Below are positions 1 through 64,000 of a stretch of DNA of 64,000 bases, one piece after another; positions within the stretch are counted from its first letter, which is position 1, and every line of letters starts with the position of its first letter. Made by a program: the position numbers and the translations under genes. The notes under the pieces are model-generated. The model did not search any database and was not told the origin of the DNA. It was given only the letters and a program-made list of their open reading frames with translations. Origin of the DNA: Rudanella lutea DSM 19387 (GTDB lineage: Bacteria; Bacteroidota; Bacteroidia; Cytophagales; Spirosomataceae); assembly GCF_000383955.1 (NCBI RefSeq), contig NZ_KB913013.1, forward strand, positions 3,305,694 through 3,369,693, written 5' to 3'.

Positions 1-17
1 CATAAACCACAAACTAA

Positions 18-1052
18 TTAAGGCTTGAGCACCACTTTCATCAGCCCTTTTTCGTGGCTGTAGAGTCGGTCGAACCAGGCCGCGCCCTCGCTCAGGGGAA
101 CTTCGGCGCTCAGAATAGCCCCCACATCAATCTTACCCGATGAGATAAGGGCCAGCGAGGCTTCGTATTCACCGTTGATGGCGCACGAACCCTGTAAGCG
201 CAACTGTTCGGTTACAATTTTCTGCATCGGAATCTCAACCGTTGGGGTCAGGTTGCCTACCAGCGTAATGGTAGCCCCTTTCCGAACACAGGCAATGGCG
301 GTGTTGATGGTGGCATTGGCCCCGACCACCTCAAAGGCCACGTCGGCCCCGCGCCCGTGTGTGAGTTGTTTTACCCTGGCGGCCAGGTCGGTTTCGGTAC
401 GGGCGTTGAACGTATGGGTAGCCCCAAGCTTGAGCGCCAGCGCCAGCCGGTCGTCGTCGAGGTCAATAGCGATGATGGGCGCTGCACCGGCCAGTTTGAG
501 GGCCTGAATCACAAATAAACCAATCATACCCGCACCTACCACCACGGCAGAGTCGTTCAGTTGCAAAGGCGTAAGGCTGAGCGCGTGCAGGGCTACCGCC
601 ACCGGTTCTACCATGGCTGCCTGCGTAAACGTGACGTTGTCGGGAATGCGGTACATGATGTGTTGCGGCACCGTCACGAACTCGGCGAAGGCTCCATGCC
701 GCCGGAAGTTCGGCGTTGATACGCCCACTACTTCGCGGTCGTCGCTGAGGTTGTACATACCCCGTCGGCTGTACCAGTCATCCAGCTTGTACACCGTTGA
801 GTCGAACGTAACCCGGTCGCCCACGGCCCATTCGTGGACATCAGGGCCCAGTTCAGCAATAATGCCCGAAGCTTCATGCCCCATGATAATCGGGGGCATG
901 CGCCGGCCGCTGCTGCCGTCCATCCCATGCACGTCGGAGCCGCAGATACCCACGGCCTGTACCCGAATCAACACCTCGCCCGGTCCGGGTTTGGGTACGG
1001 GCATTTCCTGATAATCGAGTTGCTTGTATTGGTTTAAAACGAGTGCTTTCAT
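18..1052 (-). CDS. Zinc-dependent medium-chain alcohol/polyol dehydrogenase
   Basis: Medium-chain dehydrogenase of the sorbitol/threonine/galactitol-phosphate branch, which oxidises a secondary hydroxyl with NAD(P) in the cytoplasm. The catalytic zinc ligands are visible: Cys37 in GICGSD, His59-Glu60 in GHE and Glu149 in MVEP. The Rossmann motif GAGMIG is at 173-178. The lobe that usually carries four structural-zinc cysteines (about residues 82-112) has none, so the second zinc is probably missing. Length (344 aa) is normal and the ATG is clear. It lies 36 bp downstream of the EVE-McrB gene on the same strand, but an inverted repeat fills that gap. The substrate cannot be read from the sequence. 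Confidence 0.9.
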   Translation of the reverse strand: MKALVLNQYKQLDYQEMPVPKPGPGEVLIRVQAVGICGSDVHGMDGSSGRRMPPIIMGHEASGIIAELGPDVHEWAVGDRVTFDSTVYKLDDWYSRRGMYNLSDDREVVGVSTPNFRRHGAFAEFVTVPQHIMYRIPDNVTFTQAAMVEPVAVALHALSLTPLQLNDSAVVVGAGMIGLFVIQALKLAGAAPIIAIDLDDDRLALALKLGATHTFNARTETDLAARVKQLTHGRGADVAFEVVGANATINTAIACVRKGATITLVGNLTPTVEIPMQKIVTEQLRLQGSCAINGEYEASLALISSGKIDVGAILSAEVPLSEGAAWFDRLYSHEKGLMKVVLKP

Positions 1053-1060
1053 GGCTAAGG

Positions 1061-1112
1061 GGGAAAAGTGAAAGAGCGAAAGAGCGTTTCACTCTTTCAC
1101 TCTTTCGCTCAT
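1061..1112. repeat. Inverted repeat A (GTGAAAGAGCGAAAGAG arms)
   Basis: An imperfect hairpin with 8-bp periodic arms: a purine-rich left arm at 1066-1086 and a pyrimidine-rich right arm at 1087-1110. The right arm overlaps the end of the EVE-McrB gene and encodes its last residues (SERVKE). The 13-mer GTGAAAGAGCGAA also occurs in inverted repeat D at 46768-46780. It lies between two co-directional genes. Confidence 0.75.
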
Positions 1113-3161
1113 TGGTTTCTGGTATATAAAAATGAATGCTTCTTTCGGGACTTGCCCAAACTCACCGGCGGTCAGGTGCGGATTTATTTCGTAGGTCACT
1201 ACCTCGTCCATCTCATTGGGGTTTTCGCCGAACAACTCGCGCGCCAGGGCCGGGGTGTACTGCTTTTTTACCCAGATGAGCCGCTGCTCAGGCGTTTTAC
1301 CCCAGGCTTTATGGTCGCCCAGCACAAGCTGAATCTTGTGCCAGTCGCCGTAAAAATACTCCTGCAACAACGGGATAATAGTATCCCGGAACACAATCGC
1401 TAGGGTATCGAGCGAGTCGACACCCATCAGGTACGCATGACCAATCTGATGGTCGCGGTCGTAAAGGTATTCGATGCGCTCGTTGAGGGTTCGCAGCAGG
1501 GCCGCCAAATCGACTCCGTCGACCGTACCCAGCAGGGCAGGGTTGGGCAACACCTCCCGGAAGCTAAACCGTCGGCGTAAGGCTAGGTCGAGTAGGGCAA
1601 TAGAGCGGTCGGCGGTGTTCATCGACCCCACAATGTACAGGTTGGCAGGCACCCCAAAGCGCTCCTGCGAGTAGGGCAGGGTGAGCCAGAGTTCCTGTTC
1701 ATGCCCAAGTCGTTTGCCCTCTTCCAGCAGGGTAATCAGCTCGCCCAGTACCCCGGCAATATTGGCCCGGTTTATCTCGTCGATGAGCAACACGTGCGGA
1801 GGTGCCTCCCGGAATCGCCGTTGCCGGTTGGCGGGGGTATCGTTCAGGCAGTCGGCCATGGTTGCGTAGCCCGCCAGTTGCAGAGCGGTGAGGCAGGCCC
1901 GGTGAAAAATACCTTTACGGACTCGGTAGGCTACCTGTCCCTGAAGCGTTTCGGGCCGAATCCCCTCCACAAACTCTTCGTAGCTGTACGAGGCATGAAA
2001 CGTAACAAAATCGGCCCGTTGCCGGGTGGCGGTGGCGGTATGCAGCCAGTTGTGCTGTAACGAAAAGGTTTTCCCCGTACCCGGTGGGCCGTACAGAATA
2101 AGGTTACGCGGCTGATTGAGGGGCTGAACGGGCTCGGTCGGCTCCTCGGTTCCGTAGCCGACGGTGGTTTCTTCAACCCGATTGTCGAGTTCGGGCAGGC
2201 CGGCCAGTTGCCGGATCGCGTTGAACTGCTCGGGCGTCAGCTCCCAATTGGTCATGCCCTGCGGATTTTCAAAAATCCGCAACGGAGCCAGCAGCGGATG
2301 CTCACGTAACTGCGCCCGGCCAACGGGGTTGTCGAGCAGTTTTTCGTCGAACAGATACTCAACGGCCAGTCGCTCACCCGTAAACCGGTCGGGCGAGCGT
2401 ACGTACGCCGATGGCGACTCGGCCGCGCGAACCGTTGGGTCAGACGTGACGGTGCCAAACGCGTAGATACCGCTCTGCGCCCCCGATACCAGCACAGCAA
2501 ACCGGTCGCCCGAGCGCATCAGGGCTTTGTTGACCTGACTCACCCGAAACGTGCCGCCCAGCTCGCCTGCTATTTCAGCGGCCATATCGTAATATTTGGG
2601 GTACGCATGAAACACCCAATACCGAACGGGACCGGCGTTTTGCCCGTACCGAAACGTTTGGTTCAGCAGGCTTTCCCGAACGGCATCGTCCTCGGCCATG
2701 TCGTACAGGGCCGGGTTGTGCACGGCTTTGTGCGGCCCCCGGCGGGCGGTTTCGGTTAGTTCGACGAGGCAGTCCTGCCAGCAACGTTGCAGGGCAATAT
2801 TTTGCAGGAGATGCCCGTCCGACTCACCCAGCACGGCATAGGCATACGGCGAATTGTCGGAAAGCGGGATAAACGAAACCTCTTCAGCTTCGATCCGGTC
2901 CTGACATTCTCGTTTAATAAGCAGCCGAAACTCAGCCTCGCTGTTGCGGGCGCGCAGCAGGCGCAGAGCCGGAAAAAAATTGATGTTGGCCGTCAGGTCA
3001 TTGTCGCGCCCAACCACAAACGCGAGCCGGGCATCGCCATTGGGCAGGTTGACCACATCGATCAGTTCTTTCAACAGGCCGAAAAACCGTCGGATAGCTT
3101 CGGGCTGCCCAATGGCCCGCATGCGGTCGGTCAGAAGTTGCTGGTGGTCTTCGGCAATCAT
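1089..3161 (-). CDS. EVE-domain / McrB-like AAA+ NTPase (solo)
   Basis: A 690-aa protein with an N-terminal region of unknown fold (about 1-170), an EVE-like domain (about 178-312) and a C-terminal McrB-type AAA+ NTPase. EVE-like signs are YWVF at 181-184, [10 protein letters not shown] at 218-227 and [12 protein letters not shown] at 231-242. The NTPase has Walker A GPPGTGKT at 358-365, Walker B LLIDE at 458-462 and the McrB-type signature MNTADRS at 514-520. EVE domains of the PUA superfamily bind modified bases, and McrB partners translocate DNA or RNA for the McrC nuclease. No McrC lies on either side: a dehydrogenase is downstream and a divergent lipoprotein upstream. A role in modified-nucleic-acid restriction is inferred. 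The last codons lie within inverted repeat A. Confidence 0.85.
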
Positions 3162-3335
3162 GCAAGGAGTAGACTCAGGATGGCTAAAATACGACTTTTT
3201 CGCCGGAATCTATTGATTGCACCCGCCGAAGGCTGTAGATTTAGGCTGATAAAACCAACGCCGGTTTGTCGGTCAGCCCCTTCGTTTAAGGGCTTTTCTG
3301 CACAGGTCGGCCAACTACCCGAACTGCTCGTTGTG

Positions 3336-4190
3336 ATGACCTGCCGCCTTTCTCTACTAACGATTTTTTGCCTTTTGCTGTGGGTTGGATGTACAGACAA
3401 GCCCAACCCGGCACCGGTTAGGTGCGCTGTAGTGAGTGTGGCCGATCAGCTCGACGCGGGTGGCCGCCTGACCGATCAGATGCTGCGGTCGTTTACCTAC
3501 ACGGCTGGGCAACTTACTCAACTCGCCGAACGCAATACCGACCGCCAACTGGCTCTGACGGTTGAATACGGGGCCAACGGGCAGTTGCTGCGGGCATCGA
3601 CGGGTAGTTTTACGATTGCGTTTGATTACACGTCGGGGCAGGCGTTTCCCAGTCGCGCTACGTCTATTCAGGGAGGGAATCCGCAGGCGGTTTATGACCT
3701 GGCCTACTCGGCCAATAACAAACTGGCGCGGGTGTTTGAAAATCGGCAGGTGTTGGCCCCCAACTCGCTTGTACGCTCGCGGGAGTACCTGTTTACCTAC
3801 GATGATAACGGTAATATGATCACCGAAAAACTGAAATCAACGCTGAACGATAGATCAACCGTTGAGCAGGAAACCGATTTTACTTATGGCACTGGTATGG
3901 GGCCCATGGCCAACTTTTCCCAGCCCGTGCTGCTCACGGTGGCTTCGCTGAGCCAATACGTCGAAACCATGCCAGGGCAATTCTGGCAGCAGCGGATCTT
4001 GAAAGAGTACAAGACTTACAATGCCCGAAACGGCGTGCGGAGTGCCGTGCGCGAAACCGCCACGTTTACGCCCGCCCTCGACGGTGATAACCGCCTGATT
4101 GGGCAGGAGCAAAATACGGTAAGCACGACCAGCAGTGGTCAGACGTTTACGCGTCGAAACAAACTGACCTTCGCGTATCAATGTCAGTAG
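3336..4190 (+). CDS. Putative lipoprotein with YD-repeat-like segments
   Basis: A 284-aa protein of unknown function. The reading frame is open upstream to 2787, but that part lies opposite the EVE-McrB gene; the ATG at 3336 starts a good export signal. That signal is a hydrophobic stretch followed by WVGC, with Cys19 as the likely lipidated residue, although Trp at -3 is unusual for a lipobox. The body contains YDLAYSANNKLARV and YLFTYDDNGN, which resemble the YD/RHS-type beta repeats seen in DUF4595-like Bacteroidota lipoproteins. It converges on the FAD/Fe-S gene with only 6 bp between the stop codons. Confidence 0.7.
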   Translation: MTCRLSLLTIFCLLLWVGCTDKPNPAPVRCAVVSVADQLDAGGRLTDQMLRSFTYTAGQLTQLAERNTDRQLALTVEYGANGQLLRASTGSFTIAFDYTSGQAFPSRATSIQGGNPQAVYDLAYSANNKLARVFENRQVLAPNSLVRSREYLFTYDDNGNMITEKLKSTLNDRSTVEQETDFTYGTGMGPMANFSQPVLLTVASLSQYVETMPGQFWQQRILKEYKTYNARNGVRSAVRETATFTPALDGDNRLIGQEQNTVSTTSSGQTFTRRNKLTFAYQCQ

Positions 4191-4196
4191 GCAGAT

Positions 4197-7190
4197 TTAA
4201 GCCAGGGCATCGTACAAAATCTCGGCGGGGTGTTGTGCTTTACGGCCCGTTCCGTCTTTGATCTGATGGCGGCACGATGTTCCCGGTGCGGCAATGAGCA
4301 CATCGTCGGCTGAGGCCCGAACCGCCGGAAAAAGCACCAACTCTCCAATCTGCATCGATAGCTCGAAATGCTCGGCTTCGTAACCAAACGACCCCGCCAT
4401 ACCGCAACAGCCCGATGGAATCAGTTGCGTACTGTAGTTTTTGGGCAGCGACAGAATTTTACGGACCGGCACCAGACTCGATAGGGCTTTTTGGTGACAG
4501 TGGCCGTGAATCTTCACCATTCGGGTATCGGTTCGGAACTGCTCAGGGCGCACCCGTTTGGCGTCGGCTTCGCGGGCCAGCCACTCCTCAAACAGATATG
4601 TGTGTTGGGCAATCCGTTGGGCGTCGGCTTTCAGTTCAGACGGTACCAGGTCGGGGTATTCGTCGCGGAAGGTCAGAATAGCCGACGGTTCGAGGCCCAC
4701 AAGGGGCGTTTGCTCCGAAACCGAGTCGCGCAACAGAGTCACATTCCGAATGGCAAGTTTACGGGCGTCGTCGACTAAGCCTTTGGACAGATACGTTCGG
4801 CCACTTTCGGCCGTTTTGGGTATCTGCACGGTGTAGCCCAACCGTTCGAGTAGCTTCACGGCTTTCTGCCCAACTTCCACATCGTTGAAATCGGTAAACT
4901 CGTCAATATAGAGCAGGATAGAAGGGTTACCGGCGTCCGTTTTCTGGCGCTCGCTTTGGCTCCACTTCTTTACGGTTTGGCCCGCCAGCCGGGGCATGGT
5001 ACGGTCGGGGTGGAAACCCACGAGCCGGTTAGCGAGTCGGCGGAGGGCGGGTCTGTCGTAAATGGCATTGTACGCCCAGGGGGCCAGGCTCGCCAGCGAC
5101 ATCAGCCGGGTGAAGTTGCCCACCAGCCGGGCCCGCAGCGGCACTCCCTTTTGGTGATACTGCTGCTGGGTAAACTCGGCCTTCATCCGGGCCATATCCA
5201 CGCTGCTGGGGCACTCGGCCTTACAGGCTTTGCACGACAGGCAGAGGTCGAGTACTTCCTTAACTTCCTCAAAATCATGTGCCGACGGTTGCTGGGTGTC
5301 GGTGTAAAAATGCCGCAACATGTTGGCGCGGGCCCGTGTGGTGTCGCGCTCGCGCCGGGTAGCCATGTAGCTGGGGCACATAGTACCGCCCGAAAGGTGC
5401 GTTTTGCGGCAATCGCCCGAACCGGAGCATTTTTCAGCCAGCTCGAGTAGGCCCCCATCGCGCGAGAAATCAAACACTGTAGCGGGCTGCGGCACAACCC
5501 GGTCGGCCTCGTACCGCAGAAAGGCGTTCATCGGGGGCGTATCGACTACTTTGCCGGGGTTAAAAATACCCGCTGGGTCCCACAGGTTTTTGAGGGCGCG
5601 ACAGAGTTCATAATTGGCCTCGCCGAGCATAAACGGAATAAACTCACCCCGGAGCCGCCCATCGCCGTGTTCGCCCGAAAGGGCTCCGCCGTACTTTTTG
5701 ACTAATGCGGCCGTATCGGCCAATAACGCCCGGAATTTGGCCTGCCCTTCGCTCGATTTGAGGTTAATCAGGGGCAAAACATGCAGCTCGCCCGCTCCCG
5801 CATGGGCCGAGTATTCGAGGGTGAGGCCGTGTTTTTCGAGGGCCATCCGGTCCAGCTCGTCAATGTAGTCGGGCAGGTCGACGGGGTCAACGGCGCAGTC
5901 TTCGATCACGTTCGCGGGTTTGTCGTCGCCCGGAATGTTGTACATGATACTCAGCCCCGCCTTGCGCAAAGCCCAGGGTTTCAGGGTTTCGTCGCCTTCC
6001 AGAATCGGGTAGGCATACCCCATGTTCCGGGCGCGGAGATCGGCCACGAAGGCTTCGGCCCGGCTTCGGGCGCTCTGAAGGGCATCGGCAAAAAACTCAA
6101 CCATCAACACTGCCTTGGGGTCGCCCTCTACCGGATGGGGTTCCACAAATGCGCGGTTTTTGGTTTGCTCGATGTTTGTTTTGGTCAGTTGCAGAATGTA
6201 GTCGTCGACCAGCTCCGAGGCCGCACAGTGGTGCTCAAGAGCGACCAAATTGGCTTCCAGCGACTGACGTAATGTGGTAAAGTGCCCACATACCAGGGCC
6301 ACGTCGCTCGGCGGCACCGGCAGCAAATTCAACCGGGCTTCGGTAATCAGGCACAGCGTTCCTTCCGATCCGGCAATGAGGTTGGCAAAATTGAACGTTG
6401 CCGTTGCCGGAGCTGATGGCTCGAAAAAGGGTACCAGTTCATCAACGGCGTAACCCGTATTCCGGCGTTTTACGGTTGGTTTGGGGTAGCCGTCTTTAAT
6501 ATTCTGAATAATGACCGGGTCCGACAGCCAGGTCTTAAACTGCTGATATAGTTTCTGTTCGAGGGGACTGGCTACGTTTTCGCCCCGGCATTTGGCCTCG
6601 TACTGCGCGCGGGTGAGCGTGCCGAAGGTCACCTCGGTGCCGTCGCTCAGGATAGAACGCACCTCAAGTAGATGATCGCGGGTGGTGCCCCAGATAATGG
6701 AGTGCAGGCCGCAGGAGTTGTTGCCAATCATGCCGCCAACCATAGCCCGGCTGGCGGTGGAGGTTTCGGGACCAAACAAAAGACCGTGCGGCTTCAGAAA
6801 CTTGTTCAAGTCGTCACGGATGACGCCCGGTCGCACCCGCACCCAACGCTCAGTAGGGTTCAGCTCCAGAATCTGACCAAAATATTTCGAGATGTCGACT
6901 ACAATGCCACTACCCACTACCTGCCCCGCCAGCGACGTACCGGCCGCCCGCGGAATAAGCCCGACCGGTGCGCCCGGTTGGCTGTGTTCACGCGCAAACC
7001 GAACCAGCCGCTTCAAATCCTCTACCGATTTAGGCAAGGCGACTGCTATGGGCATTTCCTGATACACGGAGGCATCGGTCGCGTAGAGTTTGCGCTGAGC
7101 GGTATGCTCGGGCGAGGCATCGAAATACAAATCGCCTTCAAATGATTCGCGGAGCTGGGCAAAGGGTAAGTTGGGGGCAATGAAGAACAT
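4197..7190 (-). CDS. FAD-linked oxidase / 4Fe-4S / CCG-domain dehydrogenase (YdiJ-like)
   Basis: A 997-aa single-chain 2-hydroxyacid dehydrogenase of the YdiJ/GlcD-GlcF fused type. The N-terminal half is a FAD-binding type 4 domain plus FAD-oxidase C domain, with PRAAGTSLAGQ and GSEGTLCLITEA visible. Two ferredoxin-like cysteine clusters follow, starting near Cys588 (CSGSGDC) and Cys650 (CLSCKACKAEC), and then a heterodisulfide-reductase-like CCG region with GHCHQK and GCCGMAG. Family knowledge predicts oxidation of D-2-hydroxyglutarate or D-lactate with electrons passed through Fe-S centres to the quinone pool. Length matches fused family members (about 1000 aa). It is transcribed alone downstream of the ahcY terminator. 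The exact substrate is unknown. Confidence 0.92.
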   Translation of the reverse strand: MFFIAPNLPFAQLRESFEGDLYFDASPEHTAQRKLYATDASVYQEMPIAVALPKSVEDLKRLVRFAREHSQPGAPVGLIPRAAGTSLAGQVVGSGIVVDISKYFGQILELNPTERWVRVRPGVIRDDLNKFLKPHGLLFGPETSTASRAMVGGMIGNNSCGLHSIIWGTTRDHLLEVRSILSDGTEVTFGTLTRAQYEAKCRGENVASPLEQKLYQQFKTWLSDPVIIQNIKDGYPKPTVKRRNTGYAVDELVPFFEPSAPATATFNFANLIAGSEGTLCLITEARLNLLPVPPSDVALVCGHFTTLRQSLEANLVALEHHCAASELVDDYILQLTKTNIEQTKNRAFVEPHPVEGDPKAVLMVEFFADALQSARSRAEAFVADLRARNMGYAYPILEGDETLKPWALRKAGLSIMYNIPGDDKPANVIEDCAVDPVDLPDYIDELDRMALEKHGLTLEYSAHAGAGELHVLPLINLKSSEGQAKFRALLADTAALVKKYGGALSGEHGDGRLRGEFIPFMLGEANYELCRALKNLWDPAGIFNPGKVVDTPPMNAFLRYEADRVVPQPATVFDFSRDGGLLELAEKCSGSGDCRKTHLSGGTMCPSYMATRRERDTTRARANMLRHFYTDTQQPSAHDFEEVKEVLDLCLSCKACKAECPSSVDMARMKAEFTQQQYHQKGVPLRARLVGNFTRLMSLASLAPWAYNAIYDRPALRRLANRLVGFHPDRTMPRLAGQTVKKWSQSERQKTDAGNPSILLYIDEFTDFNDVEVGQKAVKLLERLGYTVQIPKTAESGRTYLSKGLVDDARKLAIRNVTLLRDSVSEQTPLVGLEPSAILTFRDEYPDLVPSELKADAQRIAQHTYLFEEWLAREADAKRVRPEQFRTDTRMVKIHGHCHQKALSSLVPVRKILSLPKNYSTQLIPSGCCGMAGSFGYEAEHFELSMQIGELVLFPAVRASADDVLIAAPGTSCRHQIKDGTGRKAQHPAEILYDALA

Positions 7191-7214
7191 AGCACGGGGT
7201 GGTCAAATCCGGCG

Positions 7215-7222
7215 TAAAGATA
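7215..7222 (-). promoter_or_regulatory. Possible -7 box for the FAD/Fe-S gene
   Basis: The minus strand reads TATCTTTA, one base from the Bacteroidota -7 consensus TAnnTTTG, about 25 bp upstream of the ATG at 7190. No TTG sits at the usual 19-21 bp upstream, so this is tentative. Confidence 0.35.
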
Positions 7223-7247
7223 CGATGTGCAGGGCGGGTTTTATGAA

Positions 7248-7281
7248 ACAAAAAAGCGCGACCCCGTTTCCGGGGCCGCGC
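7248..7281 (-). terminator. Rho-independent terminator downstream of ahcY
   Basis: On the minus strand a GC-rich stem (GCGCGGCCCCG / CGGGGTCGCGC, plus positions 7256-7281) with a GAAA-type loop is followed by a run of T with one interruption. It ends the ahcY transcript before the FAD/Fe-S gene. Confidence 0.85.
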
Positions 7282-7289
7282 CTATTTCC

Positions 7290-7400
7290 GTAGAAACGCA
7301 ACCTGTTGCGTCTCATATCCGGTAGGTTGTATCCGTCAGTTTTCTTCAGGCATGGCAAAAGAATGGCTGACGCATGTGAGACGCAAAATTTTGCGTCTCT
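7290..7400. repeat. Paired GAGACGCA/TGCGTCTC palindromic repeat, copy 1
   Basis: Two short palindromes bracket a spacer of about 65 bp. The first, at 7293-7315, is degenerate (AAACGCAacctgTTGCGTCTC). The second, at 7378-7399, is a perfect 22-bp palindrome (GAGACGCAAAA and its complement). The block shares CCGG after the first palindrome and GCTGACGC before the second with the block at 63262-63346, so the two are copies of one composite element. It lies between the ahcY stop codon and its terminator. Confidence 0.8.
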
Positions 7401-7407
7401 GCGGGTC

Positions 7408-8724
7408 TTAATACCGGTACATTTCGGCTTTGAAGGGACCTTCAACCTGAACACCGATGTAGTCGGCCTGCTCCTGCTCCAGTGGCTCCAGCCGGGCACC
7501 CACGTGGGCGAGGTGCAAAGCTGCTACCTTCTCATCGAGTTTCTTCGGGAGTACATACACCTTGTTCTCGTACTTGTCTGAGTTTGCCCACAGTTCGAGC
7601 TGCGCCAGCGTTTGGTTCGAGAACGAGCACGACATCACAAATGAGGGGTGACCCATCGCGCAACCCAGGTTTACCAGACGGCCTTCGGCCAGTACGATAA
7701 TCTCCTTGCCGTCGATCTCGTACATGTCAACCTGTGGTTTGATTTGGCTCTTCGTATGGCCGTAGTTGTCATTGAGCCACGCCATGTCGATTTCGTTGTC
7801 GAAGTGGCCGATGTTACAAACGATTGATTTGTCGCGCATAGCCCGGAAGTGACGGTCTTTGATGATCCGAACGTTGCCCGTAGCTGTTACGAAGATGTTG
7901 GCGCGGGTTACGGCCTCATCCATCGGAACTACTTCGTACCCGTCCATAGCGGCCTGCAGGGCGCAGATGGGGTCGATTTCGGTCACCAGTACCCGGCAAC
8001 CGGCACCGCGCAGCGACTCGGCCGAACCTTTGCCTACATCACCATAGCCAGCTACAACGGCTACTTTACCAGCCAGCATAAGGTCGGTAGCCCGGCGGAT
8101 CGCGTCGACGAGCGACTCGCGGCAACCGTATTTGTTATCGAACTTCGACTTCGTTACCGAGTCGTTTACGTTGATGGCGGGCAGGTGCAGCGTGCCATTT
8201 TTCATCCGCTCGTACAGGCGGTGAACCCCCGTGGTAGTTTCTTCTGACAGACCCTTGATGCCCGAAATCAGCTCAGGATACACGTCGAATACCATGTTGG
8301 TGAGGTCGCCACCGTCGTCCAGAATCATGTTGAGGGGCTTGCGCTCTTCGCCGAAGAACAGCGTTTGCTCAATGCACCAGTTGAATTCTTCTTCGTTCAT
8401 GCCTTTCCAGGCGTACACGGGAATACCCGCAGCCGCAATGGCAGCCGCAGCGTGATCCTGCGTAGAGAAGATATTGCATGACGACCAGGTTACGTCGGCA
8501 CCGAGTTCAACGAGGGTTTCGATCAGTACGGCGGTTTGGATAGTCATGTGGAGGCAACCCGCAATACGGGCACCGGCCAATGGCTTGGTTGGGCCAAACT
8601 CCTGCCGAAGCGCCATCAGGCCGGGCATTTCAGCCTCAGCCAGTTTGATTTCTTTGCGGCCCCACTCGGCCAGCGCGATGTCCTTTACTTTGTAAGGAAC
8701 GTAAGCGGATGTTTGCGTTGACAT
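7408..8724 (-). CDS. ahcY: S-adenosylhomocysteine hydrolase (adenosylhomocysteinase)
   Basis: Splits S-adenosylhomocysteine into adenosine and homocysteine, using bound NAD, and so relieves product inhibition of methyltransferases. The 438-aa length fits the bacterial enzyme. Diagnostic stretches include the NAD-binding motif [15 protein letters not shown], the adenosine-pocket segments [15 protein letters not shown] and [16 protein letters not shown], and the C-terminal [13 protein letters not shown]. The C-terminus ends KAEMYRY as is usual. It is probably monocistronic: a -7 box lies at 8792-8799, and the repeat at 7290-7400 plus a strong terminator follow. Confidence 0.98.
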
Positions 8725-8791
8725 TCTCCGAACTTGTTTGTTTTTCCGGTTGGTAATCAGTACCCAACAGGCGCGGTTTCTAAATAAAGTG

Positions 8792-8799
8792 CAAAATTA
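8792..8799 (-). promoter_or_regulatory. -7 box TAATTTTG upstream of ahcY
   Basis: The minus strand carries a perfect match to TAnnTTTG 68-75 bp before the ahcY ATG, implying a leader of about 60 nt. A TTTG is present 12 bp upstream, nearer than the usual spacing, so the -33 element is uncertain. Confidence 0.5.
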
Positions 8800-8821
8800 C
8801 ACAATGGTTGGCAAACTACCT

Positions 8822-8923
8822 TTATTTATCGCCGAGAGTAGACAACAATGCGTGTACCTCCTGTTTCAACGTAGGAAGATGTATGGCAATATCAGCTAAG
8901 TACTTGCGAATGTCGCGCTGCAT
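8822..8923 (-). pseudogene. HEPN (DUF86/HepT-like) toxin remnant, N-terminal stub
   Basis: A 33-codon frame starting MQRDIRKYLADIAIH and ending in TAA. It overlaps the 3' end of the MNT gene by 32 bp, as HEPN toxin genes commonly do with their MNT partner. RDIRKYLxDI is the typical start of DUF86 HEPN proteins in Bacteroidota, which are normally about 110-115 aa and carry the RNase motif RxxxxxH further on. Here the frame stops before any catalytic motif, and the following sequence is the ahcY promoter region. I infer a deletion that disarmed the toxin. Confidence 0.6.
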
Positions 8924-9227
8924 AGAGGAGTTCTTTAGTAGCTTCCACCGAGCGAGCGAAGTAGGGGTTTTTGAACGGCTGGTTCAAAAGCAGATCAACT
9001 TTGCGCCCGAACAACCGGCTAAATTCTTCCAGCAAATTAAAATAGAGGAGTCCTTTCTGTTCGGGAGCAAGCTGAGAGGGCAATTCAAGCAGTAAATCGA
9101 TATCGCTTCGTTGGTCATCAAATTCTGCTGTCGTGATCGAACCGAATGCATACAAGCGCTCTACCCCAAATTGTTCACATAATTGAGTGATTTGTGTTTG
9201 GTACCGGTGAAGAAACGGATGAAGCAT
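8892..9227 (-). CDS. MNT-type minimal nucleotidyltransferase (MntA-like antitoxin)
   Basis: A 111-aa DNA-polymerase-beta-fold nucleotidyltransferase. From the ATG at 9227 the active-site motif is Gly29-Ser30 followed by Asp42 and Asp44 (GS...SDIDLLLE), with a third Asp78 in KVDLLL, so all metal ligands are present. A GTG two codons upstream is a weaker start. Related MntA antitoxins di- or tri-AMPylate their HEPN ribonuclease partner to silence it. Here the partner is reduced to a 33-residue remnant overlapping the 3' end, so this looks like an orphan antitoxin with an apparently intact active site. Confidence 0.88.
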   Translation of the reverse strand: MLHPFLHRYQTQITQLCEQFGVERLYAFGSITTAEFDDQRSDIDLLLELPSQLAPEQKGLLYFNLLEEFSRLFGRKVDLLLNQPFKNPYFARSVEATKELLYAARHSQVLS

Positions 9228-9280
9228 GGTCACTATTGGTGATATTGGCTATACAATAATACAACAAAAACAGGTGGTAA

Positions 9281-9958
9281 TCACTGCACAAAGGGCCGCA
9301 GTACCTGCCCCCACAGTTCGTACCCCTTGGTATTCATGTGCAGGCTGTCCGATTTGAACAACTCACCTTTGGGCTCGCCATTGGCCTGAATCATCACCGG
9401 TACAATGTCCACAAAATCGGCCCGCCGTTGCTGCCTCAGAAATAGCCGAATCCGCTCATTGGTGGCATCGACTACCGGGCGGTACTGCCGACGCGACGGG
9501 CTGGGCTTGATCGAGATAAACGTAAACTGAGCACGCGGCAATGCTTTCCGTACGTACTGAAACAAATCGACCAGCCGATTGTACGTCTGCTCAGCGGTGG
9601 CTCCGGCGGCAATGTCGTTTTCGCCTGCGTACACAACCACCTGTTTGGGCTTGTACCGAATGATGAGCCGATCGGCAAAGTGCCGAACATCGCTCAGCTC
9701 GGACCCGCCAAACCCCCGTTGCAGCAGCGTGTGGCCCGGAAAATAATCCGACAGGTTTTCCCAAAGCCGGATAGAGGAGCTGCCCGTAAACACAACCGCT
9801 TTGGTGGGCGGGGGCGTTTGCCGGTCGGTTTCCTCAAATTTGGCGACCTCAGCTTCAAACTTGTTTGTCTGAGCCCATACACCGGTTGGGAAATAAGCCA
9901 GCCACAAGAGGGCGATGATCGGGCTAAAGTAGGCGGTTAGGTTTTGGTTGGTGCGCAT
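9281..9958 (-). CDS. Secreted SGNH/GDSL-family hydrolase
   Basis: A 225-aa exported esterase or acetylhydrolase-like protein. An N-terminal signal (about 1-29, ending VWAQ) precedes the SGNH blocks: GSSSIRLW with the nucleophile Ser, the oxyanion Gly in RGFGGSELSD, Asn in AGENDIA, and the Asp/His pair in DSLHMN near the C-terminus. It starts 9 bp after the murF stop codon, so the two probably share a transcript. That pairing suggests a cell-envelope substrate such as acetylated glycan, but this is inference. Confidence 0.9.
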   Translation of the reverse strand: MRTNQNLTAYFSPIIALLWLAYFPTGVWAQTNKFEAEVAKFEETDRQTPPPTKAVVFTGSSSIRLWENLSDYFPGHTLLQRGFGGSELSDVRHFADRLIIRYKPKQVVVYAGENDIAAGATAEQTYNRLVDLFQYVRKALPRAQFTFISIKPSPSRRQYRPVVDATNERIRLFLRQQRRADFVDIVPVMIQANGEPKGELFKSDSLHMNTKGYELWGQVLRPFVQ

Positions 9959-9967
9959 AGGGCGGTT

Positions 9968-11266
9968 TTAGATAAACGGTACAACGGATTCGAGGCCCAT
10001 CCCACGCGACCCTTTGATCAGAACGTGGGTGTTTTGCATGGGGTGGTCGGCAATCCAGTTGTGGAGGGAGAATTTATCAGGAAAGTAGTAGGCCTTAGGC
10101 AGATACTCCAGGGCGTATTTCATATCCTGTCCGGCCAGAATAACGGTATCAAAATTACCGGTCGCAATAAGCTTGCCCAGGGCCGCGTGTTCGGCGGCCG
10201 ACTCCTCACCCAGTTCGTACATATCGCCCAAAATCACCATTTTACGTTCGGCCGGCTGCTGTATAAATTGGGTAATAGCCGCAGCCATAGAGCTGGGATT
10301 GGCGTTGTAGGCATCGAGCAAAACCGTGTTGGTGCCCCGCGTCACTACCTGCGAGCGGTTGTTGGTCGGGTTATACCCCGCTACGGCATGGTTGGCCTCC
10401 TCGGCGGTTACGCCAAAATACTGCCCGATAGCGAGCGCGGCTGCCATGTTCATGAAGTTGTAGCGGCCCGGCATGTGCGTCCGAATGGTTTGTCCGTCGG
10501 GGGTTTGGTAAACGGCCACCGGCGACTCTTCCAGCAATTTGGGCTGCGAGGGGTCGGTGGGGTCGAGGTAGGGCACCACCGACCCGAAGCCCTGCCGCTC
10601 CTGTTGCATTTCCATCAGGGTGGGGTCGCTGGCGTTGACGAAAAGGGTGCCGCCCGACTGAGCCAGAAAATCGTAGAGCTCGCCCTTGCCTTTACGAACC
10701 CCCTCAATACCGCCGAACCCTTCGAGGTGAGCCTTGCCGACATTGGTGATGAGGCCGTGTGTGGGCTGGCAAATGCTCGACAACAGGGCAATTTCGCGCT
10801 GGTGGTTGGCCCCCATCTCGACCACGGCCATTTCGTATTGCTCGGTAATGGCCAGCACGGTAAGGGGCACGCCAATATGATTATTGAAATTTCCACGCGT
10901 GGCGTAGGTAACGTATCGCTGGCTCAGAACGCTTGCAATCAGTTCTTTGGTGGTTGTTTTGCCGTTTGAGCCCGTAAGCCCAACCACCGGGATTTGGAGC
11001 GTTTGGCGATGGTGCCGGGCCAGATCCTGAAGCGCAGTAAGGCCGTCGGCCACGAGCAGATACTGCCCGCCGGGTTGTACTACCGCCGGGTCGTCGACAA
11101 CCACGTAACGGGCGCCTTTGCTGAGGGCTTCGGCGGCAAAGGTATTGGCGTCGAACAGCGGACCTTTAAGTGCCACAAACAAACAGTCGGGGGTGATCTG
11201 CCGGGTGTCGGTCGAGACGCCCGAACATTCGAGATATTTTGCGTACAAGTCGGTTGTTGATGTCAT
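9968..11266 (-). CDS. murF: UDP-MurNAc-tripeptide--D-Ala-D-Ala ligase
   Basis: Adds D-Ala-D-Ala to UDP-MurNAc-tripeptide, the last cytoplasmic step of peptidoglycan precursor synthesis. The Mur-ligase ATP loop GLTGSNGKTTTK is at 96-107, and the central-domain motif VVEMGANHQREI and C-terminal DAYNANPSSM are typical of MurF. Length (432 aa) is normal. It lies outside the murD-ftsW cluster at the right end of the window. The SGNH hydrolase follows in the same direction, and the FG-GAP gene is divergent. Confidence 0.96.
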   Translation of the reverse strand: MTSTTDLYAKYLECSGVSTDTRQITPDCLFVALKGPLFDANTFAAEALSKGARYVVVDDPAVVQPGGQYLLVADGLTALQDLARHHRQTLQIPVVGLTGSNGKTTTKELIASVLSQRYVTYATRGNFNNHIGVPLTVLAITEQYEMAVVEMGANHQREIALLSSICQPTHGLITNVGKAHLEGFGGIEGVRKGKGELYDFLAQSGGTLFVNASDPTLMEMQQERQGFGSVVPYLDPTDPSQPKLLEESPVAVYQTPDGQTIRTHMPGRYNFMNMAAALAIGQYFGVTAEEANHAVAGYNPTNNRSQVVTRGTNTVLLDAYNANPSSMAAAITQFIQQPAERKMVILGDMYELGEESAAEHAALGKLIATGNFDTVILAGQDMKYALEYLPKAYYFPDKFSLHNWIADHPMQNTHVLIKGSRGMGLESVVPFI

Positions 11267-11401
11267 AGCCGTAGATTATTCTGAGGAAATTCTTCGTTAG
11301 GAAAGAGACGTTTAGTCGGGTTTTTGGTTTTTGGTGATGAAGTAGCTGGCGATCCTGGCGATTTGACGGTTGGCTGTTTCGACACGAATCAATTAGCGAT
11401 A

Positions 11402-13675
11402 ATGGCCTTGAAAACGCCAAAGACCCCAATCCATACACTTATCAGCTTCTGTACCGTGTGCCTCACCGTTAGACTTTCTCTGGTTTTGGTTCTGCTGCCG
11501 TTGATTTCATTGGCGCAAAGATATTCGTTTCGGTATGAGCAGCGACCCTCGGCCGTTGTTTCTGGAAAAACCTTGCCCAATGCCTTTGCCGGGGGGCTCA
11601 ACGCCTGTCAGTTTTCGATGATGAAACTCGACGCTGACTCCCGCGACGATCTGGTGGTGTTTGACCGTACGGCTTCCAAGGTCAGTACGTTTCTGGCGCA
11701 GGCCGACGGGAGCTTTCGGTACGACCCCAGTTACGAACCGATGTTTCCGGCCATGCTTAACTGGATGCTGTTGGTTGATTATGACGCCGATGGCCGACGC
11801 GACCTGTTTACCTACACGACGGCAGGCATCCGGCTGTTTCGTAACGTCTCCACTGCCGGGCAAGTCCGGTTTCAGCCTGTAGCTGATCCGCTTATGGTCG
11901 AAGGGTTTAGCGGCTTGCTGCCCATCTACGGCTCACCTGTAGATATTCCCGCCATTACCGACTTAGACGACGATGGCGATATTGATGTGCTGGCGGCTCA
12001 GGTTGGGGGAAGCTACGTGGTGTATTACGAAAACCTCAGCCGCAACCGGACGCCCGGCCCCGGTGCCTTGCCGGGGCTCGACTTCAAACGAAATGGCGAC
12101 TGCTGGGGTAATTTTATTATCAATGATTGCGAGGCCTTCGCCTTTGGCGTCAACTGCCAGGGTGGAGGGCGTATTGCCACCCCAACTGCAGGAGCCCGCC
12201 CGGCTCATTCGGGTATTACCCTGACTATTGCTGATACCGACGGCGACAACCGGAAAGATATTCTGTTGGGGCATGTGGGCTGTTTTAACGTTAATCAGAT
12301 TCGGAACGCGACAACCAACGACGCGAAAGCTAATTTTGTGTCGGCCGAAACGAAGTTCCCGGCTAACGCACCCGTCGATTTTCCGTCGTTTCTGGCAACG
12401 TTTCTGGAGGACATCGACGGTGATGGGGATGCCGATTTGCTCGTTTCGCCCAATAACTCAGGCAACGACGGCGGCCTCACCGACTACCGGGCCTCCAACT
12501 GGTTTTACCGCAATACAGGCACCCGGACCAAGCCATCCTATGAACTCGTGCAGAAGAATTTTTTGCAGGACGGCATGATCGACCTGGGCGAAAATTCGGC
12601 CCCGGCCTTGGCTGATCTGGACGGCGATGGCGATGCTGACTTGCTCGTGGGCCATGCGGGCACCATCACGAGTGCGGGCACGCGGGCGGGGCTTTGGTAC
12701 TTCGAAAACAAGGGCACGGCCAACGATCCGGCCTTTGAACTAATCACGACCGACTATCTGGGACTGGCGCAATCGCTCAACGTGACCTATACGGTACCGC
12801 AACTGATTGACATGGACGGCAACCAAACGCCCGATCTGGTACTCACGAGCCGGGCCGGCCGGGTGGTGCAGGTGCGGGTGTTTCTGAACACGGCCCCCCG
12901 CGGTTCGGCAGCCCGGTACGTTGCGGCTGAAGCCCGTACATGGCCGGTACCCTCGACGATTGGGTTACGCGAGCTGCTTACGTTTGCCGATGTAGACCGG
13001 GATGGGCTGATCGACTTGCTGGTGGGTAAGCAAATCGGGACGGTCGAGTATTACCGAAACACGGGCAGTAACGCGGCCCCGGTGTATGCACCCCAAAGCC
13101 AGACGTTTGGCAACCTCACGGGCGACATCACTACGGGTACGCGCTCGCTTGTAGTGGCCGACCTGAACGGCGACAACCGGCCCGAACTGGTCACGGGATC
13201 GTATAACGGACAACTGCGCCTGTACCGATTCCCCGATTCCCCGACCCAACCGGCTGTATTGCTCGATTCGCTCAAAAGCCTGCCCTTTGCCGGTACAGAC
13301 TTAACGTTGGCTGCGGCCGATCTGGATGGAGATAAACTCCCTGATCTGGTGCTTGGGACGATAGCTGGCGGGTTGCGGTTTATCAAAAACGACTCCGAAA
13401 AGGTGCTTATCACGGCTACAGAACCCACCACCGACGACACCACCCCCTGGGCGTATCCTAATCCTACAGACCGGTACGTGACCGTGCGCCCTCCGCACGA
13501 CGGCACGGCCGAGGTAATCAATCTGGCGGGGCAAGTGGTGCGGGCGGGTGCCCCCGTGCGCGCCTATAACGAAACGACCATCGACCTCGGCGATTTGCCC
13601 GAAGGAACCTATCTGGTACGACTGTTGGCCCCCAATAAACCGGCTCGTGTGGAAAAAGTGGTGATTTGGCGTTGA
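11402..13675 (+). CDS. FG-GAP/VCBS repeat protein with T9SS sorting domain
   Basis: A secreted surface or extracellular protein of 757 aa from the ATG at 11402. That start gives a signal peptide ending ISLAQ; the frame is open upstream to 11324 without one. The body has about ten calcium-loop motifs of the DxDxDGxxD kind, for example DYDADGRRD, DLDDDGDID, DIDGDGDAD and DLDGDGDAD, as in FG-GAP/VCBS beta-propeller repeats. The C-terminal 75 or so residues, from WAYPNPTDR to KVVIWR, form a type A T9SS sorting domain. A T9SS plug protein gene lies 1.6 kb downstream. Ligand unknown. Confidence 0.9.
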   Translation: MALKTPKTPIHTLISFCTVCLTVRLSLVLVLLPLISLAQRYSFRYEQRPSAVVSGKTLPNAFAGGLNACQFSMMKLDADSRDDLVVFDRTASKVSTFLAQADGSFRYDPSYEPMFPAMLNWMLLVDYDADGRRDLFTYTTAGIRLFRNVSTAGQVRFQPVADPLMVEGFSGLLPIYGSPVDIPAITDLDDDGDIDVLAAQVGGSYVVYYENLSRNRTPGPGALPGLDFKRNGDCWGNFIINDCEAFAFGVNCQGGGRIATPTAGARPAHSGITLTIADTDGDNRKDILLGHVGCFNVNQIRNATTNDAKANFVSAETKFPANAPVDFPSFLATFLEDIDGDGDADLLVSPNNSGNDGGLTDYRASNWFYRNTGTRTKPSYELVQKNFLQDGMIDLGENSAPALADLDGDGDADLLVGHAGTITSAGTRAGLWYFENKGTANDPAFELITTDYLGLAQSLNVTYTVPQLIDMDGNQTPDLVLTSRAGRVVQVRVFLNTAPRGSAARYVAAEARTWPVPSTIGLRELLTFADVDRDGLIDLLVGKQIGTVEYYRNTGSNAAPVYAPQSQTFGNLTGDITTGTRSLVVADLNGDNRPELVTGSYNGQLRLYRFPDSPTQPAVLLDSLKSLPFAGTDLTLAAADLDGDKLPDLVLGTIAGGLRFIKNDSEKVLITATEPTTDDTTPWAYPNPTDRYVTVRPPHDGTAEVINLAGQVVRAGAPVRAYNETTIDLGDLPEGTYLVRLLAPNKPARVEKVVIWR

Positions 13676-13780
13676 TCCGGTTCTGACTGTACATACGTGG
13701 GCGTTGCCTAAGACGCCCGAACATCGGGCCGTGTGAGGAGTTATGCAGTCATTATTTATCATCTCCTTATCTCAACGACA

Positions 13781-14188
13781 ATGGAAAGCAGCACCAACGC
13801 GCAATCGGGTGTACCGGCCGGCCCTCAGCAGGTTGATCAGAACACGGGTGGCCCCCTGGAAGGCATGTCGCCCCAGTTTACCAACATGCCCGGCAATGAT
13901 GTTAACGAAGACCCGGCTGTTTATGCCGAACTCGGTCTCGATGGCGTACCCGACAACATGAATCCGGGCGATGAAGAGGCCTCCGACACCATTCTGTACA
14001 CCGATAACATGACCGCTCGCAACGCTACCGAAAATGTATCAAACGATCTGGGCGACGAACTGACGGAAGAGGAGTTGCTACTCGATGAAGAGATGGATCG
14101 GTTGAACGATACCGATGTGGACGCCGACCCCAACGAGCTTCGTAACGAACGAGAAAACGACGATACGGATCGGTATCTGGCGTATTGA
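13781..14188 (+). CDS. Small acidic protein, probably disordered
   Basis: A 135-aa protein with no recognised domain. It is rich in Asp, Glu and Asn, with runs such as ELTEEELLLDEEMDRL and a charged C-terminus, and few aromatic residues, which suggests disorder. The ATG at 13781 gives a soluble N-terminus; the in-frame start 16 codons upstream would add a hydrophobic stretch and is less likely. A 6-bp hairpin (GGGCGT...ACGCCC, about 13699-13718) lies between it and the preceding gene. Its stop codon is followed at once by inverted repeat B. Confidence 0.6.
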   Translation: MESSTNAQSGVPAGPQQVDQNTGGPLEGMSPQFTNMPGNDVNEDPAVYAELGLDGVPDNMNPGDEEASDTILYTDNMTARNATENVSNDLGDELTEEELLLDEEMDRLNDTDVDADPNELRNERENDDTDRYLAY

Positions 14189-14190
14189 CG

Positions 14191-14304
14191 TAACAGATAA
14201 TGTATGATGAGTAATGGATAATGTGTAATGATGGCTTTGTTGATGCAAAATTGTTTTTTACAATTCATCACTCATCACTCATCACTCATCACTCATCATT
14301 ATCC
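14191..14304. repeat. Inverted repeat B with TCATCAC heptamer array
   Basis: The right arm holds four perfect copies plus one near-copy of the heptamer TCATCAC (14265-14299). The left arm (14191-14234) is a degenerate complement built from ATGATGAGTAATG-like words. Between them AATTGT/ACAATT can form a small extra stem. The block spans a convergent junction and touches the EamA gene's stop codon. Confidence 0.75.
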
Positions 14305-15192
14305 CAGCACAATAATCAGGCTCGCGCCGACAACCATGACGCCTGCGCCAACCAGCTTGCGCATGATGTTTTGCTCGCCGAAAAATTGGTAGCCAAACAA
14401 AACACTCAGCAGGGCTGAGGTTTGAAACAGGGCGAGTGCGTAGCCAACAGGCGTGCCGCTAAAGGCAATGTTGGTGGAAATCTGCATCAACCCAATCGAC
14501 AGAAATAAAAGCAAATACGTAGCCCGCTGTGACCATAACACCCGTAGTTGACTGGCACAGTGGGCTCGTTGCGCCAGCAGAATCCAGCCCATCGAGAGGC
14601 CAAACCCCAGTAGGCACCAGTACGAGAAGGCCGTCAGGGGTGAACTTACCACGATGGCTTTTTTTAGAAACACACCATCCACAGCCGAGCAGAGTAGCGC
14701 CAGCACGCGCAGCCGCACATCGACCCGCCGGAAAACAGCCAAAGATAAGGTTGAAGCCGCGCCCGGTTGGCGGAGCACTACATAACTACCGGCCACAATC
14801 AGGCCAATACCGGCCAGGCCCGCCAGTGTAGGGCGCTCGCCCAGCAACACCAGCCCCACGAGCATACTGACCACCGCCTTGTACGCATTGATAGGCCCCA
14901 GCACCGACAGGTCGCCGATGCGCATGGCCCGCACCAGAAACACATTGCCCAGTACCGACAGTATCGCGCAGGCGGTCATGTTTGTCCAGAAAGCCGTTGG
15001 TAAGCCCGTCAGCGACGCCAATGGCACCACCGCCAGGCACACAATTGACAGGAATCCGTAGGTGGCCGCCGTAACGAAAAGCGGCTCAGCCGCGCGTTCG
15101 GTAAGTTGTTTCTGAAACACGTTGGCCAACGGATTCGCGACAATGCGGACCAGAATGGCTAAGGAAGTAAGCGAAAGGGCAAGCAACAACAT
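14299..15192 (-). CDS. EamA/DMT-family inner-membrane transporter
   Basis: A 297-aa polytopic protein with about ten hydrophobic helices arranged as two five-helix halves, the drug/metabolite transporter fold. The second half has the typical GTPVGYALALFQTSALLSVL and FGEQN segments. The ATG at 15192 begins in the first helix (MLLLALSLTSLAILVRI). A longer frame to 15306 would overlap the divergent T9SS plug gene and adds a poor N-terminus. Substrate unknown. Its 3' end lies in inverted repeat B. Confidence 0.85.
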   Translation of the reverse strand: MLLLALSLTSLAILVRIVANPLANVFQKQLTERAAEPLFVTAATYGFLSIVCLAVVPLASLTGLPTAFWTNMTACAILSVLGNVFLVRAMRIGDLSVLGPINAYKAVVSMLVGLVLLGERPTLAGLAGIGLIVAGSYVVLRQPGAASTLSLAVFRRVDVRLRVLALLCSAVDGVFLKKAIVVSSPLTAFSYWCLLGFGLSMGWILLAQRAHCASQLRVLWSQRATYLLLFLSIGLMQISTNIAFSGTPVGYALALFQTSALLSVLFGYQFFGEQNIMRKLVGAGVMVVGASLIIVLG

Positions 15193-15296
15193 AGGGCAGA
15201 AATAAAACCAGGAAGGGGGGAGAATCCGGGAAAATGCAAGATATTCAACAAACGAATCGTTAGTCAACCATAACCAGCAACCCCTGTTTCGTCGGC

Positions 15297-16604
15297 ATGA
15301 CTGCACCTAACCGTTACGTATTACTCCTGACAAGCTGGCTCTGGGCGGCCGCGTTTGGCTCACTTGTAGCCCAGCCGCTCGAAACCGCCGATGTCAACTA
15401 CGATACCCAAATCCAGACGGTGTTGCTGTACCCCGCCATCGGGGGCGACGTAACCAGCCCGGCCCGTACCCTCAACCCACCCGTAACGGAGTTGAACACC
15501 GATAGCCCGCTTGTGCTCGAATTCGACGACCTGTCGGGCGATTACCGGCCGTTTCGGGCGCGTTTGGTGCACTGTAACGCCGATTGGCAGAAGTCGGTAC
15601 TGAACGATATTGAATTTACGTACGAGTTCAACGACTACCCCATTACGGAGTATCAGGTTTCGATGGGCACCAAGGTGCAGTACTATCACTACCGGTTTCA
15701 GGTGCCCAAGGTGAAGTTACCAGGCAACTATATGCTGGTGGTGGTCAACGAGCGGAACCCCCGGCAGCTGATCTTGTCGCGGAGGTTCAGTACATACCAA
15801 AACCGGGTGTCGGTGGGGGCTGCGGTACAGTTTTCGAGCAGCCCGCAGCGGCAGTTTCGCGATCAGCAAATCGACCTGACACTCAACTACAAAGGGTATC
15901 AGGTGATTTCGCCCCAGGATGATTTCAAGATTATCATTCGCCAGAACTACCGCGACGACCGGATCATCACCGGCCTGAAACCCACCAACGTGCGGGTGTT
16001 CGATCAGGTGCTTGAGTACCACCTGTTCGACCTGACCAACACCATACCCGGCAGCAATGAATACCGGTTTTTTGATACCCGAACGGTACTTTCCCGCAGT
16101 AATTTCGTGGACCGGATTGTGCCTCGGGAAGATAAAACGACGGCTTATGTCATGATCGACCAACCCCGGAGTGTAGGCGGTTATATTCAGTTTGATGATT
16201 TCAACGGCCGGTACGTGATCGACCATCGCGAAACCCAGAACGGTAGCGTGAGTGCCGACTACATCGAGACGGTGTTTACACTCAAAACGGCGGAGCTTCC
16301 CGACGGTGAAGTGTACGTAAACGGGGCATTTAACAATTGGCGGCAAAATGATCGGAACCGCATGACTTACGACCCCGCTTCGGGCAGTTACCGGGCAGCC
16401 ATCCTGCTCAAGCAGGGCGTGTACAACTATGTGTATGCGGTGGCTCGGACCAGTCCGCAGCCCCTCGTTGATGAGTCGTTGCTGGAGGGTAACTTTTCCC
16501 AGACCGAAAACGATTACGAAGTTTTTGTGTACCACCGCCCCCCGGCGGGCCGCGCCGATCAGCTGGTGGCTTACAGAAAAGTGGGATTCGGCAAGCGTCG
16601 ATAA
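15297..16604 (+). CDS. Type IX secretion system plug protein (DUF5103)
   Basis: A 435-aa exported protein with a signal peptide ending SLVAQP. The sequence matches the DUF5103 pattern: LVHCNADWQKS and FEYNDYP-like text near residues 85-115, then a C-terminal immunoglobulin/CBM48-like segment with VYVNGAFNNWR and GVYNYVYA. In Flavobacterium, DUF5103 Plug seals the periplasmic side of the SprA translocon when no cargo is engaged. Its presence agrees with the T9SS-tailed cargo gene upstream. Divergent from the EamA gene. No other T9SS core gene is in the window. Confidence 0.9.
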   Translation: MTAPNRYVLLLTSWLWAAAFGSLVAQPLETADVNYDTQIQTVLLYPAIGGDVTSPARTLNPPVTELNTDSPLVLEFDDLSGDYRPFRARLVHCNADWQKSVLNDIEFTYEFNDYPITEYQVSMGTKVQYYHYRFQVPKVKLPGNYMLVVVNERNPRQLILSRRFSTYQNRVSVGAAVQFSSSPQRQFRDQQIDLTLNYKGYQVISPQDDFKIIIRQNYRDDRIITGLKPTNVRVFDQVLEYHLFDLTNTIPGSNEYRFFDTRTVLSRSNFVDRIVPREDKTTAYVMIDQPRSVGGYIQFDDFNGRYVIDHRETQNGSVSADYIETVFTLKTAELPDGEVYVNGAFNNWRQNDRNRMTYDPASGSYRAAILLKQGVYNYVYAVARTSPQPLVDESLLEGNFSQTENDYEVFVYHRPPAGRADQLVAYRKVGFGKRR

Positions 16605-16813
16605 AAAACGCTGGATTCGGTCGTCAGAACAGAAGGCGCGCTTATCAGTTGGGGTATAACATTGGCTGGAATCGATTGCACAATTTTTCGGGCCAACGTC
16701 GCGGTATATTATTGGCCCAGATTCCTTACTAAGGTAACCTGTTGAGCTGTAGTTCGCTTCCGGTATGGAGCGGTCAACGGCCCTTTGTAAACTGTTTCTC
16801 CGCCTAATTTCCG

Positions 16814-19800
16814 ATGAGCAAGCCGCTGAAAAGAAATGTATTTACGTTAATTCTGGGCATTGGCCTGGCCCTGATCGGGTTCAGTGCGTTCCAGTCGGGA
16901 GCCCCCGAGGCTCTGACTTTGCAACCGGGTAGCCGCATCGTGTTGCTGGGCAACAACCTCGGCTCCCGCATGTTCCACTTTCCCCACTTCGAGACCGAGC
17001 TTTACCTCCGATTCCCCCAGCACAACCTCATCATCCGCAACATGTGCGATGCGGGCGATACCCCCGGCTTCCGACCCAGCCCCAGCCGCGCTAACCCCTG
17101 GGCCTTCCCCGGTGCCGAAAAGTTCCAGACTGAGCTGGCCAATCCCTCGGCCAGTGAAGGTCACCTCGAATCCCACGATGCGTGGATAACCCGCGCCGGG
17201 GCCGACGTTATCCTGGCCTTTTTCGGCTACAACGAGTCCTTCAACGGACCCGCCGGCCTGCCCACCTTCCAGGCCGAACTCGACGCCTTTGTCAAGCACA
17301 CCCTCGCCCAGCGCTACAACGGCAAAACACCGCCCCAGCTGGTGCTCGTCTCGCCCATTGCCTTCGAAGACCTCTCCGACCGCTTCGACCTGCCCAACGG
17401 ACAGACCCAAAACGCTAACCTGCTCCGCTACGCCCAGGCCATGCAGCAGGTGGCCCGCCAGAACGGCATTCGCTGCATCGATGTGTTCACCCCCTCCCAG
17501 AACTGGTACGCCCAGACCAAAGAGCCCCTGACCATCGACGGCTGCCAGCTCAACGCGGCTGGCTACGCCAAGCTGGCCACCCTGCTGGCCGACCAAGTCT
17601 TCGGCAACGCTAAAACCGACCCGGCCCGCCGGGCGGCTGTGGATGAGGCTGTGCTCGAAAAAAACTGGATGTGGCACAACGACGTCAAAATCCCCAACGG
17701 CGTGCACGTCTACGGTCGGCGGTATAACCCCTTCGGGCCCGACAACTATCCCGCCGAGATCGAGAAGATCCGCCAGCTGACGGCTATCCGCGACACGGCC
17801 ATCTGGCGCACGGTGCAGGGCCAGCCGTTTGATCTGGCCGCGGCCGACGCCCGCACGCGGGCCCTGCCTACGGTGAAGACCAACTTCAACCCTGAGCGCA
17901 ACGGCAGCCTGACCTACCTCTACGGGGCCGATGCCCTGGCCAAGCTCAAAGTGGCCCCCGGCTACCGCATCGAGCTGTTTGCTTCGGAACAGGAGTTCCC
18001 CGATCTGGCCAAGCCCGTGCAGATGACCTTCGACAATAAGGGCCGCCTGTGGGTGGCGGTGATGCCCAGCTACCCCCACTACAAGCCCGGCGATGCCAAG
18101 CCCGACGACAAGATTCTTATTCTGGAAGACACGAACAACGACGGCAAGGCCGACAAGCAGACGATCTTCGCCCGGGGTCTGCACCTGCCGCTGGGCTTCG
18201 AGCTGGCCGCTGAGGGCGTGTACGTTTCGCAGGGCCCCAACCTGGTGCTGCTGACCGATACCAACGGCGACGACCGGGCCGACGGGCGGGAGATTCTGCT
18301 AAGTGGCTTCGACGACCACGACACCCATCATAACAGCCATGCCTTCACGGTGGACCCCTCGGGGGCCATCTACTCGGGCGAAGGGGTATTTCTGCACACC
18401 AACGTCGAAACGCCCTACGGGCCGGTGCGTGCCACCAACGGGGGCTTCTACCGCTACGCGCCCCAGATAAAGAAGCTCGAACGCACCGCGCAACTGTCGA
18501 TTCCTAACCCCTGGGGCATCGCCTTTGATGACTGGGGCCAGCCGTTCTTTGCCGAGACTTCCAGCCCCGACGTGCGCTGGATGCTGCCGGGCACGGTGCT
18601 GCCCCGCTACGGACAGGCTACCCACAAGTCGGTGCAGCTGATCGAGGAGGCTCACCGGGTGCGGCCCACCTCAGGGCTGGAGTTTGTCTCGAGCCGCCAC
18701 TTCCCCGAGGAGGTGCAGGGCGATTTCTTGATCAACAACACGATTGGCTTTTTGGGCACCAAGCAGCACCGGCTCGAAGACGACGGAACGGGCTACAAAA
18801 GCCGCCACCGGCAGGACCTGCTGGTGAGCGACGACCGTAACTTCCGGCCGGTGGACATGGAGTTTGCGCCCGATGGGTCGCTGTACGTGATCGACTGGCA
18901 CAACATTCTGATCGGGCACATGCAGCATAACGCCCGCGACCCCCTGCGCGACCACGTGCACGGTCGGGTGTATCGGATCACCTACCCAGGACGTCCGTTG
19001 GTACGGCCGGCCCGGATTGCGGGGGCACCGATAGACACACTGTTGGCCAACCTGACCTTGCCCGAGTACCGCAGCCGCTACCGCACACGCCGGGAGCTAC
19101 GCGGCCGTCCGGCCGCTCAGGTGGTGGCCGGGGTGAAGAAGTGGGTGGCGGGCCTTAACCCGGCCGATGCCCGCTATGAGCATCATCTGCTGGAAGGGCT
19201 GTGGGTAACCTGGGGCGCTAACCGGGTGGATGCCCCGCTGCTGCGCCGGTTGCTGAAGGCGAACGATTACCGGGTGCGGGCTGCGGCCGTGCAGGTGCTG
19301 CGGTACACGGGGCATCAGGTGCCCGATCAGGCGGCCCTGCTGGCTTCGGCGGCCGATGACCCCAACAGCCGGGTGCGGCTGATGGCGATCGTGGCAGCCT
19401 CGTGGCTCAAGCCGAGTCAGGGGCTACCGATTCTGGCGCGGGCGGGCGCAAAACCGCTTGATGACTGGATGGTGCACGCCCACCGGACAGCGGTGGCGCA
19501 CCTGCAGGGCATGAACGTGAAAGAAGCGCAGGCCAAAGAGACCGTTGCGGCCAACAACCTGAAAGGAGCGGAGCTGGCGCTCTATAACCGGGGCAAGGCC
19601 ATTTACAGTAAAGAAGGCTATTGCGGCACCTGCCATCAGGCGGATGGTCGGGGTCTGGCGGCTTCGGGTTTCCCGCCCCTGGCGGGCACCAACTGGGTGG
19701 TGGGCAGCGAAGATCGGCTGATCAAGCTGGCGCTGAAGGGTCTGCTGGGTCCGATTGAGGTGGGGGGTAAGACCTACCCGGGTCAGGTACCGATGACGCC

Positions 19801-19984
19801 GTTTGGGGGTTTGCTGAAGGACGACGAGCTGGCGGCCGTGCTGACGTACGTGCGCAACTCGTTTGGCAACCGGGCGGGAGCGATCACGGCGGACCAGGTG
19901 AAGCGGGTACGTGGCGCGACAGCGGGTAAGACGGACTTTTACTCGCCTGAGCAGCTGCTCAAAGAGCACCCCATGGAAAAGTAA
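16814..19984 (+). CDS. SGNH / beta-propeller / HEAT / cytochrome c fusion (PVC-type heme protein)
   Basis: A 1056-aa periplasmic or membrane-anchored protein. After an N-terminal hydrophobic segment come an SGNH-like domain (about 35-270; GNNLGSR, FGYNES, DGCQLNAAGY), a six-bladed propeller of the PVC/GDH type (about 375-720; MTFDNKGRLWV, FAPDGSLYVIDW), HEAT-like helices (about 740-900) and a C-terminal cytochrome c with CGTCH at 937-941 and a likely Met ligand in QVPMTPFGG. This resembles the membrane-bound dehydrogenase-like proteins of planctomycetes and Bacteroidota, whose substrates are unknown. Codon choice differs from neighbours: the first 1.4 kb or so strongly prefers C in third positions and CGC for Arg. 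A bidirectional terminator follows. Confidence 0.88.
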   Translation: MSKPLKRNVFTLILGIGLALIGFSAFQSGAPEALTLQPGSRIVLLGNNLGSRMFHFPHFETELYLRFPQHNLIIRNMCDAGDTPGFRPSPSRANPWAFPGAEKFQTELANPSASEGHLESHDAWITRAGADVILAFFGYNESFNGPAGLPTFQAELDAFVKHTLAQRYNGKTPPQLVLVSPIAFEDLSDRFDLPNGQTQNANLLRYAQAMQQVARQNGIRCIDVFTPSQNWYAQTKEPLTIDGCQLNAAGYAKLATLLADQVFGNAKTDPARRAAVDEAVLEKNWMWHNDVKIPNGVHVYGRRYNPFGPDNYPAEIEKIRQLTAIRDTAIWRTVQGQPFDLAAADARTRALPTVKTNFNPERNGSLTYLYGADALAKLKVAPGYRIELFASEQEFPDLAKPVQMTFDNKGRLWVAVMPSYPHYKPGDAKPDDKILILEDTNNDGKADKQTIFARGLHLPLGFELAAEGVYVSQGPNLVLLTDTNGDDRADGREILLSGFDDHDTHHNSHAFTVDPSGAIYSGEGVFLHTNVETPYGPVRATNGGFYRYAPQIKKLERTAQLSIPNPWGIAFDDWGQPFFAETSSPDVRWMLPGTVLPRYGQATHKSVQLIEEAHRVRPTSGLEFVSSRHFPEEVQGDFLINNTIGFLGTKQHRLEDDGTGYKSRHRQDLLVSDDRNFRPVDMEFAPDGSLYVIDWHNILIGHMQHNARDPLRDHVHGRVYRITYPGRPLVRPARIAGAPIDTLLANLTLPEYRSRYRTRRELRGRPAAQVVAGVKKWVAGLNPADARYEHHLLEGLWVTWGANRVDAPLLRRLLKANDYRVRAAAVQVLRYTGHQVPDQAALLASAADDPNSRVRLMAIVAASWLKPSQGLPILARAGAKPLDDWMVHAHRTAVAHLQGMNVKEAQAKETVAANNLKGAELALYNRGKAIYSKEGYCGTCHQADGRGLAASGFPPLAGTNWVVGSEDRLIKLALKGLLGPIEVGGKTYPGQVPMTPFGGLLKDDELAAVLTYVRNSFGNRAGAITADQVKRVRGATAGKTDFYSPEQLLKEHPMEK

Positions 19985-20005
19985 GGTCAGTTAAATGGAT
20001 ATATC

Positions 20006-20040
20006 AAAAAAGGCTCTGGAACCGTTCCAGAGCCTTTTTT
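20006..20040. terminator. Bidirectional intrinsic terminator
   Basis: An 11-bp perfect stem (AGGCTCTGGAA / TTCCAGAGCCT) with a 3-nt loop is flanked by five A on the left and five or more T on the right, so it serves both converging genes (cytochrome fusion and ychF). Confidence 0.93.
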
Positions 20041-20067
20041 GATTCAAATAGAGTATGAACAGGGCGT

Positions 20068-21168
20068 TTACGCGCCGTGCAGAAACTCCATAATGTCGCC
20101 GTCCTGAACGATATATTCTTTTCCCTCGACCGATAGCTTACCGGCCTCGCGGACACCCGCTTCGGTTTTATACTGGGCAAAATCGGGGAGTTTCATCACC
20201 TGCGCCCGGATAAACTTCTTCTCAAAATCAGAGTGAATGACACCCGCGGCTTGTGGAGCCTTCCAACCCCGGTGGATGGTCCAAGCCCGTACTTCTTTCA
20301 CCCCGGCGGTGAAATACGTAATCAGACCCAGCAACCGGTACGATGCCTTAATCAGTTTGCTCAATCCCGACTCGGTGAGGCCGTACTCGCCCAGAAACAG
20401 CTCACGCTCTTCGGGGTCTTCCATTTCGGAAATCTGCGACTCAATCCCCGCCGAAATTACAATGACCTCGGCCCCTTCGTCGGCTACGGCTGCCTTCAGT
20501 TTTTCGGAGTACTGGTTACCGTCGGGTAGGGATGCCTCGTCGACATTGGCAACGTAAATAACCGGTTTTACAGTCAGGAGGGCCAAATCGCCGATGGCAG
20601 CTTCGCGCTCTTCGGGTGAAGTCTGCACGGTACGGGCACTTTTGCCAGCTTCGAGGGCCGCTTTGTATTGTTTCAGCAGTTCGAGCTCAGCTTTGGCCTT
20701 GGCGTCGCCAACGCGGGCGGCTTTGTCGATACGCTGCATCTTTTTCTCGACTGATTCGAGATCTTTCAGTTGCAGCTCAGCATCAATAATCTCCTTGTCG
20801 AATACGGGGTCTACGCGGCCTTCCACGTGCACGATGTTTTCGTCTTCGAAGCACCGAATAACGTGCACAATAGCGTCGACCTCCCGGATGTTGGCCAGGA
20901 ATTTATTACCCAGACCTGCCCCTTGACTGGCTCCTTTCACGAGGCCGGCAATGTCGACAAACTCGATGATGGTTGGGACCACTTTTTGTGGTTTTACCAG
21001 CTCTTCGAGTGTGTTCAGTCGTTCGTCGGGCACCGTTACTACACCCACGTTGGGCTCGATGGTACAAAACGGATAGTTGGCGGCTTCGGCTTTGCCGCTC
21101 GAAATAGCATTGAATAAGGTCGACTTACCCACGTTGGGTAAGCCCACGATTCCACATTGTAAACCCAT
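20068..21168 (-). CDS. ychF: Redox-regulated ATPase YchF (OLA1 family)
   Basis: A ribosome-associated Obg-like ATPase of 366 aa from the ATG at 21168, which gives the canonical MGLQCGIVGLPNVGKST start; the in-frame extension to 21240 is not family-like. G1 is at 8-16, G3 is DIAGLVKGAS, and the G4 position reads NVDE in place of NKxD, which in this family switches specificity from GTP to ATP. A coiled-coil segment (about 120-190) and a C-terminal TGS domain follow. Monocistronic, with its own -7 box and a shared terminator. Confidence 0.97.
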   Translation of the reverse strand: MGLQCGIVGLPNVGKSTLFNAISSGKAEAANYPFCTIEPNVGVVTVPDERLNTLEELVKPQKVVPTIIEFVDIAGLVKGASQGAGLGNKFLANIREVDAIVHVIRCFEDENIVHVEGRVDPVFDKEIIDAELQLKDLESVEKKMQRIDKAARVGDAKAKAELELLKQYKAALEAGKSARTVQTSPEEREAAIGDLALLTVKPVIYVANVDEASLPDGNQYSEKLKAAVADEGAEVIVISAGIESQISEMEDPEERELFLGEYGLTESGLSKLIKASYRLLGLITYFTAGVKEVRAWTIHRGWKAPQAAGVIHSDFEKKFIRAQVMKLPDFAQYKTEAGVREAGKLSVEGKEYIVQDGDIMEFLHGA

Positions 21169-21265
21169 ATTGAAGGAAGTGCGGCTACGGGATAAGAGCG
21201 GGCCGGAGGGCATATGCCTGGCCAACCAACTGCTTATCAACCATGGGCAGCGCGCGGTTTTTTTG

Positions 21266-21273
21266 CAAAATTA
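21266..21273 (-). promoter_or_regulatory. -7 box TAATTTTG upstream of ychF
   Basis: A perfect TAnnTTTG on the minus strand, about 100 bp before the ychF ATG. It is the same octamer as in front of ahcY. No clear TTG at -33. Confidence 0.5.
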
Positions 21274-21308
21274 CAACGACCGTAGCGGACCATCACCGTA
21301 GCGGGCCA

Positions 21309-21338
21309 CAAAAAAGCCTCAGACCGAAGGCTGAGGCT
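21309..21338 (-). terminator. Intrinsic terminator of the DUF3276 gene
   Basis: On the minus strand an 8-bp stem (AGCCTCAG / CTGAGGCT, plus 21315-21338) is followed by six T. It lies just beyond the DUF3276 stop codon and before the ychF promoter. Confidence 0.88.
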
Positions 21339-21369
21339 CTGGGTTTGTAGGAATGGTCAGATTGGAAAG

Positions 21370-21690
21370 CTAGTCCCATTTGAGTTCGGTGCCGAACTCG
21401 TCAATCTCGTCGCGGTGAGCAAACTGGGTAAAATCAACGTCGGGCATCAGGTCGGTTTTTACGAATTCGATGGTTTCCTGAAGGGCCTCTATAAACTTAT
21501 CGAAGTCTTCTTTGTAGAGAAACATTTTATGTTTCTCGTACGTAAAGCCATCTCCCTGTGGGTGCCGACGGCTTTCGGTGATCGTTAGGTAATAATCGTT
21601 GCTGCGCGTTGATTTTACGTCAAAAAAGTAGGTACGTTTACCAGCTCGCACTCGTTTCGAATAGATTTTCTCCTTCTCTCGTTCGTCCAC
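21370..21690 (-). CDS. DUF3276 (PUR-alpha-like) nucleic-acid-binding protein
   Basis: A 106-aa protein of the DUF3276 family, found in Bacteroidota and related to PUR-alpha single-strand DNA/RNA-binding folds. The typical core is present: IYSKRVRAGKRTYFFDVK near the N-terminus, DYYLTITESRR, then an alpha-helical segment ending in an acidic tail. The start is GTG at 21690: no in-frame ATG lies between it and the upstream stop codon, and the MDEREKEK beginning is family-like. Likely a regulatory or RNA-binding role; the target is unknown. Confidence 0.88.
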   Translation of the reverse strand: MDEREKEKIYSKRVRAGKRTYFFDVKSTRSNDYYLTITESRRHPQGDGFTYEKHKMFLYKEDFDKFIEALQETIEFVKTDLMPDVDFTQFAHRDEIDEFGTELKWD

Positions 21691-21947
21691 AATCAGTGAG
21701 GTTTATGCAGTCGCGCTAAACGCCAAATTAACTGCAATAGTATTAGGATCGAAAGAAACTTATCAAATATATTTTCACAAAGGGCCAAATTTTGTCTTGT
21801 GTGGCTTGTTAAAAGTCAATTTAATATTAAAAAGAAATAAAAAAAGGGGTAAGTAAGGGAAAGTAGCATACGGGGTATTGGTAATATTTGGTCAATAAGT
21901 ATTCTGTTTTTTAGTCACCATGCTCGTTCACCTATTCCCTTACCTTC
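21691..21947. promoter_or_regulatory. Longest intergenic region; AT-rich upstream region of the SusC operon
   Basis: 257 bp, much more AT-rich than the rest of the window. TAATATTTG at 21882-21890 is one base longer than the TAnnTTTG box and could drive the SusC operon. Runs of A (about 21828-21845) lie upstream. I see no ORF, repeat or clear operator here. Confidence 0.4.
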
Positions 21948-24900
21948 ATGAAATTTCTTTCCCAAACTGTAGCCATAGGCTTGCTCGCCTACGGTGTCCC
22001 TGGCCTCGTACAGGCGCAATCAATCTCGGCGAGTCCCACAAGAACAGAGAGCCCGCTTTTAGCCCTCCACAGTCCTAATGTAACACCTGCACCCGCCGGG
22101 CGATGGGTGGCCGATATCGTTGTATCGGGTCGGGTGGTCGACGAAAAAGGGGCCGGGTTGCCGGGTGTGAGTGTAGTGGTAAAAGGCTCCACGCAGGGTA
22201 CCACCACCGACGCCGAAGGGGGCTACCGGCTGTCGGTACCCAGTGCGCAGGCGCAGCTTGTATTCAGTTTTGTGGGTTACCTGAAGCAGGAAATATCCGT
22301 CGGTTCCCAAACCTCGATAACCGTTACGCTGACGCCCGACGATCAGACCTTGAGCGAGGTGGTTGTGGTGGGCTATGGCTCCCAACGTCGGCAGGATATT
22401 ACCTCGGCGGTGTCGGTTATTGGCATGAAAGATATTGGAGAACAACCCGCCAATAACCTCAACCAAGCCTTGCAGGGTAGGGCACCGGGGGTTGTGGTGA
22501 AGCAAAAAAGTGGTACACCGGGCGGAGCATTTGAGGTGCGGGTACGGGGGATCGGCTCGCTTGGGGCAGGTAGCGACCCGCTTTATGTGATTGACGGCTT
22601 TGCGGTGGGAACCTCGGTAGGGCAGAACCTGAACCCGAATGATGTAGAGAGCATCTCGATCTTGAAAGATGCGGCCTCAACAGCCATTTATGGGGCGCGG
22701 GGCTCCAACGGCGTTGTGCTGATTACGACTAAAAATGCCAAGGAAGGCAAGGTGGGTATCAACCTGTCGCTGGATTACGGCGTTCAGAATGTGCCCAGTT
22801 CGCGCCGGGTAAAAATGCTGAATGGAGTCGAGTTTGCTCAGTTTAAAAAGGATGTATTCATGGACGGAATCCGCTACTTCCAAAAGCGCGAACCGGCCAT
22901 TGAAGAGGTGCCTATCGGATTCCGCTACCCCGAACAGACCAAGTACTCGACCGACTGGTTTGGCGAAATTCTGAATAACAACGCGCCGTACAGCGACATG
23001 AACCTGACGATCTCGTCGGGCAAAGGCCCCATTCGTTCGTTGTTATCGGTGGGGTATTACAAAGAGCAGGGCTCTATTATCAAAACCAACTACGACCGCT
23101 TCTCCGTCCGTAGCAACATGACGGGGCAGGTAAACAAGTTTCTGAACGTTGGCCTGAACGTAAATGGCTCATACACCCGTCAGAATGTGGCCAATACCGA
23201 TGGCCGTAGTGCGCTCGTGGGTGGTGCCCTGCTTATGGACCCCCGTGAGCCGGTGCGTAACCCCGACGGATCACTACGCCCTTACATTGGCGGGGTCGAC
23301 GGGGTATTTGGGTTTCCGAACCCGGTATTTGTGCTGAACAATGTTTCCCGCAAACGGAACATTTTTGATCTGCTGACCAACGCCTTCGCGGAGGTGTCGA
23401 TTCTGAAAAATCTCCAGTTCCGCTCGTCGGTCAATGCCAAGATCAATTATAACACCTACCGCGAGTTTGTCCCGTCGACCATTGGCTTGTCGGTTGCTTC
23501 GGGAACGGCCGGTGCTCCACCCCGCATTGCGACGGCCGGCGAAACCACCGAGCAGCTCGCCAACTATTCGCTCGATCAACTGCTCACCTACACGCCCACT
23601 ATTGGTACCGATCATAACCTGAATGCCCTGGTTGGTTTTACGGCTCAACAGGAGACCGTGCGGGGCTTGTCGGGTTCGGCCAATACCTTCCCCGACGATC
23701 TGGTGCCGTTTTTGGGCGCAGGCTCTATCCGGTCGTCAAACTCGTATGAATTTGGTTTTACGCTGCTGGCGTATCTGGCGCGGGTCAACTACTCATTCAA
23801 AGATCGCTATCTGGCGTCGGCTTCGTTTCGGCGGGAGGGAAGTTCGCGGTTTGGTACACAGAACAAGTACGGCGATTTCCCGGCGGCCTCGGTGGGCTGG
23901 CGTATTTCGGAGGAGCCTTTTATGCCTAAGTACGCCTGGCTGAACGACCTCAAGCTCCGCGCAAGCTGGGGCGTAACGGGTAACAATAACATTGGTAACT
24001 ACCCAAGCCTCGCGTTTGTGGGGGCCAACAACTACATTCTCGACAATGCCTTTGCGCCGGGGAAAGTGGTTAGCTCGTTTGCCAACTCAGAACTGAAGTG
24101 GGAGAAATCGAATCAGCTGGATATCGGTATGGACTTGTCGCTGTTCAACAACAAGCTCAGTTTCACCTTCGAGTATTACAAGAAGATTACCAACGATATG
24201 CTGCTACCGATCTCGATACCGGCGGTGTCGGGTTTCACAACGAGTTTGGCTAATATCGGGAAAGTGCAAAACCGGGGTATTGAGCTGGGTGCCGATTACC
24301 GGACCAATATTGGAGCTATCAACTTCCGAACCAATGCCAACATTGCGTTCAACCGCAGCAAGATTTTGGCCATCAAAGGAGCCAACGACATGCTCTGGTA
24401 CGGTAGTTTCTACGGTGGGTATAATGTGCAGAAGGTAGGTCGTCCAATCGGGATGATCTACGGGTACCGGAAGTTGGGCATTTTTAACACGCAGGCCGAA
24501 ATCGACGCATCGCCCAAGCAGGACGGTGTGATTCCGGGCGGAATGAAGTTTGCCGATACCAACGGCGATGGCGTAATCACGTACGATACGCAGGACATGG
24601 TGGAGATTGGCAACCCCAACCCGGCCTTCACCTGGGGTTGGACTGTAGCGGCCGATTACCGTAAATTCGATCTGAATCTTTTGTTTCTGGGGGCGCACGA
24701 CTTTGATATCTACCGCAATATCGAAGCCTCGACGATGAACATGGACGGGGTCTTTAACGTGCTCGACAAAGCCAAAGACCGGTGGCGCTCGCCCGAGAAT
24801 CCCGGCTCAAACCCTACGGCCAAAAACTCGCAGGGGGGCACCAATTACTTCAAATGGTCGCGCGAGAGTAGCGAACGGTACGTGTACGACGGCAGCTATA

Positions 24901-25121
24901 TCTGGCTCAAAACGGTTACGATTGGCTACACATTGCCCCGGCTCCGGTCGGTGCTGAGCGACGCCCGGATTTTTGTGTCGGCCAACAACCTGTTTCTATT
25001 CACCAAATACCCCGGCAATAACCCCGACGCGGGTGTACGGGGTGGTACCGAGCTGAACAATGATGATGAGTCGTATCCGGTTCCGCGGACGTTCGCAGTA
25101 GGTGCTAAGTTCAACTTCTAA
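21948..25121 (+). CDS. SusC/RagA-family TonB-linked outer-membrane transporter
   Basis: A 1057-aa outer-membrane importer for glycans or other large solutes, powered by TonB. A signal peptide (ending LVQAQ) is followed by a carboxypeptidase-regulatory-like domain (about 58-130: VVDEKGAGLPGVSVVVKG), the TonB-box region SEVVVVGYG, a plug domain (GSLGAGSDPLYVIDGF) and a 22-strand barrel ending in the aromatic C-terminus AVGAKFNF. It is the first gene of an apparent eight-gene operon. The SusD partner follows after 12 bp. No glycosidase, sulfatase or regulator is adjacent, so the ligand is open. Confidence 0.97.
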   Translation: MKFLSQTVAIGLLAYGVPGLVQAQSISASPTRTESPLLALHSPNVTPAPAGRWVADIVVSGRVVDEKGAGLPGVSVVVKGSTQGTTTDAEGGYRLSVPSAQAQLVFSFVGYLKQEISVGSQTSITVTLTPDDQTLSEVVVVGYGSQRRQDITSAVSVIGMKDIGEQPANNLNQALQGRAPGVVVKQKSGTPGGAFEVRVRGIGSLGAGSDPLYVIDGFAVGTSVGQNLNPNDVESISILKDAASTAIYGARGSNGVVLITTKNAKEGKVGINLSLDYGVQNVPSSRRVKMLNGVEFAQFKKDVFMDGIRYFQKREPAIEEVPIGFRYPEQTKYSTDWFGEILNNNAPYSDMNLTISSGKGPIRSLLSVGYYKEQGSIIKTNYDRFSVRSNMTGQVNKFLNVGLNVNGSYTRQNVANTDGRSALVGGALLMDPREPVRNPDGSLRPYIGGVDGVFGFPNPVFVLNNVSRKRNIFDLLTNAFAEVSILKNLQFRSSVNAKINYNTYREFVPSTIGLSVASGTAGAPPRIATAGETTEQLANYSLDQLLTYTPTIGTDHNLNALVGFTAQQETVRGLSGSANTFPDDLVPFLGAGSIRSSNSYEFGFTLLAYLARVNYSFKDRYLASASFRREGSSRFGTQNKYGDFPAASVGWRISEEPFMPKYAWLNDLKLRASWGVTGNNNIGNYPSLAFVGANNYILDNAFAPGKVVSSFANSELKWEKSNQLDIGMDLSLFNNKLSFTFEYYKKITNDMLLPISIPAVSGFTTSLANIGKVQNRGIELGADYRTNIGAINFRTNANIAFNRSKILAIKGANDMLWYGSFYGGYNVQKVGRPIGMIYGYRKLGIFNTQAEIDASPKQDGVIPGGMKFADTNGDGVITYDTQDMVEIGNPNPAFTWGWTVAADYRKFDLNLLFLGAHDFDIYRNIEASTMNMDGVFNVLDKAKDRWRSPENPGSNPTAKNSQGGTNYFKWSRESSERYVYDGSYIWLKTVTIGYTLPRLRSVLSDARIFVSANNLFLFTKYPGNNPDAGVRGGTELNNDDESYPVPRTFAVGAKFNF

Positions 25122-25133
25122 TCTTCCTCGGCC

Positions 25134-26630
25134 ATGAAAAAATTAACCTTATTCAGCTTGCTTTTTCTTTGCCTGGCCGGGGTGTCGTGCAAAGAGGATT
25201 ACCTCGTCACAACCGATCCGACGCGCATCGGGGCCGACCTGTTCTACCAAAATCAGACGCAGTTTGAGCAGGCCGTAAATGGCGTGTACGGGCAGTTACA
25301 AACCATAACCAACACGGCGTACCTGTTTACGGAGTTTAATACCGATAACACGACGCTCGACTTTAACCCCCTCGACCGCGGGGGCGCGGCTGGCTGGGAG
25401 GCTTTTGAGTTTTCGACGGTAAACCCCGGTAATGGCGAGATTGCGAACCTCTGGAACCAGCATTATTCAACGCTCTACAACATCAATTACGCGCTCGAAA
25501 AACTGGCGGCCAGTACGATTGATGCCAACGCGAAAAAGGAAATAGAAGGTCAACTGAAGTTTCTGCGTGGGTACCACTACTTCAATCTGGCCCGCTACTT
25601 TGGCGATGTTGTGCTCGTAACGTCGACGCTCAAGAACCCCGATCAGGCGTTTGATCTGATCCGATCGCCCCAGGCAGCGGTGTACACGCAGGTCGAAAAT
25701 GATCTGAAAGAAGCGGCCGCTTTGTTGCCAGCTTCGCGTACCAAAAAAGTGGGCTGGGCCAACAAAGGGGCCGCGTTGACCTTGCTTGGGAAGCTTTACC
25801 TGACCAAGAAACAATACGCTGAGGCTGTCAGTACGCTCAAGCAGGTGGTGCCGCTTGGGTACTCGCTATTGCCCAAATACGCCGACATTTTCGATCCGGC
25901 CAAGAAAAACGGCCCGGAATCAATTTTTGAGGTGCAGTATCAGGGCGGAAACGACCTGGGCGAGCAAAGCAACTTTATGTATGTGTTTGCGCCCCGGCTT
26001 TCGCAGGGGGCCGTTACGGGCTTTGCCAATACGCCACCGGGTGGGCGCAATATTCCGACCAATGACATTATGGCTGCCTTTGAGCCGGGCGACCTCCGCA
26101 AGGATGTATCGTTTCAGCCCGGCTACACCCTCAACGGTACGTTCGTAGCCATTCCGTTTATCAACAAGTATCGGCACCCGCATACCATCACCGGCCGAAC
26201 CGATAACAACTGGCCCGTGCTCCGATATGCCGATGTGCTGCTGATGCTGGCCGAAGCCATCAACGAGCAGTCGGGCCCGACGGCCGAGGCCGCCGATTTT
26301 GTCAATCAGGTGCGGAAGCGGGCCGGTCTGAAGGAGTTGGGTACTCTGAGCAAAGATGCTTTCCGCGAGGCCGTACTGAAAGAGCGCCGGGTCGAGCTGG
26401 CGTTCGAAAACCACCGCTGGTTCGATCTTCAGCGCACTAAAACCCCGGCCGAGCTGGCGGCTTTTCTGAACGCGTACGGGGCTAAAGAAAAAGCAAACCC
26501 CACGGTAGGGCGGGGGGGGATTGCCTTCAACGCGCTCGACTATGTGTACAGTGATTTCGAATATTTCCTGCCTATTCCGGCTCCCCAAATTCTGATTAAC
26601 AGTAAATTAACTCAAAATGCGGGTTATTAG
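25134..26630 (+). CDS. SusD/RagB-family substrate-binding lipoprotein
   Basis: The 498-aa surface lipoprotein lid of the SusC pore. The lipobox AGVSC gives Cys19 as the lipidated residue. The SusD fold shows in the TPR-like repeats (EGQLKFLRGYHYFNLARYFG; LTLLGKLYLTKKQYAEAV) and the C-terminal RadB motif (RYADVLLMLAEAINEQ; FREAVLKERRVELAFENHRW). The ending, LPIPAPQILINSKLTQNAGY, is typical. It lies 12 bp after SusC and 47 bp before the membrane/cytochrome gene. Confidence 0.97.
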   Translation: MKKLTLFSLLFLCLAGVSCKEDYLVTTDPTRIGADLFYQNQTQFEQAVNGVYGQLQTITNTAYLFTEFNTDNTTLDFNPLDRGGAAGWEAFEFSTVNPGNGEIANLWNQHYSTLYNINYALEKLAASTIDANAKKEIEGQLKFLRGYHYFNLARYFGDVVLVTSTLKNPDQAFDLIRSPQAAVYTQVENDLKEAAALLPASRTKKVGWANKGAALTLLGKLYLTKKQYAEAVSTLKQVVPLGYSLLPKYADIFDPAKKNGPESIFEVQYQGGNDLGEQSNFMYVFAPRLSQGAVTGFANTPPGGRNIPTNDIMAAFEPGDLRKDVSFQPGYTLNGTFVAIPFINKYRHPHTITGRTDNNWPVLRYADVLLMLAEAINEQSGPTAEAADFVNQVRKRAGLKELGTLSKDAFREAVLKERRVELAFENHRWFDLQRTKTPAELAAFLNAYGAKEKANPTVGRGGIAFNALDYVYSDFEYFLPIPAPQILINSKLTQNAGY

Positions 26631-26651
26631 AAAGGGCGTAGTTTGCCCTTC
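26631..26651 (+). other. Small intercistronic hairpin after SusD
   Basis: AAGGGC (26632-26637) pairs with GCCCTT (26645-26650) and can extend with one bulge. It starts right after the SusD stop codon with no T run, so it may act in mRNA processing or stability instead of termination. Confidence 0.4.
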
Positions 26652-26677
26652 TACCCACATTATTTCAACGGATTGTA

Positions 26678-29038
26678 ATGACAGTATTAACTGAATCGTT
26701 TTGGCTCTGGCAGTTTTTGGGTCGTTTGCACCCACTGATCGTCCATTTCCCGGTGAGCCTGCTGCTGATCGCCTGGCTGCTCGAAGGCGTCGGCTGGTAC
26801 CGTAAATCGGCCGAGTGGCAGTCGGGTGTGAAAGCGCTGGTCTGGATTGGGGCGATTAGTTCGGTGGTGGCCGCCGTACTGGGGCTTGTACTCATTAATC
26901 AGGACGACTACGGTGGCGACACCGTGGTCGTCCACCAATGGTCGGGCCTGGCCACTATGGCATTGGCCGTACTTGCCCTGCTGGCCCTCCGCGCCCGGCG
27001 TACCGACCTGTTTCGGGGGTTGCTCACCGCAAGCGTGGTGGGAGTTACAGTGGCTGGCCATTACGGAGCGATGCTCACCCACGGCGATGATTTTCTGACG
27101 AGCGTATTGCCCGAGACCCGCGAAATGGCCCCCGTGGCCGAAGGTGGGTCGCGGTTTGCGCTCAACACCAGCTCAACCACCCCGCTCGACGATAAGCAGG
27201 TGAGTGAGCTGAACCTCGAAGTGCGCTCCATTCTGGCGCATAATTGCTACAGTTGCCACGGCTCCTCGAAAGTGAAAGGTGAGCTGCGCCTTGACAAGAA
27301 GGAGTTTATCATGAAGGGGGGCGAAAGTGGCCCGATTCTGGTGCCGGGCCATCCTGAAGACAGCGACATCATCCGCCGGGTGAAACTGCCCGCCGGTCAC
27401 GACGACGCCATGCCGACCAAAGGCAAGCGACTGACCGAGCAGGACATTGCTGTGCTTGAGTTCTGGATCAAACAGGGTGCGCCCTGGCCGAGTGGCCCCG
27501 AAAAGAGCTTGTATCGCGTGGCCGAGTTAGCCCCCCGGATGCCCGCTTTGCCACCGGCCGCACCGGGGCTCGAAAACCCTATCGACCGGTTTGTGAACGT
27601 GTATTTCGCGAAGAACAAGCTCAACTGGAAACCCGCAGTCGACGACCGGACGTACATGCGCCGGGTGTACCTCGATGTGGTGGGCTTGCTCCCGACGCCC
27701 GATCAGCTCAAAACATTTGTGGCCGATACCGCAGCTAACAAGCGGGCGGTGCTGGTGCAAAAACTGCTGGCCCGAAACGTCGATTACGCGCAGCATTGGC
27801 TTACTTTCTGGAACGACGCCCTCCGTAATGATTACACCGGTACGGGCTACATCACCAAAGGCCGGTTTGATATTACAACCTGGCTCTACACCTCGCTGAA
27901 GACCAATAAGCCGTACAATCAGTTTGTGCGCGAGCTGATCAATCCAGGTAAAGAGTCGGAAGGGTTTATCAAGGGGATCAAATGGCGGGGCACGATCAAT
28001 TCGAGCCAAAGCACCGAAATGCAGGCGGCTCAGAATGTATCGCAGGTGCTGCTGGGTCTGAACCTGAAGTGTGCATCGTGCCACGATAGTTTTATCAGCG
28101 ACTGGAAACTGGCCGATGCCTATGCCTTTGCCAACATCTTTGCCGATACCACTCTCGAAATTCACCGCTGCGACAAACCCACCGGGCAGATGGCGGGCAC
28201 CAAAATCATTTTCGAGGAACTGGGCTCTATCAACGGCAAAGCACCCACCAAAGAGCGACTCCGCGAACTGGCCGAATTTATGGTGCAACCCAAAAATGGA
28301 CGCTTGTACCGCACGGTGGTGAACCGGGTGTGGGCACAGGTGATGGGCCGGGGCATTATCGAACCCGTCGATATGATGGACAATGTGCCCTGGAGCGAAG
28401 ACCTGCTCGACTGGCTGGCGGCCGATTTTGCGGCCAATGGTTACGACCTCAAACGATTACTGGGGCAGATTCTGACCTCACGGGCGTACCAGCTTCCGTC
28501 GGTGGGGCTGAAAGAAGCCGATCAGATTGTCTCGCCGAAATTCGTGTTTCAGGGTATGGTGCGTCGGCGGCTATCGGCCGAGCAGTTTGCCGATGCCGTC
28601 AGTCTGGCGTTTAGCCCGATTTACGCCGACACGTCGATTGTGGAAGAGCAGTTTCCGAAGAAGCTGAAAGCCGAAATGCCGTTTCCCAGGGCGTCGCTCG
28701 TGAAAAACGACCCATTTTTAACCGCGTTGGGTCGGCCCAACCGCGAAACTGTCAGTACGAGCCGGGCTTCGCAGGCCAACCTGTTGCAGGCCCTTGAGCT
28801 GACCAACGGCGAAAAGTTCAACGAAGCCCTCAAGCGGGGGGCATTGCAGTGGCGGGCCCTGTACCCTACGTCTGATGTACTCGTGCGTAACCTGTACTGG
28901 AAGGCCCTCGGCCGCGAACCCAAACCGCAGGAGCTGGCCGTGGCCCAAAAGATACTGGGCAAAACGCCCACCACCGATGGTATTCAGGATCTGGTTTGGG
29001 CGATTAGCCTGCATCCCGAATTTCAACTGATTTACTGA
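26678..29038 (+). CDS. Membrane (DUF2231-like) / cytochrome c / DUF1549-DUF1553 fusion
   Basis: A 786-aa protein. The N-terminus (1-145) has four hydrophobic helices with conserved histidines His18, His23, His86, His128 and His135 (LHPLIVHFP, HQWSG, GHYGAMLTHGDDF), resembling DUF2231 membrane domains. A planctomycete-type cytochrome c follows, with CYSCH at 190-194 and a probable Met245 ligand, then DUF1549 (about 300-500), which includes a second heme-like motif CASCH at 465-469, and DUF1553 to the C-terminus. The histidines could bind heme b and pass electrons between quinone and the periplasmic heme (inference). The whole family lacks an assigned reaction. Third gene of the SusCD operon. 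Confidence 0.85.
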   Translation: MTVLTESFWLWQFLGRLHPLIVHFPVSLLLIAWLLEGVGWYRKSAEWQSGVKALVWIGAISSVVAAVLGLVLINQDDYGGDTVVVHQWSGLATMALAVLALLALRARRTDLFRGLLTASVVGVTVAGHYGAMLTHGDDFLTSVLPETREMAPVAEGGSRFALNTSSTTPLDDKQVSELNLEVRSILAHNCYSCHGSSKVKGELRLDKKEFIMKGGESGPILVPGHPEDSDIIRRVKLPAGHDDAMPTKGKRLTEQDIAVLEFWIKQGAPWPSGPEKSLYRVAELAPRMPALPPAAPGLENPIDRFVNVYFAKNKLNWKPAVDDRTYMRRVYLDVVGLLPTPDQLKTFVADTAANKRAVLVQKLLARNVDYAQHWLTFWNDALRNDYTGTGYITKGRFDITTWLYTSLKTNKPYNQFVRELINPGKESEGFIKGIKWRGTINSSQSTEMQAAQNVSQVLLGLNLKCASCHDSFISDWKLADAYAFANIFADTTLEIHRCDKPTGQMAGTKIIFEELGSINGKAPTKERLRELAEFMVQPKNGRLYRTVVNRVWAQVMGRGIIEPVDMMDNVPWSEDLLDWLAADFAANGYDLKRLLGQILTSRAYQLPSVGLKEADQIVSPKFVFQGMVRRRLSAEQFADAVSLAFSPIYADTSIVEEQFPKKLKAEMPFPRASLVKNDPFLTALGRPNRETVSTSRASQANLLQALELTNGEKFNEALKRGALQWRALYPTSDVLVRNLYWKALGREPKPQELAVAQKILGKTPTTDGIQDLVWAISLHPEFQLIY

Positions 29039-29039
29039 T

Positions 29040-29072
29040 GGCTGGCACGCGGATGCGATCTGCGTGCCAGCC
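29040..29072 (+). repeat. Intercistronic perfect hairpin
   Basis: An 11-bp perfect inverted repeat (GGCTGGCACGC / GCGTGCCAGCC) with an 11-nt loop sits between the stop codon at 29038 and the DUF1501 ATG at 29089. There is no T run. Within an otherwise tightly packed operon it could set differential mRNA stability. Confidence 0.7.
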
Positions 29073-29088
29073 TTACCTCGATACAACC

Positions 29089-30525
29089 ATGAAAAATACC
29101 TGGAACAGACGGGAGTTTCTGCAAAAAACAAGCGCGGCAACCTTAGCCGCTATGGCGGCTGGTGCACCCGTTTCGAGTCTGCTGTCGGGGTGTGGCCGTA
29201 GCCGTAAACCCGGCGAAACTAATGGTACCGCCGACACGGTTATTCTGCTCTGGATGGCCGGCGGCATGGCCCATACCGAAACCTTCGACCCCAAACGGTA
29301 CACGCCTTTTTCGAAAGGTATGGAAGGCAACCGGGTCTTGAGCACCTTTAAACCGGTCCCGACCGTGCTCGACGGCATTCATTTTTCCGAAGGGCTACAG
29401 CAAATCGGGAAGGTGATGGACAAGGGCACGCTCATCCGTTCGTACGTAGCGGCCGATTTGGGCCATATTCTGCACTCGCGCCATCAGTACCACTGGCACA
29501 CCTGCTACGAGCCTCCCCAAACCGTAGCGGCTCCGCATATCGGCTCCTGGATTGCCAAAGAGCTGGGCCCCAAAAACCCGGTGATTCCGGCTTTTATTGA
29601 TATTGGACAGCGGTTTACCGTGGGTGAGGCCGAAGAACTGAAGGCGTTTCATACGGCCGGTTTTCTGGGCAATGAGTTCGGCCCGTTTTTTATTCCTGAC
29701 CCCACGCAGGGCCTTGAGAGTGTGCGGCCGCCCGTTGGGATGGATGCCAAACGATTTGAGCGCCGGAATCAGCTCTATAACGAACTCATCAGCAAAGGAC
29801 CGATGGGCGAGTTTGGTAGCGACTACCAGAAAGAATCCTTGCGCCGGTCGATGGAACAGGCGTACCAACTGCTCAACTCGCCCGAAGCCAGGGCCTTTGA
29901 TCTGAGCAAGGAACCCAAAGCCAGCTACGACATCTACAACACGGGTAAGTTTGGGCTGGGTTGCCTGCTCGCCCGCCGACTGACTGAGCAGGGGGCTCGG
30001 TTTATCAGCGTCACCACGGAGTATGAGCCGTTTATGGGGTGGGATACGCACGAAAACGGCCACACGCGGCTTGAGGAGATGAAGCGGCAGATCGACGCGC
30101 CCATTGCCCAACTGATTAAAGACCTCGACAAAACCGGCCACCTCGACCGCACACTCATCATTCTGGCGAGTGAGTTTAGCCGCGATATGATGGTCGAAGG
30201 CCGCCCCGACGCCAAGGTGCAGGAACAGGTGCCGCAGCCCGATATTCTGTCGGATCTGAAGTTTTACGGGATGCACCGCCACTTTACCGACGGCTGCTCG
30301 ATTCTGATGTTTGGCGGAGGTATCAAGAAAGGATTCGTGTACGGCAAAACCGCCGACGAACGCCCCTGCAAGACGATCGAAAACCCGGTTCGGATCGACG
30401 GCATTCACCAGACCATTTATCACGCGCTCGGCATTGCCCCCGATACGCATTACGACGTGGAGAAACGGCCGTTTTACACCACACCCGACGGATTGGGTAA
30501 ACCCGTGCTCGATTTACTCGCTTAA
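29089..30525 (+). CDS. DUF1501 protein 1 (Tat-exported lipoprotein)
   Basis: A 478-aa member of the DUF1501 family, an alkaline-phosphatase/sulfatase-superfamily fold of unknown activity. The ATG at 29089 gives a twin-arginine signal (NRREFLQK) followed by a lipobox-like LLSGC, so it is probably a folded, Tat-exported lipoprotein. The reading frame is open upstream to 29038, but those codons cover the hairpin and lack a signal. Typical DUF1501 text includes WMAGGMAHTETFDPK, SRHQYHWHT, FISVTTEYEPFMGWDTHENG, IILASEFSR and MFGGGIKKGFVYG. It pairs with the DUF1549/DUF1553 genes on both sides. Confidence 0.9.
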   Translation: MKNTWNRREFLQKTSAATLAAMAAGAPVSSLLSGCGRSRKPGETNGTADTVILLWMAGGMAHTETFDPKRYTPFSKGMEGNRVLSTFKPVPTVLDGIHFSEGLQQIGKVMDKGTLIRSYVAADLGHILHSRHQYHWHTCYEPPQTVAAPHIGSWIAKELGPKNPVIPAFIDIGQRFTVGEAEELKAFHTAGFLGNEFGPFFIPDPTQGLESVRPPVGMDAKRFERRNQLYNELISKGPMGEFGSDYQKESLRRSMEQAYQLLNSPEARAFDLSKEPKASYDIYNTGKFGLGCLLARRLTEQGARFISVTTEYEPFMGWDTHENGHTRLEEMKRQIDAPIAQLIKDLDKTGHLDRTLIILASEFSRDMMVEGRPDAKVQEQVPQPDILSDLKFYGMHRHFTDGCSILMFGGGIKKGFVYGKTADERPCKTIENPVRIDGIHQTIYHALGIAPDTHYDVEKRPFYTTPDGLGKPVLDLLA

Positions 30526-30535
30526 CCGTTGACGT

Positions 30536-32860
30536 ATGCAAAAGGGCTTTTTTTTCGTACTGAGCGTCGTATTGGTGGCCGGGTTGGCCTGGTACAATCA
30601 GGCGTGCACAAACAGTTCGGCGGGGAGTAGCAGCCCCGATCAGATTCCGGAGCGAATCAGCTACAACTTCGATATTCGGCCGATTCTGTCGGACAAATGC
30701 CTGGCCTGCCACGGACCCGACGCCAACAAACGGGAGGCTGGCCTGCGGCTCGACATTGCCGAGAATGCGTATGCCGCCCTGAAAGAAAACCCGGCGGCCC
30801 ACGCGCTCGTACCCGGCCGACCGGAGCTGTCGGAGGTGTACCTGCGCATTACATCCGACGATACGGCCACGGTGATGCCCCCGCCCTCGTCGAACCTGAA
30901 ACTGACACAGCGCGAGATTCGGCTCATTGAGGCCTGGATTAAGCAAGGTGCGCCCTACGAAAAACACTGGTCGTTTGTGGCTCCGCGCAAGCCTGCCCGC
31001 CCGATGGTGAGCCAAACGAACTGGCCCCGCAACGAAATCGACTACTTTATTCTGCAAAAGCAGGAACAAAAAGGCCTCAAGCCAAACGAGGAAGCCGACA
31101 AGGAGCACCTGCTTCGCCGGCTGAGCCTCGACCTGACGGGTCTGCCCCCCTCTCTCGAACAAATGGACCGGTTTCTGGCCGATGCCTCGCCCAAAGCCTA
31201 CGAAACCATGGTAGACCAATTGCTCAAAAGCCCGGCCTACGGCGAAAAAATGGCCCTGCATTGGCTCGACCTGGCTCGCTATGCCGACTCGCACGGGTAC
31301 CAGGACGACGGCTACCGGACGCAGTGGCCCTGGCGTGATTGGGTGATTCACGCCTTCAACAAAAATATGCGGTACAATGATTTTGTGACCTGGCAACTGG
31401 CGGGTGATTTGCTGCCCGGCAGCAACAAAGAGCAACTGCTGGCTACGGGGTTCAACCGCAACCACAAAATCACCGAAGAGGGGGGCGTGATCCCCGAAGA
31501 GTACCGGATTATGTACGTCACCGACCGTAACGATCTCTTTGGTAAGGGCCTGCTGGGGGTTACGCTCGAATGCGCCCATTGCCACGACCATAAATACGAC
31601 CCGTTCTCCCAGAAAGAGTACTACCGGCTTTTTGCGTTTTTCAACAACGTCAGTGAGGTAGGTATCGAGTCGGTGATTGGTGGCCCCGATACCTACGCCA
31701 AAAAGCCCCTGATGGAAATCAGTAACGATGATGTGAAGGGAATTCTGTCGTTCGTGAACAAGCGCGATACCAACCGGCTCATTGTCTCGGTCATGGGTGA
31801 CCTCGACACCACCCGCAAGACCTACGTACTCAAGCGTGGTGCTTACGACGACCCCGGCGAAGAGGTACAGCCCGGTACGCCCACCGCCATTTTGCCGTTC
31901 GATCCGAGTTACCCCAAAAATCGGCTTGGCCTGGCCAAATGGCTGTTCGACCGCCGGAATCCGCTTACGGCGCGGGTGTACGTCAACCTGTTGTGGCAGG
32001 AGTTTTTCGGGAAAGGCATTGTGAAGACCTCCGGCGACTTTGGCATGCAGGGCGAACTGCCCTCGCACCCCCAACTGCTCGACTGGCTGGCCGTTGATTT
32101 TATGGAACACGGCTGGGACATAAAGCGGCTGGTGCGGCAAATGGTGACCTCGGCCACGTACCGGCAGTCGGCGGTGGTGACGCCCGAAAAACTGGCCACC
32201 GACCCCGACAATATCCTGCTGGCCCGCGGGCCGCGCTACCGGATTCATGCCGAGTTTGTGCGCGATCTGGTGCTGAGCAGCAGCGGCTTGCTCAACCCCA
32301 CGGTTGGCGGGCCGAGTGTGAAGCCTTACCAGCCTGCGGGCCTGTGGGAGGGCGCAACCTCAGGGCGAGGCCTATTGTCGATGTACGTGCAGGACCACGG
32401 TCCGAGCCTGTACCGTCGGGGGATGTACACACTCATAAAGCGCACGGTGCCTCCGCCCGCTATGGCTATTTTCGATGCCAGTAACCGGGATCTGTGCGAA
32501 ACCAAACGGCTTAAAACCAACACCCCCTTGCAGGCCCTGGTCATGATGAACGACCCGGCTGTGCTCGAAGCCTCGCGGGTGCTGGCGGCCCGGCTTTTGC
32601 AGGAGCGGGGCGATGTGCCGGGTAAAATCGGTAAAGCGTTTCGGCTGATTGTAAGCCGGAAGCCGACGGAGCAGGAACTCGGTATTCTGCACGATTACTA
32701 CGAAAATGCCCGGAAAAAACTCACCAAAACGGGCGTCGATAAGGCGTTGGCCGTGGGTGAGTACCCGATTCCGGCGGGCCTCGACCGCACGCAACTGGCG
32801 GCTCTGATGCGCGTAGTCACTACGATTTACAACCTGGAGGAAACTATTACCAAGTCCTGA
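30536..32860 (+). CDS. Cytochrome c / DUF1549-DUF1553 protein
   Basis: A 774-aa exported protein. Its N-terminal hydrophobic segment ends at Cys24 (NQAC, a weak lipobox). The planctomycete cytochrome c domain has CLACH at 55-59 and a likely Met114 ligand (TVMPPP). DUF1549 follows (about 155-370; DLTGLPPSLEQM, HWLDLARYADSHGYQDD) with a second heme-like motif CAHCHDHKYDPF at 346-357, and DUF1553 (about 465-720; NRLGLAKWLFDRRNPLTAR). Unlike the paralogue at 26678-29038 it has no N-terminal membrane module. It is 10 bp after DUF1501-1 and 5 bp before DUF1501-2. Confidence 0.92.
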   Translation: MQKGFFFVLSVVLVAGLAWYNQACTNSSAGSSSPDQIPERISYNFDIRPILSDKCLACHGPDANKREAGLRLDIAENAYAALKENPAAHALVPGRPELSEVYLRITSDDTATVMPPPSSNLKLTQREIRLIEAWIKQGAPYEKHWSFVAPRKPARPMVSQTNWPRNEIDYFILQKQEQKGLKPNEEADKEHLLRRLSLDLTGLPPSLEQMDRFLADASPKAYETMVDQLLKSPAYGEKMALHWLDLARYADSHGYQDDGYRTQWPWRDWVIHAFNKNMRYNDFVTWQLAGDLLPGSNKEQLLATGFNRNHKITEEGGVIPEEYRIMYVTDRNDLFGKGLLGVTLECAHCHDHKYDPFSQKEYYRLFAFFNNVSEVGIESVIGGPDTYAKKPLMEISNDDVKGILSFVNKRDTNRLIVSVMGDLDTTRKTYVLKRGAYDDPGEEVQPGTPTAILPFDPSYPKNRLGLAKWLFDRRNPLTARVYVNLLWQEFFGKGIVKTSGDFGMQGELPSHPQLLDWLAVDFMEHGWDIKRLVRQMVTSATYRQSAVVTPEKLATDPDNILLARGPRYRIHAEFVRDLVLSSSGLLNPTVGGPSVKPYQPAGLWEGATSGRGLLSMYVQDHGPSLYRRGMYTLIKRTVPPPAMAIFDASNRDLCETKRLKTNTPLQALVMMNDPAVLEASRVLAARLLQERGDVPGKIGKAFRLIVSRKPTEQELGILHDYYENARKKLTKTGVDKALAVGEYPIPAGLDRTQLAALMRVVTTIYNLEETITKS

Positions 32861-32865
32861 CGGCT

Positions 32866-34320
32866 ATGGAAAACGAAATTCTCGAACACGGCTTTAATTT
32901 CAACCGGCGTCGCTTTTTGTCGCGGCTTAGTCTGGGGTTGGGGAGTGCAGCTTTGGGATCATTGCTCATTCCAGATTTGTTTGGTGGCTCCGGCTCCGAC
33001 GACGAAACCCTGCCTGTAGGCGTGCCGCATTTTGCTCCCAAGGCCAAACGGGTGATTTACCTGTTTCAGAACGGCGCGCCTTCGCAGCAGGAGCTTTTCG
33101 ATTACAAGCCCAAACTCCGCGAAATGACCGGACAGGAGTTGCCGCCCTCGGTGCGGGGCAAGCAGCGGCTCACGGGTATGACCGCCAACCAGAAAGAGTT
33201 TCCGATGGTGGGTTCGTTTGTCGATTTCAACCAATACGGCCAATCGCGGGCGTGGGTGAGCGACCTGTTTCCGTATACGGCCAAAATTGTCGACGATCTG
33301 TGCATCATCAGGTCGATGTACACCGAGGCCATCAACCACGACCCGGCGCTCACGTTTTTGCAGACGGGCTCGCAGCAGGGCAACCGCCCCAGCATGGGCT
33401 CGTGGCTGAGTTACGGGCTGGGCAACGAAAACAAAAACCTGCCCAACTTTACGGTACTGCTTTCGCGCGGCATCGGCAACGGGCAGGGGGTCTACTCCAA
33501 ACTCTGGTCCAACGGGTTTCTGGATTCTATTCATCAGGGCGTACAGTTCAGCAAAGGCGAAGACCCGGTGCTGTACCTCCGCGACCCCGACGGTATGTCG
33601 CGCGAGGAACGCCGGGCCATGCTCGACAATCTGGCCCAGCTGAACGACCTGTCGTATCAGTCGTTTGGCGATCCCGAAATTATGGCCAAAGTGAAGCAGT
33701 ACGAGATGGCGTACCGCATGCAAACGGCCGTGCCCGAGGTGATGGACTTGTCGAAGGAGTCGGACGATATTATCAAGCTCTACGGGCCCGACTGTCTGGT
33801 GCCGGGTACGTTTGCGGCCAACTGTTTGCTGGCCCGCAAGCTGTCGGAAAACGGCGTCCGGTTTGTACAGCTTTACCATCAGGGGTGGGATCAGCACGGT
33901 AACTTGCCCTTTGAAATTGCCAAACAGGCCAAAGATGTCGATCAGGCATCGGCGGCTCTGGTCACCGACCTCAAACAGCGCGGGTTACTCGACGAAACGC
34001 TCGTGATCTGGGGGGGCGAGTTTGGCCGAACCAGCTACACGCAGGGTAAGCTCACCAAAGACAACTACGGCCGCGACCATCACCCGCGCTGCTTTACCAT
34101 CTGGATGGCGGGCGGGGGCATCAAACCCGGCATGGTGTACGGTGAAACCGACGATGTGGGCTACAATATTATTCAAAACCCGGTTCACGTCCACGATTTT
34201 CAGGCCACGGTGCTCCATCAGCTTGGCCTCAATCACGAAAAACTGGTCTTCAAACATCTGGGCCGACGGTATCGGCTGACTGATGTTTCGGGAAAAGTAG
34301 TACATGACATCATTGCCTAA
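32866..34320 (+). CDS. DUF1501 protein 2 (Tat-exported)
   Basis: A 484-aa second DUF1501 protein in the operon. It carries a twin-arginine signal NRRRFLSRLSLGLGSAALG without a lipobox cysteine, so it is likely soluble periplasmic, in contrast to the first copy. Family motifs include YLFQNGAPSQQELFDYKP, DDLCIIRSMYTEAINHDPA, FVQLYHQGWDQHGNL, VIWGGEFGRTSY and GRDHHPRCFTIWMAGGGI. The DUF1501 fold resembles metal-dependent hydrolases of the sulfatase/phosphatase type, but no reaction is established. Spacing of 5 bp to the preceding gene suggests translational coupling. Confidence 0.92.
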   Translation: MENEILEHGFNFNRRRFLSRLSLGLGSAALGSLLIPDLFGGSGSDDETLPVGVPHFAPKAKRVIYLFQNGAPSQQELFDYKPKLREMTGQELPPSVRGKQRLTGMTANQKEFPMVGSFVDFNQYGQSRAWVSDLFPYTAKIVDDLCIIRSMYTEAINHDPALTFLQTGSQQGNRPSMGSWLSYGLGNENKNLPNFTVLLSRGIGNGQGVYSKLWSNGFLDSIHQGVQFSKGEDPVLYLRDPDGMSREERRAMLDNLAQLNDLSYQSFGDPEIMAKVKQYEMAYRMQTAVPEVMDLSKESDDIIKLYGPDCLVPGTFAANCLLARKLSENGVRFVQLYHQGWDQHGNLPFEIAKQAKDVDQASAALVTDLKQRGLLDETLVIWGGEFGRTSYTQGKLTKDNYGRDHHPRCFTIWMAGGGIKPGMVYGETDDVGYNIIQNPVHVHDFQATVLHQLGLNHEKLVFKHLGRRYRLTDVSGKVVHDIIA

Positions 34321-34344
34321 CCGACAGCCGTATCGCCCCCTTTT

Positions 34345-36534
34345 ATGAACAAAAGGCTCCTTGGTATTGCCGAGCAAGCGCTCTTTGCAACGGTAATTTT
34401 TGTGCTGGTTCTGCTTGCCTTTGCCGACCGCCTGACCGTGCCAGTCTGGTTACAACCAATCGGCCGGATGCACCCGCTTTTTCTGCACTTCCCGATCGTA
34501 ATTCTGCTGCTGACGCTGGTGATGGAGGTGTTTCGGTTTCGGCCGGTTCGGGCGGGCCAAACCGTCGAGACCGTCAGTGCGTACCGGCAGTTTCTGGATA
34601 CCCTGCTTCTGGTGGGCACCCTATCGGCGGGTCTGACGGTGGTGATGGGCCTTTTTCTCGCTACCGAAGACGACTACAGCGGCACCACCCTGCAATGGCA
34701 CAAATGGTCGGGCGTTGGGGTGTTTTTGGTGGCGGCTTTTATTTACTGGGCTCGCCAGAAACGCTGGTACAACGCCCCCCTGGCGCGCGTGGGTGGGCTG
34801 GCGGGCGTGGTGTGTCTGGTGGGGGCCGGGCATTACGGCGCTACCCTGACCCACGGCGACAATTTTCTGTTTGAACCCCTTAGCCGGCCCGAAGAACCTG
34901 AGCGCGTACCGCTGGAGCAGGCCCTGGTGTACGACCATCTGGTGCAACCCATTTTTGAGCAGAAATGCGTGAGTTGTCATAATCCCGGTAAGCTCAAAGG
35001 GGGGCTAAATCTGACCGAGCTGGCGGGGGTGCAAAAGGGCGGTAAGTCGGGAAAGCTGTACGTATCTGGGCGGCCCGACATCAGCCTGCTGCTTCAACGA
35101 ATTCATTTGCCGCTTGAGGAGAAAAAACACATGCCGCCCATTGGCAAAAGTCAGCTAACTCCGCAGGAGGCCAAACTGCTGGCGTTGTGGATTAAAGGGC
35201 GCGCTCAGGCCAATGGGCGTGTGGCCGACTTACCCGCTACCGATTCGTTGCGGATCATAGCGGCTGGTTTTCTGGCACCGTCGGCCCCGGTGGAATCGTT
35301 TGACTTCGACGAGCCCGACGAGGACGTAGTCCGGCAGCTTAACACCGATTACCGCACCGTGGCCCGATTAGCCTATGGCTCACCGGCTCTGGCGGTCAAC
35401 CTCTACAACAAAGCCAATTACTCCCCCGACCAACTGGCCGACCTGAGCCCGATCCGGGAGCAGGTGGTCTCGCTGAGCCTGAATAAACTGCCTGTCAAAG
35501 ATGCCGATCTGAAACAGGTGAGTCAGTTTGAGAACCTGCAAAAACTCGACCTGAACTTTACCGACATTACGGGCCAAACGCTGGAGTTGCTCACCCCGCT
35601 AAAGCAGCTCAAAACGCTGGCGTTGGCAGGTACGTCTGTGCGCTACGAAGACCTCGTTGGTCCGCTCAAAGCCTTTAAAAATTTGCAGACTGTAGCCCTC
35701 TGGAACACCCGCCTAACCCCGGAGCAGATCGCGCAGTTGCAAAAAGCGTACGGAAAAGTGCGGTTTGTGGCGGGTTTCAACGGCGCGGCTGCCGAGCCGA
35801 TCCGGCTCAATCCGCCCCAGCTCAAAAACGCGTCGCCTATTTTCTCCGGCTCGACGCGGGTCGATATTCGGCACCCGGTTCGGGGGGTACAGATCCGGTA
35901 CACCACCGACGGCTCGGAGCCCGACAGCCTACGCTCGCCTGTCCTGACTGCTCAAACCACCATCTCGCAGCCAACTCAGATCAAGGCGCGGGCCTTTAAG
36001 GCGGGTTGGTACGGCAGTAGCACGGCTACGTTCGACTATTACCGCAGCACGTACAAACCCGACAGCGTGCGGCTGTTGCTGCCGTTCAACCCGGTGCATC
36101 AGGCCAACGGCCCCCAAAGCTTTTTTGACGGAATTCTGGGTACGTTCAATGCCAACAGCCCCGCCTGGGCTAACAACTGGATGGGCTTTCGCAAAAACGA
36201 AATGGCCCTGCTATCGCGATTTGCCAAACCGGTCACCATCAGCTCGGTAGCCCTGCGGATTATGGTTGAGGAGGAGACGAGTATTTTCCCGCCCGGAGAG
36301 GTTGAAATATGGGGTGGGGCGGGCCCGAACGAACTGAAGCGGCTTGTCACAGTAAAGCCCCGGCAACCGGGAGGCAAGGAGCCGCATACCCTGCAAACAG
36401 TCACGTGCTCGTTTGGCCCGCAGTCGGTCTCATGGCTGAAAATTGTGGCCCGCCCGCTTAAACAAATACCGGCCTGGCACCCCAATAAAGGCAATCAGGC
36501 CCTGCTTTTGGTCGACGAAGTATTCCTCAATTAA
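34345..36534 (+). CDS. Membrane (DUF2231-like) / cytochrome c / LRR / Fn3-associated fusion
   Basis: A 729-aa last gene of the SusCD operon. Its N-terminus (to about 180) repeats the histidine-rich membrane module of 26678-29038: His43, His48, His119, His163 and His170 with the same HPLFLHFP, HKWSG and GHYGATLTHGDNF texts. The cytochrome motif CVSCH is at 208-212 with Met263 as a probable ligand. Leucine-rich repeats follow (about 370-470; LQKLDLNFTDITGQTLELL), then a chitobiase/Fn3-associated domain (IRYTTDGSEPDSLRSP) and a C-terminal discoidin-like region. The DUF1549/DUF1553 domains are replaced by binding domains, so it may be the recognition arm of the same system (inference). Confidence 0.82.
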   Translation: MNKRLLGIAEQALFATVIFVLVLLAFADRLTVPVWLQPIGRMHPLFLHFPIVILLLTLVMEVFRFRPVRAGQTVETVSAYRQFLDTLLLVGTLSAGLTVVMGLFLATEDDYSGTTLQWHKWSGVGVFLVAAFIYWARQKRWYNAPLARVGGLAGVVCLVGAGHYGATLTHGDNFLFEPLSRPEEPERVPLEQALVYDHLVQPIFEQKCVSCHNPGKLKGGLNLTELAGVQKGGKSGKLYVSGRPDISLLLQRIHLPLEEKKHMPPIGKSQLTPQEAKLLALWIKGRAQANGRVADLPATDSLRIIAAGFLAPSAPVESFDFDEPDEDVVRQLNTDYRTVARLAYGSPALAVNLYNKANYSPDQLADLSPIREQVVSLSLNKLPVKDADLKQVSQFENLQKLDLNFTDITGQTLELLTPLKQLKTLALAGTSVRYEDLVGPLKAFKNLQTVALWNTRLTPEQIAQLQKAYGKVRFVAGFNGAAAEPIRLNPPQLKNASPIFSGSTRVDIRHPVRGVQIRYTTDGSEPDSLRSPVLTAQTTISQPTQIKARAFKAGWYGSSTATFDYYRSTYKPDSVRLLLPFNPVHQANGPQSFFDGILGTFNANSPAWANNWMGFRKNEMALLSRFAKPVTISSVALRIMVEEETSIFPPGEVEIWGGAGPNELKRLVTVKPRQPGGKEPHTLQTVTCSFGPQSVSWLKIVARPLKQIPAWHPNKGNQALLLVDEVFLN

Positions 36535-36599
36535 TCCAAACGAATCCGGGGCCACAGGCTCACGAAACGGGGTCAATTGGTTCTGAATGAGCCCAAAAC

Positions 36600-36630
36600 T
36601 TGGCTGGCATACGGTTTGTGCGTATCTTTG
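36600..36630 (+). promoter_or_regulatory. Promoter of rlpA (TTG-N20-TATCTTTG)
   Basis: TTG at 36600-36602 and TATCTTTG at 36623-36630 are separated by exactly 20 bp, matching the Bacteroidota sigma-A pattern. A start of transcription near 36637 gives a leader of about 80 nt and rules out the in-frame translation start at 36600. Confidence 0.75.
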
Positions 36631-36719
36631 TGAGGTCGGAATTGCACATTTTGGGGAAGAGACGTGTAGAGTACGTTCTACAAAGCACGCTCTTATTTGT
36701 TCACCAAACCGTACGCTGT

Positions 36720-37160
36720 ATGAGTGTGATAATGTCCCTGATGATGCTGTTCAGCACTATCAAACCGACAGAGGCCCATTCGGGCTTCATACAGAAGGGT
36801 AAGGCTTCTTTTTACGCTTCAAAATTCAATGGACGTAAGACGTCAAGCGGAGAACGGGTAGACTCGAAAGTCTACGCAGCCGCCCACCGGACGCTACCAT
36901 TCAACACCATGGTCGAGATTACCAATCTCGCTAACAACCGGTCGGTAATTGTTCGGATCAATGACCGGGGTCCATTTTCGAAAGGTCGCATCGTGGATAT
37001 GACCCACGCGGCCGCCAAAGCACTTGGTTTTATCCAAAGAGGGGTAACCAATGTCAAGCTTCGGGTTGTAGGCACCAATGGTGTGGTTGCTCTCGGCCCG
37101 GTTTCAGCGGAACCAACGGCGCAACTTCTGTCGACTACAGAACCCGTTAACCGCTTCTAA
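36720..37160 (+). CDS. rlpA: RlpA-like septal lytic transglycosylase
   Basis: A 146-aa exported double-psi beta-barrel protein. From the ATG at 36720 a short signal (ending TEAHS) precedes the RlpA core: GKASFYASKFNGRKTSSGE, AAHRTLPFNTMVEITNL, and VRINDRGPFSKGRIVDMTHAAA, which contains the conserved Asp-Arg-Gly-Pro. In other bacteria RlpA cleaves peptide-free glycan strands at the septum or supports daughter-cell separation. There is no C-terminal SPOR domain, so septal targeting by denuded glycan is not expected. The upstream promoter supports this start. Confidence 0.9.
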   Translation: MSVIMSLMMLFSTIKPTEAHSGFIQKGKASFYASKFNGRKTSSGERVDSKVYAAAHRTLPFNTMVEITNLANNRSVIVRINDRGPFSKGRIVDMTHAAAKALGFIQRGVTNVKLRVVGTNGVVALGPVSAEPTAQLLSTTEPVNRF

Positions 37161-37167
37161 TCAGTCA

Positions 37168-37251
37168 GGTGGGTGGAAGCCCGCCGTGTAGTATTCCGGT
37201 GGCTCGCTTTTTCGATGCGCGATCCGGAAGGGAATCAGCTTCCCGCTACAC
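37168..37251 (+). promoter_or_regulatory. Structured leader upstream of the DUF58 gene
   Basis: Several stems can be drawn: GGTGGGT/GCCCGCC closed by a GGAA tetraloop (37168-37185), an outer GTGTAG/CTACAC (37186-37191 with 37246-37251), and inside it TTCCGG/CCGGAA (37194-37199 with 37224-37229). Together with the terminator that follows, this resembles an attenuator or a small RNA. No known riboswitch is recognised. Confidence 0.4.
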
Positions 37252-37261
37252 ATATTTACTG

Positions 37262-37334
37262 AACCGTTCGGCTCCTGTGGCATCCCAAAACCGTTTGTGC
37301 AATTCCGGTGGGTGCGTGAGCCGAACGGTTTTTT
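37262..37334 (+). terminator. Long-stem intrinsic terminator 17 bp before the DUF58 ATG
   Basis: A 13-bp perfect stem (AACCGTTCGGCTC at 37262-37274, GAGCCGAACGGTT at 37318-37330) encloses a 43-nt loop that can extend the stem (GCA-CCCA/TGGGTGC), and is followed directly by T. It either ends the rlpA transcript or acts as an attenuator for the next gene. Confidence 0.75.
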
Positions 37335-37350
37335 GCGTTATATTACCATC

Positions 37351-38262
37351 ATGAAGCAGCAACTCAACTTAGCCCAGATCCGGGAATACGGTAACGTCGA
37401 ATTTTTGGCCCGCCAGATGGTCGAAGGCTTCATCACGGGGTTGCACAAATCGCCCTTTCACGGCTTTTCGGTTGAGTTTGCCGAGCACCGGCTCTACAAT
37501 ACCGGCGAAACCACCCGGCATATCGACTGGAAAGTGTTTGGCAAAACCGAAAAGCTGTTTGTAAAACGGTACGAGGAAGAAACCAACCTGCGCTGCCACT
37601 TACTGATCGATACGTCGTCGTCGATGTATTACCCCGAAAAAAACTTCGGTAAACTCACCTTCAGCGTGATGGCCGCCGGGTGTTTGGCCTACCTGCTCCA
37701 ACGCCAGAAAGACGCCGTGAGCCTGACCACCTTTGCCGATGCAATTGATGTACAGACGCCCGTAAAATCGACGCCCTCACACGTGCACAAGCTGTTTGGG
37801 CACCTGAGCGACCTGATGCAGCAGCCCAAAACCACCCGGAAAACATCGGCCGCCGAAGTGATTCATCAGATTGCCGAGAAAATCAACAAGCGTTCGCTGG
37901 TGGTTATTTTCAGTGATATGTTTGAGAATGCCGACAAGGCCGATGCGCTGTTCTCGGCCCTTCAGCATTTGCGGCATAACCTGCACGAGGTGTTGCTTTT
38001 CCACGTGACCGACAAGAAAACCGAAGAGGATTTTGCCTTTGATGAGCGCCCCTACGAGTTTATTGACCTCGAAACGGGTGAGCGGGTAAAGCTGCAACCC
38101 GGTCAGATTCGGGATTCGTATCAAGAGGCCGTGCGGGCGTATTTTCAGGAACTGAAGCTGCGTTGCGGGCAGTACAAAATTGACTTTATCGAGGCCGATA
38201 TTGCCCGGGGATTTGATCAGATTCTGAGCTCGTACTTAGTGAAACGGACGAAGATGAAATAA
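37351..38262 (+). CDS. DUF58 / vWA-like protein (MoxR-associated)
   Basis: A 303-aa cytoplasmic protein of the DUF58 family, which has a von Willebrand factor A-like fold with a MIDAS-type motif (DTSSSM). The hallmark segment TGETTRHIDWKVFGKT is present. DUF58 proteins usually work with a MoxR AAA+ ATPase in envelope or stress functions, but no moxR gene is adjacent here. The ATG at 37351 is chosen because the upstream in-frame codons cover the terminator stem. The stop codon abuts inverted repeat C. Confidence 0.9.
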   Translation: MKQQLNLAQIREYGNVEFLARQMVEGFITGLHKSPFHGFSVEFAEHRLYNTGETTRHIDWKVFGKTEKLFVKRYEEETNLRCHLLIDTSSSMYYPEKNFGKLTFSVMAAGCLAYLLQRQKDAVSLTTFADAIDVQTPVKSTPSHVHKLFGHLSDLMQQPKTTRKTSAAEVIHQIAEKINKRSLVVIFSDMFENADKADALFSALQHLRHNLHEVLLFHVTDKKTEEDFAFDERPYEFIDLETGERVKLQPGQIRDSYQEAVRAYFQELKLRCGQYKIDFIEADIARGFDQILSSYLVKRTKMK

Positions 38263-38344
38263 AGGGAAAAAGGAGAAGGGAGGAAAGGGAGAAGGGGCTG
38301 TTGCATAGTTCCCTTTCTCCTTTCCTCCCTTCTCCTTTTCTCCT
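38261..38344. repeat. Inverted repeat C (polypurine/polypyrimidine arms)
   Basis: Arms of about 34 bp made only of A and G on the left (38261-38297) and C and T on the right (38311-38344) are almost perfectly complementary, with a 13-nt loop. The block fills the gap between two convergent genes and could be a bidirectional terminator or form triplex-type DNA. Confidence 0.8.
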
Positions 38345-38351
38345 CTATTAC

Positions 38352-39827
38352 CTATTTCCCTTTCGCGGCTGGCTTCGCTTGTTTGTTCACAGTAGCCGGT
38401 GCGGCTTTGGTGGCCAGCTGACGCTTGTAAAAATCAAGGAAGTCGCCCGCCTGCTCAGCGGGTATGCCCCGCCCGATAATCGTGCGGCTTTTGTCGAGCA
38501 CGTAGACCTGTGGCGTGGTGAACACATCGTACCGGTGCCGGAAGTCGGTGCGGAACGTGAAGTCGTAGCCGTGAATCCAGTTTTGGAGCTTAAACTCGTT
38601 GATAAACTTTTTCCAGCTTTCGGGGCTGTTGCTTACGGGTACCGCCAGTACATCAATGCCTTTGCCTTTGTTGGCGTCGGTGTATTTTTTCAGTAGAGGA
38701 GCCGCTGTGCGACAATGACCGCACTCGGGATCGTAGAAAAACACAATCAGGTAATCGCTCTTTAGGGACGCAAAGTTGATGGGGCGCCGGAGGGTGTCGC
38801 TCACCGACAGGGTCGGAAACGGTTTGCCAATCAGCAGCGGCTTCAGCGTGTTTACTTTTTCGCGTACGTTGGCCAGGGCAGTCGAGTCTGACATCGGCAT
38901 CACACCCGAGAGGTAGTATTTCTCGGCCATGTGAATAAACACCCCATCAGTACCCAGCACGGTGGGCCGCTCATACTGGCTCGTGATCCAGTAAATGGTG
39001 TACAGGTGCATATCACTGCCGGGCTTGGTTTTCCGAATCAGGAAATCGGCCTCTTTCGTGATCGAGTCGGTTTGCTGCACCGTCAGCTCTTTCATGTACC
39101 GTTCGAGCTTACGCTGGTAAACAGGGGTGAGCAAAAACCGGTCGTCAGCGAGGTCGAACCCGTCCCAGTAGTGGGCTTTGTAATAATTGAATGTCCAGAG
39201 CGAGTCGGGGCGGCCGTTGGCGGCTTTAGGGGGCGCGGGTACATTCGGTTCGGCCGAGGCTTCGAGCAGCTTGGTGGCAAACAGGCCTTTGTTGTTCTGC
39301 ACAAAATCGAGCCGAATCTGATTCGCTTTTTGGGCCAGCTCGTTCTGTTGCTTCTGAAACAGAGCGGCCGACACGGCATCGTTCCGTAGTTTTTTCTGCA
39401 CCTCAATGGCCTGTACTTCCTCGTACAAGGTGGCCAACGCCTGTTGGTACTCGTAAAACTTCTCATTTTCGCGGGAGCCCGTCACCTTCATCGACCGGAT
39501 GAAATTGGTGGTATCGGTCGCGAATGAGAACGTCTGCTGATCGTCGAGGATAAACTCCATGTATCGCTGTTTGGGCGTCAAGACCAGATATAAGCCCTGC
39601 GGCAGCGCCTTATCGCCTTCGAAAACGAATTGCCCCTGAGCGTTTATTTTGGCGGTATCTTTCGGGATATATTGTGTGCCCGAACGGTACCAATGGGCCA
39701 GTACAACCGAAGTGTCGCGCAGACCTTTGATCTGCCCGCTGATCCGGTACGGTTTGTTGGTGGTTTGAGCCAGCAGGGCGGTTGCCGACAGAACGGCGAG
39801 CAAGGCCATGCAGAACAGTTTTTTCAT
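38352..39827 (-). CDS. TlpA-like thioredoxin-fold protein with DUF4369/DUF5106 domains
   Basis: A 491-aa exported disulfide or redox protein. A signal peptide ending ALLAQ precedes a DUF4369 beta domain (about 25-120; ISGQIKGLRDTSVVLAHWY), a central helical DUF5106-like region (about 125-330) and a C-terminal thioredoxin/AhpC-TSA domain. The active site CGHC lies in FFYDPECGHCRTAAPLL. Such proteins are abundant in Bacteroidota and reduce or shuffle periplasmic disulfides; the partner is unknown. The C-terminus is a Lys/Ala-rich tail. A -7 box lies upstream. Confidence 0.9.
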   Translation of the reverse strand: MKKLFCMALLAVLSATALLAQTTNKPYRISGQIKGLRDTSVVLAHWYRSGTQYIPKDTAKINAQGQFVFEGDKALPQGLYLVLTPKQRYMEFILDDQQTFSFATDTTNFIRSMKVTGSRENEKFYEYQQALATLYEEVQAIEVQKKLRNDAVSAALFQKQQNELAQKANQIRLDFVQNNKGLFATKLLEASAEPNVPAPPKAANGRPDSLWTFNYYKAHYWDGFDLADDRFLLTPVYQRKLERYMKELTVQQTDSITKEADFLIRKTKPGSDMHLYTIYWITSQYERPTVLGTDGVFIHMAEKYYLSGVMPMSDSTALANVREKVNTLKPLLIGKPFPTLSVSDTLRRPINFASLKSDYLIVFFYDPECGHCRTAAPLLKKYTDANKGKGIDVLAVPVSNSPESWKKFINEFKLQNWIHGYDFTFRTDFRHRYDVFTTPQVYVLDKSRTIIGRGIPAEQAGDFLDFYKRQLATKAAPATVNKQAKPAAKGK

Positions 39828-39877
39828 ACAGAAAACGCTTACGATTTTGTCGGCCCGCTGACGGGGTCGGTTAACTA

Positions 39878-39885
39878 CAAATTTA
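39878..39885 (-). promoter_or_regulatory. -7 box TAAATTTG upstream of the TlpA-like gene
   Basis: A perfect TAnnTTTG on the minus strand, about 51 bp before the ATG at 39827. No TTG is seen at -33. Confidence 0.45.
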
Positions 39886-39937
39886 GCGGATAAATTTTAC
39901 TACTGGGTTAACGTTCAGGGCCCGGGAACTGGTACTC

Positions 39938-40726
39938 ATGTTCTATTTTTTGTCGAAAACCCTGTTCTATTTGCTTACCCCAGCGGGCTGGGTGTTTCTG
40001 GCCCTGCTGGGCACAGTATTTATACGCCAGCCGCGCCTGAAACGCCAATTTGCCCTGGCGGCCCTCGTTTTGTTCTGGCTGTTTGGCAATAGTCAGCTGG
40101 TCAACGAAGGCCTCCGTATCTGGGAGATTCCCCCAGCCAAATTAATGCCAAATCCCGCCGATTCGGCCCCGCGGGTGGCGGTTTTGCTCACGGGTGGCAT
40201 GATTAATACCCTGTACGAGCCCCAGCCACTCCGGCCGGTGTTCTCGCACGAGGCCGATCGCGCCCAGCAGGTTCTCTGGTTATATCAGACCGGCCGGGTA
40301 CAGAAAATCATTATCAGCGGGGGGATTGGTACGCTGCCGTTTACAACGCCGGGGGCCGTTGACGAAGGCCAAATGGTGAGTCAGTTTCTGCAACGGGCGG
40401 GCGTACCTCAGGCCGACATCCTGCTGGAGAACCAATCGAGAAATACGTATGAAAATGCTTTCTACTCGGCGCGGCTGCTACGGGGGCAGTTTCGCATAAC
40501 CGACTGTGTGGTGGTTACCTCGGCCTGGCACATGCGCCGGGCGGTGGGTTGTTTTCAGAAGCAGGGCTTGCGGGTCACGCCCTGGTCGGCGGGGCAGCTG
40601 ACCGAACGCCCGTCGCGTGCATGGGGTGCGTACCTGCTCCCGGCCGAAAAAGCGTTTTACGAAATGCAATTGCTCTCCCGTGAGCTGGTTGGCTATGTCA
40701 TGTACCGGATTGCGGGGTACCTGTAA
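39938..40726 (+). CDS. YdcF/ElyC-like DUF218 membrane protein
   Basis: A 262-aa inner-membrane protein. Two N-terminal hydrophobic helices (about 5-60) anchor a DUF218 domain, with VAVLLTGGM, KIIISGGIG, ENQSRNTYENAFYSARLL and VVVTSAWHMRRA visible. E. coli relatives ElyC and SanA affect peptidoglycan or lipid-carrier metabolism and envelope permeability; the reaction is not settled. It converges with pfkA over a hairpin-rich 80-bp gap. Confidence 0.88.
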   Translation: MFYFLSKTLFYLLTPAGWVFLALLGTVFIRQPRLKRQFALAALVLFWLFGNSQLVNEGLRIWEIPPAKLMPNPADSAPRVAVLLTGGMINTLYEPQPLRPVFSHEADRAQQVLWLYQTGRVQKIIISGGIGTLPFTTPGAVDEGQMVSQFLQRAGVPQADILLENQSRNTYENAFYSARLLRGQFRITDCVVVTSAWHMRRAVGCFQKQGLRVTPWSAGQLTERPSRAWGAYLLPAEKAFYEMQLLSRELVGYVMYRIAGYL

Positions 40727-40743
40727 AAACCGGTACGCGCAGC

Positions 40744-40789
40744 AAAGAGGGGCGAGCGCGGATGTACCGGCTCGTCTGTATTCCTCTTT
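40744..40789. terminator. Nested hairpin between convergent genes
   Basis: AAAGAGG (40744-40750) pairs with CCTCTTT (40783-40789), enclosing GCGAGC/GCTCGT (40752-40757 with 40770-40775). An alternative CCGGTAC/GTACCGG pairing overlaps it. There is no clear T run, so termination is inferred from position. Confidence 0.45.
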
Positions 40790-40807
40790 CTGCGGAACGT
40801 TCTCTTC

Positions 40808-41782
40808 TTATACCGACAGGATCTTAACCATCCGGAGAAGGTCTTCGCTGATGGGCTTCGGTAGCCGGATGGTATCACGGAATGGTGTGTACACCAGCTC
40901 GTTGTTGATAATCCCGGCCATTACGTTTTTCTGGCCGTTCATGAGGCCTTCCAGCGCACCAAGGCCCAGGCGGCTGGCCAGAATACGGTCGTAAGCCGTC
41001 GGGATTCCGCCCCGTTGAATGTGCCCGAGCGTAGTCACACGCATATCAATATCCGTTTCGACCTGCTTCCGGATTTTTTCGGCTACCTCCACGGCATTAC
41101 CTTCTTCTTCGCCTTCGGCAACCACAATAATCGACGACGATTTTTGCCGGCTCCAACCCTGCTTGAGCACCTCTACAACCTCCGGGATCGGGGTCAATAC
41201 CTCGGGTACCATGACCATTTCGGCCCCGCCCGCAATCCCCGACTGAATAGCGATGTAGCCCGAGTCGCGCCCCATCACCTCGATGAAAAAGATTCGGTCG
41301 TGCGAGTCGGCCGTGTCGCGGATTTTGTCGATGGCTTCGAGAGCCGTATTAACCGCCGTATCGAAACCGATGGTATGATCGGTACCGTACAGGTCGTTGT
41401 CGATGGTTCCGGGAGCCCCTACCGTCGGGATTCCGTATTCATCGTAAAAGATAGTGGCTCCGGTAAACGTACCGTTTCCGCCAATGGCCACCAGACCTTC
41501 GATACCAAACTTCTGGAGCTGATCGTACGCTTTTTTGCGGCCTTCGGGCGTCATAAACTCCTTACTCCGGGCCGACTTCAGAATGGTTCCCCCGCGTTGC
41601 ACAATATTGCTTACCGAGTGGGAGGTCATCTGAAATATATCGCCATTTATCATGCCGTTGTACCCCCGGCGGACACCAAACACCTCGACTCCGTGGTACA
41701 CCGCCCCCCGAACTACCGCTCGGATACAGGCGTTCATACCCGGAGCGTCACCACCCGAGGTAAATACAGCGATTCGTTTCAT
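40808..41782 (-). CDS. pfkA: 6-phosphofructokinase
   Basis: Phosphorylates fructose 6-phosphate to fructose 1,6-bisphosphate in glycolysis. The 324-aa length and the motifs TSGGDAPGMN, PGTIDNDLYGTD (catalytic Asp), MGRDSGYIA and GHIQRGG place it in the bacterial ATP-PFK group. The usual GGDG at 101-104, whose Asp binds Mg-ATP in E. coli (Asp103), reads GGNG here, so Asn103 replaces a metal-site Asp. The residue one step on is Gly, as in ATP-dependent forms. Monocistronic, with a -7 box upstream. Confidence 0.96.
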   Translation of the reverse strand: MKRIAVFTSGGDAPGMNACIRAVVRGAVYHGVEVFGVRRGYNGMINGDIFQMTSHSVSNIVQRGGTILKSARSKEFMTPEGRKKAYDQLQKFGIEGLVAIGGNGTFTGATIFYDEYGIPTVGAPGTIDNDLYGTDHTIGFDTAVNTALEAIDKIRDTADSHDRIFFIEVMGRDSGYIAIQSGIAGGAEMVMVPEVLTPIPEVVEVLKQGWSRQKSSSIIVVAEGEEEGNAVEVAEKIRKQVETDIDMRVTTLGHIQRGGIPTAYDRILASRLGLGALEGLMNGQKNVMAGIINNELVYTPFRDTIRLPKPISEDLLRMVKILSV

Positions 41783-41844
41783 AGGTCAAGCTAATTTTTT
41801 AACAGAAAAGGAATATTCAGCCAACAACATTACGGATTCAACGC

Positions 41845-41852
41845 CAAATTTA
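41845..41852 (-). promoter_or_regulatory. -7 box TAAATTTG upstream of pfkA
   Basis: A perfect TAnnTTTG on the minus strand, 63-70 bp before the pfkA ATG. The -33 region is T-rich without a TTG at the expected place. Confidence 0.5.
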
Positions 41853-41931
41853 TGGGCATTCTTCTGTAAAAAGCACGAAAAGCAGACATATCACCCCGTT
41901 TTGAGACAAAAAATAACTGCTTCTTCACATT

Positions 41932-43065
41932 TCAGCCAGCCAGCGAGGCTATAGCAGCGTATGCATCGCGCACCATTTGCTGTAAACGAAGGGCTACCTG
42001 TTGGGCGGCCTGTTTTCGCTCGCTGAGCTGATCTGCGGTAACTTCTGACAGAAAGGCTTTTACGCCCTGGTCGATGTCCTGCCGGGCATCAATCAGAAAC
42101 GTGGCCTCCTGCAAAAGTACATAACTATCGCTATCTGGGTCGCCATAGAACAAAATGGGGGAGCCCGATCCAATGGCACTGACGGCTTTGGAGGGTACGG
42201 CAATATGCGTCCACTCGGGTAGTAGACTCACCAACTGCACATCCAGAAAATGAAGCTGACTCCGGGGAATGTTGGGCACCCGGATGACGCCCTCGCGCCC
42301 GTCGGCCACGGCCCAAACCTGCTCGGCTTTAGTACCGTATAAAGCCAGTACCAGCCTGAAGCGGGTAGGGTCGAGGTGCCGGATTACACTCTGCAAAAAA
42401 GCGGCCGAGTGAGCCTGTCCCACGTTGCCCGCGTAGCCGAGGTAAATAAGCCCGTCGTTGGGCGTGCGCCAGGCCGGGGGCGCGGGGTCGCGCTCCTGAT
42501 GCATGAGAACTCCGCAGGGCAGCTGAATGGTTGGAATTGTCTGACCATACTTAGCTAATACATGAGCTGCCTGCCGTGGTCCCAATGCGATAAGCCGTTG
42601 TGGGGCGCGCCGGTAAGTTTGGCGGATCACCCAGCGGTACAAGGCATTGGTGGGGCTCACTTTGCCCTCTGCCGCGAAACCCTCCGGAAACAAATCCATT
42701 GACCAGAGCCAGTAGGGTGTTTTGCGCAACAGCAGCGACGCCCAGAAAGGTAACATGGGCGGGCTGGTCATTACGAGGAGTGGTCCACGGCCTACCCGGA
42801 GGGCTTTGCGGATTAGAGAGAAACCGTCGAGAAAACCCGCCAGCAACCGGAGAAGCCCATTTTTACCCTGATAGATGGTTTGTACGGCATGGGTTTCGCC
42901 CACCGGTTGCCGAATGGCTCCCCCGCCATCGTACGTCCGGTCGATATGCACCACCACTACCTCAATGCCGTGTTGGTCGATCAGGTAACGGGCTAGGTCC
43001 CAGGCCGATTCGCCGGTAATGCCGGGGTTGGGCGGGTAATGGCGGTTGATAATGGTAAGCGGCAT
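41932..43065 (-). CDS. Glycosyltransferase family 4 (WbuB-like)
   Basis: A 377-aa GT-B-fold glycosyltransferase. The start INRHYPPNPGITGESAWDLARYL and the segment LLVMTSPPMLPFWASLL are typical of WbuB-like family 4 enzymes. The C-terminal sugar-nucleotide half has YLGYAGNVGQAHS and AVPSKAVSAIGSGSPILF in place of the classic EX7E. Likely a retaining transferase acting on a lipid-linked surface glycan in the cytoplasm. It is the last gene of the nine-gene pse/glycan operon, 33 bp after the preceding transferase. Donor and acceptor unknown. Confidence 0.9.
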   Translation of the reverse strand: MPLTIINRHYPPNPGITGESAWDLARYLIDQHGIEVVVVHIDRTYDGGGAIRQPVGETHAVQTIYQGKNGLLRLLAGFLDGFSLIRKALRVGRGPLLVMTSPPMLPFWASLLLRKTPYWLWSMDLFPEGFAAEGKVSPTNALYRWVIRQTYRRAPQRLIALGPRQAAHVLAKYGQTIPTIQLPCGVLMHQERDPAPPAWRTPNDGLIYLGYAGNVGQAHSAAFLQSVIRHLDPTRFRLVLALYGTKAEQVWAVADGREGVIRVPNIPRSQLHFLDVQLVSLLPEWTHIAVPSKAVSAIGSGSPILFYGDPDSDSYVLLQEATFLIDARQDIDQGVKAFLSEVTADQLSERKQAAQQVALRLQQMVRDAYAAIASLAG

Positions 43066-43098
43066 ACGAAAACAAATGCTGTTGGAAGGGAGTCTGAT

Positions 43099-44364
43099 TC
43101 AGGAGTGAAGCAGTGTTTGGTACAAGCGAAGGTGCGCCTGAGCCACCACGTCCTCGGCTAACTGGCGCTGGGCAAACTGCCGGGCCTGTTGCCGCATTGT
43201 GGTTGGGTTCGGGTGGTTCAGGACAAAAGCCAGCCCGTCGGCCAGTTCGGCGGCTGAACCCACGGTGCTCAGGTAGCCGGTTTGGGTGTGCTCAATCAGT
43301 TCGGGGATACCTCCCGTTCGGAAACCCACCACCGGGGTACCGCAGGCCATCGACTCCACAACGGTATTGGGCAGGTTGTCTTCGAGTGAGGGTACCACCA
43401 GAGCGTCGGCCGCGTTGTAAGCGGCTACAATGTCGGCCTCATTGGTTAGGACACCCAACTGCCGGATCGGGTAGGGCAGGGCGTTGGCATCATGGGTGGC
43501 CCCTTTGCCAAAGACCAGAATTTCGGGCTGTAGCGTCGGCCAATGGGTATGCAGCCGGTGCAGGGCATCGGCAAAATACCGAAAGCCTTTGCGTGGGTCG
43601 GTCGTGTTGAAACTGCCAAACAGCAATCGGGGCCGCCCGGTGTCGGGCAGGCCCAATTGGCGGCCAGCTTCCGCTTTTTCGATTGGCCGAAAGACGCCCT
43701 GATCGAGGGTGTTCGGAATGGTGGTGATTGGAAAACGGCCCAAAAGCTTGCTGCTGAGGGCTTCCTGCGCCAGCCACCGGCTCGGCGTAACAATATGCAG
43801 CCGGTTTGCCTCGCGTAGAATGTCCAATTTCTGCTCAAATACGCGGTTCGAGAGGTCGTGGGGGATGGGTTGGCGCAGGTAGGGGCACTGCCCGCACGCA
43901 TGGCGGAAGTGGGTGCAGCCACGCGCATAATGACACCCGCCCGTAAACGCCCACATGTCGTGCAGGGTCCAGACAACCGGTTTGCCGGATCGAACCAGTT
44001 TCCGCAGGCCCGTCAGCGACAAAAAGCCAAAGTTAGTCCAGTGCAGATGCAGTACATCGGCCTCCTTCACTGCTGGGTGCCCACTCAGGTTGGCCCCAAT
44101 GGTAGCGGGCGAAAAGTGAAACCGTACCGACTTGTTTTTCTCGTACGGCACAAACGACAGCCGGTCGAGGGCAAACCGGGCGGTGGCCCATTGCTTTTGC
44201 AGGGCACTCTCGGCCAGACCAACCACGCCGGGCTCGGGCGTACTCTCCCGCTCGACGAGCAAGGTGCTTTGGCCCCCCGCTTTTCGTAAAGCCCGGTGAA
44301 GGCGGGTAGCGGCCACGCCAGCCCCGCCATTGAGGTGATACGTACTGAGGAGAGTGACCTTCAA
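43099..44364 (-). CDS. Glycosyltransferase family 4
   Basis: A 421-aa GT-B enzyme. The N-terminus YHLNGGAGVAATRLHRALR is the acceptor-domain start seen in WcaC/GumH-like transferases. A Cys/His-rich segment (about 145-165; GGCHYARGCTHFRHACGQC) is also typical of that group. The donor domain has FGSFNTTDPRKG and the EX7E region PSLEDNLPNTVVESMACG. The start codon is TTG at 44364, giving MKVTLLSTYH; no better ATG is near. It lies between the FkbM and WbuB-like genes, in the same operon. Confidence 0.92.
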   Translation of the reverse strand: MKVTLLSTYHLNGGAGVAATRLHRALRKAGGQSTLLVERESTPEPGVVGLAESALQKQWATARFALDRLSFVPYEKNKSVRFHFSPATIGANLSGHPAVKEADVLHLHWTNFGFLSLTGLRKLVRSGKPVVWTLHDMWAFTGGCHYARGCTHFRHACGQCPYLRQPIPHDLSNRVFEQKLDILREANRLHIVTPSRWLAQEALSSKLLGRFPITTIPNTLDQGVFRPIEKAEAGRQLGLPDTGRPRLLFGSFNTTDPRKGFRYFADALHRLHTHWPTLQPEILVFGKGATHDANALPYPIRQLGVLTNEADIVAAYNAADALVVPSLEDNLPNTVVESMACGTPVVGFRTGGIPELIEHTQTGYLSTVGSAAELADGLAFVLNHPNPTTMRQQARQFAQRQLAEDVVAQAHLRLYQTLLHS

Positions 44365-44437
44365 AAAAGCAAACGGTTATGTATTTATGATTAATTCGGC
44401 AGTCAGTCGGACCTGAGGCCAGGATTGTTTCTGGGCG

Positions 44438-45244
44438 CTATTCACGGTAGGCAAATACGTTGAGTTGCAAATCCATGACGTCGTTGCCGTTGTAACGCCG
44501 GTTCAGAAATGGCCGAACCCGGTGCTGATTGGTGTCGACGTAGTACCGGAAGCCAGCCGTTTCGAGCATCTGTAAAATGCCGCCGAGTGCCTGCGGGTGG
44601 CCCACGTACGAGTGGTACTCGATAAACATATTCCGAACGTTGTTGAGCACATCGCGGCAGTCGGCCAGCACATCGGCTTCGGCTCCTTCAATGTCCATTT
44701 TGAGCATATCGATCCGGGGTTCGCGGAGTAAATACTCCCGAAGTCGCACCGAGGGCACCCGTTGGCGTTGACCAGTACTGTAAATAGACCCGGCATCGGC
44801 TTCGGCCGAGCTGAAATCCACACCAGCATCGTTTATCCACACGGCTTTGTTGATAAGTTCGACATTCTGAATTCCGTTGACGGTCAGATTGTCGGCCAAT
44901 ACCTGCCCGATAGTAGGGTCGGCCTCAAACGCAACCATGCGGGCGGCCGGGTAGTGCTGCCGAAAATAAGCCAGACTCATACCAATGTTGGCTCCGCAGT
45001 CGTAAATCACTGGGGTAGACTCTGTGGTGCTGAACCGATAAAATTCGTCGGTGAAAATCTCCTTGTACTGCCAGGCAAACGACAGCCCGTCGATCACCCG
45101 AAACCGAAACGGCCCCACCTGCGCCCGAAACGGCTTATTACGTGGCCGGTCGGCGTAGCGGAGCATAAGCCACAGAAATTGCCGCCCGCTGGCTGTTTGT
45201 AGTGACCGGAAAAGGTCTTTAAATAAAAATCGAAGCAGTCGCAT
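44438..45244 (-). CDS. FkbM-family SAM-dependent methyltransferase
   Basis: A 268-aa class I methyltransferase. SAM-binding motif I is YDCGANIGMS at 81-90, followed by ARMVAFEADPTIGQVLADNL (acidic residue binding the ribose) and the FkbM-type LKMDIEGAEADVL. FkbM enzymes O-methylate sugars or polyketides, and in this operon a sugar of the surface glycan is the natural target (inference). It sits 31 bp after the flippase gene. Confidence 0.92.
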   Translation of the reverse strand: MRLLRFLFKDLFRSLQTASGRQFLWLMLRYADRPRNKPFRAQVGPFRFRVIDGLSFAWQYKEIFTDEFYRFSTTESTPVIYDCGANIGMSLAYFRQHYPAARMVAFEADPTIGQVLADNLTVNGIQNVELINKAVWINDAGVDFSSAEADAGSIYSTGQRQRVPSVRLREYLLREPRIDMLKMDIEGAEADVLADCRDVLNNVRNMFIEYHSYVGHPQALGGILQMLETAGFRYYVDTNQHRVRPFLNRRYNGNDVMDLQLNVFAYRE

Positions 45245-45275
45245 GATGCAAGATTAGGGTGCCCGCTTAGTGGAG

Positions 45276-46763
45276 TTACCGGTTCATTCGTTTTCGCAGC
45301 CCGGCAACGGTCTGATTGAGGTCGGGTGAGAGTTTCAGAACGAGTATCAGGCCACCAAACACAAGCGTAATCAGGGCCGACCGCAGTGCTACGTCGGTCA
45401 GTACCCGGACGGTACCTGTGCCGTAAGGGTACTGTACCGCCAGCCACCAGACCAGCGCGCCCACCCCTAAAACGGCCCCGTTGCGCCAGCTGAATGGCTG
45501 CATACCAAATTTCACCCAGACGAACACCGTTCGTACAAAATTAAACAAGGCTGTTACAAAAGCGGCACCCATGGCGGCTCCGTTGATACCGTACTTCGGA
45601 ATAAGCCACGCATTGACCCCAATGGTGATAAAAATAAGCCCGATGAAAAAGGCCGAGTCGTAGGCATAATAGCGGGAGGTGGCCAGAATGGTGCCGTTGA
45701 GGCCCGTAGCCATATCAATGAGTTTGCCCAGACCGATCCAGAGCACTACGTAATAGCCAGCTTCATAGCCTGCCGGGAGCCACTGAAACACGTTGGGCAG
45801 GTTGGCCGCGATCCCGACAAACACCAGACATCCCGCAATGAGCTGGTTAAGGCAACTGCGCTCATACACGTCGGCAATATGGGCAGGGTCGTTGCGTTTC
45901 CAGGCATCGGCAATGATGGTGCCCGCCACTTTGTAAAGAGCCAGTGCAGGCAGGCCAATCACGGTACCGAAGTACGACGCAATGGTGTAGATACCCGTAT
46001 CGTCGAGCCCGGAGGCATCGTTGATCATGACCTTGTCGATGGTCAGAATAATGTTGGACGACAAAGCGGTCAGCAACGATAGCCCTGCGTACCGCATAAT
46101 AGACCGGCGTAGGTCGGGACGTACCGTGAGCGAATTGAACCGGAGATAGAGGCCGTGTTTTCGGGCCACCCGGATGCCCATAAGCACCGCTGGTGCCAGA
46201 AAAGCCCCCATCCAGCACACCATAAATTGCCCGAAGGTGAGCCAATCCAAACCATAAGCTACAATCGAAGCCAGCACCAGCAACCGGCTGATGAAGTGCT
46301 GGTACAGCGTGCCCGGAACGGTGTCGTACAGCAGCTTGGCGTAGTTGTCGAATACATTGAAGGCGACCGTAAACAGGGTGAGCGGGATGAGCCAGTAATA
46401 ATAGTCGACAAACAGGGCTGATTTTTCGATGTTTCGTTCAACCACCCACGGGCGCAGGGCCGTGAGCAGGGCCGAGCAGAGCAGTACGCCCACAAACGTA
46501 GTTAGCACGCTTAGCAAGAGGTAGCCGTTGTGGTGCCGCTCCGGGTCACGGAAGTACGGGAAATACCGGCCACCGGCCCCGTTGAGACCAAGATTGGCAA
46601 ACTGCGCCAGCACAACCGAATAGGATAGCAACAGCCCAATCAGGCCTACCTGATCGGTACTCAGCAGCTTGGGAAACAGTAGCCCCTGTGTAATAAAACC
46701 AACGCCAATTCCAGCGTACGAAAACACCGAACTGGCAATGGTCTGGCGTTTGATGATGCCCAT
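45276..46763 (-). CDS. Polysaccharide flippase (Wzx/MVF-like)
   Basis: A 495-aa integral membrane protein with about 14 hydrophobic helices, of the MATE/Wzx-like oligosaccharide flippase type that moves lipid-linked repeat units across the inner membrane. The ATG at 46763 gives the usual MGIIKRQTIASSVFSYAGIG start. An in-frame extension to 46826 would be encoded by inverted repeat D and overlap the pseI end, so it is rejected. The C-terminus (SPDLNQTVAGLRKRMNR) is cytoplasmic. It fits the export step of a Wzy-type glycan pathway, although no wzy is seen in the window. Confidence 0.9.
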   Translation of the reverse strand: MGIIKRQTIASSVFSYAGIGVGFITQGLLFPKLLSTDQVGLIGLLLSYSVVLAQFANLGLNGAGGRYFPYFRDPERHHNGYLLLSVLTTFVGVLLCSALLTALRPWVVERNIEKSALFVDYYYWLIPLTLFTVAFNVFDNYAKLLYDTVPGTLYQHFISRLLVLASIVAYGLDWLTFGQFMVCWMGAFLAPAVLMGIRVARKHGLYLRFNSLTVRPDLRRSIMRYAGLSLLTALSSNIILTIDKVMINDASGLDDTGIYTIASYFGTVIGLPALALYKVAGTIIADAWKRNDPAHIADVYERSCLNQLIAGCLVFVGIAANLPNVFQWLPAGYEAGYYVVLWIGLGKLIDMATGLNGTILATSRYYAYDSAFFIGLIFITIGVNAWLIPKYGINGAAMGAAFVTALFNFVRTVFVWVKFGMQPFSWRNGAVLGVGALVWWLAVQYPYGTGTVRVLTDVALRSALITLVFGGLILVLKLSPDLNQTVAGLRKRMNR

Positions 46764-46766
46764 CTT

Positions 46767-46852
46767 AGTGAAAGAGCGAACGAGTGAATGAGTGAAAAGG
46801 GAGTTGATCGGTGACCACTCATTCACTCATTCACTCTGTCGCTTTTCAAAAG
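46767..46852. repeat. Inverted repeat D (GAGTGAATGAGTGAA arms)
   Basis: The left arm (46767-46800) and the right arm (46815-46852, CACTCATT octamers) pair over about 26 bp. The right arm lies inside the pseI 3' end and encodes its C-terminus (KSDRVNE). It shares the 13-mer GTGAAAGAGCGAA with inverted repeat A, 46 kb away. Confidence 0.8.
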
Positions 46853-47896
46853 CTCCCAGCTCAGCGCCGTGCCGGCCTGAATATCCCTACTGGCGGTTTG
46901 CCCCAGCACTTGCTCGTAGTAGCGGGTGTGCAGGCCGTTGGCGGGCCGAATGCTCCGCACATTGGCGGGCGTAAATGGCTCACCAGCTTTCATATCCTGC
47001 ACGACGTACAGCGAACGTTTGAACTGAAGGCTGTTTTGCTCTTTCGGGCTGAGGGTATAATTGACCCGCCCCATGGCCAGAAACGCCCGCTCGGTTTCAA
47101 CAACCAGGCTCTTCAGTTCGTCGGGTTCGAGCGAAAACGCTGAATCAACACCGCCGTCGGCCCGGCGCAGGGTTACGTGCTTTTCGAGAACAACCGCCCC
47201 CAACGCTACGGCGGCAATAGCTGCCCCGATGCCCATAGTATGGTCGGAAAGGCCCACGGGTACATCGAACAAGTCGCGCAGGTGCGGGATCGTGAGCAGA
47301 TTGGTGCTTTCGGGCGAGGCCGGATACGTACTCGTACACTTAAGCAATACCAGATCGCGGCACCCGTTTTGGCGCAGCACCCGCACGGATTCTTCCAGGT
47401 CGGCCACGGAGGCTACGCCCGTACTCATAATCACGGGTTTGCCGGTTTGGGCGACCTTTTTGAGGAGGATATGGTCGGTGTTTTCGAACGATGCAATTTT
47501 GTACAAGGGTACATCCAGCGACTCCAGAAAATCGACAGCGGTGGTATCAAACGGCGAGCTGAACGCAATCATACCTCGCTTACGGGCGTGCTCGAAAATG
47601 GGTTTATGCCATTCCCAGGGCGTGTAAGCCTCTTTGTAGAGCTTGTACAGGTTTTTATCGGCCCAGAGCGAGTTGTTATCGCGGATATAAAACTCCTCCG
47701 ACGACCCGTTGAAGGTAATCGTATCGGGCGTGTAGGTCTGTAATTTAAGAGCCTGCGCACCCGTATCGGCCACGGCATCGACAATTTCGAGGGCCCGCTC
47801 CAGCGACTGATTGTGATTTCCCGACATCTCGGCAATCACAAACGGTCGGTGGTCCGGGCTAATGGTATATTGGGCAACCTGAATGGGTTGAAACAT
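46823..47896 (-). CDS. pseI: Pseudaminic acid synthase
   Basis: A 357-aa enzyme that condenses 2,4-diacetamido-2,4,6-trideoxy-L-altrose with phosphoenolpyruvate to make pseudaminic acid. The PseI/NeuB TIM-barrel start FVIAEMSGNHNQSLERALE and the LKLQTYTPDTITF segment are closer to PseI than to NeuB, and the C-terminal SAF domain (about 290-350) is present. I prefer the ATG at 47896; a TTG three codons upstream is also in frame. The last residues come from inverted repeat D. pseF, pseG and pseH lie upstream on the same strand. Confidence 0.93.
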   Translation of the reverse strand: MFQPIQVAQYTISPDHRPFVIAEMSGNHNQSLERALEIVDAVADTGAQALKLQTYTPDTITFNGSSEEFYIRDNNSLWADKNLYKLYKEAYTPWEWHKPIFEHARKRGMIAFSSPFDTTAVDFLESLDVPLYKIASFENTDHILLKKVAQTGKPVIMSTGVASVADLEESVRVLRQNGCRDLVLLKCTSTYPASPESTNLLTIPHLRDLFDVPVGLSDHTMGIGAAIAAVALGAVVLEKHVTLRRADGGVDSAFSLEPDELKSLVVETERAFLAMGRVNYTLSPKEQNSLQFKRSLYVVQDMKAGEPFTPANVRSIRPANGLHTRYYEQVLGQTASRDIQAGTALSWELLKSDRVNE

Positions 47897-47910
47897 AATA
47901 GGCAATCTCG

Positions 47911-49023
47911 TTATTTGGCTTTCAACGCGTCAACTTCTCTGCGAAGTTGCTTAATTAACGCGCTTTGCTCCAAAATAAGTTGCTGTTGCTCTTTGATTGC
48001 TTCGGTAAGGAGTGGGATAACTCCGTTGTAATTCAGGAATTTAGTGCCCTCGGCATTTTGTGATACGGCTTCGGGCAACACGCTTTCGACCTCCTGCGCC
48101 AAAAAGCCTGTTTCTCGGGCTGCCCCGCCTGTTTTCCAGTCGTAATAGTACCCGTTGAGAACTTCTACTTTCTGAAGCGCATTGGTCATCCGTACAATAT
48201 TCGTCTTGGTGCGTTCATCCGACATCATCCGAAGAGTTCCGTACAGAGCCAGTTTGGCCCCACTTACCGGAGATCCGCCAATGCCCAACCCGGTGCCGTC
48301 ATCGGTAAGCTGACTGTTCAGCAGGGTTCCGGCTGCGTTGAATTTCGGAATCGTGTTTGCTCCTACAGACGACCCACTGAAGGTTGCCAGGCTGGTGTTG
48401 GTGGGTAGCAGATAGCGAGTGAGGTTCCCGTTATTGTCAGACATGACCGCGAATGAGCTTGCCCCAGATGGTAAGCCGCTTAAACGAACGGTGCCGGTGG
48501 TATGAAGCTGGGCTTGTGGCGATATGGTTCCAAGACCAAGGTTGCCGTTGGCCAGCATTTGCATGTGTATGGTGGTGAAATTTGCCCACGAGAATAAAGG
48601 CCTTCCGGTTATCGCCCCATCACCACCCGATAAGGAGTTGTTGAAATACTTCCGTGCATCAAAACGCATGATGGCGGATTCGCCATAATCGTTGCTGTAG
48701 TTAGTAACGCCTATGAGCATCAGTGATGAGCCACTACCCGTCTCATTGTACGAGAAAATAGCTGGTACCATACTTCCGTAGCGGGTAGTTGCGTTCCGGA
48801 AGCTCATGAAATCATTTGGGCTATCGGTAGTCTGGATACGAAGGAGCTCGTTAAAAGTACTTGAAAAAATATTACCTTTTTTAATGACTACTGAGCCCGA
48901 AATCGTTGCGGGGGGCTCTATGACCGTTGTCTCTCCTGAATCGAACCAACGGTCGGTAGAAGGGTCCTGGGCTAAAGCATTTTCGAGGGTAAGGGCAAAG
49001 CATAATAGTAGTACGTATTTCAT
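47911..49023 (-). CDS. Secreted protein with S74 (tail-fibre type) self-cleaving chaperone domain
   Basis: A 370-aa exported protein. The signal peptide ends NALAQ. The middle (about 40-260) is beta-rich with repeats of the phage-fibre kind (TNTSLATFSGSSVGANTIPKF). The C-terminal peptidase_S74 intramolecular chaperone starts at MMSDERTKTNIVRM, where SDERxKxxI includes the catalytic Ser, and ends in a Leu/Gln-rich coiled coil (EQQQLILEQSALIKQLRREV). S74 domains trimerise fibres and then cut themselves off. It sits inside the pse operon, between pseH and pseI, so a surface or glycan-binding fibre is plausible. Confidence 0.85.
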   Translation of the reverse strand: MKYVLLLCFALTLENALAQDPSTDRWFDSGETTVIEPPATISGSVVIKKGNIFSSTFNELLRIQTTDSPNDFMSFRNATTRYGSMVPAIFSYNETGSGSSLMLIGVTNYSNDYGESAIMRFDARKYFNNSLSGGDGAITGRPLFSWANFTTIHMQMLANGNLGLGTISPQAQLHTTGTVRLSGLPSGASSFAVMSDNNGNLTRYLLPTNTSLATFSGSSVGANTIPKFNAAGTLLNSQLTDDGTGLGIGGSPVSGAKLALYGTLRMMSDERTKTNIVRMTNALQKVEVLNGYYYDWKTGGAARETGFLAQEVESVLPEAVSQNAEGTKFLNYNGVIPLLTEAIKEQQQLILEQSALIKQLRREVDALKAK

Positions 49024-49099
49024 GTTTTATGAAATTGGTGGTGTAAATGATGATTGCCCAATAATACCTTTTTTTGATAAAAATTTGTACGATGAGTTA

Positions 49100-49639
49100 C
49101 TATCTGTAAATTTTAGCCCTCATAATTTCGCGATAGGTTTCCCACTCTTCCCGTAGCATAGCCAAACCAACTACGTCTTGCCACTTGCCATTTTTTCGAG
49201 CATGTTGACGATAGTAAGCCTCTCTTCTGAATCCAAATTTTTCATGCATCGAGATCACCTTATCATTAAAGGTAAATACCTCGCAACGGAGCTTATTTAA
49301 TTTGAGGTGCTCAAAAACGTAACTCAGTACATTGAATTCCACCTTAGAACCAATGCCTGCCCCTCGAATTGACGTATCCCCCAAATAAAAGGCCCAGTAG
49401 CAACTGCTGAGGGTCTGACTAATACCAGTAAGTGAAGCAAGTCCGATTTTTTGCCCGTTATACTGGATTATCCAATACTGGCTCGAAGGATCTTTGCTGA
49501 TTTTTGCGAACCATGCTTCCTGTTGTTCAGCTGTAATCAAATCATCGGTATACATGTACTGCGCAACTTCTTCTGAATTGCGCCAGGTTCGAACCAATTC
49601 GATATCCTCGTGCTGAAGAGGGGTCAATTGGATGTCCAT
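49100..49639 (-). CDS. pseH: PseH-like GNAT N-acetyltransferase
   Basis: A 179-aa GNAT-fold enzyme that acetylates the 4-amino group of UDP-4-amino-4,6-dideoxy-N-acetyl-L-altrosamine in pseudaminic acid synthesis. Family-like segments are HEDIELVRTWRNSEEV, EAWFAKISKDPSSQYWIIQ, the acetyl-CoA loop region RGAGIGSKVEFNVLSYVFE, and KLRCEVFTFNDKVISMHEKF. It is placed directly after pseG (12 bp), which supports the assignment. A similar GNAT could act on another sugar. Confidence 0.88.
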   Translation of the reverse strand: MDIQLTPLQHEDIELVRTWRNSEEVAQYMYTDDLITAEQQEAWFAKISKDPSSQYWIIQYNGQKIGLASLTGISQTLSSCYWAFYLGDTSIRGAGIGSKVEFNVLSYVFEHLKLNKLRCEVFTFNDKVISMHEKFGFRREAYYRQHARKNGKWQDVVGLAMLREEWETYREIMRAKIYR

Positions 49640-49651
49640 CTCAATGTCAGT

Positions 49652-50617
49652 TTATAATGTTTGAAAAAACTCTCTGAGTCGTTGGCCGGATAGTCCGTCG
49701 AGGTAATGCCGTTGTCGTTCGACACTTTCGTCAAAACCGTTGCGGTTTAAAAGAGGAAATAGCCTTGATGGTTTTAAGGGTAATTCCAGAACCCCCAAAG
49801 CTAACCCCTCCTGAACAAAGAAATGTGCTAATCGCTTTTGGTTGTCTGCGGTTAAAATACCGATAAAAGGACGGCCAACAGAAGCTACTTCGTATGCAAT
49901 AGTGCTGCAGGAGACGATGGCTAATCGACAATGGTCTATTTCATGAGCCATTTGAGCAACAGACAGACTCTGCAATACGGTGAGCCGGTCTTGCGGAAAG
50001 TTTGAAAATGTTGCAACATGTGGGTTGGCGCTTCCTAATACAACTCGCAAAGAACACTTGGGGTAATGCTTAATAAGCCACTCCGTAAGGGTGTGGGATA
50101 TGTTCTGGATGTCAGCCCCGCCCAGATTTATCAGTATATCGTTTGCGGATGTATGAAGCCGGGCAGCTTTGAATAATGGATTCACCAATGCATATCGAGG
50201 GCCAAGTAGAAACTGGGTGTACGGCTCTGCTTCGTATTCTGTAGCAGGGATGCCCGCTGTGTGATTCAAAATTACGTCCGCGACCTGGTGCCCACGCATT
50301 AGGTCGTCAATAAAGACAAGTTTGTGGACCTTACCGCGCAATACTTTTTGAAAAGCCTCATCAAAATGATACCCATCCAGCACCAAAATATCTTCGGCCT
50401 GAGTATGCGGTATTAGCTCGTCGATATGCTGAGTATCTAAGGATAGCACGGGAAACCCATGCCCCAATAGTAACGCATTGACTGCCGGTGTGGGCTGGCA
50501 GATGGCAAACCGACAATTAAACGCATCCCCAAGTATAATAGCCAACGCCAAACTGCGCATGAGATGCCCCATCCCAATCTGGGTGTTTCCGTCGGCACGA
50601 AATAGAATTGAGCGCAT
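49652..50617 (-). CDS. pseG: UDP-2,4-diacetamido-trideoxy-altropyranose hydrolase
   Basis: A 321-aa GT-B-like hydrolase that removes UDP from the pseudaminic acid precursor before condensation by PseI. The N-terminal signature FRADGNTQIGMGHLMRSLALA-type motif carries the general-base region, and later segments VFIDDLMRGHQVADVILNH, ILINLGGADIQN and EIDHCRLAIVSCSTIAYEVA are PseG-like. Its ATG overlaps the pseF stop codon by one base (TAATG), a translational-coupling arrangement. Confidence 0.93.
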   Translation of the reverse strand: MRSILFRADGNTQIGMGHLMRSLALAIILGDAFNCRFAICQPTPAVNALLLGHGFPVLSLDTQHIDELIPHTQAEDILVLDGYHFDEAFQKVLRGKVHKLVFIDDLMRGHQVADVILNHTAGIPATEYEAEPYTQFLLGPRYALVNPLFKAARLHTSANDILINLGGADIQNISHTLTEWLIKHYPKCSLRVVLGSANPHVATFSNFPQDRLTVLQSLSVAQMAHEIDHCRLAIVSCSTIAYEVASVGRPFIGILTADNQKRLAHFFVQEGLALGVLELPLKPSRLFPLLNRNGFDESVERQRHYLDGLSGQRLREFFQTL

Positions 50618-51327
50618 TACTCCTCAATTTTAGATTGCTGCTGATTCAGCAATAGGTATTTAAATTCGGCAATCTTCCAGTCTTCCTCCGAATCAATGTC
50701 GTGGGCCTGCATCTCACCAATCTCAACACCTCCTGCCGATAAACCAGTCAGTTTCCGATCAGCTAAAAGTTGCTTCGTATCAAACCAATAGAATTGGCCC
50801 GCATCATGATAAGCCACCGCCAGATCCTGAGAACGTTTCAAAAACGCTGCCGGATCTGCCCATTCGATTAAACCTTCTTTGTTCAGAAAAAACGCTCGTT
50901 GTATCGGGAAATGAAACCGTTGAAGCGGGTAAATAATAGCGACACCTTTTTCAATGAGCGCATCGTGCGTTTTCTGTAAGATATCAACTGTGATAAAGGG
51001 AGATGTTGGATACAAACAACAGACGTGATTGAAGGTCTTGCCCTGCGCCCGGTATGCATCGAGCACTTCCAGAATCACGTCGACGGTGGTAGCGTAGTCA
51101 TCGGCGTTTTCGGCACTGCGCATAAACGGGACGACGGCTCCATGCTGCCGGGCCACCTCGGCAATTTCGGCATCGTCGGTCGACACCATCACCTCGTCGA
51201 ACAGCCTCGATTGCAGGGCCGCTTCGATAACGTAGGCAATGATGGGTTTGCCCAAAAACGGTCGGATGTTTTTGCGCGGAATCCGTTTGCTGCCGCCCCG
51301 GGCTGTGATAATGGCAACGTTATTCAT
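50617..51327 (-). CDS. pseF: Pseudaminic acid cytidylyltransferase
   Basis: A 236-aa enzyme that activates pseudaminic acid with CTP to CMP-Pse, the donor for glycosylation. The nucleotide-binding signature ARGGSKRIPRKN is at 9-20, followed by LYPTSPF and the PseF-type PLQRFHFPIQRAFFLN and AYHDAGQFYWF segments. The ATG at 51327 is clear; the longer frame to 51546 runs through palindromic repeats. A TATCTTTG box lies only 5 bp before the ATG. It is the first gene of the nine-gene operon; pseB and pseC are not in the window. Confidence 0.95.
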   Translation of the reverse strand: MNNVAIITARGGSKRIPRKNIRPFLGKPIIAYVIEAALQSRLFDEVMVSTDDAEIAEVARQHGAVVPFMRSAENADDYATTVDVILEVLDAYRAQGKTFNHVCCLYPTSPFITVDILQKTHDALIEKGVAIIYPLQRFHFPIQRAFFLNKEGLIEWADPAAFLKRSQDLAVAYHDAGQFYWFDTKQLLADRKLTGLSAGGVEIGEMQAHDIDSEEDWKIAEFKYLLLNQQQSKIEE

Positions 51328-51332
51328 GCGGG

Positions 51333-51340
51333 CAAAGATA
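51333..51340 (-). promoter_or_regulatory. -7 box TATCTTTG adjacent to the pseF start
   Basis: A perfect TAnnTTTG on the minus strand is separated from the pseF ATG by five bases (cccgc). Transcription from it would begin at or next to the start codon, giving a leaderless message. The first AGATGWCATCT palindrome lies just upstream. Confidence 0.5.
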
Positions 51341-51343
51341 ACC

Positions 51344-51433
51344 CCAGATGACATCTTGTTGGGAAAGATGTCATCTGGGTAGAAGGTGGCTTGTAAAGAG
51401 ATGTCATCTTTCCTAAACAAGATGACATCTCTT
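51344..51433. repeat. Two tandem hairpins with a four-copy AGATGWCATCT core
   Basis: Hairpin 1: CCAGATGACATCTT (51344-51357) and AAGATGTCATCTGG (51365-51378), a 14-bp perfect stem with a 7-nt loop. Hairpin 2: AAGAGATGTCATCTT (51396-51410) and AAGATGACATCTCTT (51419-51433), a 15-bp perfect stem with an 8-nt loop. Each arm contains the near-palindrome AGATG(A/T)CATCT. The block occupies the divergent region between pseF and the membrane protein gene. Confidence 0.85.
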
Positions 51434-51449
51434 CTCGGCAGAGTTTCGC

Positions 51450-51457
51450 CAACTTTG
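51450..51457 (+). promoter_or_regulatory. -7-like box CAACTTTG adjacent to the 51462 start
   Basis: CAACTTTG differs from TAnnTTTG in the first base and sits four bases before the ATG, mirroring the pseF arrangement on the other strand. Confidence 0.3.
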
Positions 51458-51461
51458 CGGC

Positions 51462-53186
51462 ATGTTTGGCTATCAACCGTTTCGCTGGCATCAGGAACGT
51501 TGGCCGGTGCTGGTGGGTGTCCTGATATTGCTGGCTTCGTATGCACCGTACTGGTGGCTTGGGCAGGATGCCTATTTCACCATTCATGATTTTCTGGACG
51601 ATAGCTCATACCAGTTTGGGCCACTGGTGCAATCGGGGCAGGCGTTTCGTTTTGGGGCCAATGCCATTGTGCCAACCATCATGAACGGGCTGCCCCGTTC
51701 GGCAATGCATTCGGGGCTGTACGTGTCGGTATGGCTCTTTGCGCTGTTGCCCCCATTCTGGGCTATTCTGGTCAATTTTCTGGTCGTGCACAGTATCGGG
51801 TTGGTGAGTATGTACGTGCTTCAGCGGCAGTACGTTCTGAACCGCTCCGGCGAGCAGTGGCTGGCAATCGGGGTGGCTCTGGTGTTTGCCCTTATTCCGA
51901 CGTACACCAACTACGGGTTGTCGGTAATGGGGCAGCCACTGCTTCTGTTGGCGTTTCTGCAACTTTTCTACCGTCGGCCGGGCGTTGCGGGCTGGCTTAT
52001 CATTCTGGGTTTTCCATTTTATTCGTTTCTGGTCCGGTCGGGGCTGTATGCACTGGTTGGGCTGGCGTTGCTTGGCTTGGTTCAATGGGGGCAAAGCCGT
52101 CGGTTCAATAGCCCGTACTGGCTGGGTCTGGTTCTGTTGGCGGTTCTCTACGGACTCGTCGATTTTCCGATGATTCGGGCGTACCTGACCGGGCAGTTTG
52201 TGTCGCACCGCAGCGAGTACAACCAAGCGGCTCTGGTGTCGGCCAAATTGGGCAACGGCCTGATTCATGCCCGGCTGCTGTTTGAGTATGGGCAGTATCA
52301 TGCAGGCACGTTTGCTACCTGGCTCATTGCGTTTTTGTGGCTGGCCCGGTTCATAACAGGGCGCTGGCGCGGACTGCCGGTATGGCTCATGGTGGCCATT
52401 GGGTCTATTTGTCTGCTGCATGGCCTGTACCCGTGGCTTCTGAGCCAGGCGGGGACTAACAAACGAATCCTGACCATCTTTCAGCTCGACCGGTTTTATT
52501 TTTTGTTGCCGTTTCTGTGGACGTTGTTGCTGGGGGTACTCCTGGCCGAGTGGGCGCAGTTGTTGGGCGGGTGGAGACGTAGTTTGCTGATCGGGCTGAT
52601 AGGCGGGCAGCTCTACCTGACGCTGACTCACAATGCGGAGTGGCTTACCAATGCCCGTGTGCTGGTGGGTATGCCCCGGCCGGCCCGTTCGCCTTCGTTT
52701 CGGGCTTTTTACGCCCCTGATCTGTTCGCGCGTATCCGGCAGGCATTGCCGCAACCTATGAGTGATTACCGGGTCGTGAGTATCGGTATGCACCCAATCG
52801 TCGCTCAGCTAAACGGATTTTATACGCTCGATAGTTATCAGAACAATTATCCACTGCCCTACAAACATCGGTTTCGGCAATTGATGGCCGACGAATGGGC
52901 CAAGCCGACAGCCTGGGCTATCCGACCGTATTTCAACGCCTACGGAAATCGCTGCTACGTGTTCCCGGCCGAACTCCGTATGAATGCCCTGATTGGCAAA
53001 ACCGATAAACGGATTGTCAATAATCTGGCATTCAACAATACGGCTTTTCGAGCGATGGGCGGCCGGTACATTCTTTCGGCCGTATCCATAAAAAATGCCG
53101 CCAGTTTGGGCTGGCGGCAAGTCGGTATATTCAACGATTCGGATAGCTACTGGCGCGTGTGGGTGTACGAGGTACCCCCTGCTTAA
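51462..53186 (+). CDS. Large polytopic membrane protein (DUF6044/YkoS-like, tentative)
   Basis: A 574-aa inner-membrane protein with roughly eleven hydrophobic helices spread over residues 15-400 and a soluble C-terminal domain (about 410-574). The early loop DAYFTIHDFLDDSSYQFGPL resembles the first extracytoplasmic loop of DUF6044/YkoS-type proteins and other GT-C-like glycosyltransferases, where an acidic residue after helix 1 is catalytic. This points to envelope-glycan work, in keeping with the divergent pse operon, but the assignment is weak. Its stop codon overlaps that of the convergent fadJ-like gene (shared TTAA). Confidence 0.65.
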   Translation: MFGYQPFRWHQERWPVLVGVLILLASYAPYWWLGQDAYFTIHDFLDDSSYQFGPLVQSGQAFRFGANAIVPTIMNGLPRSAMHSGLYVSVWLFALLPPFWAILVNFLVVHSIGLVSMYVLQRQYVLNRSGEQWLAIGVALVFALIPTYTNYGLSVMGQPLLLLAFLQLFYRRPGVAGWLIILGFPFYSFLVRSGLYALVGLALLGLVQWGQSRRFNSPYWLGLVLLAVLYGLVDFPMIRAYLTGQFVSHRSEYNQAALVSAKLGNGLIHARLLFEYGQYHAGTFATWLIAFLWLARFITGRWRGLPVWLMVAIGSICLLHGLYPWLLSQAGTNKRILTIFQLDRFYFLLPFLWTLLLGVLLAEWAQLLGGWRRSLLIGLIGGQLYLTLTHNAEWLTNARVLVGMPRPARSPSFRAFYAPDLFARIRQALPQPMSDYRVVSIGMHPIVAQLNGFYTLDSYQNNYPLPYKHRFRQLMADEWAKPTAWAIRPYFNAYGNRCYVFPAELRMNALIGKTDKRIVNNLAFNNTAFRAMGGRYILSAVSIKNAASLGWRQVGIFNDSDSYWRVWVYEVPPA

Positions 53187-55384
53187 CCCACCGCCGGAGC
53201 TGGTTTGGCCGCTTGCGCAAACCCTTCGCCACGGGCGGACATAGCCCGCAGCGTATCGGTGGGCCGGAATCGCTCGCCGTAGGTGTCGGCCAGTCGGTCG
53301 GCGGTTTCGACAAACGTTTTTACGCCCACAAAATCGACAAACGACAGGGCGCCCCCCGTGTAAGCCGGAAATCCCCACGCCAGAATAGAGCCCAGGTCGG
53401 CATCGAGCTTTGTCAGCACCACGCCCTCTTCAAAACACCGAACGGCTTCGATGGCCTGCCGGTACAACAGGCGGGTTTTCACTTCGTTGATGGTTGGTTG
53501 CGTATCTGATACCGGGAAAATCTTGGCCAGGCCGGGCCAAAGAGCTTTCGAACCTCCTTCGGGATACTCATAGAAGCCTGCTTTGGCTTTTTTGCCCAGT
53601 CGGCCCAGTTCTACAAACTGTTTGGCCACCTGATAGCTTGTGTCGGTTTCGCTCAAAGCCCCGTCTTTGATACCCTGCCCCGAAATTTTGTAGACCAGAT
53701 CGAGCGCAACCTCATCGGTTACGGCTAACGGTCCAACGGGCATACCGGCATCTTTGCCGCCATTTTCGATCAGAATGGGCGACACCCCATCTTTCAACAA
53801 TTCCATGCCTTCGGCAGAGTACGTGCCGAAGCAGCGCGAGGTGTAAAAGCCCCGGCTATCGTTCACGACAATGGGCGTTTTGCGGATTTTGCGGGTGTAG
53901 TCAATTGCTACGGCCAGGGCATAGTCCGATGTTTGCGCACCCATAATAATTTCGACCAGCATCATCTTGTCGACGGGTGAGAAGAAGTGAATGCCGATGA
54001 AGTTTTCGGGTTTGGCAGCGGCTTCGGCCAGGCTCGAAATGGGCAAGGTCGAGGTATTTGAGCCAAATACGCCCGGCCCGGCGGGGTTGTCCTGCGCCAG
54101 CATGGGCTCGGCCTCGCGGGTCACCTGCGCTTTGAGTTCGCGATTTTCAAAAACGGCTTCAATAATCAGGTCGCACCCCTGCATATCGACATAATCGGCC
54201 GTGGGCTTAATTCGGCTCAGAATACCGTCGACCTTCAGCGGGTCTACTTTGCCGCGTTCCACCCCTTTTTTGAGTAGCCCGCGAGAATACTCTTTTCCTT
54301 TTTCGGCGGCTTCGAGCGATACATCTTTCAGGACCACCTCAATACCCGCCTGCGCCGATACGTAAGCAATGCCCGCGCCCATCATACCCGCGCCCAGAAT
54401 CCCCACTTTCCGAACGTCGGTTTTCGGAATTGTTTTGGGGCGACTGGCACCCTTGTTGGCCTCGTTCATGCCCAAAAACATCGTTCCGATCAGGTTCTTG
54501 GCTACTTTGGAGGTGGCTACTTTTACAAAATGCCGTGCTTCAATTACCAGCGCCCGGTCGATGTTTACCTGAAGCCCCTCGTACACGCAGGCCATAATTT
54601 CGAGCGGAGCGGGGTAGTTGCCACGGGTTTTGTCCATCAGCATGGCCGTGCCCGCCGTGAAAATCTGCGCACCTACGGGACTTTGCACGTTGCCACCGGG
54701 AACCTTGAAATTGTCGCGAGCTACAATTTTGCCTGTCTTTTTATCAATTTGATCCCAGGGCTTTACCGGGTTTGGGTTGGCGGCAATGTACGCGCGGGCC
54801 ATCTCCATCATCGCGTCTGGGGTAGGGGCAATGTCGTCGATCAGGCCTTGCGCTTTAGCTTCCTGAACACCCAGTTTTTTGCCTTCGGTGATGAGCATCA
54901 GGGCAGCCTGCATCCCGATCATACGTGGGAGCCGTTGCGTACCGCCTGCACCCGGTAGCAGGCCAATGGTTACCTCCACCAGGCCAATCTGCGTCTTTGG
55001 ATTGTCCAGAGCCACCCGGTAGTGTGTAGCCAGGCAGATTTCATACCCACCCCCCAGGGCTGTGCCGTTGATGGCGGCCACCACGGGCTTACCGCACACT
55101 TCCATTTGCCGGAAAATCCGGTTCAGCTCGGCTGATACCTTCAGCATTTCGGCAGGTTCTTTATCGTTGTTCCGAAGAATCATCTTCAGATCGGCCCCGG
55201 CTACAAATTCGGGTTTGGCCGAAGTGACGATAATTCCTTTGACGGCCTCGTCGGCATAGGCCTGTTGTAGGGCGGCTTCAAATTGGGGGATCGACTGGTC
55301 GTTGAGTACGTTCATGGGTGACGAACTCATGTTCCAGGTGATCAGAGCGACATCCCGGTCGACGGTGTATTGGATTTCGGGCAT
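53183..55384 (-). CDS. Enoyl-CoA hydratase / 3-hydroxyacyl-CoA dehydrogenase fusion (FadJ/FadB-like)
   Basis: A 733-aa bifunctional fatty-acid beta-oxidation enzyme. The N-terminal crotonase domain (about 1-190) has the oxyanion segment FVAGADLKM, the GGGYEICLATHYRVA region and GLVEVTIGLLPGAGGTQRLP, so both catalytic Glu residues are present. The NAD-binding domain begins at VGILGAGMMGAGIAY (about 330), and the 3HCDH C-terminal domains follow (FFSPVDKMMLVEII; DEVALDLVYKI; GWGFPAYTGG-like text). No thiolase or acyl-CoA dehydrogenase is adjacent. It is divergent from rplM, with inverted repeat E between them. Confidence 0.95.
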   Translation of the reverse strand: MPEIQYTVDRDVALITWNMSSSPMNVLNDQSIPQFEAALQQAYADEAVKGIIVTSAKPEFVAGADLKMILRNNDKEPAEMLKVSAELNRIFRQMEVCGKPVVAAINGTALGGGYEICLATHYRVALDNPKTQIGLVEVTIGLLPGAGGTQRLPRMIGMQAALMLITEGKKLGVQEAKAQGLIDDIAPTPDAMMEMARAYIAANPNPVKPWDQIDKKTGKIVARDNFKVPGGNVQSPVGAQIFTAGTAMLMDKTRGNYPAPLEIMACVYEGLQVNIDRALVIEARHFVKVATSKVAKNLIGTMFLGMNEANKGASRPKTIPKTDVRKVGILGAGMMGAGIAYVSAQAGIEVVLKDVSLEAAEKGKEYSRGLLKKGVERGKVDPLKVDGILSRIKPTADYVDMQGCDLIIEAVFENRELKAQVTREAEPMLAQDNPAGPGVFGSNTSTLPISSLAEAAAKPENFIGIHFFSPVDKMMLVEIIMGAQTSDYALAVAIDYTRKIRKTPIVVNDSRGFYTSRCFGTYSAEGMELLKDGVSPILIENGGKDAGMPVGPLAVTDEVALDLVYKISGQGIKDGALSETDTSYQVAKQFVELGRLGKKAKAGFYEYPEGGSKALWPGLAKIFPVSDTQPTINEVKTRLLYRQAIEAVRCFEEGVVLTKLDADLGSILAWGFPAYTGGALSFVDFVGVKTFVETADRLADTYGERFRPTDTLRAMSARGEGFAQAAKPAPAVG

Positions 55385-55425
55385 ATGGTTTTAGTTTTTG
55401 AAGAAAGAATAAAACAAAGATAGTA

Positions 55426-55524
55426 GAAGTGAGGAGGTAGGAGCGAGGAGTGAGGAGTTGCTGACGCACGAGTATTGCTTACGCGCCAGCAACTTCTCAC
55501 TCCTCGCTCCTACCTCCTCACTTC
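55426..55524. repeat. Inverted repeat E: near-perfect 38-bp arms
   Basis: Arms 55426-55463 and 55487-55524 are complementary at 37 of 38 positions, purine-rich on the left (GTGAGGAGGTAGGAGCGAGG words), with a 23-nt loop. It lies between the divergent fadJ-like gene and rplM, just upstream of the rplM promoter, so it cannot be a simple 3' terminator for either. Confidence 0.9.
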
Positions 55525-55546
55525 CTTCATTCCTTCTGCTTTCTAC

Positions 55547-55577
55547 TTGTTTTTCAGTCTACTATCATCTATATTTG
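55547..55577 (+). promoter_or_regulatory. Promoter of the rplM operon (TTG-N20-TATATTTG)
   Basis: TTG at 55547-55549 and TATATTTG at 55570-55577 are spaced by exactly 20 bp. The predicted leader of about 70 nt contains CCCG/CGGG and TGCG/CGCA mini-stems and a T-rich stretch. This could host ribosomal-protein feedback, as L13 leaders do in other phyla. Confidence 0.75.
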
Positions 55578-55651
55578 CACTCCCGTTTTTAGGCGGGGTG
55601 CGTCTTTTTTGGCGCAAATTCTTAGCAATCAACCAATTATCAATACAAACA

Positions 55652-56095
55652 GTGAATACACTCAGTTATAAGACCATCTCCGCCAATAGCGATACGGTGC
55701 AGAAGGACTGGGTTGTGATTGACGCTCAGGGACAAGTGTTGGGTCGGCTGGCCAGCAAAATTGCCTCTGTAATCCGCGGCAAACACAAAACCAACTTCAC
55801 GCCCCACGTTGACTGTGGCGACAATGTAATCGTCATCAACGCCGATAAGGTGCGCCTGACGGGTAAGAAACTAACCGACAAGGTTTACGTACGCCACACC
55901 GGCTACCCCGGTGGTCAGCGTTTCGCTACGCCCCGGTTATTGCTCGAGAAGCGCCCTGAGCGCCTTGTTGAAATGGCCGTTAAAGGTATGCTGCCTAAAA
56001 ACCGGCTCGGTCGGAAAATGTACGGCAACCTGCACGTTTATGCTGGCGAACAGCACCCGCATGCTGCACAGCAACCCAAAGAAATTCAACTCTAA
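55652..56095 (+). CDS. rplM: 50S ribosomal protein L13
   Basis: A large-subunit ribosomal protein of 147 aa from the GTG at 55652 ([20 protein letters not shown]). The frame is open further upstream, but that would run through inverted repeat E and the promoter. L13 signatures [48 protein letters not shown]-like text and [12 protein letters not shown] are present. It is followed by rpsI, the conserved L13-S9 pair. Confidence 0.97.
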
Positions 56096-56170
56096 ATAGC
56101 GGTCTCGGGCCATATAGCTGTACGCTGTGAAGCGTGTAGGGGTCAGGTCTGAGCGTCTAACATCTAAAAA

Positions 56171-56557
56171 ATGGACCGTATCAATGCCATTGGTCGCCGG
56201 AAAACCGCCGTATCGCGCGTGTATCTGTCGGCCGGTAACGGAAACATTCAGGTGAATGGAAAAGAGTACAAGCAGTACTTCCCATCTGAAATTCTGCAAA
56301 TCATTTTGAACCAGCCGTTTACGAGTGTCAACGGAATAGGCGCATACGACGTGAAAGTAAACGTTCGGGGCGGTGGAATCACCGGTCAGGCTGAAGCTAC
56401 GCGTATGGCTATCTCACGGGCACTGGTTGAACTGAATGCTGAGTTCCGCCCTGCTCTGAAGAAAGAGGGCTTCCTGACGCGTGACTCGCGTATGGTTGAA
56501 CGGAAGAAATACGGACGTGCCAAGGCCCGTCGGCGGTTCCAGTTCAGCAAGCGTTAA
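56171..56557 (+). CDS. rpsI: 30S ribosomal protein S9
   Basis: A small-subunit ribosomal protein of 128 aa. The S9 start AIGRRKTAVSRVYLSAGNG and the invariant basic tail YGRAKARRRFQFSKR, whose C-terminal Lys-Arg reaches the P-site tRNA, are intact. It is 75 bp after rplM and is followed by inverted repeat F, then rpsB. Confidence 0.98.
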   Translation: MDRINAIGRRKTAVSRVYLSAGNGNIQVNGKEYKQYFPSEILQIILNQPFTSVNGIGAYDVKVNVRGGGITGQAEATRMAISRALVELNAEFRPALKKEGFLTRDSRMVERKKYGRAKARRRFQFSKR

Positions 56558-56560
56558 TAG

Positions 56561-56656
56561 AGTTTACGGTTTTCTGTTTATCGTTTTCAGTTGGCTTGCG
56601 CCTATAAACCGCTTCGCATAACTGCAAACCGTAAACAATAAACTGAAAACTTTAAA
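56561..56656. repeat. Inverted repeat F (GTTTACGGTTTTCTG-type arms)
   Basis: Left arm 56561-56595 and right arm 56624-56656 are imperfect complements built from GTTTACGG, GTTTATCG and GTTTTCAG words. It lies between rpsI and rpsB and shares vocabulary with inverted repeat G one kilobase downstream. Confidence 0.7.
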
Positions 56657-56660
56657 AAAA

Positions 56661-56698
56661 TTCGTCCAGACCGTTCTTAGATGATGCCGACGAACGGT
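56661..56698 (+). promoter_or_regulatory. rpsB leader with two mutually exclusive stems
   Basis: TTCGTC (56661-56666) can pair with GACGAA (56689-56694), or ACCGTTC (56670-56676) with GAACGGT (56692-56698). The two share bases 56692-56694, so only one can form. It lies 40 bp before the rpsB start and may be an S2 autoregulatory site (inference). Confidence 0.4.
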
Positions 56699-56738
56699 GC
56701 TGCGTACACATTATCAAAACCATATTTTCAAAACGAAA

Positions 56739-57578
56739 ATGGCACAAGTTGAATATAAAGACCTCTTAGACGCTGGTGTGCACTTTGGCCACTTGACGCG
56801 TAAGTGGGACCCCCGGATGGCTCCGTATATCTTCATGGAGAAGAACGGTATCCACATTATTGACTTAAACAAAACACTCGCCAGCCTCGACGACGCTTGC
56901 AACGCCATCAAAGGTATTGTTCGCTCAGGCCGGAAAGTGATGTTTGTTGCTACCAAGAAGCAAGCTCAGGAGATCGTAACGGAAGAAGCGCGTCGTCTGA
57001 AAATGCCGTACGTAACCGACCGTTGGTTGGGTGGTATGCTCACGAACTTCGCTACCGTGCGTAAGTCGATGAAGAAGCTCCAGACACTGGACAAAATGTT
57101 GAAGGACGAAACAACGGCCAGCAACATTGCCAAGCGGGAGCGGCTGACGATGTCGCGTGACAAAGAAAAATTAGATCGTGTATTAGGTGGTATCGTAGAC
57201 CTGACCCGTCTGCCTGCCGCCCTGTTTATCGTGGACGTAAAGCGCGAGCACATTGCGGTGGCCGAAGCCAAGCGGCTGGGTATCCCTGTGTTTGCCATGT
57301 GCGATACGAACTCGAATCCTGATGAGGTTGATTTCCCGATTCCTGCAAACGACGACGCCTACAAGTCGATTGCTCTGATTACGCTTGCCATCGGTAAGGC
57401 CATCGAAGAAGGTCTGATGGAGCGGAAGCAGGATAAAGACGATCAGCGTCTGCAGGAAGAAGAAGAGGCAAAGCGTGCCAGCGATTCGCGCCAGGCCGCT
57501 GCCGAAGGTGCCGATGAGGCTCCGGCCGCCGAAGCTACAGCCCCTGTAGCCGAAGCTGCCGACGAGCAGCCAGAATAA
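56739..57578 (+). CDS. rpsB: 30S ribosomal protein S2
   Basis: A small-subunit ribosomal protein of 279 aa from the ATG at 56739 (MAQVEYKDLLDAGVHFGHLT), the conserved start; an in-frame codon 14 residues upstream is rejected. Core S2 segments WDPRMAPYIFMEKNGIHIID, FVATKKQAQEIV and RWLGGMLTNFATV are present. The C-terminus carries an Ala/Glu-rich tail (about 235-279) longer than in E. coli, as is common in Bacteroidota. It is followed by inverted repeat G, a hairpin and tsf. Confidence 0.98.
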   Translation: MAQVEYKDLLDAGVHFGHLTRKWDPRMAPYIFMEKNGIHIIDLNKTLASLDDACNAIKGIVRSGRKVMFVATKKQAQEIVTEEARRLKMPYVTDRWLGGMLTNFATVRKSMKKLQTLDKMLKDETTASNIAKRERLTMSRDKEKLDRVLGGIVDLTRLPAALFIVDVKREHIAVAEAKRLGIPVFAMCDTNSNPDEVDFPIPANDDAYKSIALITLAIGKAIEEGLMERKQDKDDQRLQEEEEAKRASDSRQAAAEGADEAPAAEATAPVAEAADEQPE

Positions 57579-57580
57579 TA

Positions 57581-57672
57581 CAGTTTTCAGTTTAGAGTTT
57601 TCCGTTTTCAGTTAACGCAAAGCGTCATGATCAGACGTTAGCCAACTGAAAACTGAAAACTGTAAACTAAAA
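57581..57672. repeat. Inverted repeat G (AACTGAAAACTG arms)
   Basis: Left arm 57581-57617 and right arm 57636-57672 consist of degenerate 7-bp repeats of AACTGAA and its complement and pair imperfectly over about 35 bp. It begins right after the rpsB stop codon. Confidence 0.75.
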
Positions 57673-57673
57673 A

Positions 57674-57704
57674 AGTAGCCCGTAGTCAGCCGCTATGGGC
57701 TACT
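57674..57704 (+). terminator. Strong hairpin between rpsB and tsf
   Basis: AGTAGCCCGTAG pairs with CTATGGGCTACT (12 bp with one G-U) around a 7-nt loop. It is followed by TTCATTATAATT and not a clean T run, so it may allow partial read-through into tsf. Confidence 0.6.
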
Positions 57705-57774
57705 TCATTATAATTAGCATCCGATCGACGGGTGCGGTTTCTTTTGACAATCGTTTAATACACATACAATTCTT

Positions 57775-58608
57775 ATGGCAATTACGGCAGCAGACGTAAA
57801 CAAACTTCGGCAAGAGACCGGAGCCGGTATGATGGACTGCAAAAAAGCCCTGACTGAGGCTGATGGCGATTTCGAAAAAGCGAAAGAGATTCTGCGGAAG
57901 CAGGGTCAGAAAATCGCTGACAAGCGGGCCGACAACACGACCGCAGAAGGAATCGTACTGGCTCAGGTGAACGCCGAAGGGAACAACGGTAAAATTATCG
58001 CCCTGGCTTGTGAGACAGAACCCGTTTCGAAGGTCGCTGACTTCCAGAATCTGGCCAATGCAGTAATCGAATCCGCTGTTTCGACCAATGCAGACAGCAA
58101 AGAGGCTCTGTTGGCTACAGCACAGGCCGACGGCCGCACCCTGCAGGAGCACATTACGGATCTGATGGGTAAAATCGGTGAGAAAATCGACGTTGTCGCT
58201 TACGAAAACGTGTCAGCCGAGAAAGTTGTATCGTACATCCACTCAAACGGTAAGTTGGGTGTGTTGGTAGCTATGACGAACACCAACGGTGCTGATGTTG
58301 CCGAAGTAGGCCGCGACGTAGCCATGCAGGTAGCCGCTATGAAGCCGTTGGCTCTCGACAAAGACGGTGTTGATGCCACGGTTGTGGAGCGCGAAATCGA
58401 GATCGGTAAAGAGCAGGCTCGTGCCGAAGGTAAGCCCGAAGCTATGCTCGAGAAGATTGCTCTTGGTAAACTGAACAAGTTCTACAAAGACAACACGCTG
58501 CTGAACCAGGAGTTTGTGAAAGACAGCTCCCTGACGATTGCACAACTGCTCGACAAAACGTCGAAAGGCTTGACGATCACGTCGTTCAAGCGGGTCGCTA
58601 TCGGCTAA
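57775..58608 (+). CDS. tsf: Translation elongation factor Ts
   Basis: The 277-aa guanine-nucleotide exchange factor for EF-Tu. The N-terminal UBA-like module (VNKLRQETGAGMMDCKKALTEADGD) carries the TDFV-like contact region in family position, and the core and dimerisation segments GKLGVLVAMTNT and VAMQVAAMKPLAL follow. rpsB-tsf is a conserved pair. It ends in a strong terminator. Confidence 0.98.
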   Translation: MAITAADVNKLRQETGAGMMDCKKALTEADGDFEKAKEILRKQGQKIADKRADNTTAEGIVLAQVNAEGNNGKIIALACETEPVSKVADFQNLANAVIESAVSTNADSKEALLATAQADGRTLQEHITDLMGKIGEKIDVVAYENVSAEKVVSYIHSNGKLGVLVAMTNTNGADVAEVGRDVAMQVAAMKPLALDKDGVDATVVEREIEIGKEQARAEGKPEAMLEKIALGKLNKFYKDNTLLNQEFVKDSSLTIAQLLDKTSKGLTITSFKRVAIG

Positions 58609-58627
58609 GCCATAACTCATAGAACGT

Positions 58628-58665
58628 AAAGGCGCCCAACCGATACCGGTTGGGCGCCTTTGTTT
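58628..58665 (+). terminator. Intrinsic terminator of the rpsB-tsf operon
   Basis: A 15-bp perfect stem (AAAGGCGCCCAACCG / CGGTTGGGCGCCTTT) with a 4-nt loop, followed by GTTTG. Its right edge supplies the TTG of the next promoter. Confidence 0.92.
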
Positions 58666-58690
58666 GTATACAGATAGGTTAGTATATTTG
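58660..58690 (+). promoter_or_regulatory. Promoter of the ECF sigma gene (TTG-N20-TATATTTG)
   Basis: TTG at 58660-58662 lies inside the tsf terminator, and TATATTTG is at 58683-58690, with 20 bp between. The predicted leader is about 75 nt. Confidence 0.7.
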
Positions 58691-58770
58691 AGTCTCCCCT
58701 CGCCCAACCTTCTACATAGAACCGCGTTACTTTTTGGTCTTATCCCGGTCTTATAGGGCAATCTCCACCG

Positions 58771-59370
58771 ATGAAACAGTTGTCAGACGAAGAGCTGGTA
58801 CGTCTTTATGTCGAGACGCAACGGAACCAGTACTTCGAAGCGTTGTACGTCCGTTACTGCGATAAAGTGTATCGTAAATGTCTATCGTTTACGAAAGATC
58901 CCGCGAAAGCGGAAGACTTTACGCACGACATTTTTTTGAAGCTGATTACCAAATTGGGCGGTTTCAAGGAGCAGGCGAAGTTTTCGACCTGGCTTTTCTC
59001 AGTGACCTACAACTACTGCACTGATCACACTCGGGTGCGTCGGGGGGGCGAGGTGCTTGCTGAAAACATGGAGCTTTTGCCCGATTATGGGGATAGTGAC
59101 GAGGCCGAAGTAGCCGAGATGGAAGCAGCCGGGTTGCGAAAAGCAATGGACCGACTGAATGCCGATGAGCGGAGTCTGTTGATGATGAAATATCAGGACG
59201 ATTTCAGTATCCGCGACATCGCTGACATGTCGAACATCACCGAGAGTGCAGTTAAAATGCGCTTAAAAAGAGCGAAAGATAAACTGCGCAAACACTATCT
59301 GGAGGGAATCGTGATGTGGCTTCTGCTGGCCCTGAAATATATAACTACGAAATGGCCTCTGCGCTTCTAA
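58771..59370 (+). CDS. ECF-type RNA polymerase sigma factor with hydrophobic C-terminal tail
   Basis: A 199-aa sigma-70-family factor. Region 2 spans about 15-95 (YRKCLSFTKDPAKAEDFTHDIFLKLI; FSTWLFSVTYNYCTDHTR) and region 4 about 120-175 (LNADERSLLMMKYQDDFSIRD; SAVKMRLKRAKDKLRKHY). The protein continues with GIVMWLLLALKYITTKWPLRF, a hydrophobic tail not usual for ECF factors, which may act as a membrane anchor or bind a membrane partner. No anti-sigma gene is next to it; a 61-aa protein and an MscS channel follow 12 bp later. Confidence 0.93.
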   Translation: MKQLSDEELVRLYVETQRNQYFEALYVRYCDKVYRKCLSFTKDPAKAEDFTHDIFLKLITKLGGFKEQAKFSTWLFSVTYNYCTDHTRVRRGGEVLAENMELLPDYGDSDEAEVAEMEAAGLRKAMDRLNADERSLLMMKYQDDFSIRDIADMSNITESAVKMRLKRAKDKLRKHYLEGIVMWLLLALKYITTKWPLRF

Positions 59371-59382
59371 CCTTGTGTACCC

Positions 59383-59568
59383 ATGCAGAACTTTAAAGAG
59401 CTCGAACCCGAAGATATTTGCCCGCCAAATCTGAAAGATGAGCTGATTTCGGAGATTGACCTGATTCGAAACAGTTTGCGGGTAACTGAGCTCTACGTGG
59501 GCGACTTCCTGAACGTTATTTCCCAGATGTTTTCTTCTCCTGTATCACCAACCACCGTCGATGAGTAA
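59383..59568 (+). CDS. Conserved-looking small protein between sigma factor and MscS
   Basis: A 61-aa acidic, soluble protein with no known domain. It is predicted mostly helical (NLKDELISEIDLIRNSLRVTELYVGDFLNVI). It starts 12 bp after the sigma gene and its stop codon overlaps the MscS start by 8 bp, so it is very likely translated and coupled to the channel. It could be a regulator of either neighbour, which cannot be decided here. Confidence 0.75.
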   Translation: MQNFKELEPEDICPPNLKDELISEIDLIRNSLRVTELYVGDFLNVISQMFSSPVSPTTVDE

Positions 59569-60385
59569 TTTACCTAACATTACCGAAATCCTGATTAACA
59601 CGTTTCAGACCCTGATCAATCAATTTGTTGACTTTGTACCCAAGCTGATCGGGGCAATTGTTATTATGGCCATTGGGGTGTTGGTGGCCAAATCGGTGGC
59701 GGCTATCGTAAGCCGGGTGCTCAAACAAGTGGGCTTCGACCGAATCGGCGATAAACTCAATGATATTGATGTGATCCGGCAATTGCAAACCGAGATCAAG
59801 CTCAGCGAGATCGTTGCCAAAGTACTCTACTATTTTATTCTGTTGGTATTTATTACCGCAGCGACCGAGACACTGGGTATTGCCGCCATTACTAACATGG
59901 TGCTGTCGCTGGTCAATTTTATCCCCAAGCTGGTGGCGGCTGCAATTATGCTGCAAATTGGCGTACTGCTGGCCGATGCCTTGAAAAAAGCGGTCATCTC
60001 TATCTGCCAGACGTTTAAGGTTGCCTCTGGGAAGTTGCTCGGCATGATTGTGTTCTTCTTCTTCCTGATCATCACCATAATCAGCGCTTTGGGGCAGGCT
60101 GGTATCAATACCGAGTTGCTGGAGTCGAGCTTTAACCTGCTGATTGGGGGAATCATCTTCGCGTTTGCGGTGGGCTACGGTATTGCTTCCCGCGATGTAA
60201 TGGCTAATATTCTGTCCTCATTCTATTCGAAAAACCGCTTCAAAGAAGGTCAGATCATTCAGATTGAGGAAGTGAAAGGTACCATCATCAGTATTGATAA
60301 TACCTCGCTGACGCTGCAAACAGGCGAAACCACCACGATTATTCCGCTGCAGGCGCTACAATCGCAAAAAGTGCAAGTGTTTTGA
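59561..60385 (+). CDS. MscS-family mechanosensitive ion channel
   Basis: A 274-aa small-conductance channel that releases solutes under hypo-osmotic stress. Four or five hydrophobic helices precede the pore-lining helix and beta domain: LLIGGIIFAFAVGYGIASRDVMANILSSFY, split here for reading as FAVGYGIASRDVMANIL. The beta segment KGTIISIDNTSLTLQTGET follows. The C-terminus is short (ends KVQVF). Part of the ECF sigma transcript. Confidence 0.9.
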   Translation: MSNLPNITEILINTFQTLINQFVDFVPKLIGAIVIMAIGVLVAKSVAAIVSRVLKQVGFDRIGDKLNDIDVIRQLQTEIKLSEIVAKVLYYFILLVFITAATETLGIAAITNMVLSLVNFIPKLVAAAIMLQIGVLLADALKKAVISICQTFKVASGKLLGMIVFFFFLIITIISALGQAGINTELLESSFNLLIGGIIFAFAVGYGIASRDVMANILSSFYSKNRFKEGQIIQIEEVKGTIISIDNTSLTLQTGETTTIIPLQALQSQKVQVF

Positions 60386-60389
60386 GTAC

Positions 60390-60415
60390 GACCCCGCCCA
60401 CAGGCGGGGTCTTTT
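60390..60415 (+). terminator. Intrinsic terminator after the MscS gene
   Basis: A 9-bp perfect stem (GACCCCGCC / GGCGGGGTC), 4-nt loop, then TTTT. It closes the sigma/61-aa/MscS operon. Confidence 0.88.
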
Positions 60416-60440
60416 GTAAAAGAGTAACCACCATAATTGT

Positions 60441-61394
60441 ATGAAAAAGAGTATACTGGCTGGACTGGCTTTACTAGCCATCGGCACGGCACGGGCGCAG
60501 GAGACGCCTGTGGTCACTCAAAATTTTGGCGATACCCTTAAAGTCAAAAAGGATACCACCTATTGGCAGCGATCATTTAGCGGGGGGGCTAATTTCAATC
60601 AGGCTTCGTTTAGCAACTGGACGGGGGGCGGTATCAACTCCGTAGCCTTAGGACTGGTGATCAGTACCCGCGCGTTATACGAAAAGGGGCGAACGTCGTG
60701 GGACAATACGGGCGATTTTCAGCTTGGCTACGTGAATCAGCGAGGTCTGAGCCGCAAAGCTGCCGATCAGCTGTTTCTCAACTCGGTGCTGGGTCAAAAG
60801 ATTGCCCCCAAGTGGGATATGTTTGCATCGGGCACTTTCAACACGTTTTTTGCTCCCGGTTATCAATACGACAAACTACCTGCCAATCGTACCCGGCAGC
60901 AGATCTCCGGCTTTTTCGCGCCAGCTCAACTGACCTTTGCCTGGGGGGTAGCGTACCGGCCAAACGACTGGTTTTCGCTCCGACTGAGTCCATTTGCGCC
61001 CCGGTTTACGTTCGTGGCCGACGATGCCGTACGGGTACGGGCCGGTGCCGACGGAATCGTGCGGCCCGACCCAACCGCTACTGCTTTTGGGGTGGTGGCT
61101 GGCAAATCTGTCCGGACAGAGTGGCTGGCATTGCAGCTTCAGGCCGCGTTAAACAAAAATATTACGGACAATATTAACATCAACGCCCGCTATCAGACGT
61201 ATGCCAACTACCAGACGCTTGATGCGATTGATCATCGGCTCGATCTGACTGTTGCGGCTAAAATAAATAAGTACCTCAGCACTACGCTGGGAGTAATTGC
61301 GCTTTTCGACAAGGATTTTTCAGAGAACTGGCAGCTGCAGCAAACGTTGGCTATTGGCCTGTCGTATAACGTGACCACATTCCGCAAGAAGTAA
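60441..61394 (+). CDS. DUF3078 outer-membrane-type protein
   Basis: A 317-aa exported protein of the DUF3078 family, specific to Bacteroidota. A signal peptide (ending TARAQ) precedes WQRSFSGGANFNQASFSNWTGGG, the family hallmark, and a series of amphipathic strands consistent with a beta-barrel, ending in an aromatic-rich C-terminus (AIGLSYNVTTFRKK). Function unknown; probably a porin-like or assembly protein. Between two terminators, so monocistronic. Confidence 0.88.
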   Translation: MKKSILAGLALLAIGTARAQETPVVTQNFGDTLKVKKDTTYWQRSFSGGANFNQASFSNWTGGGINSVALGLVISTRALYEKGRTSWDNTGDFQLGYVNQRGLSRKAADQLFLNSVLGQKIAPKWDMFASGTFNTFFAPGYQYDKLPANRTRQQISGFFAPAQLTFAWGVAYRPNDWFSLRLSPFAPRFTFVADDAVRVRAGADGIVRPDPTATAFGVVAGKSVRTEWLALQLQAALNKNITDNININARYQTYANYQTLDAIDHRLDLTVAAKINKYLSTTLGVIALFDKDFSENWQLQQTLAIGLSYNVTTFRKK

Positions 61395-61518
61395 GGTGCT
61401 CGGCAGGGTATTGAGGCAGAGAGTGATGAAATAACTGTTAAAATGTCGGCAAGCTTGTAGACTATTCATATATTTCGCCGTCTCAAAGTCCTGTTAATCA
61501 TCTTAAAAGCTACCTGGT

Positions 61519-61851
61519 ATGTTAAAAGAATTTCGCACGTTTATCGCTCAGGGTAATGTTCTGGATTTGGCCGTAGGGGTTGTTATTGGGGCTGCCTTTG
61601 GCAAAATCACGACTTCGCTCGTCGAAGACATTATCAACCCAATTCTGGGCCTTGCAATAGGCGGTATTGATTTCAGCCAGTTGAAACTTGTGTTGAAAGA
61701 AGCCGTTGGGGAAACGCCCGAAGTGGCCATTCGGTACGGAAATTTCGTGAATGTGGTGATTCAGTTTCTGGTTATTGCCTGGGTTATTTTCATGGTTGTA
61801 AAAGCAGCTAACCGCTTGCGGGCGTCGGAGAGCCCCGAGTCGAAAGCGTAA
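61519..61851 (+). CDS. mscL: Large-conductance mechanosensitive channel
   Basis: A 110-aa pentameric emergency valve. TM1 ([28 protein letters not shown]) carries the gate region, shown here by [17 protein letters not shown]2 is [19 protein letters not shown]. It is about 25 residues shorter than E. coli MscL: the periplasmic loop is short and the C-terminal helical bundle is reduced to a polar tail. Function is likely kept, as the bundle is dispensable in E. coli. Confidence 0.95.
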
Positions 61852-61869
61852 TTCGACCTAAATACGATC

Positions 61870-61901
61870 AAAAGCCCCGGCCATCGCGGTCGGGGCTTTT
61901 T
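61870..61901 (+). terminator. Intrinsic terminator after mscL
   Basis: A 13-bp stem with one G-U pair (AAAAGCCCCGGCC / GGTCGGGGCTTTT) and a 5-nt loop, followed by T. It separates mscL from murD. Confidence 0.9.
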
Positions 61902-61909
61902 GTTTTGCG

Positions 61910-61917
61910 TATTTTTG
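61910..61917 (+). promoter_or_regulatory. -7 box TATTTTTG adjacent to the murD start
   Basis: A perfect TAnnTTTG is separated from the murD ATG by five bases (cccgt), the same layout as at pseF, and implies a leaderless or near-leaderless murD message. No TTG at -33. Confidence 0.5.
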
Positions 61918-61922
61918 CCCGT

Positions 61923-63263
61923 ATGGATAGGCAGAAATTAGTAATTCTGGGTGGCGGAGAAAGTGGTGTTGGAGCCGCTCTGCTGGGTAAGGCCAAAGGA
62001 TACGACGTATTTCTCTCTGACCGGGGAGGCCTCAAAGAGCAATACCGCGCCGAAATGGAGGCAAACCAGATCGATTTTGAAGAAGGTACGCACACCGAAG
62101 AGCGCGTATTGGAGGCTACGTTGGTGGTAAAAAGCCCCGGTATTCCTGGCACGGTACCTTTGGTGCAGAAGCTGAAAGCTCAGGGGACGCCCGTTATTTC
62201 GGAGATTGAGTTTGCGGCCCGATACACCCGTGCCCGGCTGGTTGGTATTACCGGAAGCAACGGTAAAACCACGACCACGCTTCTCATTTATCACCTGCTG
62301 AAAACCGCTGGCCTGAATGTCGGGCTCGCGGGTAACATTGGCGATAGCTTCGCCAAGCAGGTGATTAACGATATATTTGATTGGTTTGTGTTGGAAATCA
62401 GTAGCTTCCAGCTCGATGATATGTTCGATACCCGGCTCAATGTAGCGGTGTTGCTGAACATTACCCCCGACCATCTGGATCGCTACAACTACGAATTTCA
62501 ACAGTACGTCGACTCGAAGTTTCGGATTGTGCAGAATATGCAGTCTGACGATGACTTCATTTATTTCGACGGAAACGAACCCATTAAACGCGAATTGGCC
62601 AAACGGTCGATACCGGCTCGCCATTTGCCTATTTCGCTGGAGCGAGCACTGAGCCCCGGCGGCTATTTTCAGAACGGTGAACTGGTGGCGCAGAATGGTG
62701 ATCATGCGTTTACCCTCCCGGTTGCCGATTTGCCATTGAAAGGACCGCACAATGCCATCAACATGTTGTCGGCCATACTGGCGGCCCAGTCGGTTGGGGT
62801 TTCGGCCGACGCCATAGCGCAGGGGCTTCGTACGTTCCAGAACGCGTCGCACCGGCTCGAACCGGCGGGTCAAATAAACGGGGTGTCGTTCATCAACGAT
62901 TCCAAAGCGACTAATGTCGATTCGGTATTTTACGCTCTTGCTAGCATGACCACGCCCACCGTCTGGATTGCTGGTGGGCAGGACAAAGGCAACGATTACA
63001 GCCAGATTGATGCACTGGTGAGCGAACGAGTGAAGGGGCTGATCTGTCTGGGCGTGGATAACCAGAAGTTAGTCGCCCATTTCACGGGACGCGTACCGCA
63101 GATTTTCGAAACGCAAAGTATGACCGAAGCCGTGCAGAAAGGGCTCGAATGGGCAGCCCCCGGCGAGGTGGTACTGTTGTCGCCAGCCTGTGCCAGCTTC
63201 GATCTCTTCCGCAATTATGAAGACCGTGGCGAACAATTCAAACAAGCAGTAAAAGCCCTGTAG
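61923..63263 (+). CDS. murD: UDP-MurNAc-L-alanine--D-glutamate ligase
   Basis: Adds D-Glu to UDP-MurNAc-L-Ala in peptidoglycan synthesis. It has 446 aa from the ATG at 61923 (MDRQKLVILGGGESGVGAALL); the in-frame TTG six codons upstream lies within the promoter region. The Mur-ligase ATP loop GITGSNGKTTTTLL and the SSFQLDDM and NDSKATNVDS motifs are typical. Its TAG stop codon is part of the GTAGAGACGC repeat. The first gene of a murD-ftsW cluster. Confidence 0.96.
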   Translation: MDRQKLVILGGGESGVGAALLGKAKGYDVFLSDRGGLKEQYRAEMEANQIDFEEGTHTEERVLEATLVVKSPGIPGTVPLVQKLKAQGTPVISEIEFAARYTRARLVGITGSNGKTTTTLLIYHLLKTAGLNVGLAGNIGDSFAKQVINDIFDWFVLEISSFQLDDMFDTRLNVAVLLNITPDHLDRYNYEFQQYVDSKFRIVQNMQSDDDFIYFDGNEPIKRELAKRSIPARHLPISLERALSPGGYFQNGELVAQNGDHAFTLPVADLPLKGPHNAINMLSAILAAQSVGVSADAIAQGLRTFQNASHRLEPAGQINGVSFINDSKATNVDSVFYALASMTTPTVWIAGGQDKGNDYSQIDALVSERVKGLICLGVDNQKLVAHFTGRVPQIFETQSMTEAVQKGLEWAAPGEVVLLSPACASFDLFRNYEDRGEQFKQAVKAL

Positions 63264-63346
63264 AGACGCATATTTGCGTCTCCTGACCGGATGGCTTTTG
63301 TTCTAATTTTTGCTGACGCTAATGAGACGCATACTTGCGTCTCTAC
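63262..63346. repeat. Paired GAGACGCA/TGCGTCTC palindromic repeat, copy 2
   Basis: Palindromes at 63263-63282 (GAGACGCAtatTTGCGTCTC) and 63324-63343 (GAGACGCAtacTTGCGTCTC) flank a spacer of about 40 bp with CCGG and GCTGACGC, matching the block at 7290-7400. It sits between murD and ftsW, its second hairpin ending about 10 bp before the ftsW ATG. Confidence 0.85.
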
Positions 63347-63355
63347 ACACAAATT

Positions 63356-64000
63356 ATGACCTTTTCGCTTCGCGATTGGATACGGGACAACCTCAAGGGT
63401 GACCGCCAGATTTGGTGGGTGGTTTTGTTTTTGTCCATCATGAGCGTGCTGGTGGTGTACAGTGCTACCGGCACCATGGCTTACCAGAAAATGCAGGGCA
63501 ATACGGAGTCGTATTTGCTCAAGCACGGCTCGCTGGTCTTGCTGGGGCTGGTGTGTATGTACTTCGCGCACCGGATCAACTACGTGTACTACGCCCGCCT
63601 GTCGCGGTTTGGGATGTGGCTTTCTGTGCCGCTTTTGCTGTGGGCATTTTTTAAGGGAACCAATCTCAACGACGCGTCGCGCTGGGTAACAATCCCGCTC
63701 ATTAACCAGACGTTCCAGCCGTCGGATTTAGCCAAACTGGCCTTAATATCCAATCTGGCGGCTATGCTGGCCAAGCGTCAGCGCGTGGTCTACGAGCCCC
63801 GCGTATTGGTGAATATGATTGTCTGGATCGGGGCTATCTGCGCCCTTATCATACTTTCCAACACGTCTACGGCACTCCTGCTGGGGCTCACCTGCTTTCT
63901 GCTCATGTACATTGGGCGGGTGCCGACTCGCTATCTGGCGGGTATGGTGGTGGTCTGCGTTGTGTTAGGAGGCATCGGTCTGGTGCTCGGACAGCGGTTG
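63356..64000 (+). CDS. ftsW: FtsW/RodA-family septal peptidoglycan polymerase (partial)
   Basis: Starts at the ATG at 63356 and runs off the window after 215 codons. It is a polytopic SEDS glycosyltransferase that polymerises lipid II at the septum. Visible features are the first helix VVLFLSIMSVLVVYSATGTM, the loop GTNLNDASRWVTIPLINQTF and the SEDS motif QPSDLAKLALI. The position after murD is the usual one for ftsW in the division/cell-wall cluster. Confidence 0.95.
   Translation, partial: MTFSLRDWIRDNLKGDRQIWWVVLFLSIMSVLVVYSATGTMAYQKMQGNTESYLLKHGSLVLLGLVCMYFAHRINYVYYARLSRFGMWLSVPLLLWAFFKGTNLNDASRWVTIPLINQTFQPSDLAKLALISNLAAMLAKRQRVVYEPRVLVNMIVWIGAICALIILSNTSTALLLGLTCFLLMYIGRVPTRYLAGMVVVCVVLGGIGLVLGQRL

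Follow-up and report, generated by a model that had tools for sequence, protein, structure and literature searches.

Word-built hairpins at gene junctions of Rudanella lutea are often retained while their arm sequences are replaced

STRR repeats of heterocystous cyanobacteria are degenerate tandem heptamers, as are the arms of hairpins described here; we know of no hairpin form of STRRs and of no turnover of STRRs at gene junctions. The TAACTGA heptamers of Beggiatoaceae, Cyanobacteria and some Bacteroidetes are also intergenic tandem heptamers that are located beside start or stop codons with a patchy distribution, but, as far as the excerpt of the source goes, they are direct repeats of mostly one word upstream of starts, whereas the repeats described here are inverted pairs of many words (PMC4679880). 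The P6b stem of the Nostoc tRNA-Leu(UAA) group I intron is based on one or the other of two motifs of seven nucleotides, and P6b sequences are very different while their structure is similar, the class being replaced repeatedly and against phylogeny (PMC4476775, in excerpt). The present hairpins share with P6b, as that excerpt presents it, a stem of a degenerate 7-nt motif and a motif class that is swapped in place. They differ from it in that P6b represents one intron locus with two classes, whereas the present hairpins occupy many junctions, with about ten word families, units of 7-9 bp and dialects. They are not part of a trnL group I intron, because the window (the whole 64,000-nt stretch of DNA that was analyzed) contains no tRNA and no Rfam family at gathering score. 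RNA-hairpin template switching is expected to give perfect stems in a single event and compensatory changes of several bases, as would fit here, but it is a mutational process rather than a repeat family and, in the excerpt of the source, does not predict dialects (PMC8794818). Junction hairpins with ten word families, or Spirosoma hairpins of such a kind, were not found in the searches made of open-licence PMC literature.

REPs are 20-40 bp long, their stems span 6-9 bp, and they carry GTAG or CGTC as end tags (PMC3733652, in excerpt). The present hairpins resemble the REP/RAYT system in that they are intergenic palindromes near gene 3' ends with several families per genome, but they are ~46-147 bp long with periodic arms of 17-67 nt. 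They fall outside the excerpted definition of REPs in length and arms, with the GTAG/CGTC tags judged by eye from printed sequences. A REP/RAYT origin is rejected, because the Y1 transposase loci lack nearby hairpins except for one weak palindrome: the R. lutea genome (G000) contains four Y1_Tnp matches, no periodic hairpin is present around L009, L010 and L011, and the palindrome around L012 (p 0.015) is built from other words. An origin by reverse-transcriptase-templated repeats (telomerase-, DGR- or retron-like) is rejected, because no RVT_1 match is found in G000, its sister genome G001, G002 or G003. Loss of SbcCD is also rejected as the cause, because G001 has SbcD above the family cut-off and yet carries hairpins. 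SbcD is above this cut-off in G002, G003 and 18 of the 29 relatives searched as well, and gives only a partial match below the cut-off in R. lutea.

The original prediction described seven inverted repeats at gene junctions of the window. All of them are present, displaced by no more than about 10 bases. A strict scan (mismatch -2, score 14) recovers only loci C, D, E and G, and a loose scan (mismatch -1) is required to recover loci A, B and F. Locus A (1064..1109; best arms 1064-1104) is an octamer (GAGYGAAA) hairpin with co-directional minus-strand genes on either side, and overlaps the 3' end of the reading frame of an AAA protein (1089-3161). Locus D (46762..46852; best arms 46767-46843) is an octamer (GAGYGANN) hairpin between a neuB-like gene and the next minus-strand gene, and overlaps the 3' end of a reading frame. 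Locus F (56561..56656; best arms 56563-56656) is a GTTTNCN heptamer hairpin between rpsI and rpsB, and locus G (57579..57673; best arms 57584-57673) is a GTTTTCAG heptamer hairpin between rpsB and tsf. Locus B (14191..14304; best arms 14204-14299) has heptamer arms (AATGNNN/GATGAGT), the right one with 4.9 exact TCATCAC units, and locus C (38251..38356) is a purine/pyrimidine hairpin of GGAGAAGGG words between a DUF58 gene and a thioredoxin-like gene. Locus E (55426..55524) is an AGGAGNN heptamer hairpin upstream of rplM with arms of 42 nt that are 95% complementary and an apex of GTTGCTGACGC...GCG(C/T)CAGCAAC, flanked by the starts of rplM and a 3-hydroxyacyl-CoA dehydrogenase gene. The co-directional (A, D, F and G), convergent (B and C) and divergent (E) contexts are therefore all represented, as had been claimed. 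The claim of periodic arms holds for loci A, B, D, E, F and G upon shuffling of the arm letters, but not for locus C (p 0.61). The locus C orthologue in G001 passes the same test, and Tandem Repeats Finder reports a 15-bp period with 2.2 copies in the right arm of locus C. The words do fall into several families, but they are not foreign to the rest of the genome: loci A and D share the octamer family, loci F and G share a heptamer family, and locus E has many dispersed relatives.

A scan of the kind proposed with the prediction detects inverted repeats far above shuffled sequences, rather than no more of them than expected. Over 870 kb, of which 854 kb are known bases, 145 inverted repeats are found, as compared with 0, 1 and 1 in three shuffles, and in 464 kb 69 are found at a score of at least 14, as compared with 1 in one first-order shuffle. 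The arms are periodic at p<0.02 in 48 of the 145, where about 3 are expected. The words are tandem, 7-9 bp long, and fixed in their cores but variable at other positions. Periodic hairpins are located at 34 co-directional, 5 convergent and 5 divergent junctions and the other inverted repeats at 35, 46 and 7 (p 3e-5), such that periodic hairpins are rarer at convergent junctions than other inverted repeats. At co-directional junctions, 26 of the 34 periodic hairpins fall between -10 and +25 nt relative to the upstream stop codon, with a median of 5 nt. These results support the conclusion that the seven loci represent one architecture in several word families and belong to a genome-wide population.

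Comparison of the same junctions across related genomes, also proposed with the prediction, indicates that hairpins appear, vanish and change words. In G001, which is ~10% diverged from R. lutea, an inverted repeat is retained at the junction for 44 of the 50 alignable periodic hairpins, at a score that is reached by 0.8% of shuffled segments. The arms are unrelated in 16 of these 44 pairs, with the flanks well aligned in 12 and poorly aligned in 4. Arm identity is bimodal, being below 0.6 in 16 pairs and at least 0.75 in 25 pairs. Swaps of the word family span the interval from the conserved stop codon to the start codon and leave the flanks intact (for example, at 3624536, 3814517 and 3843759). 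This result shows that the junction keeps a hairpin while the sequence of the hairpin undergoes saltatory replacement. Replacement is not special to word-built hairpins, because non-periodic inverted repeats are also replaced (21/79, as compared with 21/47 for periodic ones). Among hairpins that are retained alike, the ratio of paired changes in both arms to one-side breaking changes is 16:61 for periodic hairpins and 26:115 for other repeats, indicating no excess of paired changes in the former.

The octamer family forms genome-wide dialects. The octamer counts covered 61 genomes, from ones rich in octamer hairpins to relatives without any. The ratio of GAGYGAAA to GAGYGAWT is 68:18 in R. lutea, 7:79 in G001, 3:40 in G002 and 0:22 in G003; these are counts of overlapping 22-mers, and the Fisher value of 2e-22 therefore overstates independence. 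Counts of loci are the safer figure: loci in which GAGYGAAA is the major word account for 11 of 19 in R. lutea, 1 of 13 in G001 and 0 of 8 in G002. At orthologous junctions, octamer hairpins change the dialect and the loop but keep the family. Because the dialects are homogeneous over the genome, some exchange between loci is needed.

A possible but rather doubtful origin of the hairpins is a set of MITE-like mobile families with different words that insert at junctions and are later lost, a dialect being the youngest wave of one family. At least two families do behave as ordinary mobile elements, with clean insertions between R. lutea and G001: the AGGATTACAGG element has terminal repeats and a 9-bp target duplication, as a MITE does, and copies of the AATG element have shared ends. 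In the family of locus E, 23 places match the pattern, of which 16 combine AGGAG arms with an apex that hardly varies, and G002 has no hairpin at locus D, where its spacer is only 12-15 nt long. The apex motif GCT[GT][AG]CGC is detected in 14 of 128 apices, orthologous pairs included, as compared with 1.3 expected, and occurs in several word families. An apex shared by all hairpins is nevertheless rejected, because the GCTGACGC-like motif, though enriched, is missing from most apices. Against insertion as the general source, 83 of 91 loops are unique within the fetched DNA of their genome, and a whole-genome search with one octamer hairpin matches its arms to dozens of places and its loop alone to none. 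The octamer hairpins have neither loop nor ends in common, the octamer, AACAACG and GTTTTCAG families give no sign of terminal repeats or target duplications, and exchange of hairpin for hairpin (16/50) is more frequent than clean presence or absence (6/50) at anchored junctions. The change of dialect and loop within the octamer family at orthologous junctions is also not what insertion would give. A single dispersed element for all hairpins is ruled out by the private loops and the different words, and no single known transposable or repeat family tested accounts for them.

It is improbable that the arms serve a putative DNA- or RNA-binding protein as arrays of sites, with a shift in its preference selecting a new dialect everywhere. 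The dialects and the fixed word cores with variable positions would suit such arrays, but the presence of many unrelated word families in one genome would not.

Slightly less probable still is that the hairpins are intrinsic terminators or stabilizers of mRNA 3' ends, with stems that drift freely under selection on RNA folding only. The location just 3' of stop codons is consistent with this role. So is the rpsI-rpsB spacer, which bears differently worded hairpins across Cytophagales (locus F in the window). Of 82 sequences of this spacer, 20 lacked the downstream motif and 6 were too short; among the 56 that were tested, 46 had folds stronger than those of shuffles, at z -2 or lower. However, a scan for a GC-rich hairpin with a T tract over 45000-60000, which covers loci D, E, F and G, calls no terminator inside D, E or F, and the call at locus G begins at its last base and represents a separate conserved hairpin (57673-57705). 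Because of these results, and because locus E lies between divergent starts and the junction distribution is unlike that of other repeats, terminators alone do not explain the seven loci, in agreement with the original prediction. The ratio of G-T to A-C arm mismatches is 109:100 in periodic co-directional hairpins, 86:67 in other co-directional repeats and 107:45 in repeats of the T-tract terminator type from the same two genomes (p 5e-4 between the periodic and terminator-like sets, for which the score limits and the handling of ends differed). This result shows that the arm mismatches are without G-U bias, contrary to what selection on RNA folding only would leave, and drift does not produce tandem words or genome-wide dialects. 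A purely local origin, in which each junction undergoes slippage and template switching inside its own hairpin without exchange between loci, agrees with the private loops, with unit-number changes confined to single arms and with ancestral spacer inside the loop of locus D, but is very improbable, being strained already by dozens of loci that share one dialect per genome and another in the sister, and by swaps to word families present elsewhere in the same genome.

We tentatively favor the explanation that junctions retain hairpin spacers and that the arms are rewritten in the DNA itself, through slippage, template switching and the copying of sequence from one locus to another. Speaking against it are the replacement of non-periodic repeats, the lack of an excess of paired changes in periodic hairpins over other repeats, and the families that plainly move as elements. 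The arms would lengthen or shorten when whole words slip during replication. One arm may be copied from the other by fold-back or template switching at a stalled fork, which would give complementarity. Words would move mainly when arm-length tracts are copied from one dispersed array to another with related words, such that the loops stay private while the dialects spread. The hairpin may be held in place because a folded or insulating spacer downstream of the stop codon is selected for, and the E apex family, the AATG element and the AGGATTAC element would additionally spread as whole elements. The shared hairpin-making mechanism of the original prediction stands in part. Rewriting fits the gain and loss of units in single arms at loci B and G (the unit number of each arm of locus B differs between R. 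lutea and G001), the same order of units in both arms of the locus E family copies, as read by eye, and of locus D, and the loop of locus D, which contains ATCGGTGAC of the G002 spacer. The idea that all hairpins are made de novo is not supported, because the mobile families, the invariant E apex and the homogeneous dialects speak against it, and no enzyme is identified. It is conceivable, but unlikely, that a putative trans-acting system other than an RVT_1 reverse transcriptase determines the word of a genome and places it as matched inverted pairs in spacers after stop codons, so that dozens of hairpins would switch dialect upon a change of the word while the junctions are kept.

That hairpins persist in position and shape through the replacement of their sequences, and this within ~10% divergence, would separate two things that are usually conflated. 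Compensatory change in such stems is to be read with caution, as it is not proof of RNA function. Through the dialects, the concerted evolution of dispersed non-coding hairpins can be counted from genome sequences alone, and the sister pair of R. lutea and G001 provides a test bed for the origin of long perfect bacterial stems.

All seven inverted repeats (A to G) claimed by the original prediction are present in the window (G000:C1:3305694-3369693) of the 6.55-Mb Rudanella lutea genome, at convergent (B, C), divergent (E) and co-directional (A, D, F, G) gene junctions. A strict inverted-repeat scan recovers C, D, E and G, and a looser mismatch cost is required for A, B and F. The arms, claimed to be periodic in all seven, are significantly so in six when the arm letters are shuffled, and those of C are not. 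Other palindromes are also seen. A dispersed element with the arms GAGACGCAAA..TTGCGTCTC is present at window positions 7288-7404 and 63259-63347. The divergent junction at 51343-51433 contains two adjoining GATGACATCTC hairpins, which are nearly identical in G001, a sister genome diverged by about 10%. A separate rpsB-tsf leader hairpin (AGCCCGTAG..CTATGGGCT), found repeatedly across Cytophagales loci, lies at 57673-57705 beside the variable hairpin G. Elsewhere, G000:C1:3391777-3391919 is an approximately 140-bp element with terminal repeats, a 9-bp duplicated target and a AGGATTACAGGATAAACAGGATT hairpin inside, and is absent from G001.

An excess over chance is borne out by 145 inverted repeats with a score of at least 14 in 870 kb of the own genome (854 kb known), as compared to 0, 1 and 1 in shuffles; a 464-kb sample contains 69, as compared to 1 in a shuffle. 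At p<0.02, the arms of 48 of the 145 are periodic; the best lag is 7 in 19 of them, 8 in 15, 14 in 11, 13 in 2 and 9 in 1. The word families observed include the heptamers GTTTNCA, AATGNNN, GATGANN, AGGAGNN, AACANNN, GCAGTNN and GGAGAAGG, the octamer GAGYGANN, and 9-mers such as GGATTGAAC. The longest periodic hairpin seen, at G000:C1:3174651, is built of AACAGTG with 67-nt arms. Of the 48 periodic repeats, 34 sit at co-directional junctions, 5 each at convergent and divergent ones, 3 within called frames and 1 at an edge; for the 97 other repeats the corresponding numbers are 35, 46, 7, 9 and 0 (p 3e-5 for the three junction classes). The 34 co-directional hairpins lie at a median of 5 nt from the upstream stop and 11 nt from the next called start, which is approximate because genes are called as longest open frames.

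Named relatives of the rpsB in the window come from Spirosoma, Larkinella, Fibrella and further Cytophagales. Among 80 named loci of 7-17 kb around rpsB, 11 contain a periodic repeat with a score of at least 18: 10 of the 20 closest, which comprise Spirosoma, Larkinella, Fibrella and their kin, as compared to 1 of the remaining 60. The rpsI-rpsB spacer, which contains F, folds better than 60 shuffles per sequence at z <= -2 in 46 of the 56 testable sequences, 20 of the total of 82 being left out for the lack of a downstream motif and 6 for a spacer shorter than 25 nt. The hairpin words vary by species (GTTTATC, CAGTGNG, AATGNNN, TTGGCAATGGGC, AAGTTNAC, GTTATCAG, among others). F and G, as judged by eye, retain a CAG core across the genus, and their remaining positions vary.

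G001 is collinear with the own genome in blocks of 84-93% identity, and 50 of a loose set of 72 own periodic hairpins are anchored in it (22 unanchored). An inverted repeat with a score of at least 12 is retained at 44 of the 50, as compared to 0.8% of shuffled segments. Of these 44, 25 have an arm identity of at least 0.75 and 16 fall short of 0.6; the flanks of 12 of the 16 are at least 0.75 identical. The comparison with a related strain proposed by the original prediction reveals replacement of words at kept junctions. Six of the 12 switch to a different periodic family (3533918, 3624536, 3640419, 3734251, 3814517 and 3843759 on G000:C1), four to other palindromes (3486620, 3538341, 3605442 and 3659870) and two to a new sequence of the same family (3827670 and 3864893). 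Relatives of the GAGACGCAAA..TTGCGTCTC element take the place of word-built hairpins in G001 at 3538341 and 3659870. At 15 hand-chosen junctions the exchange boundaries were examined; at 3624536 and 3843759 the replaced stretch spans precisely the interval between the stop codon and the A-run preceding the start codon, and at 3814517 the bases on both flanks are identical. Where the repeat is retained, arms are on average 0.70 identical to G001, loops 0.64 and flanks 0.85; an inverted-repeat survey gives arms as better conserved than spacers (PMC13155455). In the more distant G002 (77-80% identity), anchoring succeeds for 31 of the 128 hairpins drawn from the own genome and G001, orthologous pairs being counted twice, and 22 of the 31 junctions have an inverted repeat with a score of at least 11, mostly of a different family. 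The G002 orthologues of 3816845 and 3659870 are composite hairpins, with word-built arms around another palindromic element as apex.

Arms also change by units. The right arm of B has 4.9 units in the own genome and far fewer in G001, where its left arm is longer, and G has one extra 7-bp unit in G001. Of 23 pattern matches to family E, 16 combine AGGAG arms with a common apex and, as judged by eye, show an identical unit order in both arms; two others have the apex with other words, and five are chance matches in coding DNA. D is missing from G002, where a 12-15 nt spacer includes nine bases, ATCGGTGAC, that occur six times in the sampled own-genome DNA. Because they are also present in the D loop, this single case suggests that the D arms may have been laid down around an old spacer.

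The best explanation for these results, a tentative one, is that word-built hairpins may be rewritten at the DNA level. Several results count against it: non-periodic inverted repeats are also replaced (21 of 79, as compared to 21 of 47 periodic ones), paired changes are no more frequent in periodic than in other repeats, and clean insertions with element-like ends are present between the own genome and G001. Refinement of the arms by RNA folding is one alternative. In sets collected under differing limits, the sense-strand ratio of G-T to A-C mismatches is 109:100 for the periodic co-directional hairpins of the own genome and G001. Other co-directional repeats give 86:67, and T-tract terminator-like repeats give 107:45 in these two genomes and 208:122 in all sampled sequence; the ratio is 43:53 at junction F and 20:17 at junction G. 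The simplest reading of these sequence counts is that complementarity would arise at the DNA level, without refinement by RNA folding.

No other match is found in the sampled DNA of the same genome for 83 of 91 loops of at least 18 nt, and one of the other eight matches nothing but a duplicate of the locus it comes from. A whole-genome search with hairpin 3864893 gives 72 arm matches, two of which cross the loop (69-71% identity). On these searches, copying of a single element does not account for the octamer hairpins. A Y1 transposase, an RVT_1 protein and loss of SbcD do not account for the hairpin pattern, and no agent is found among these candidates. The own sbcD match (L016:1226-2026; G000:C1:3061226 on) is partial, covering profile positions 151-249 below the cut-off, whereas relatives match fully; the adjoining long frame may be sbcC.

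Junction hairpins with genome dialects are not described in the open-licence PMC literature searched. The closest known system is the P6b stem of Nostoc trnL, which is based on either of two heptanucleotide motifs, each replacing the other (PMC4476775). Template switching is a known route to making and repairing perfect stems (PMC8794818).

The octamer family itself differs by genome. Counted across whole genomes, GAGYGAAA and GAGYGAWT arrays number 68:18 in the own genome, 7:79 in G001, 3:40 in G002 and 0:22 in a further relative, G003, and, in other genera, 0:84 (G010), 19:10 (G066), 26:7 (G006) and 7:42 (G041); a reversed-pattern control gives 0 everywhere except in G004 (4). In sampled DNA, GAGYGAAA is the major form at 11 of 19 own loci, 1 of 13 in G001 and 0 of 8 in G002. 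Two own octamer loci, 3451896 and 3815215, have arms nearly unchanged in G001, and both bear the AT/TT dialect. Therefore, the GAGYGAAA dialect of the own genome is probably the newer and the AT/TT dialect the older.
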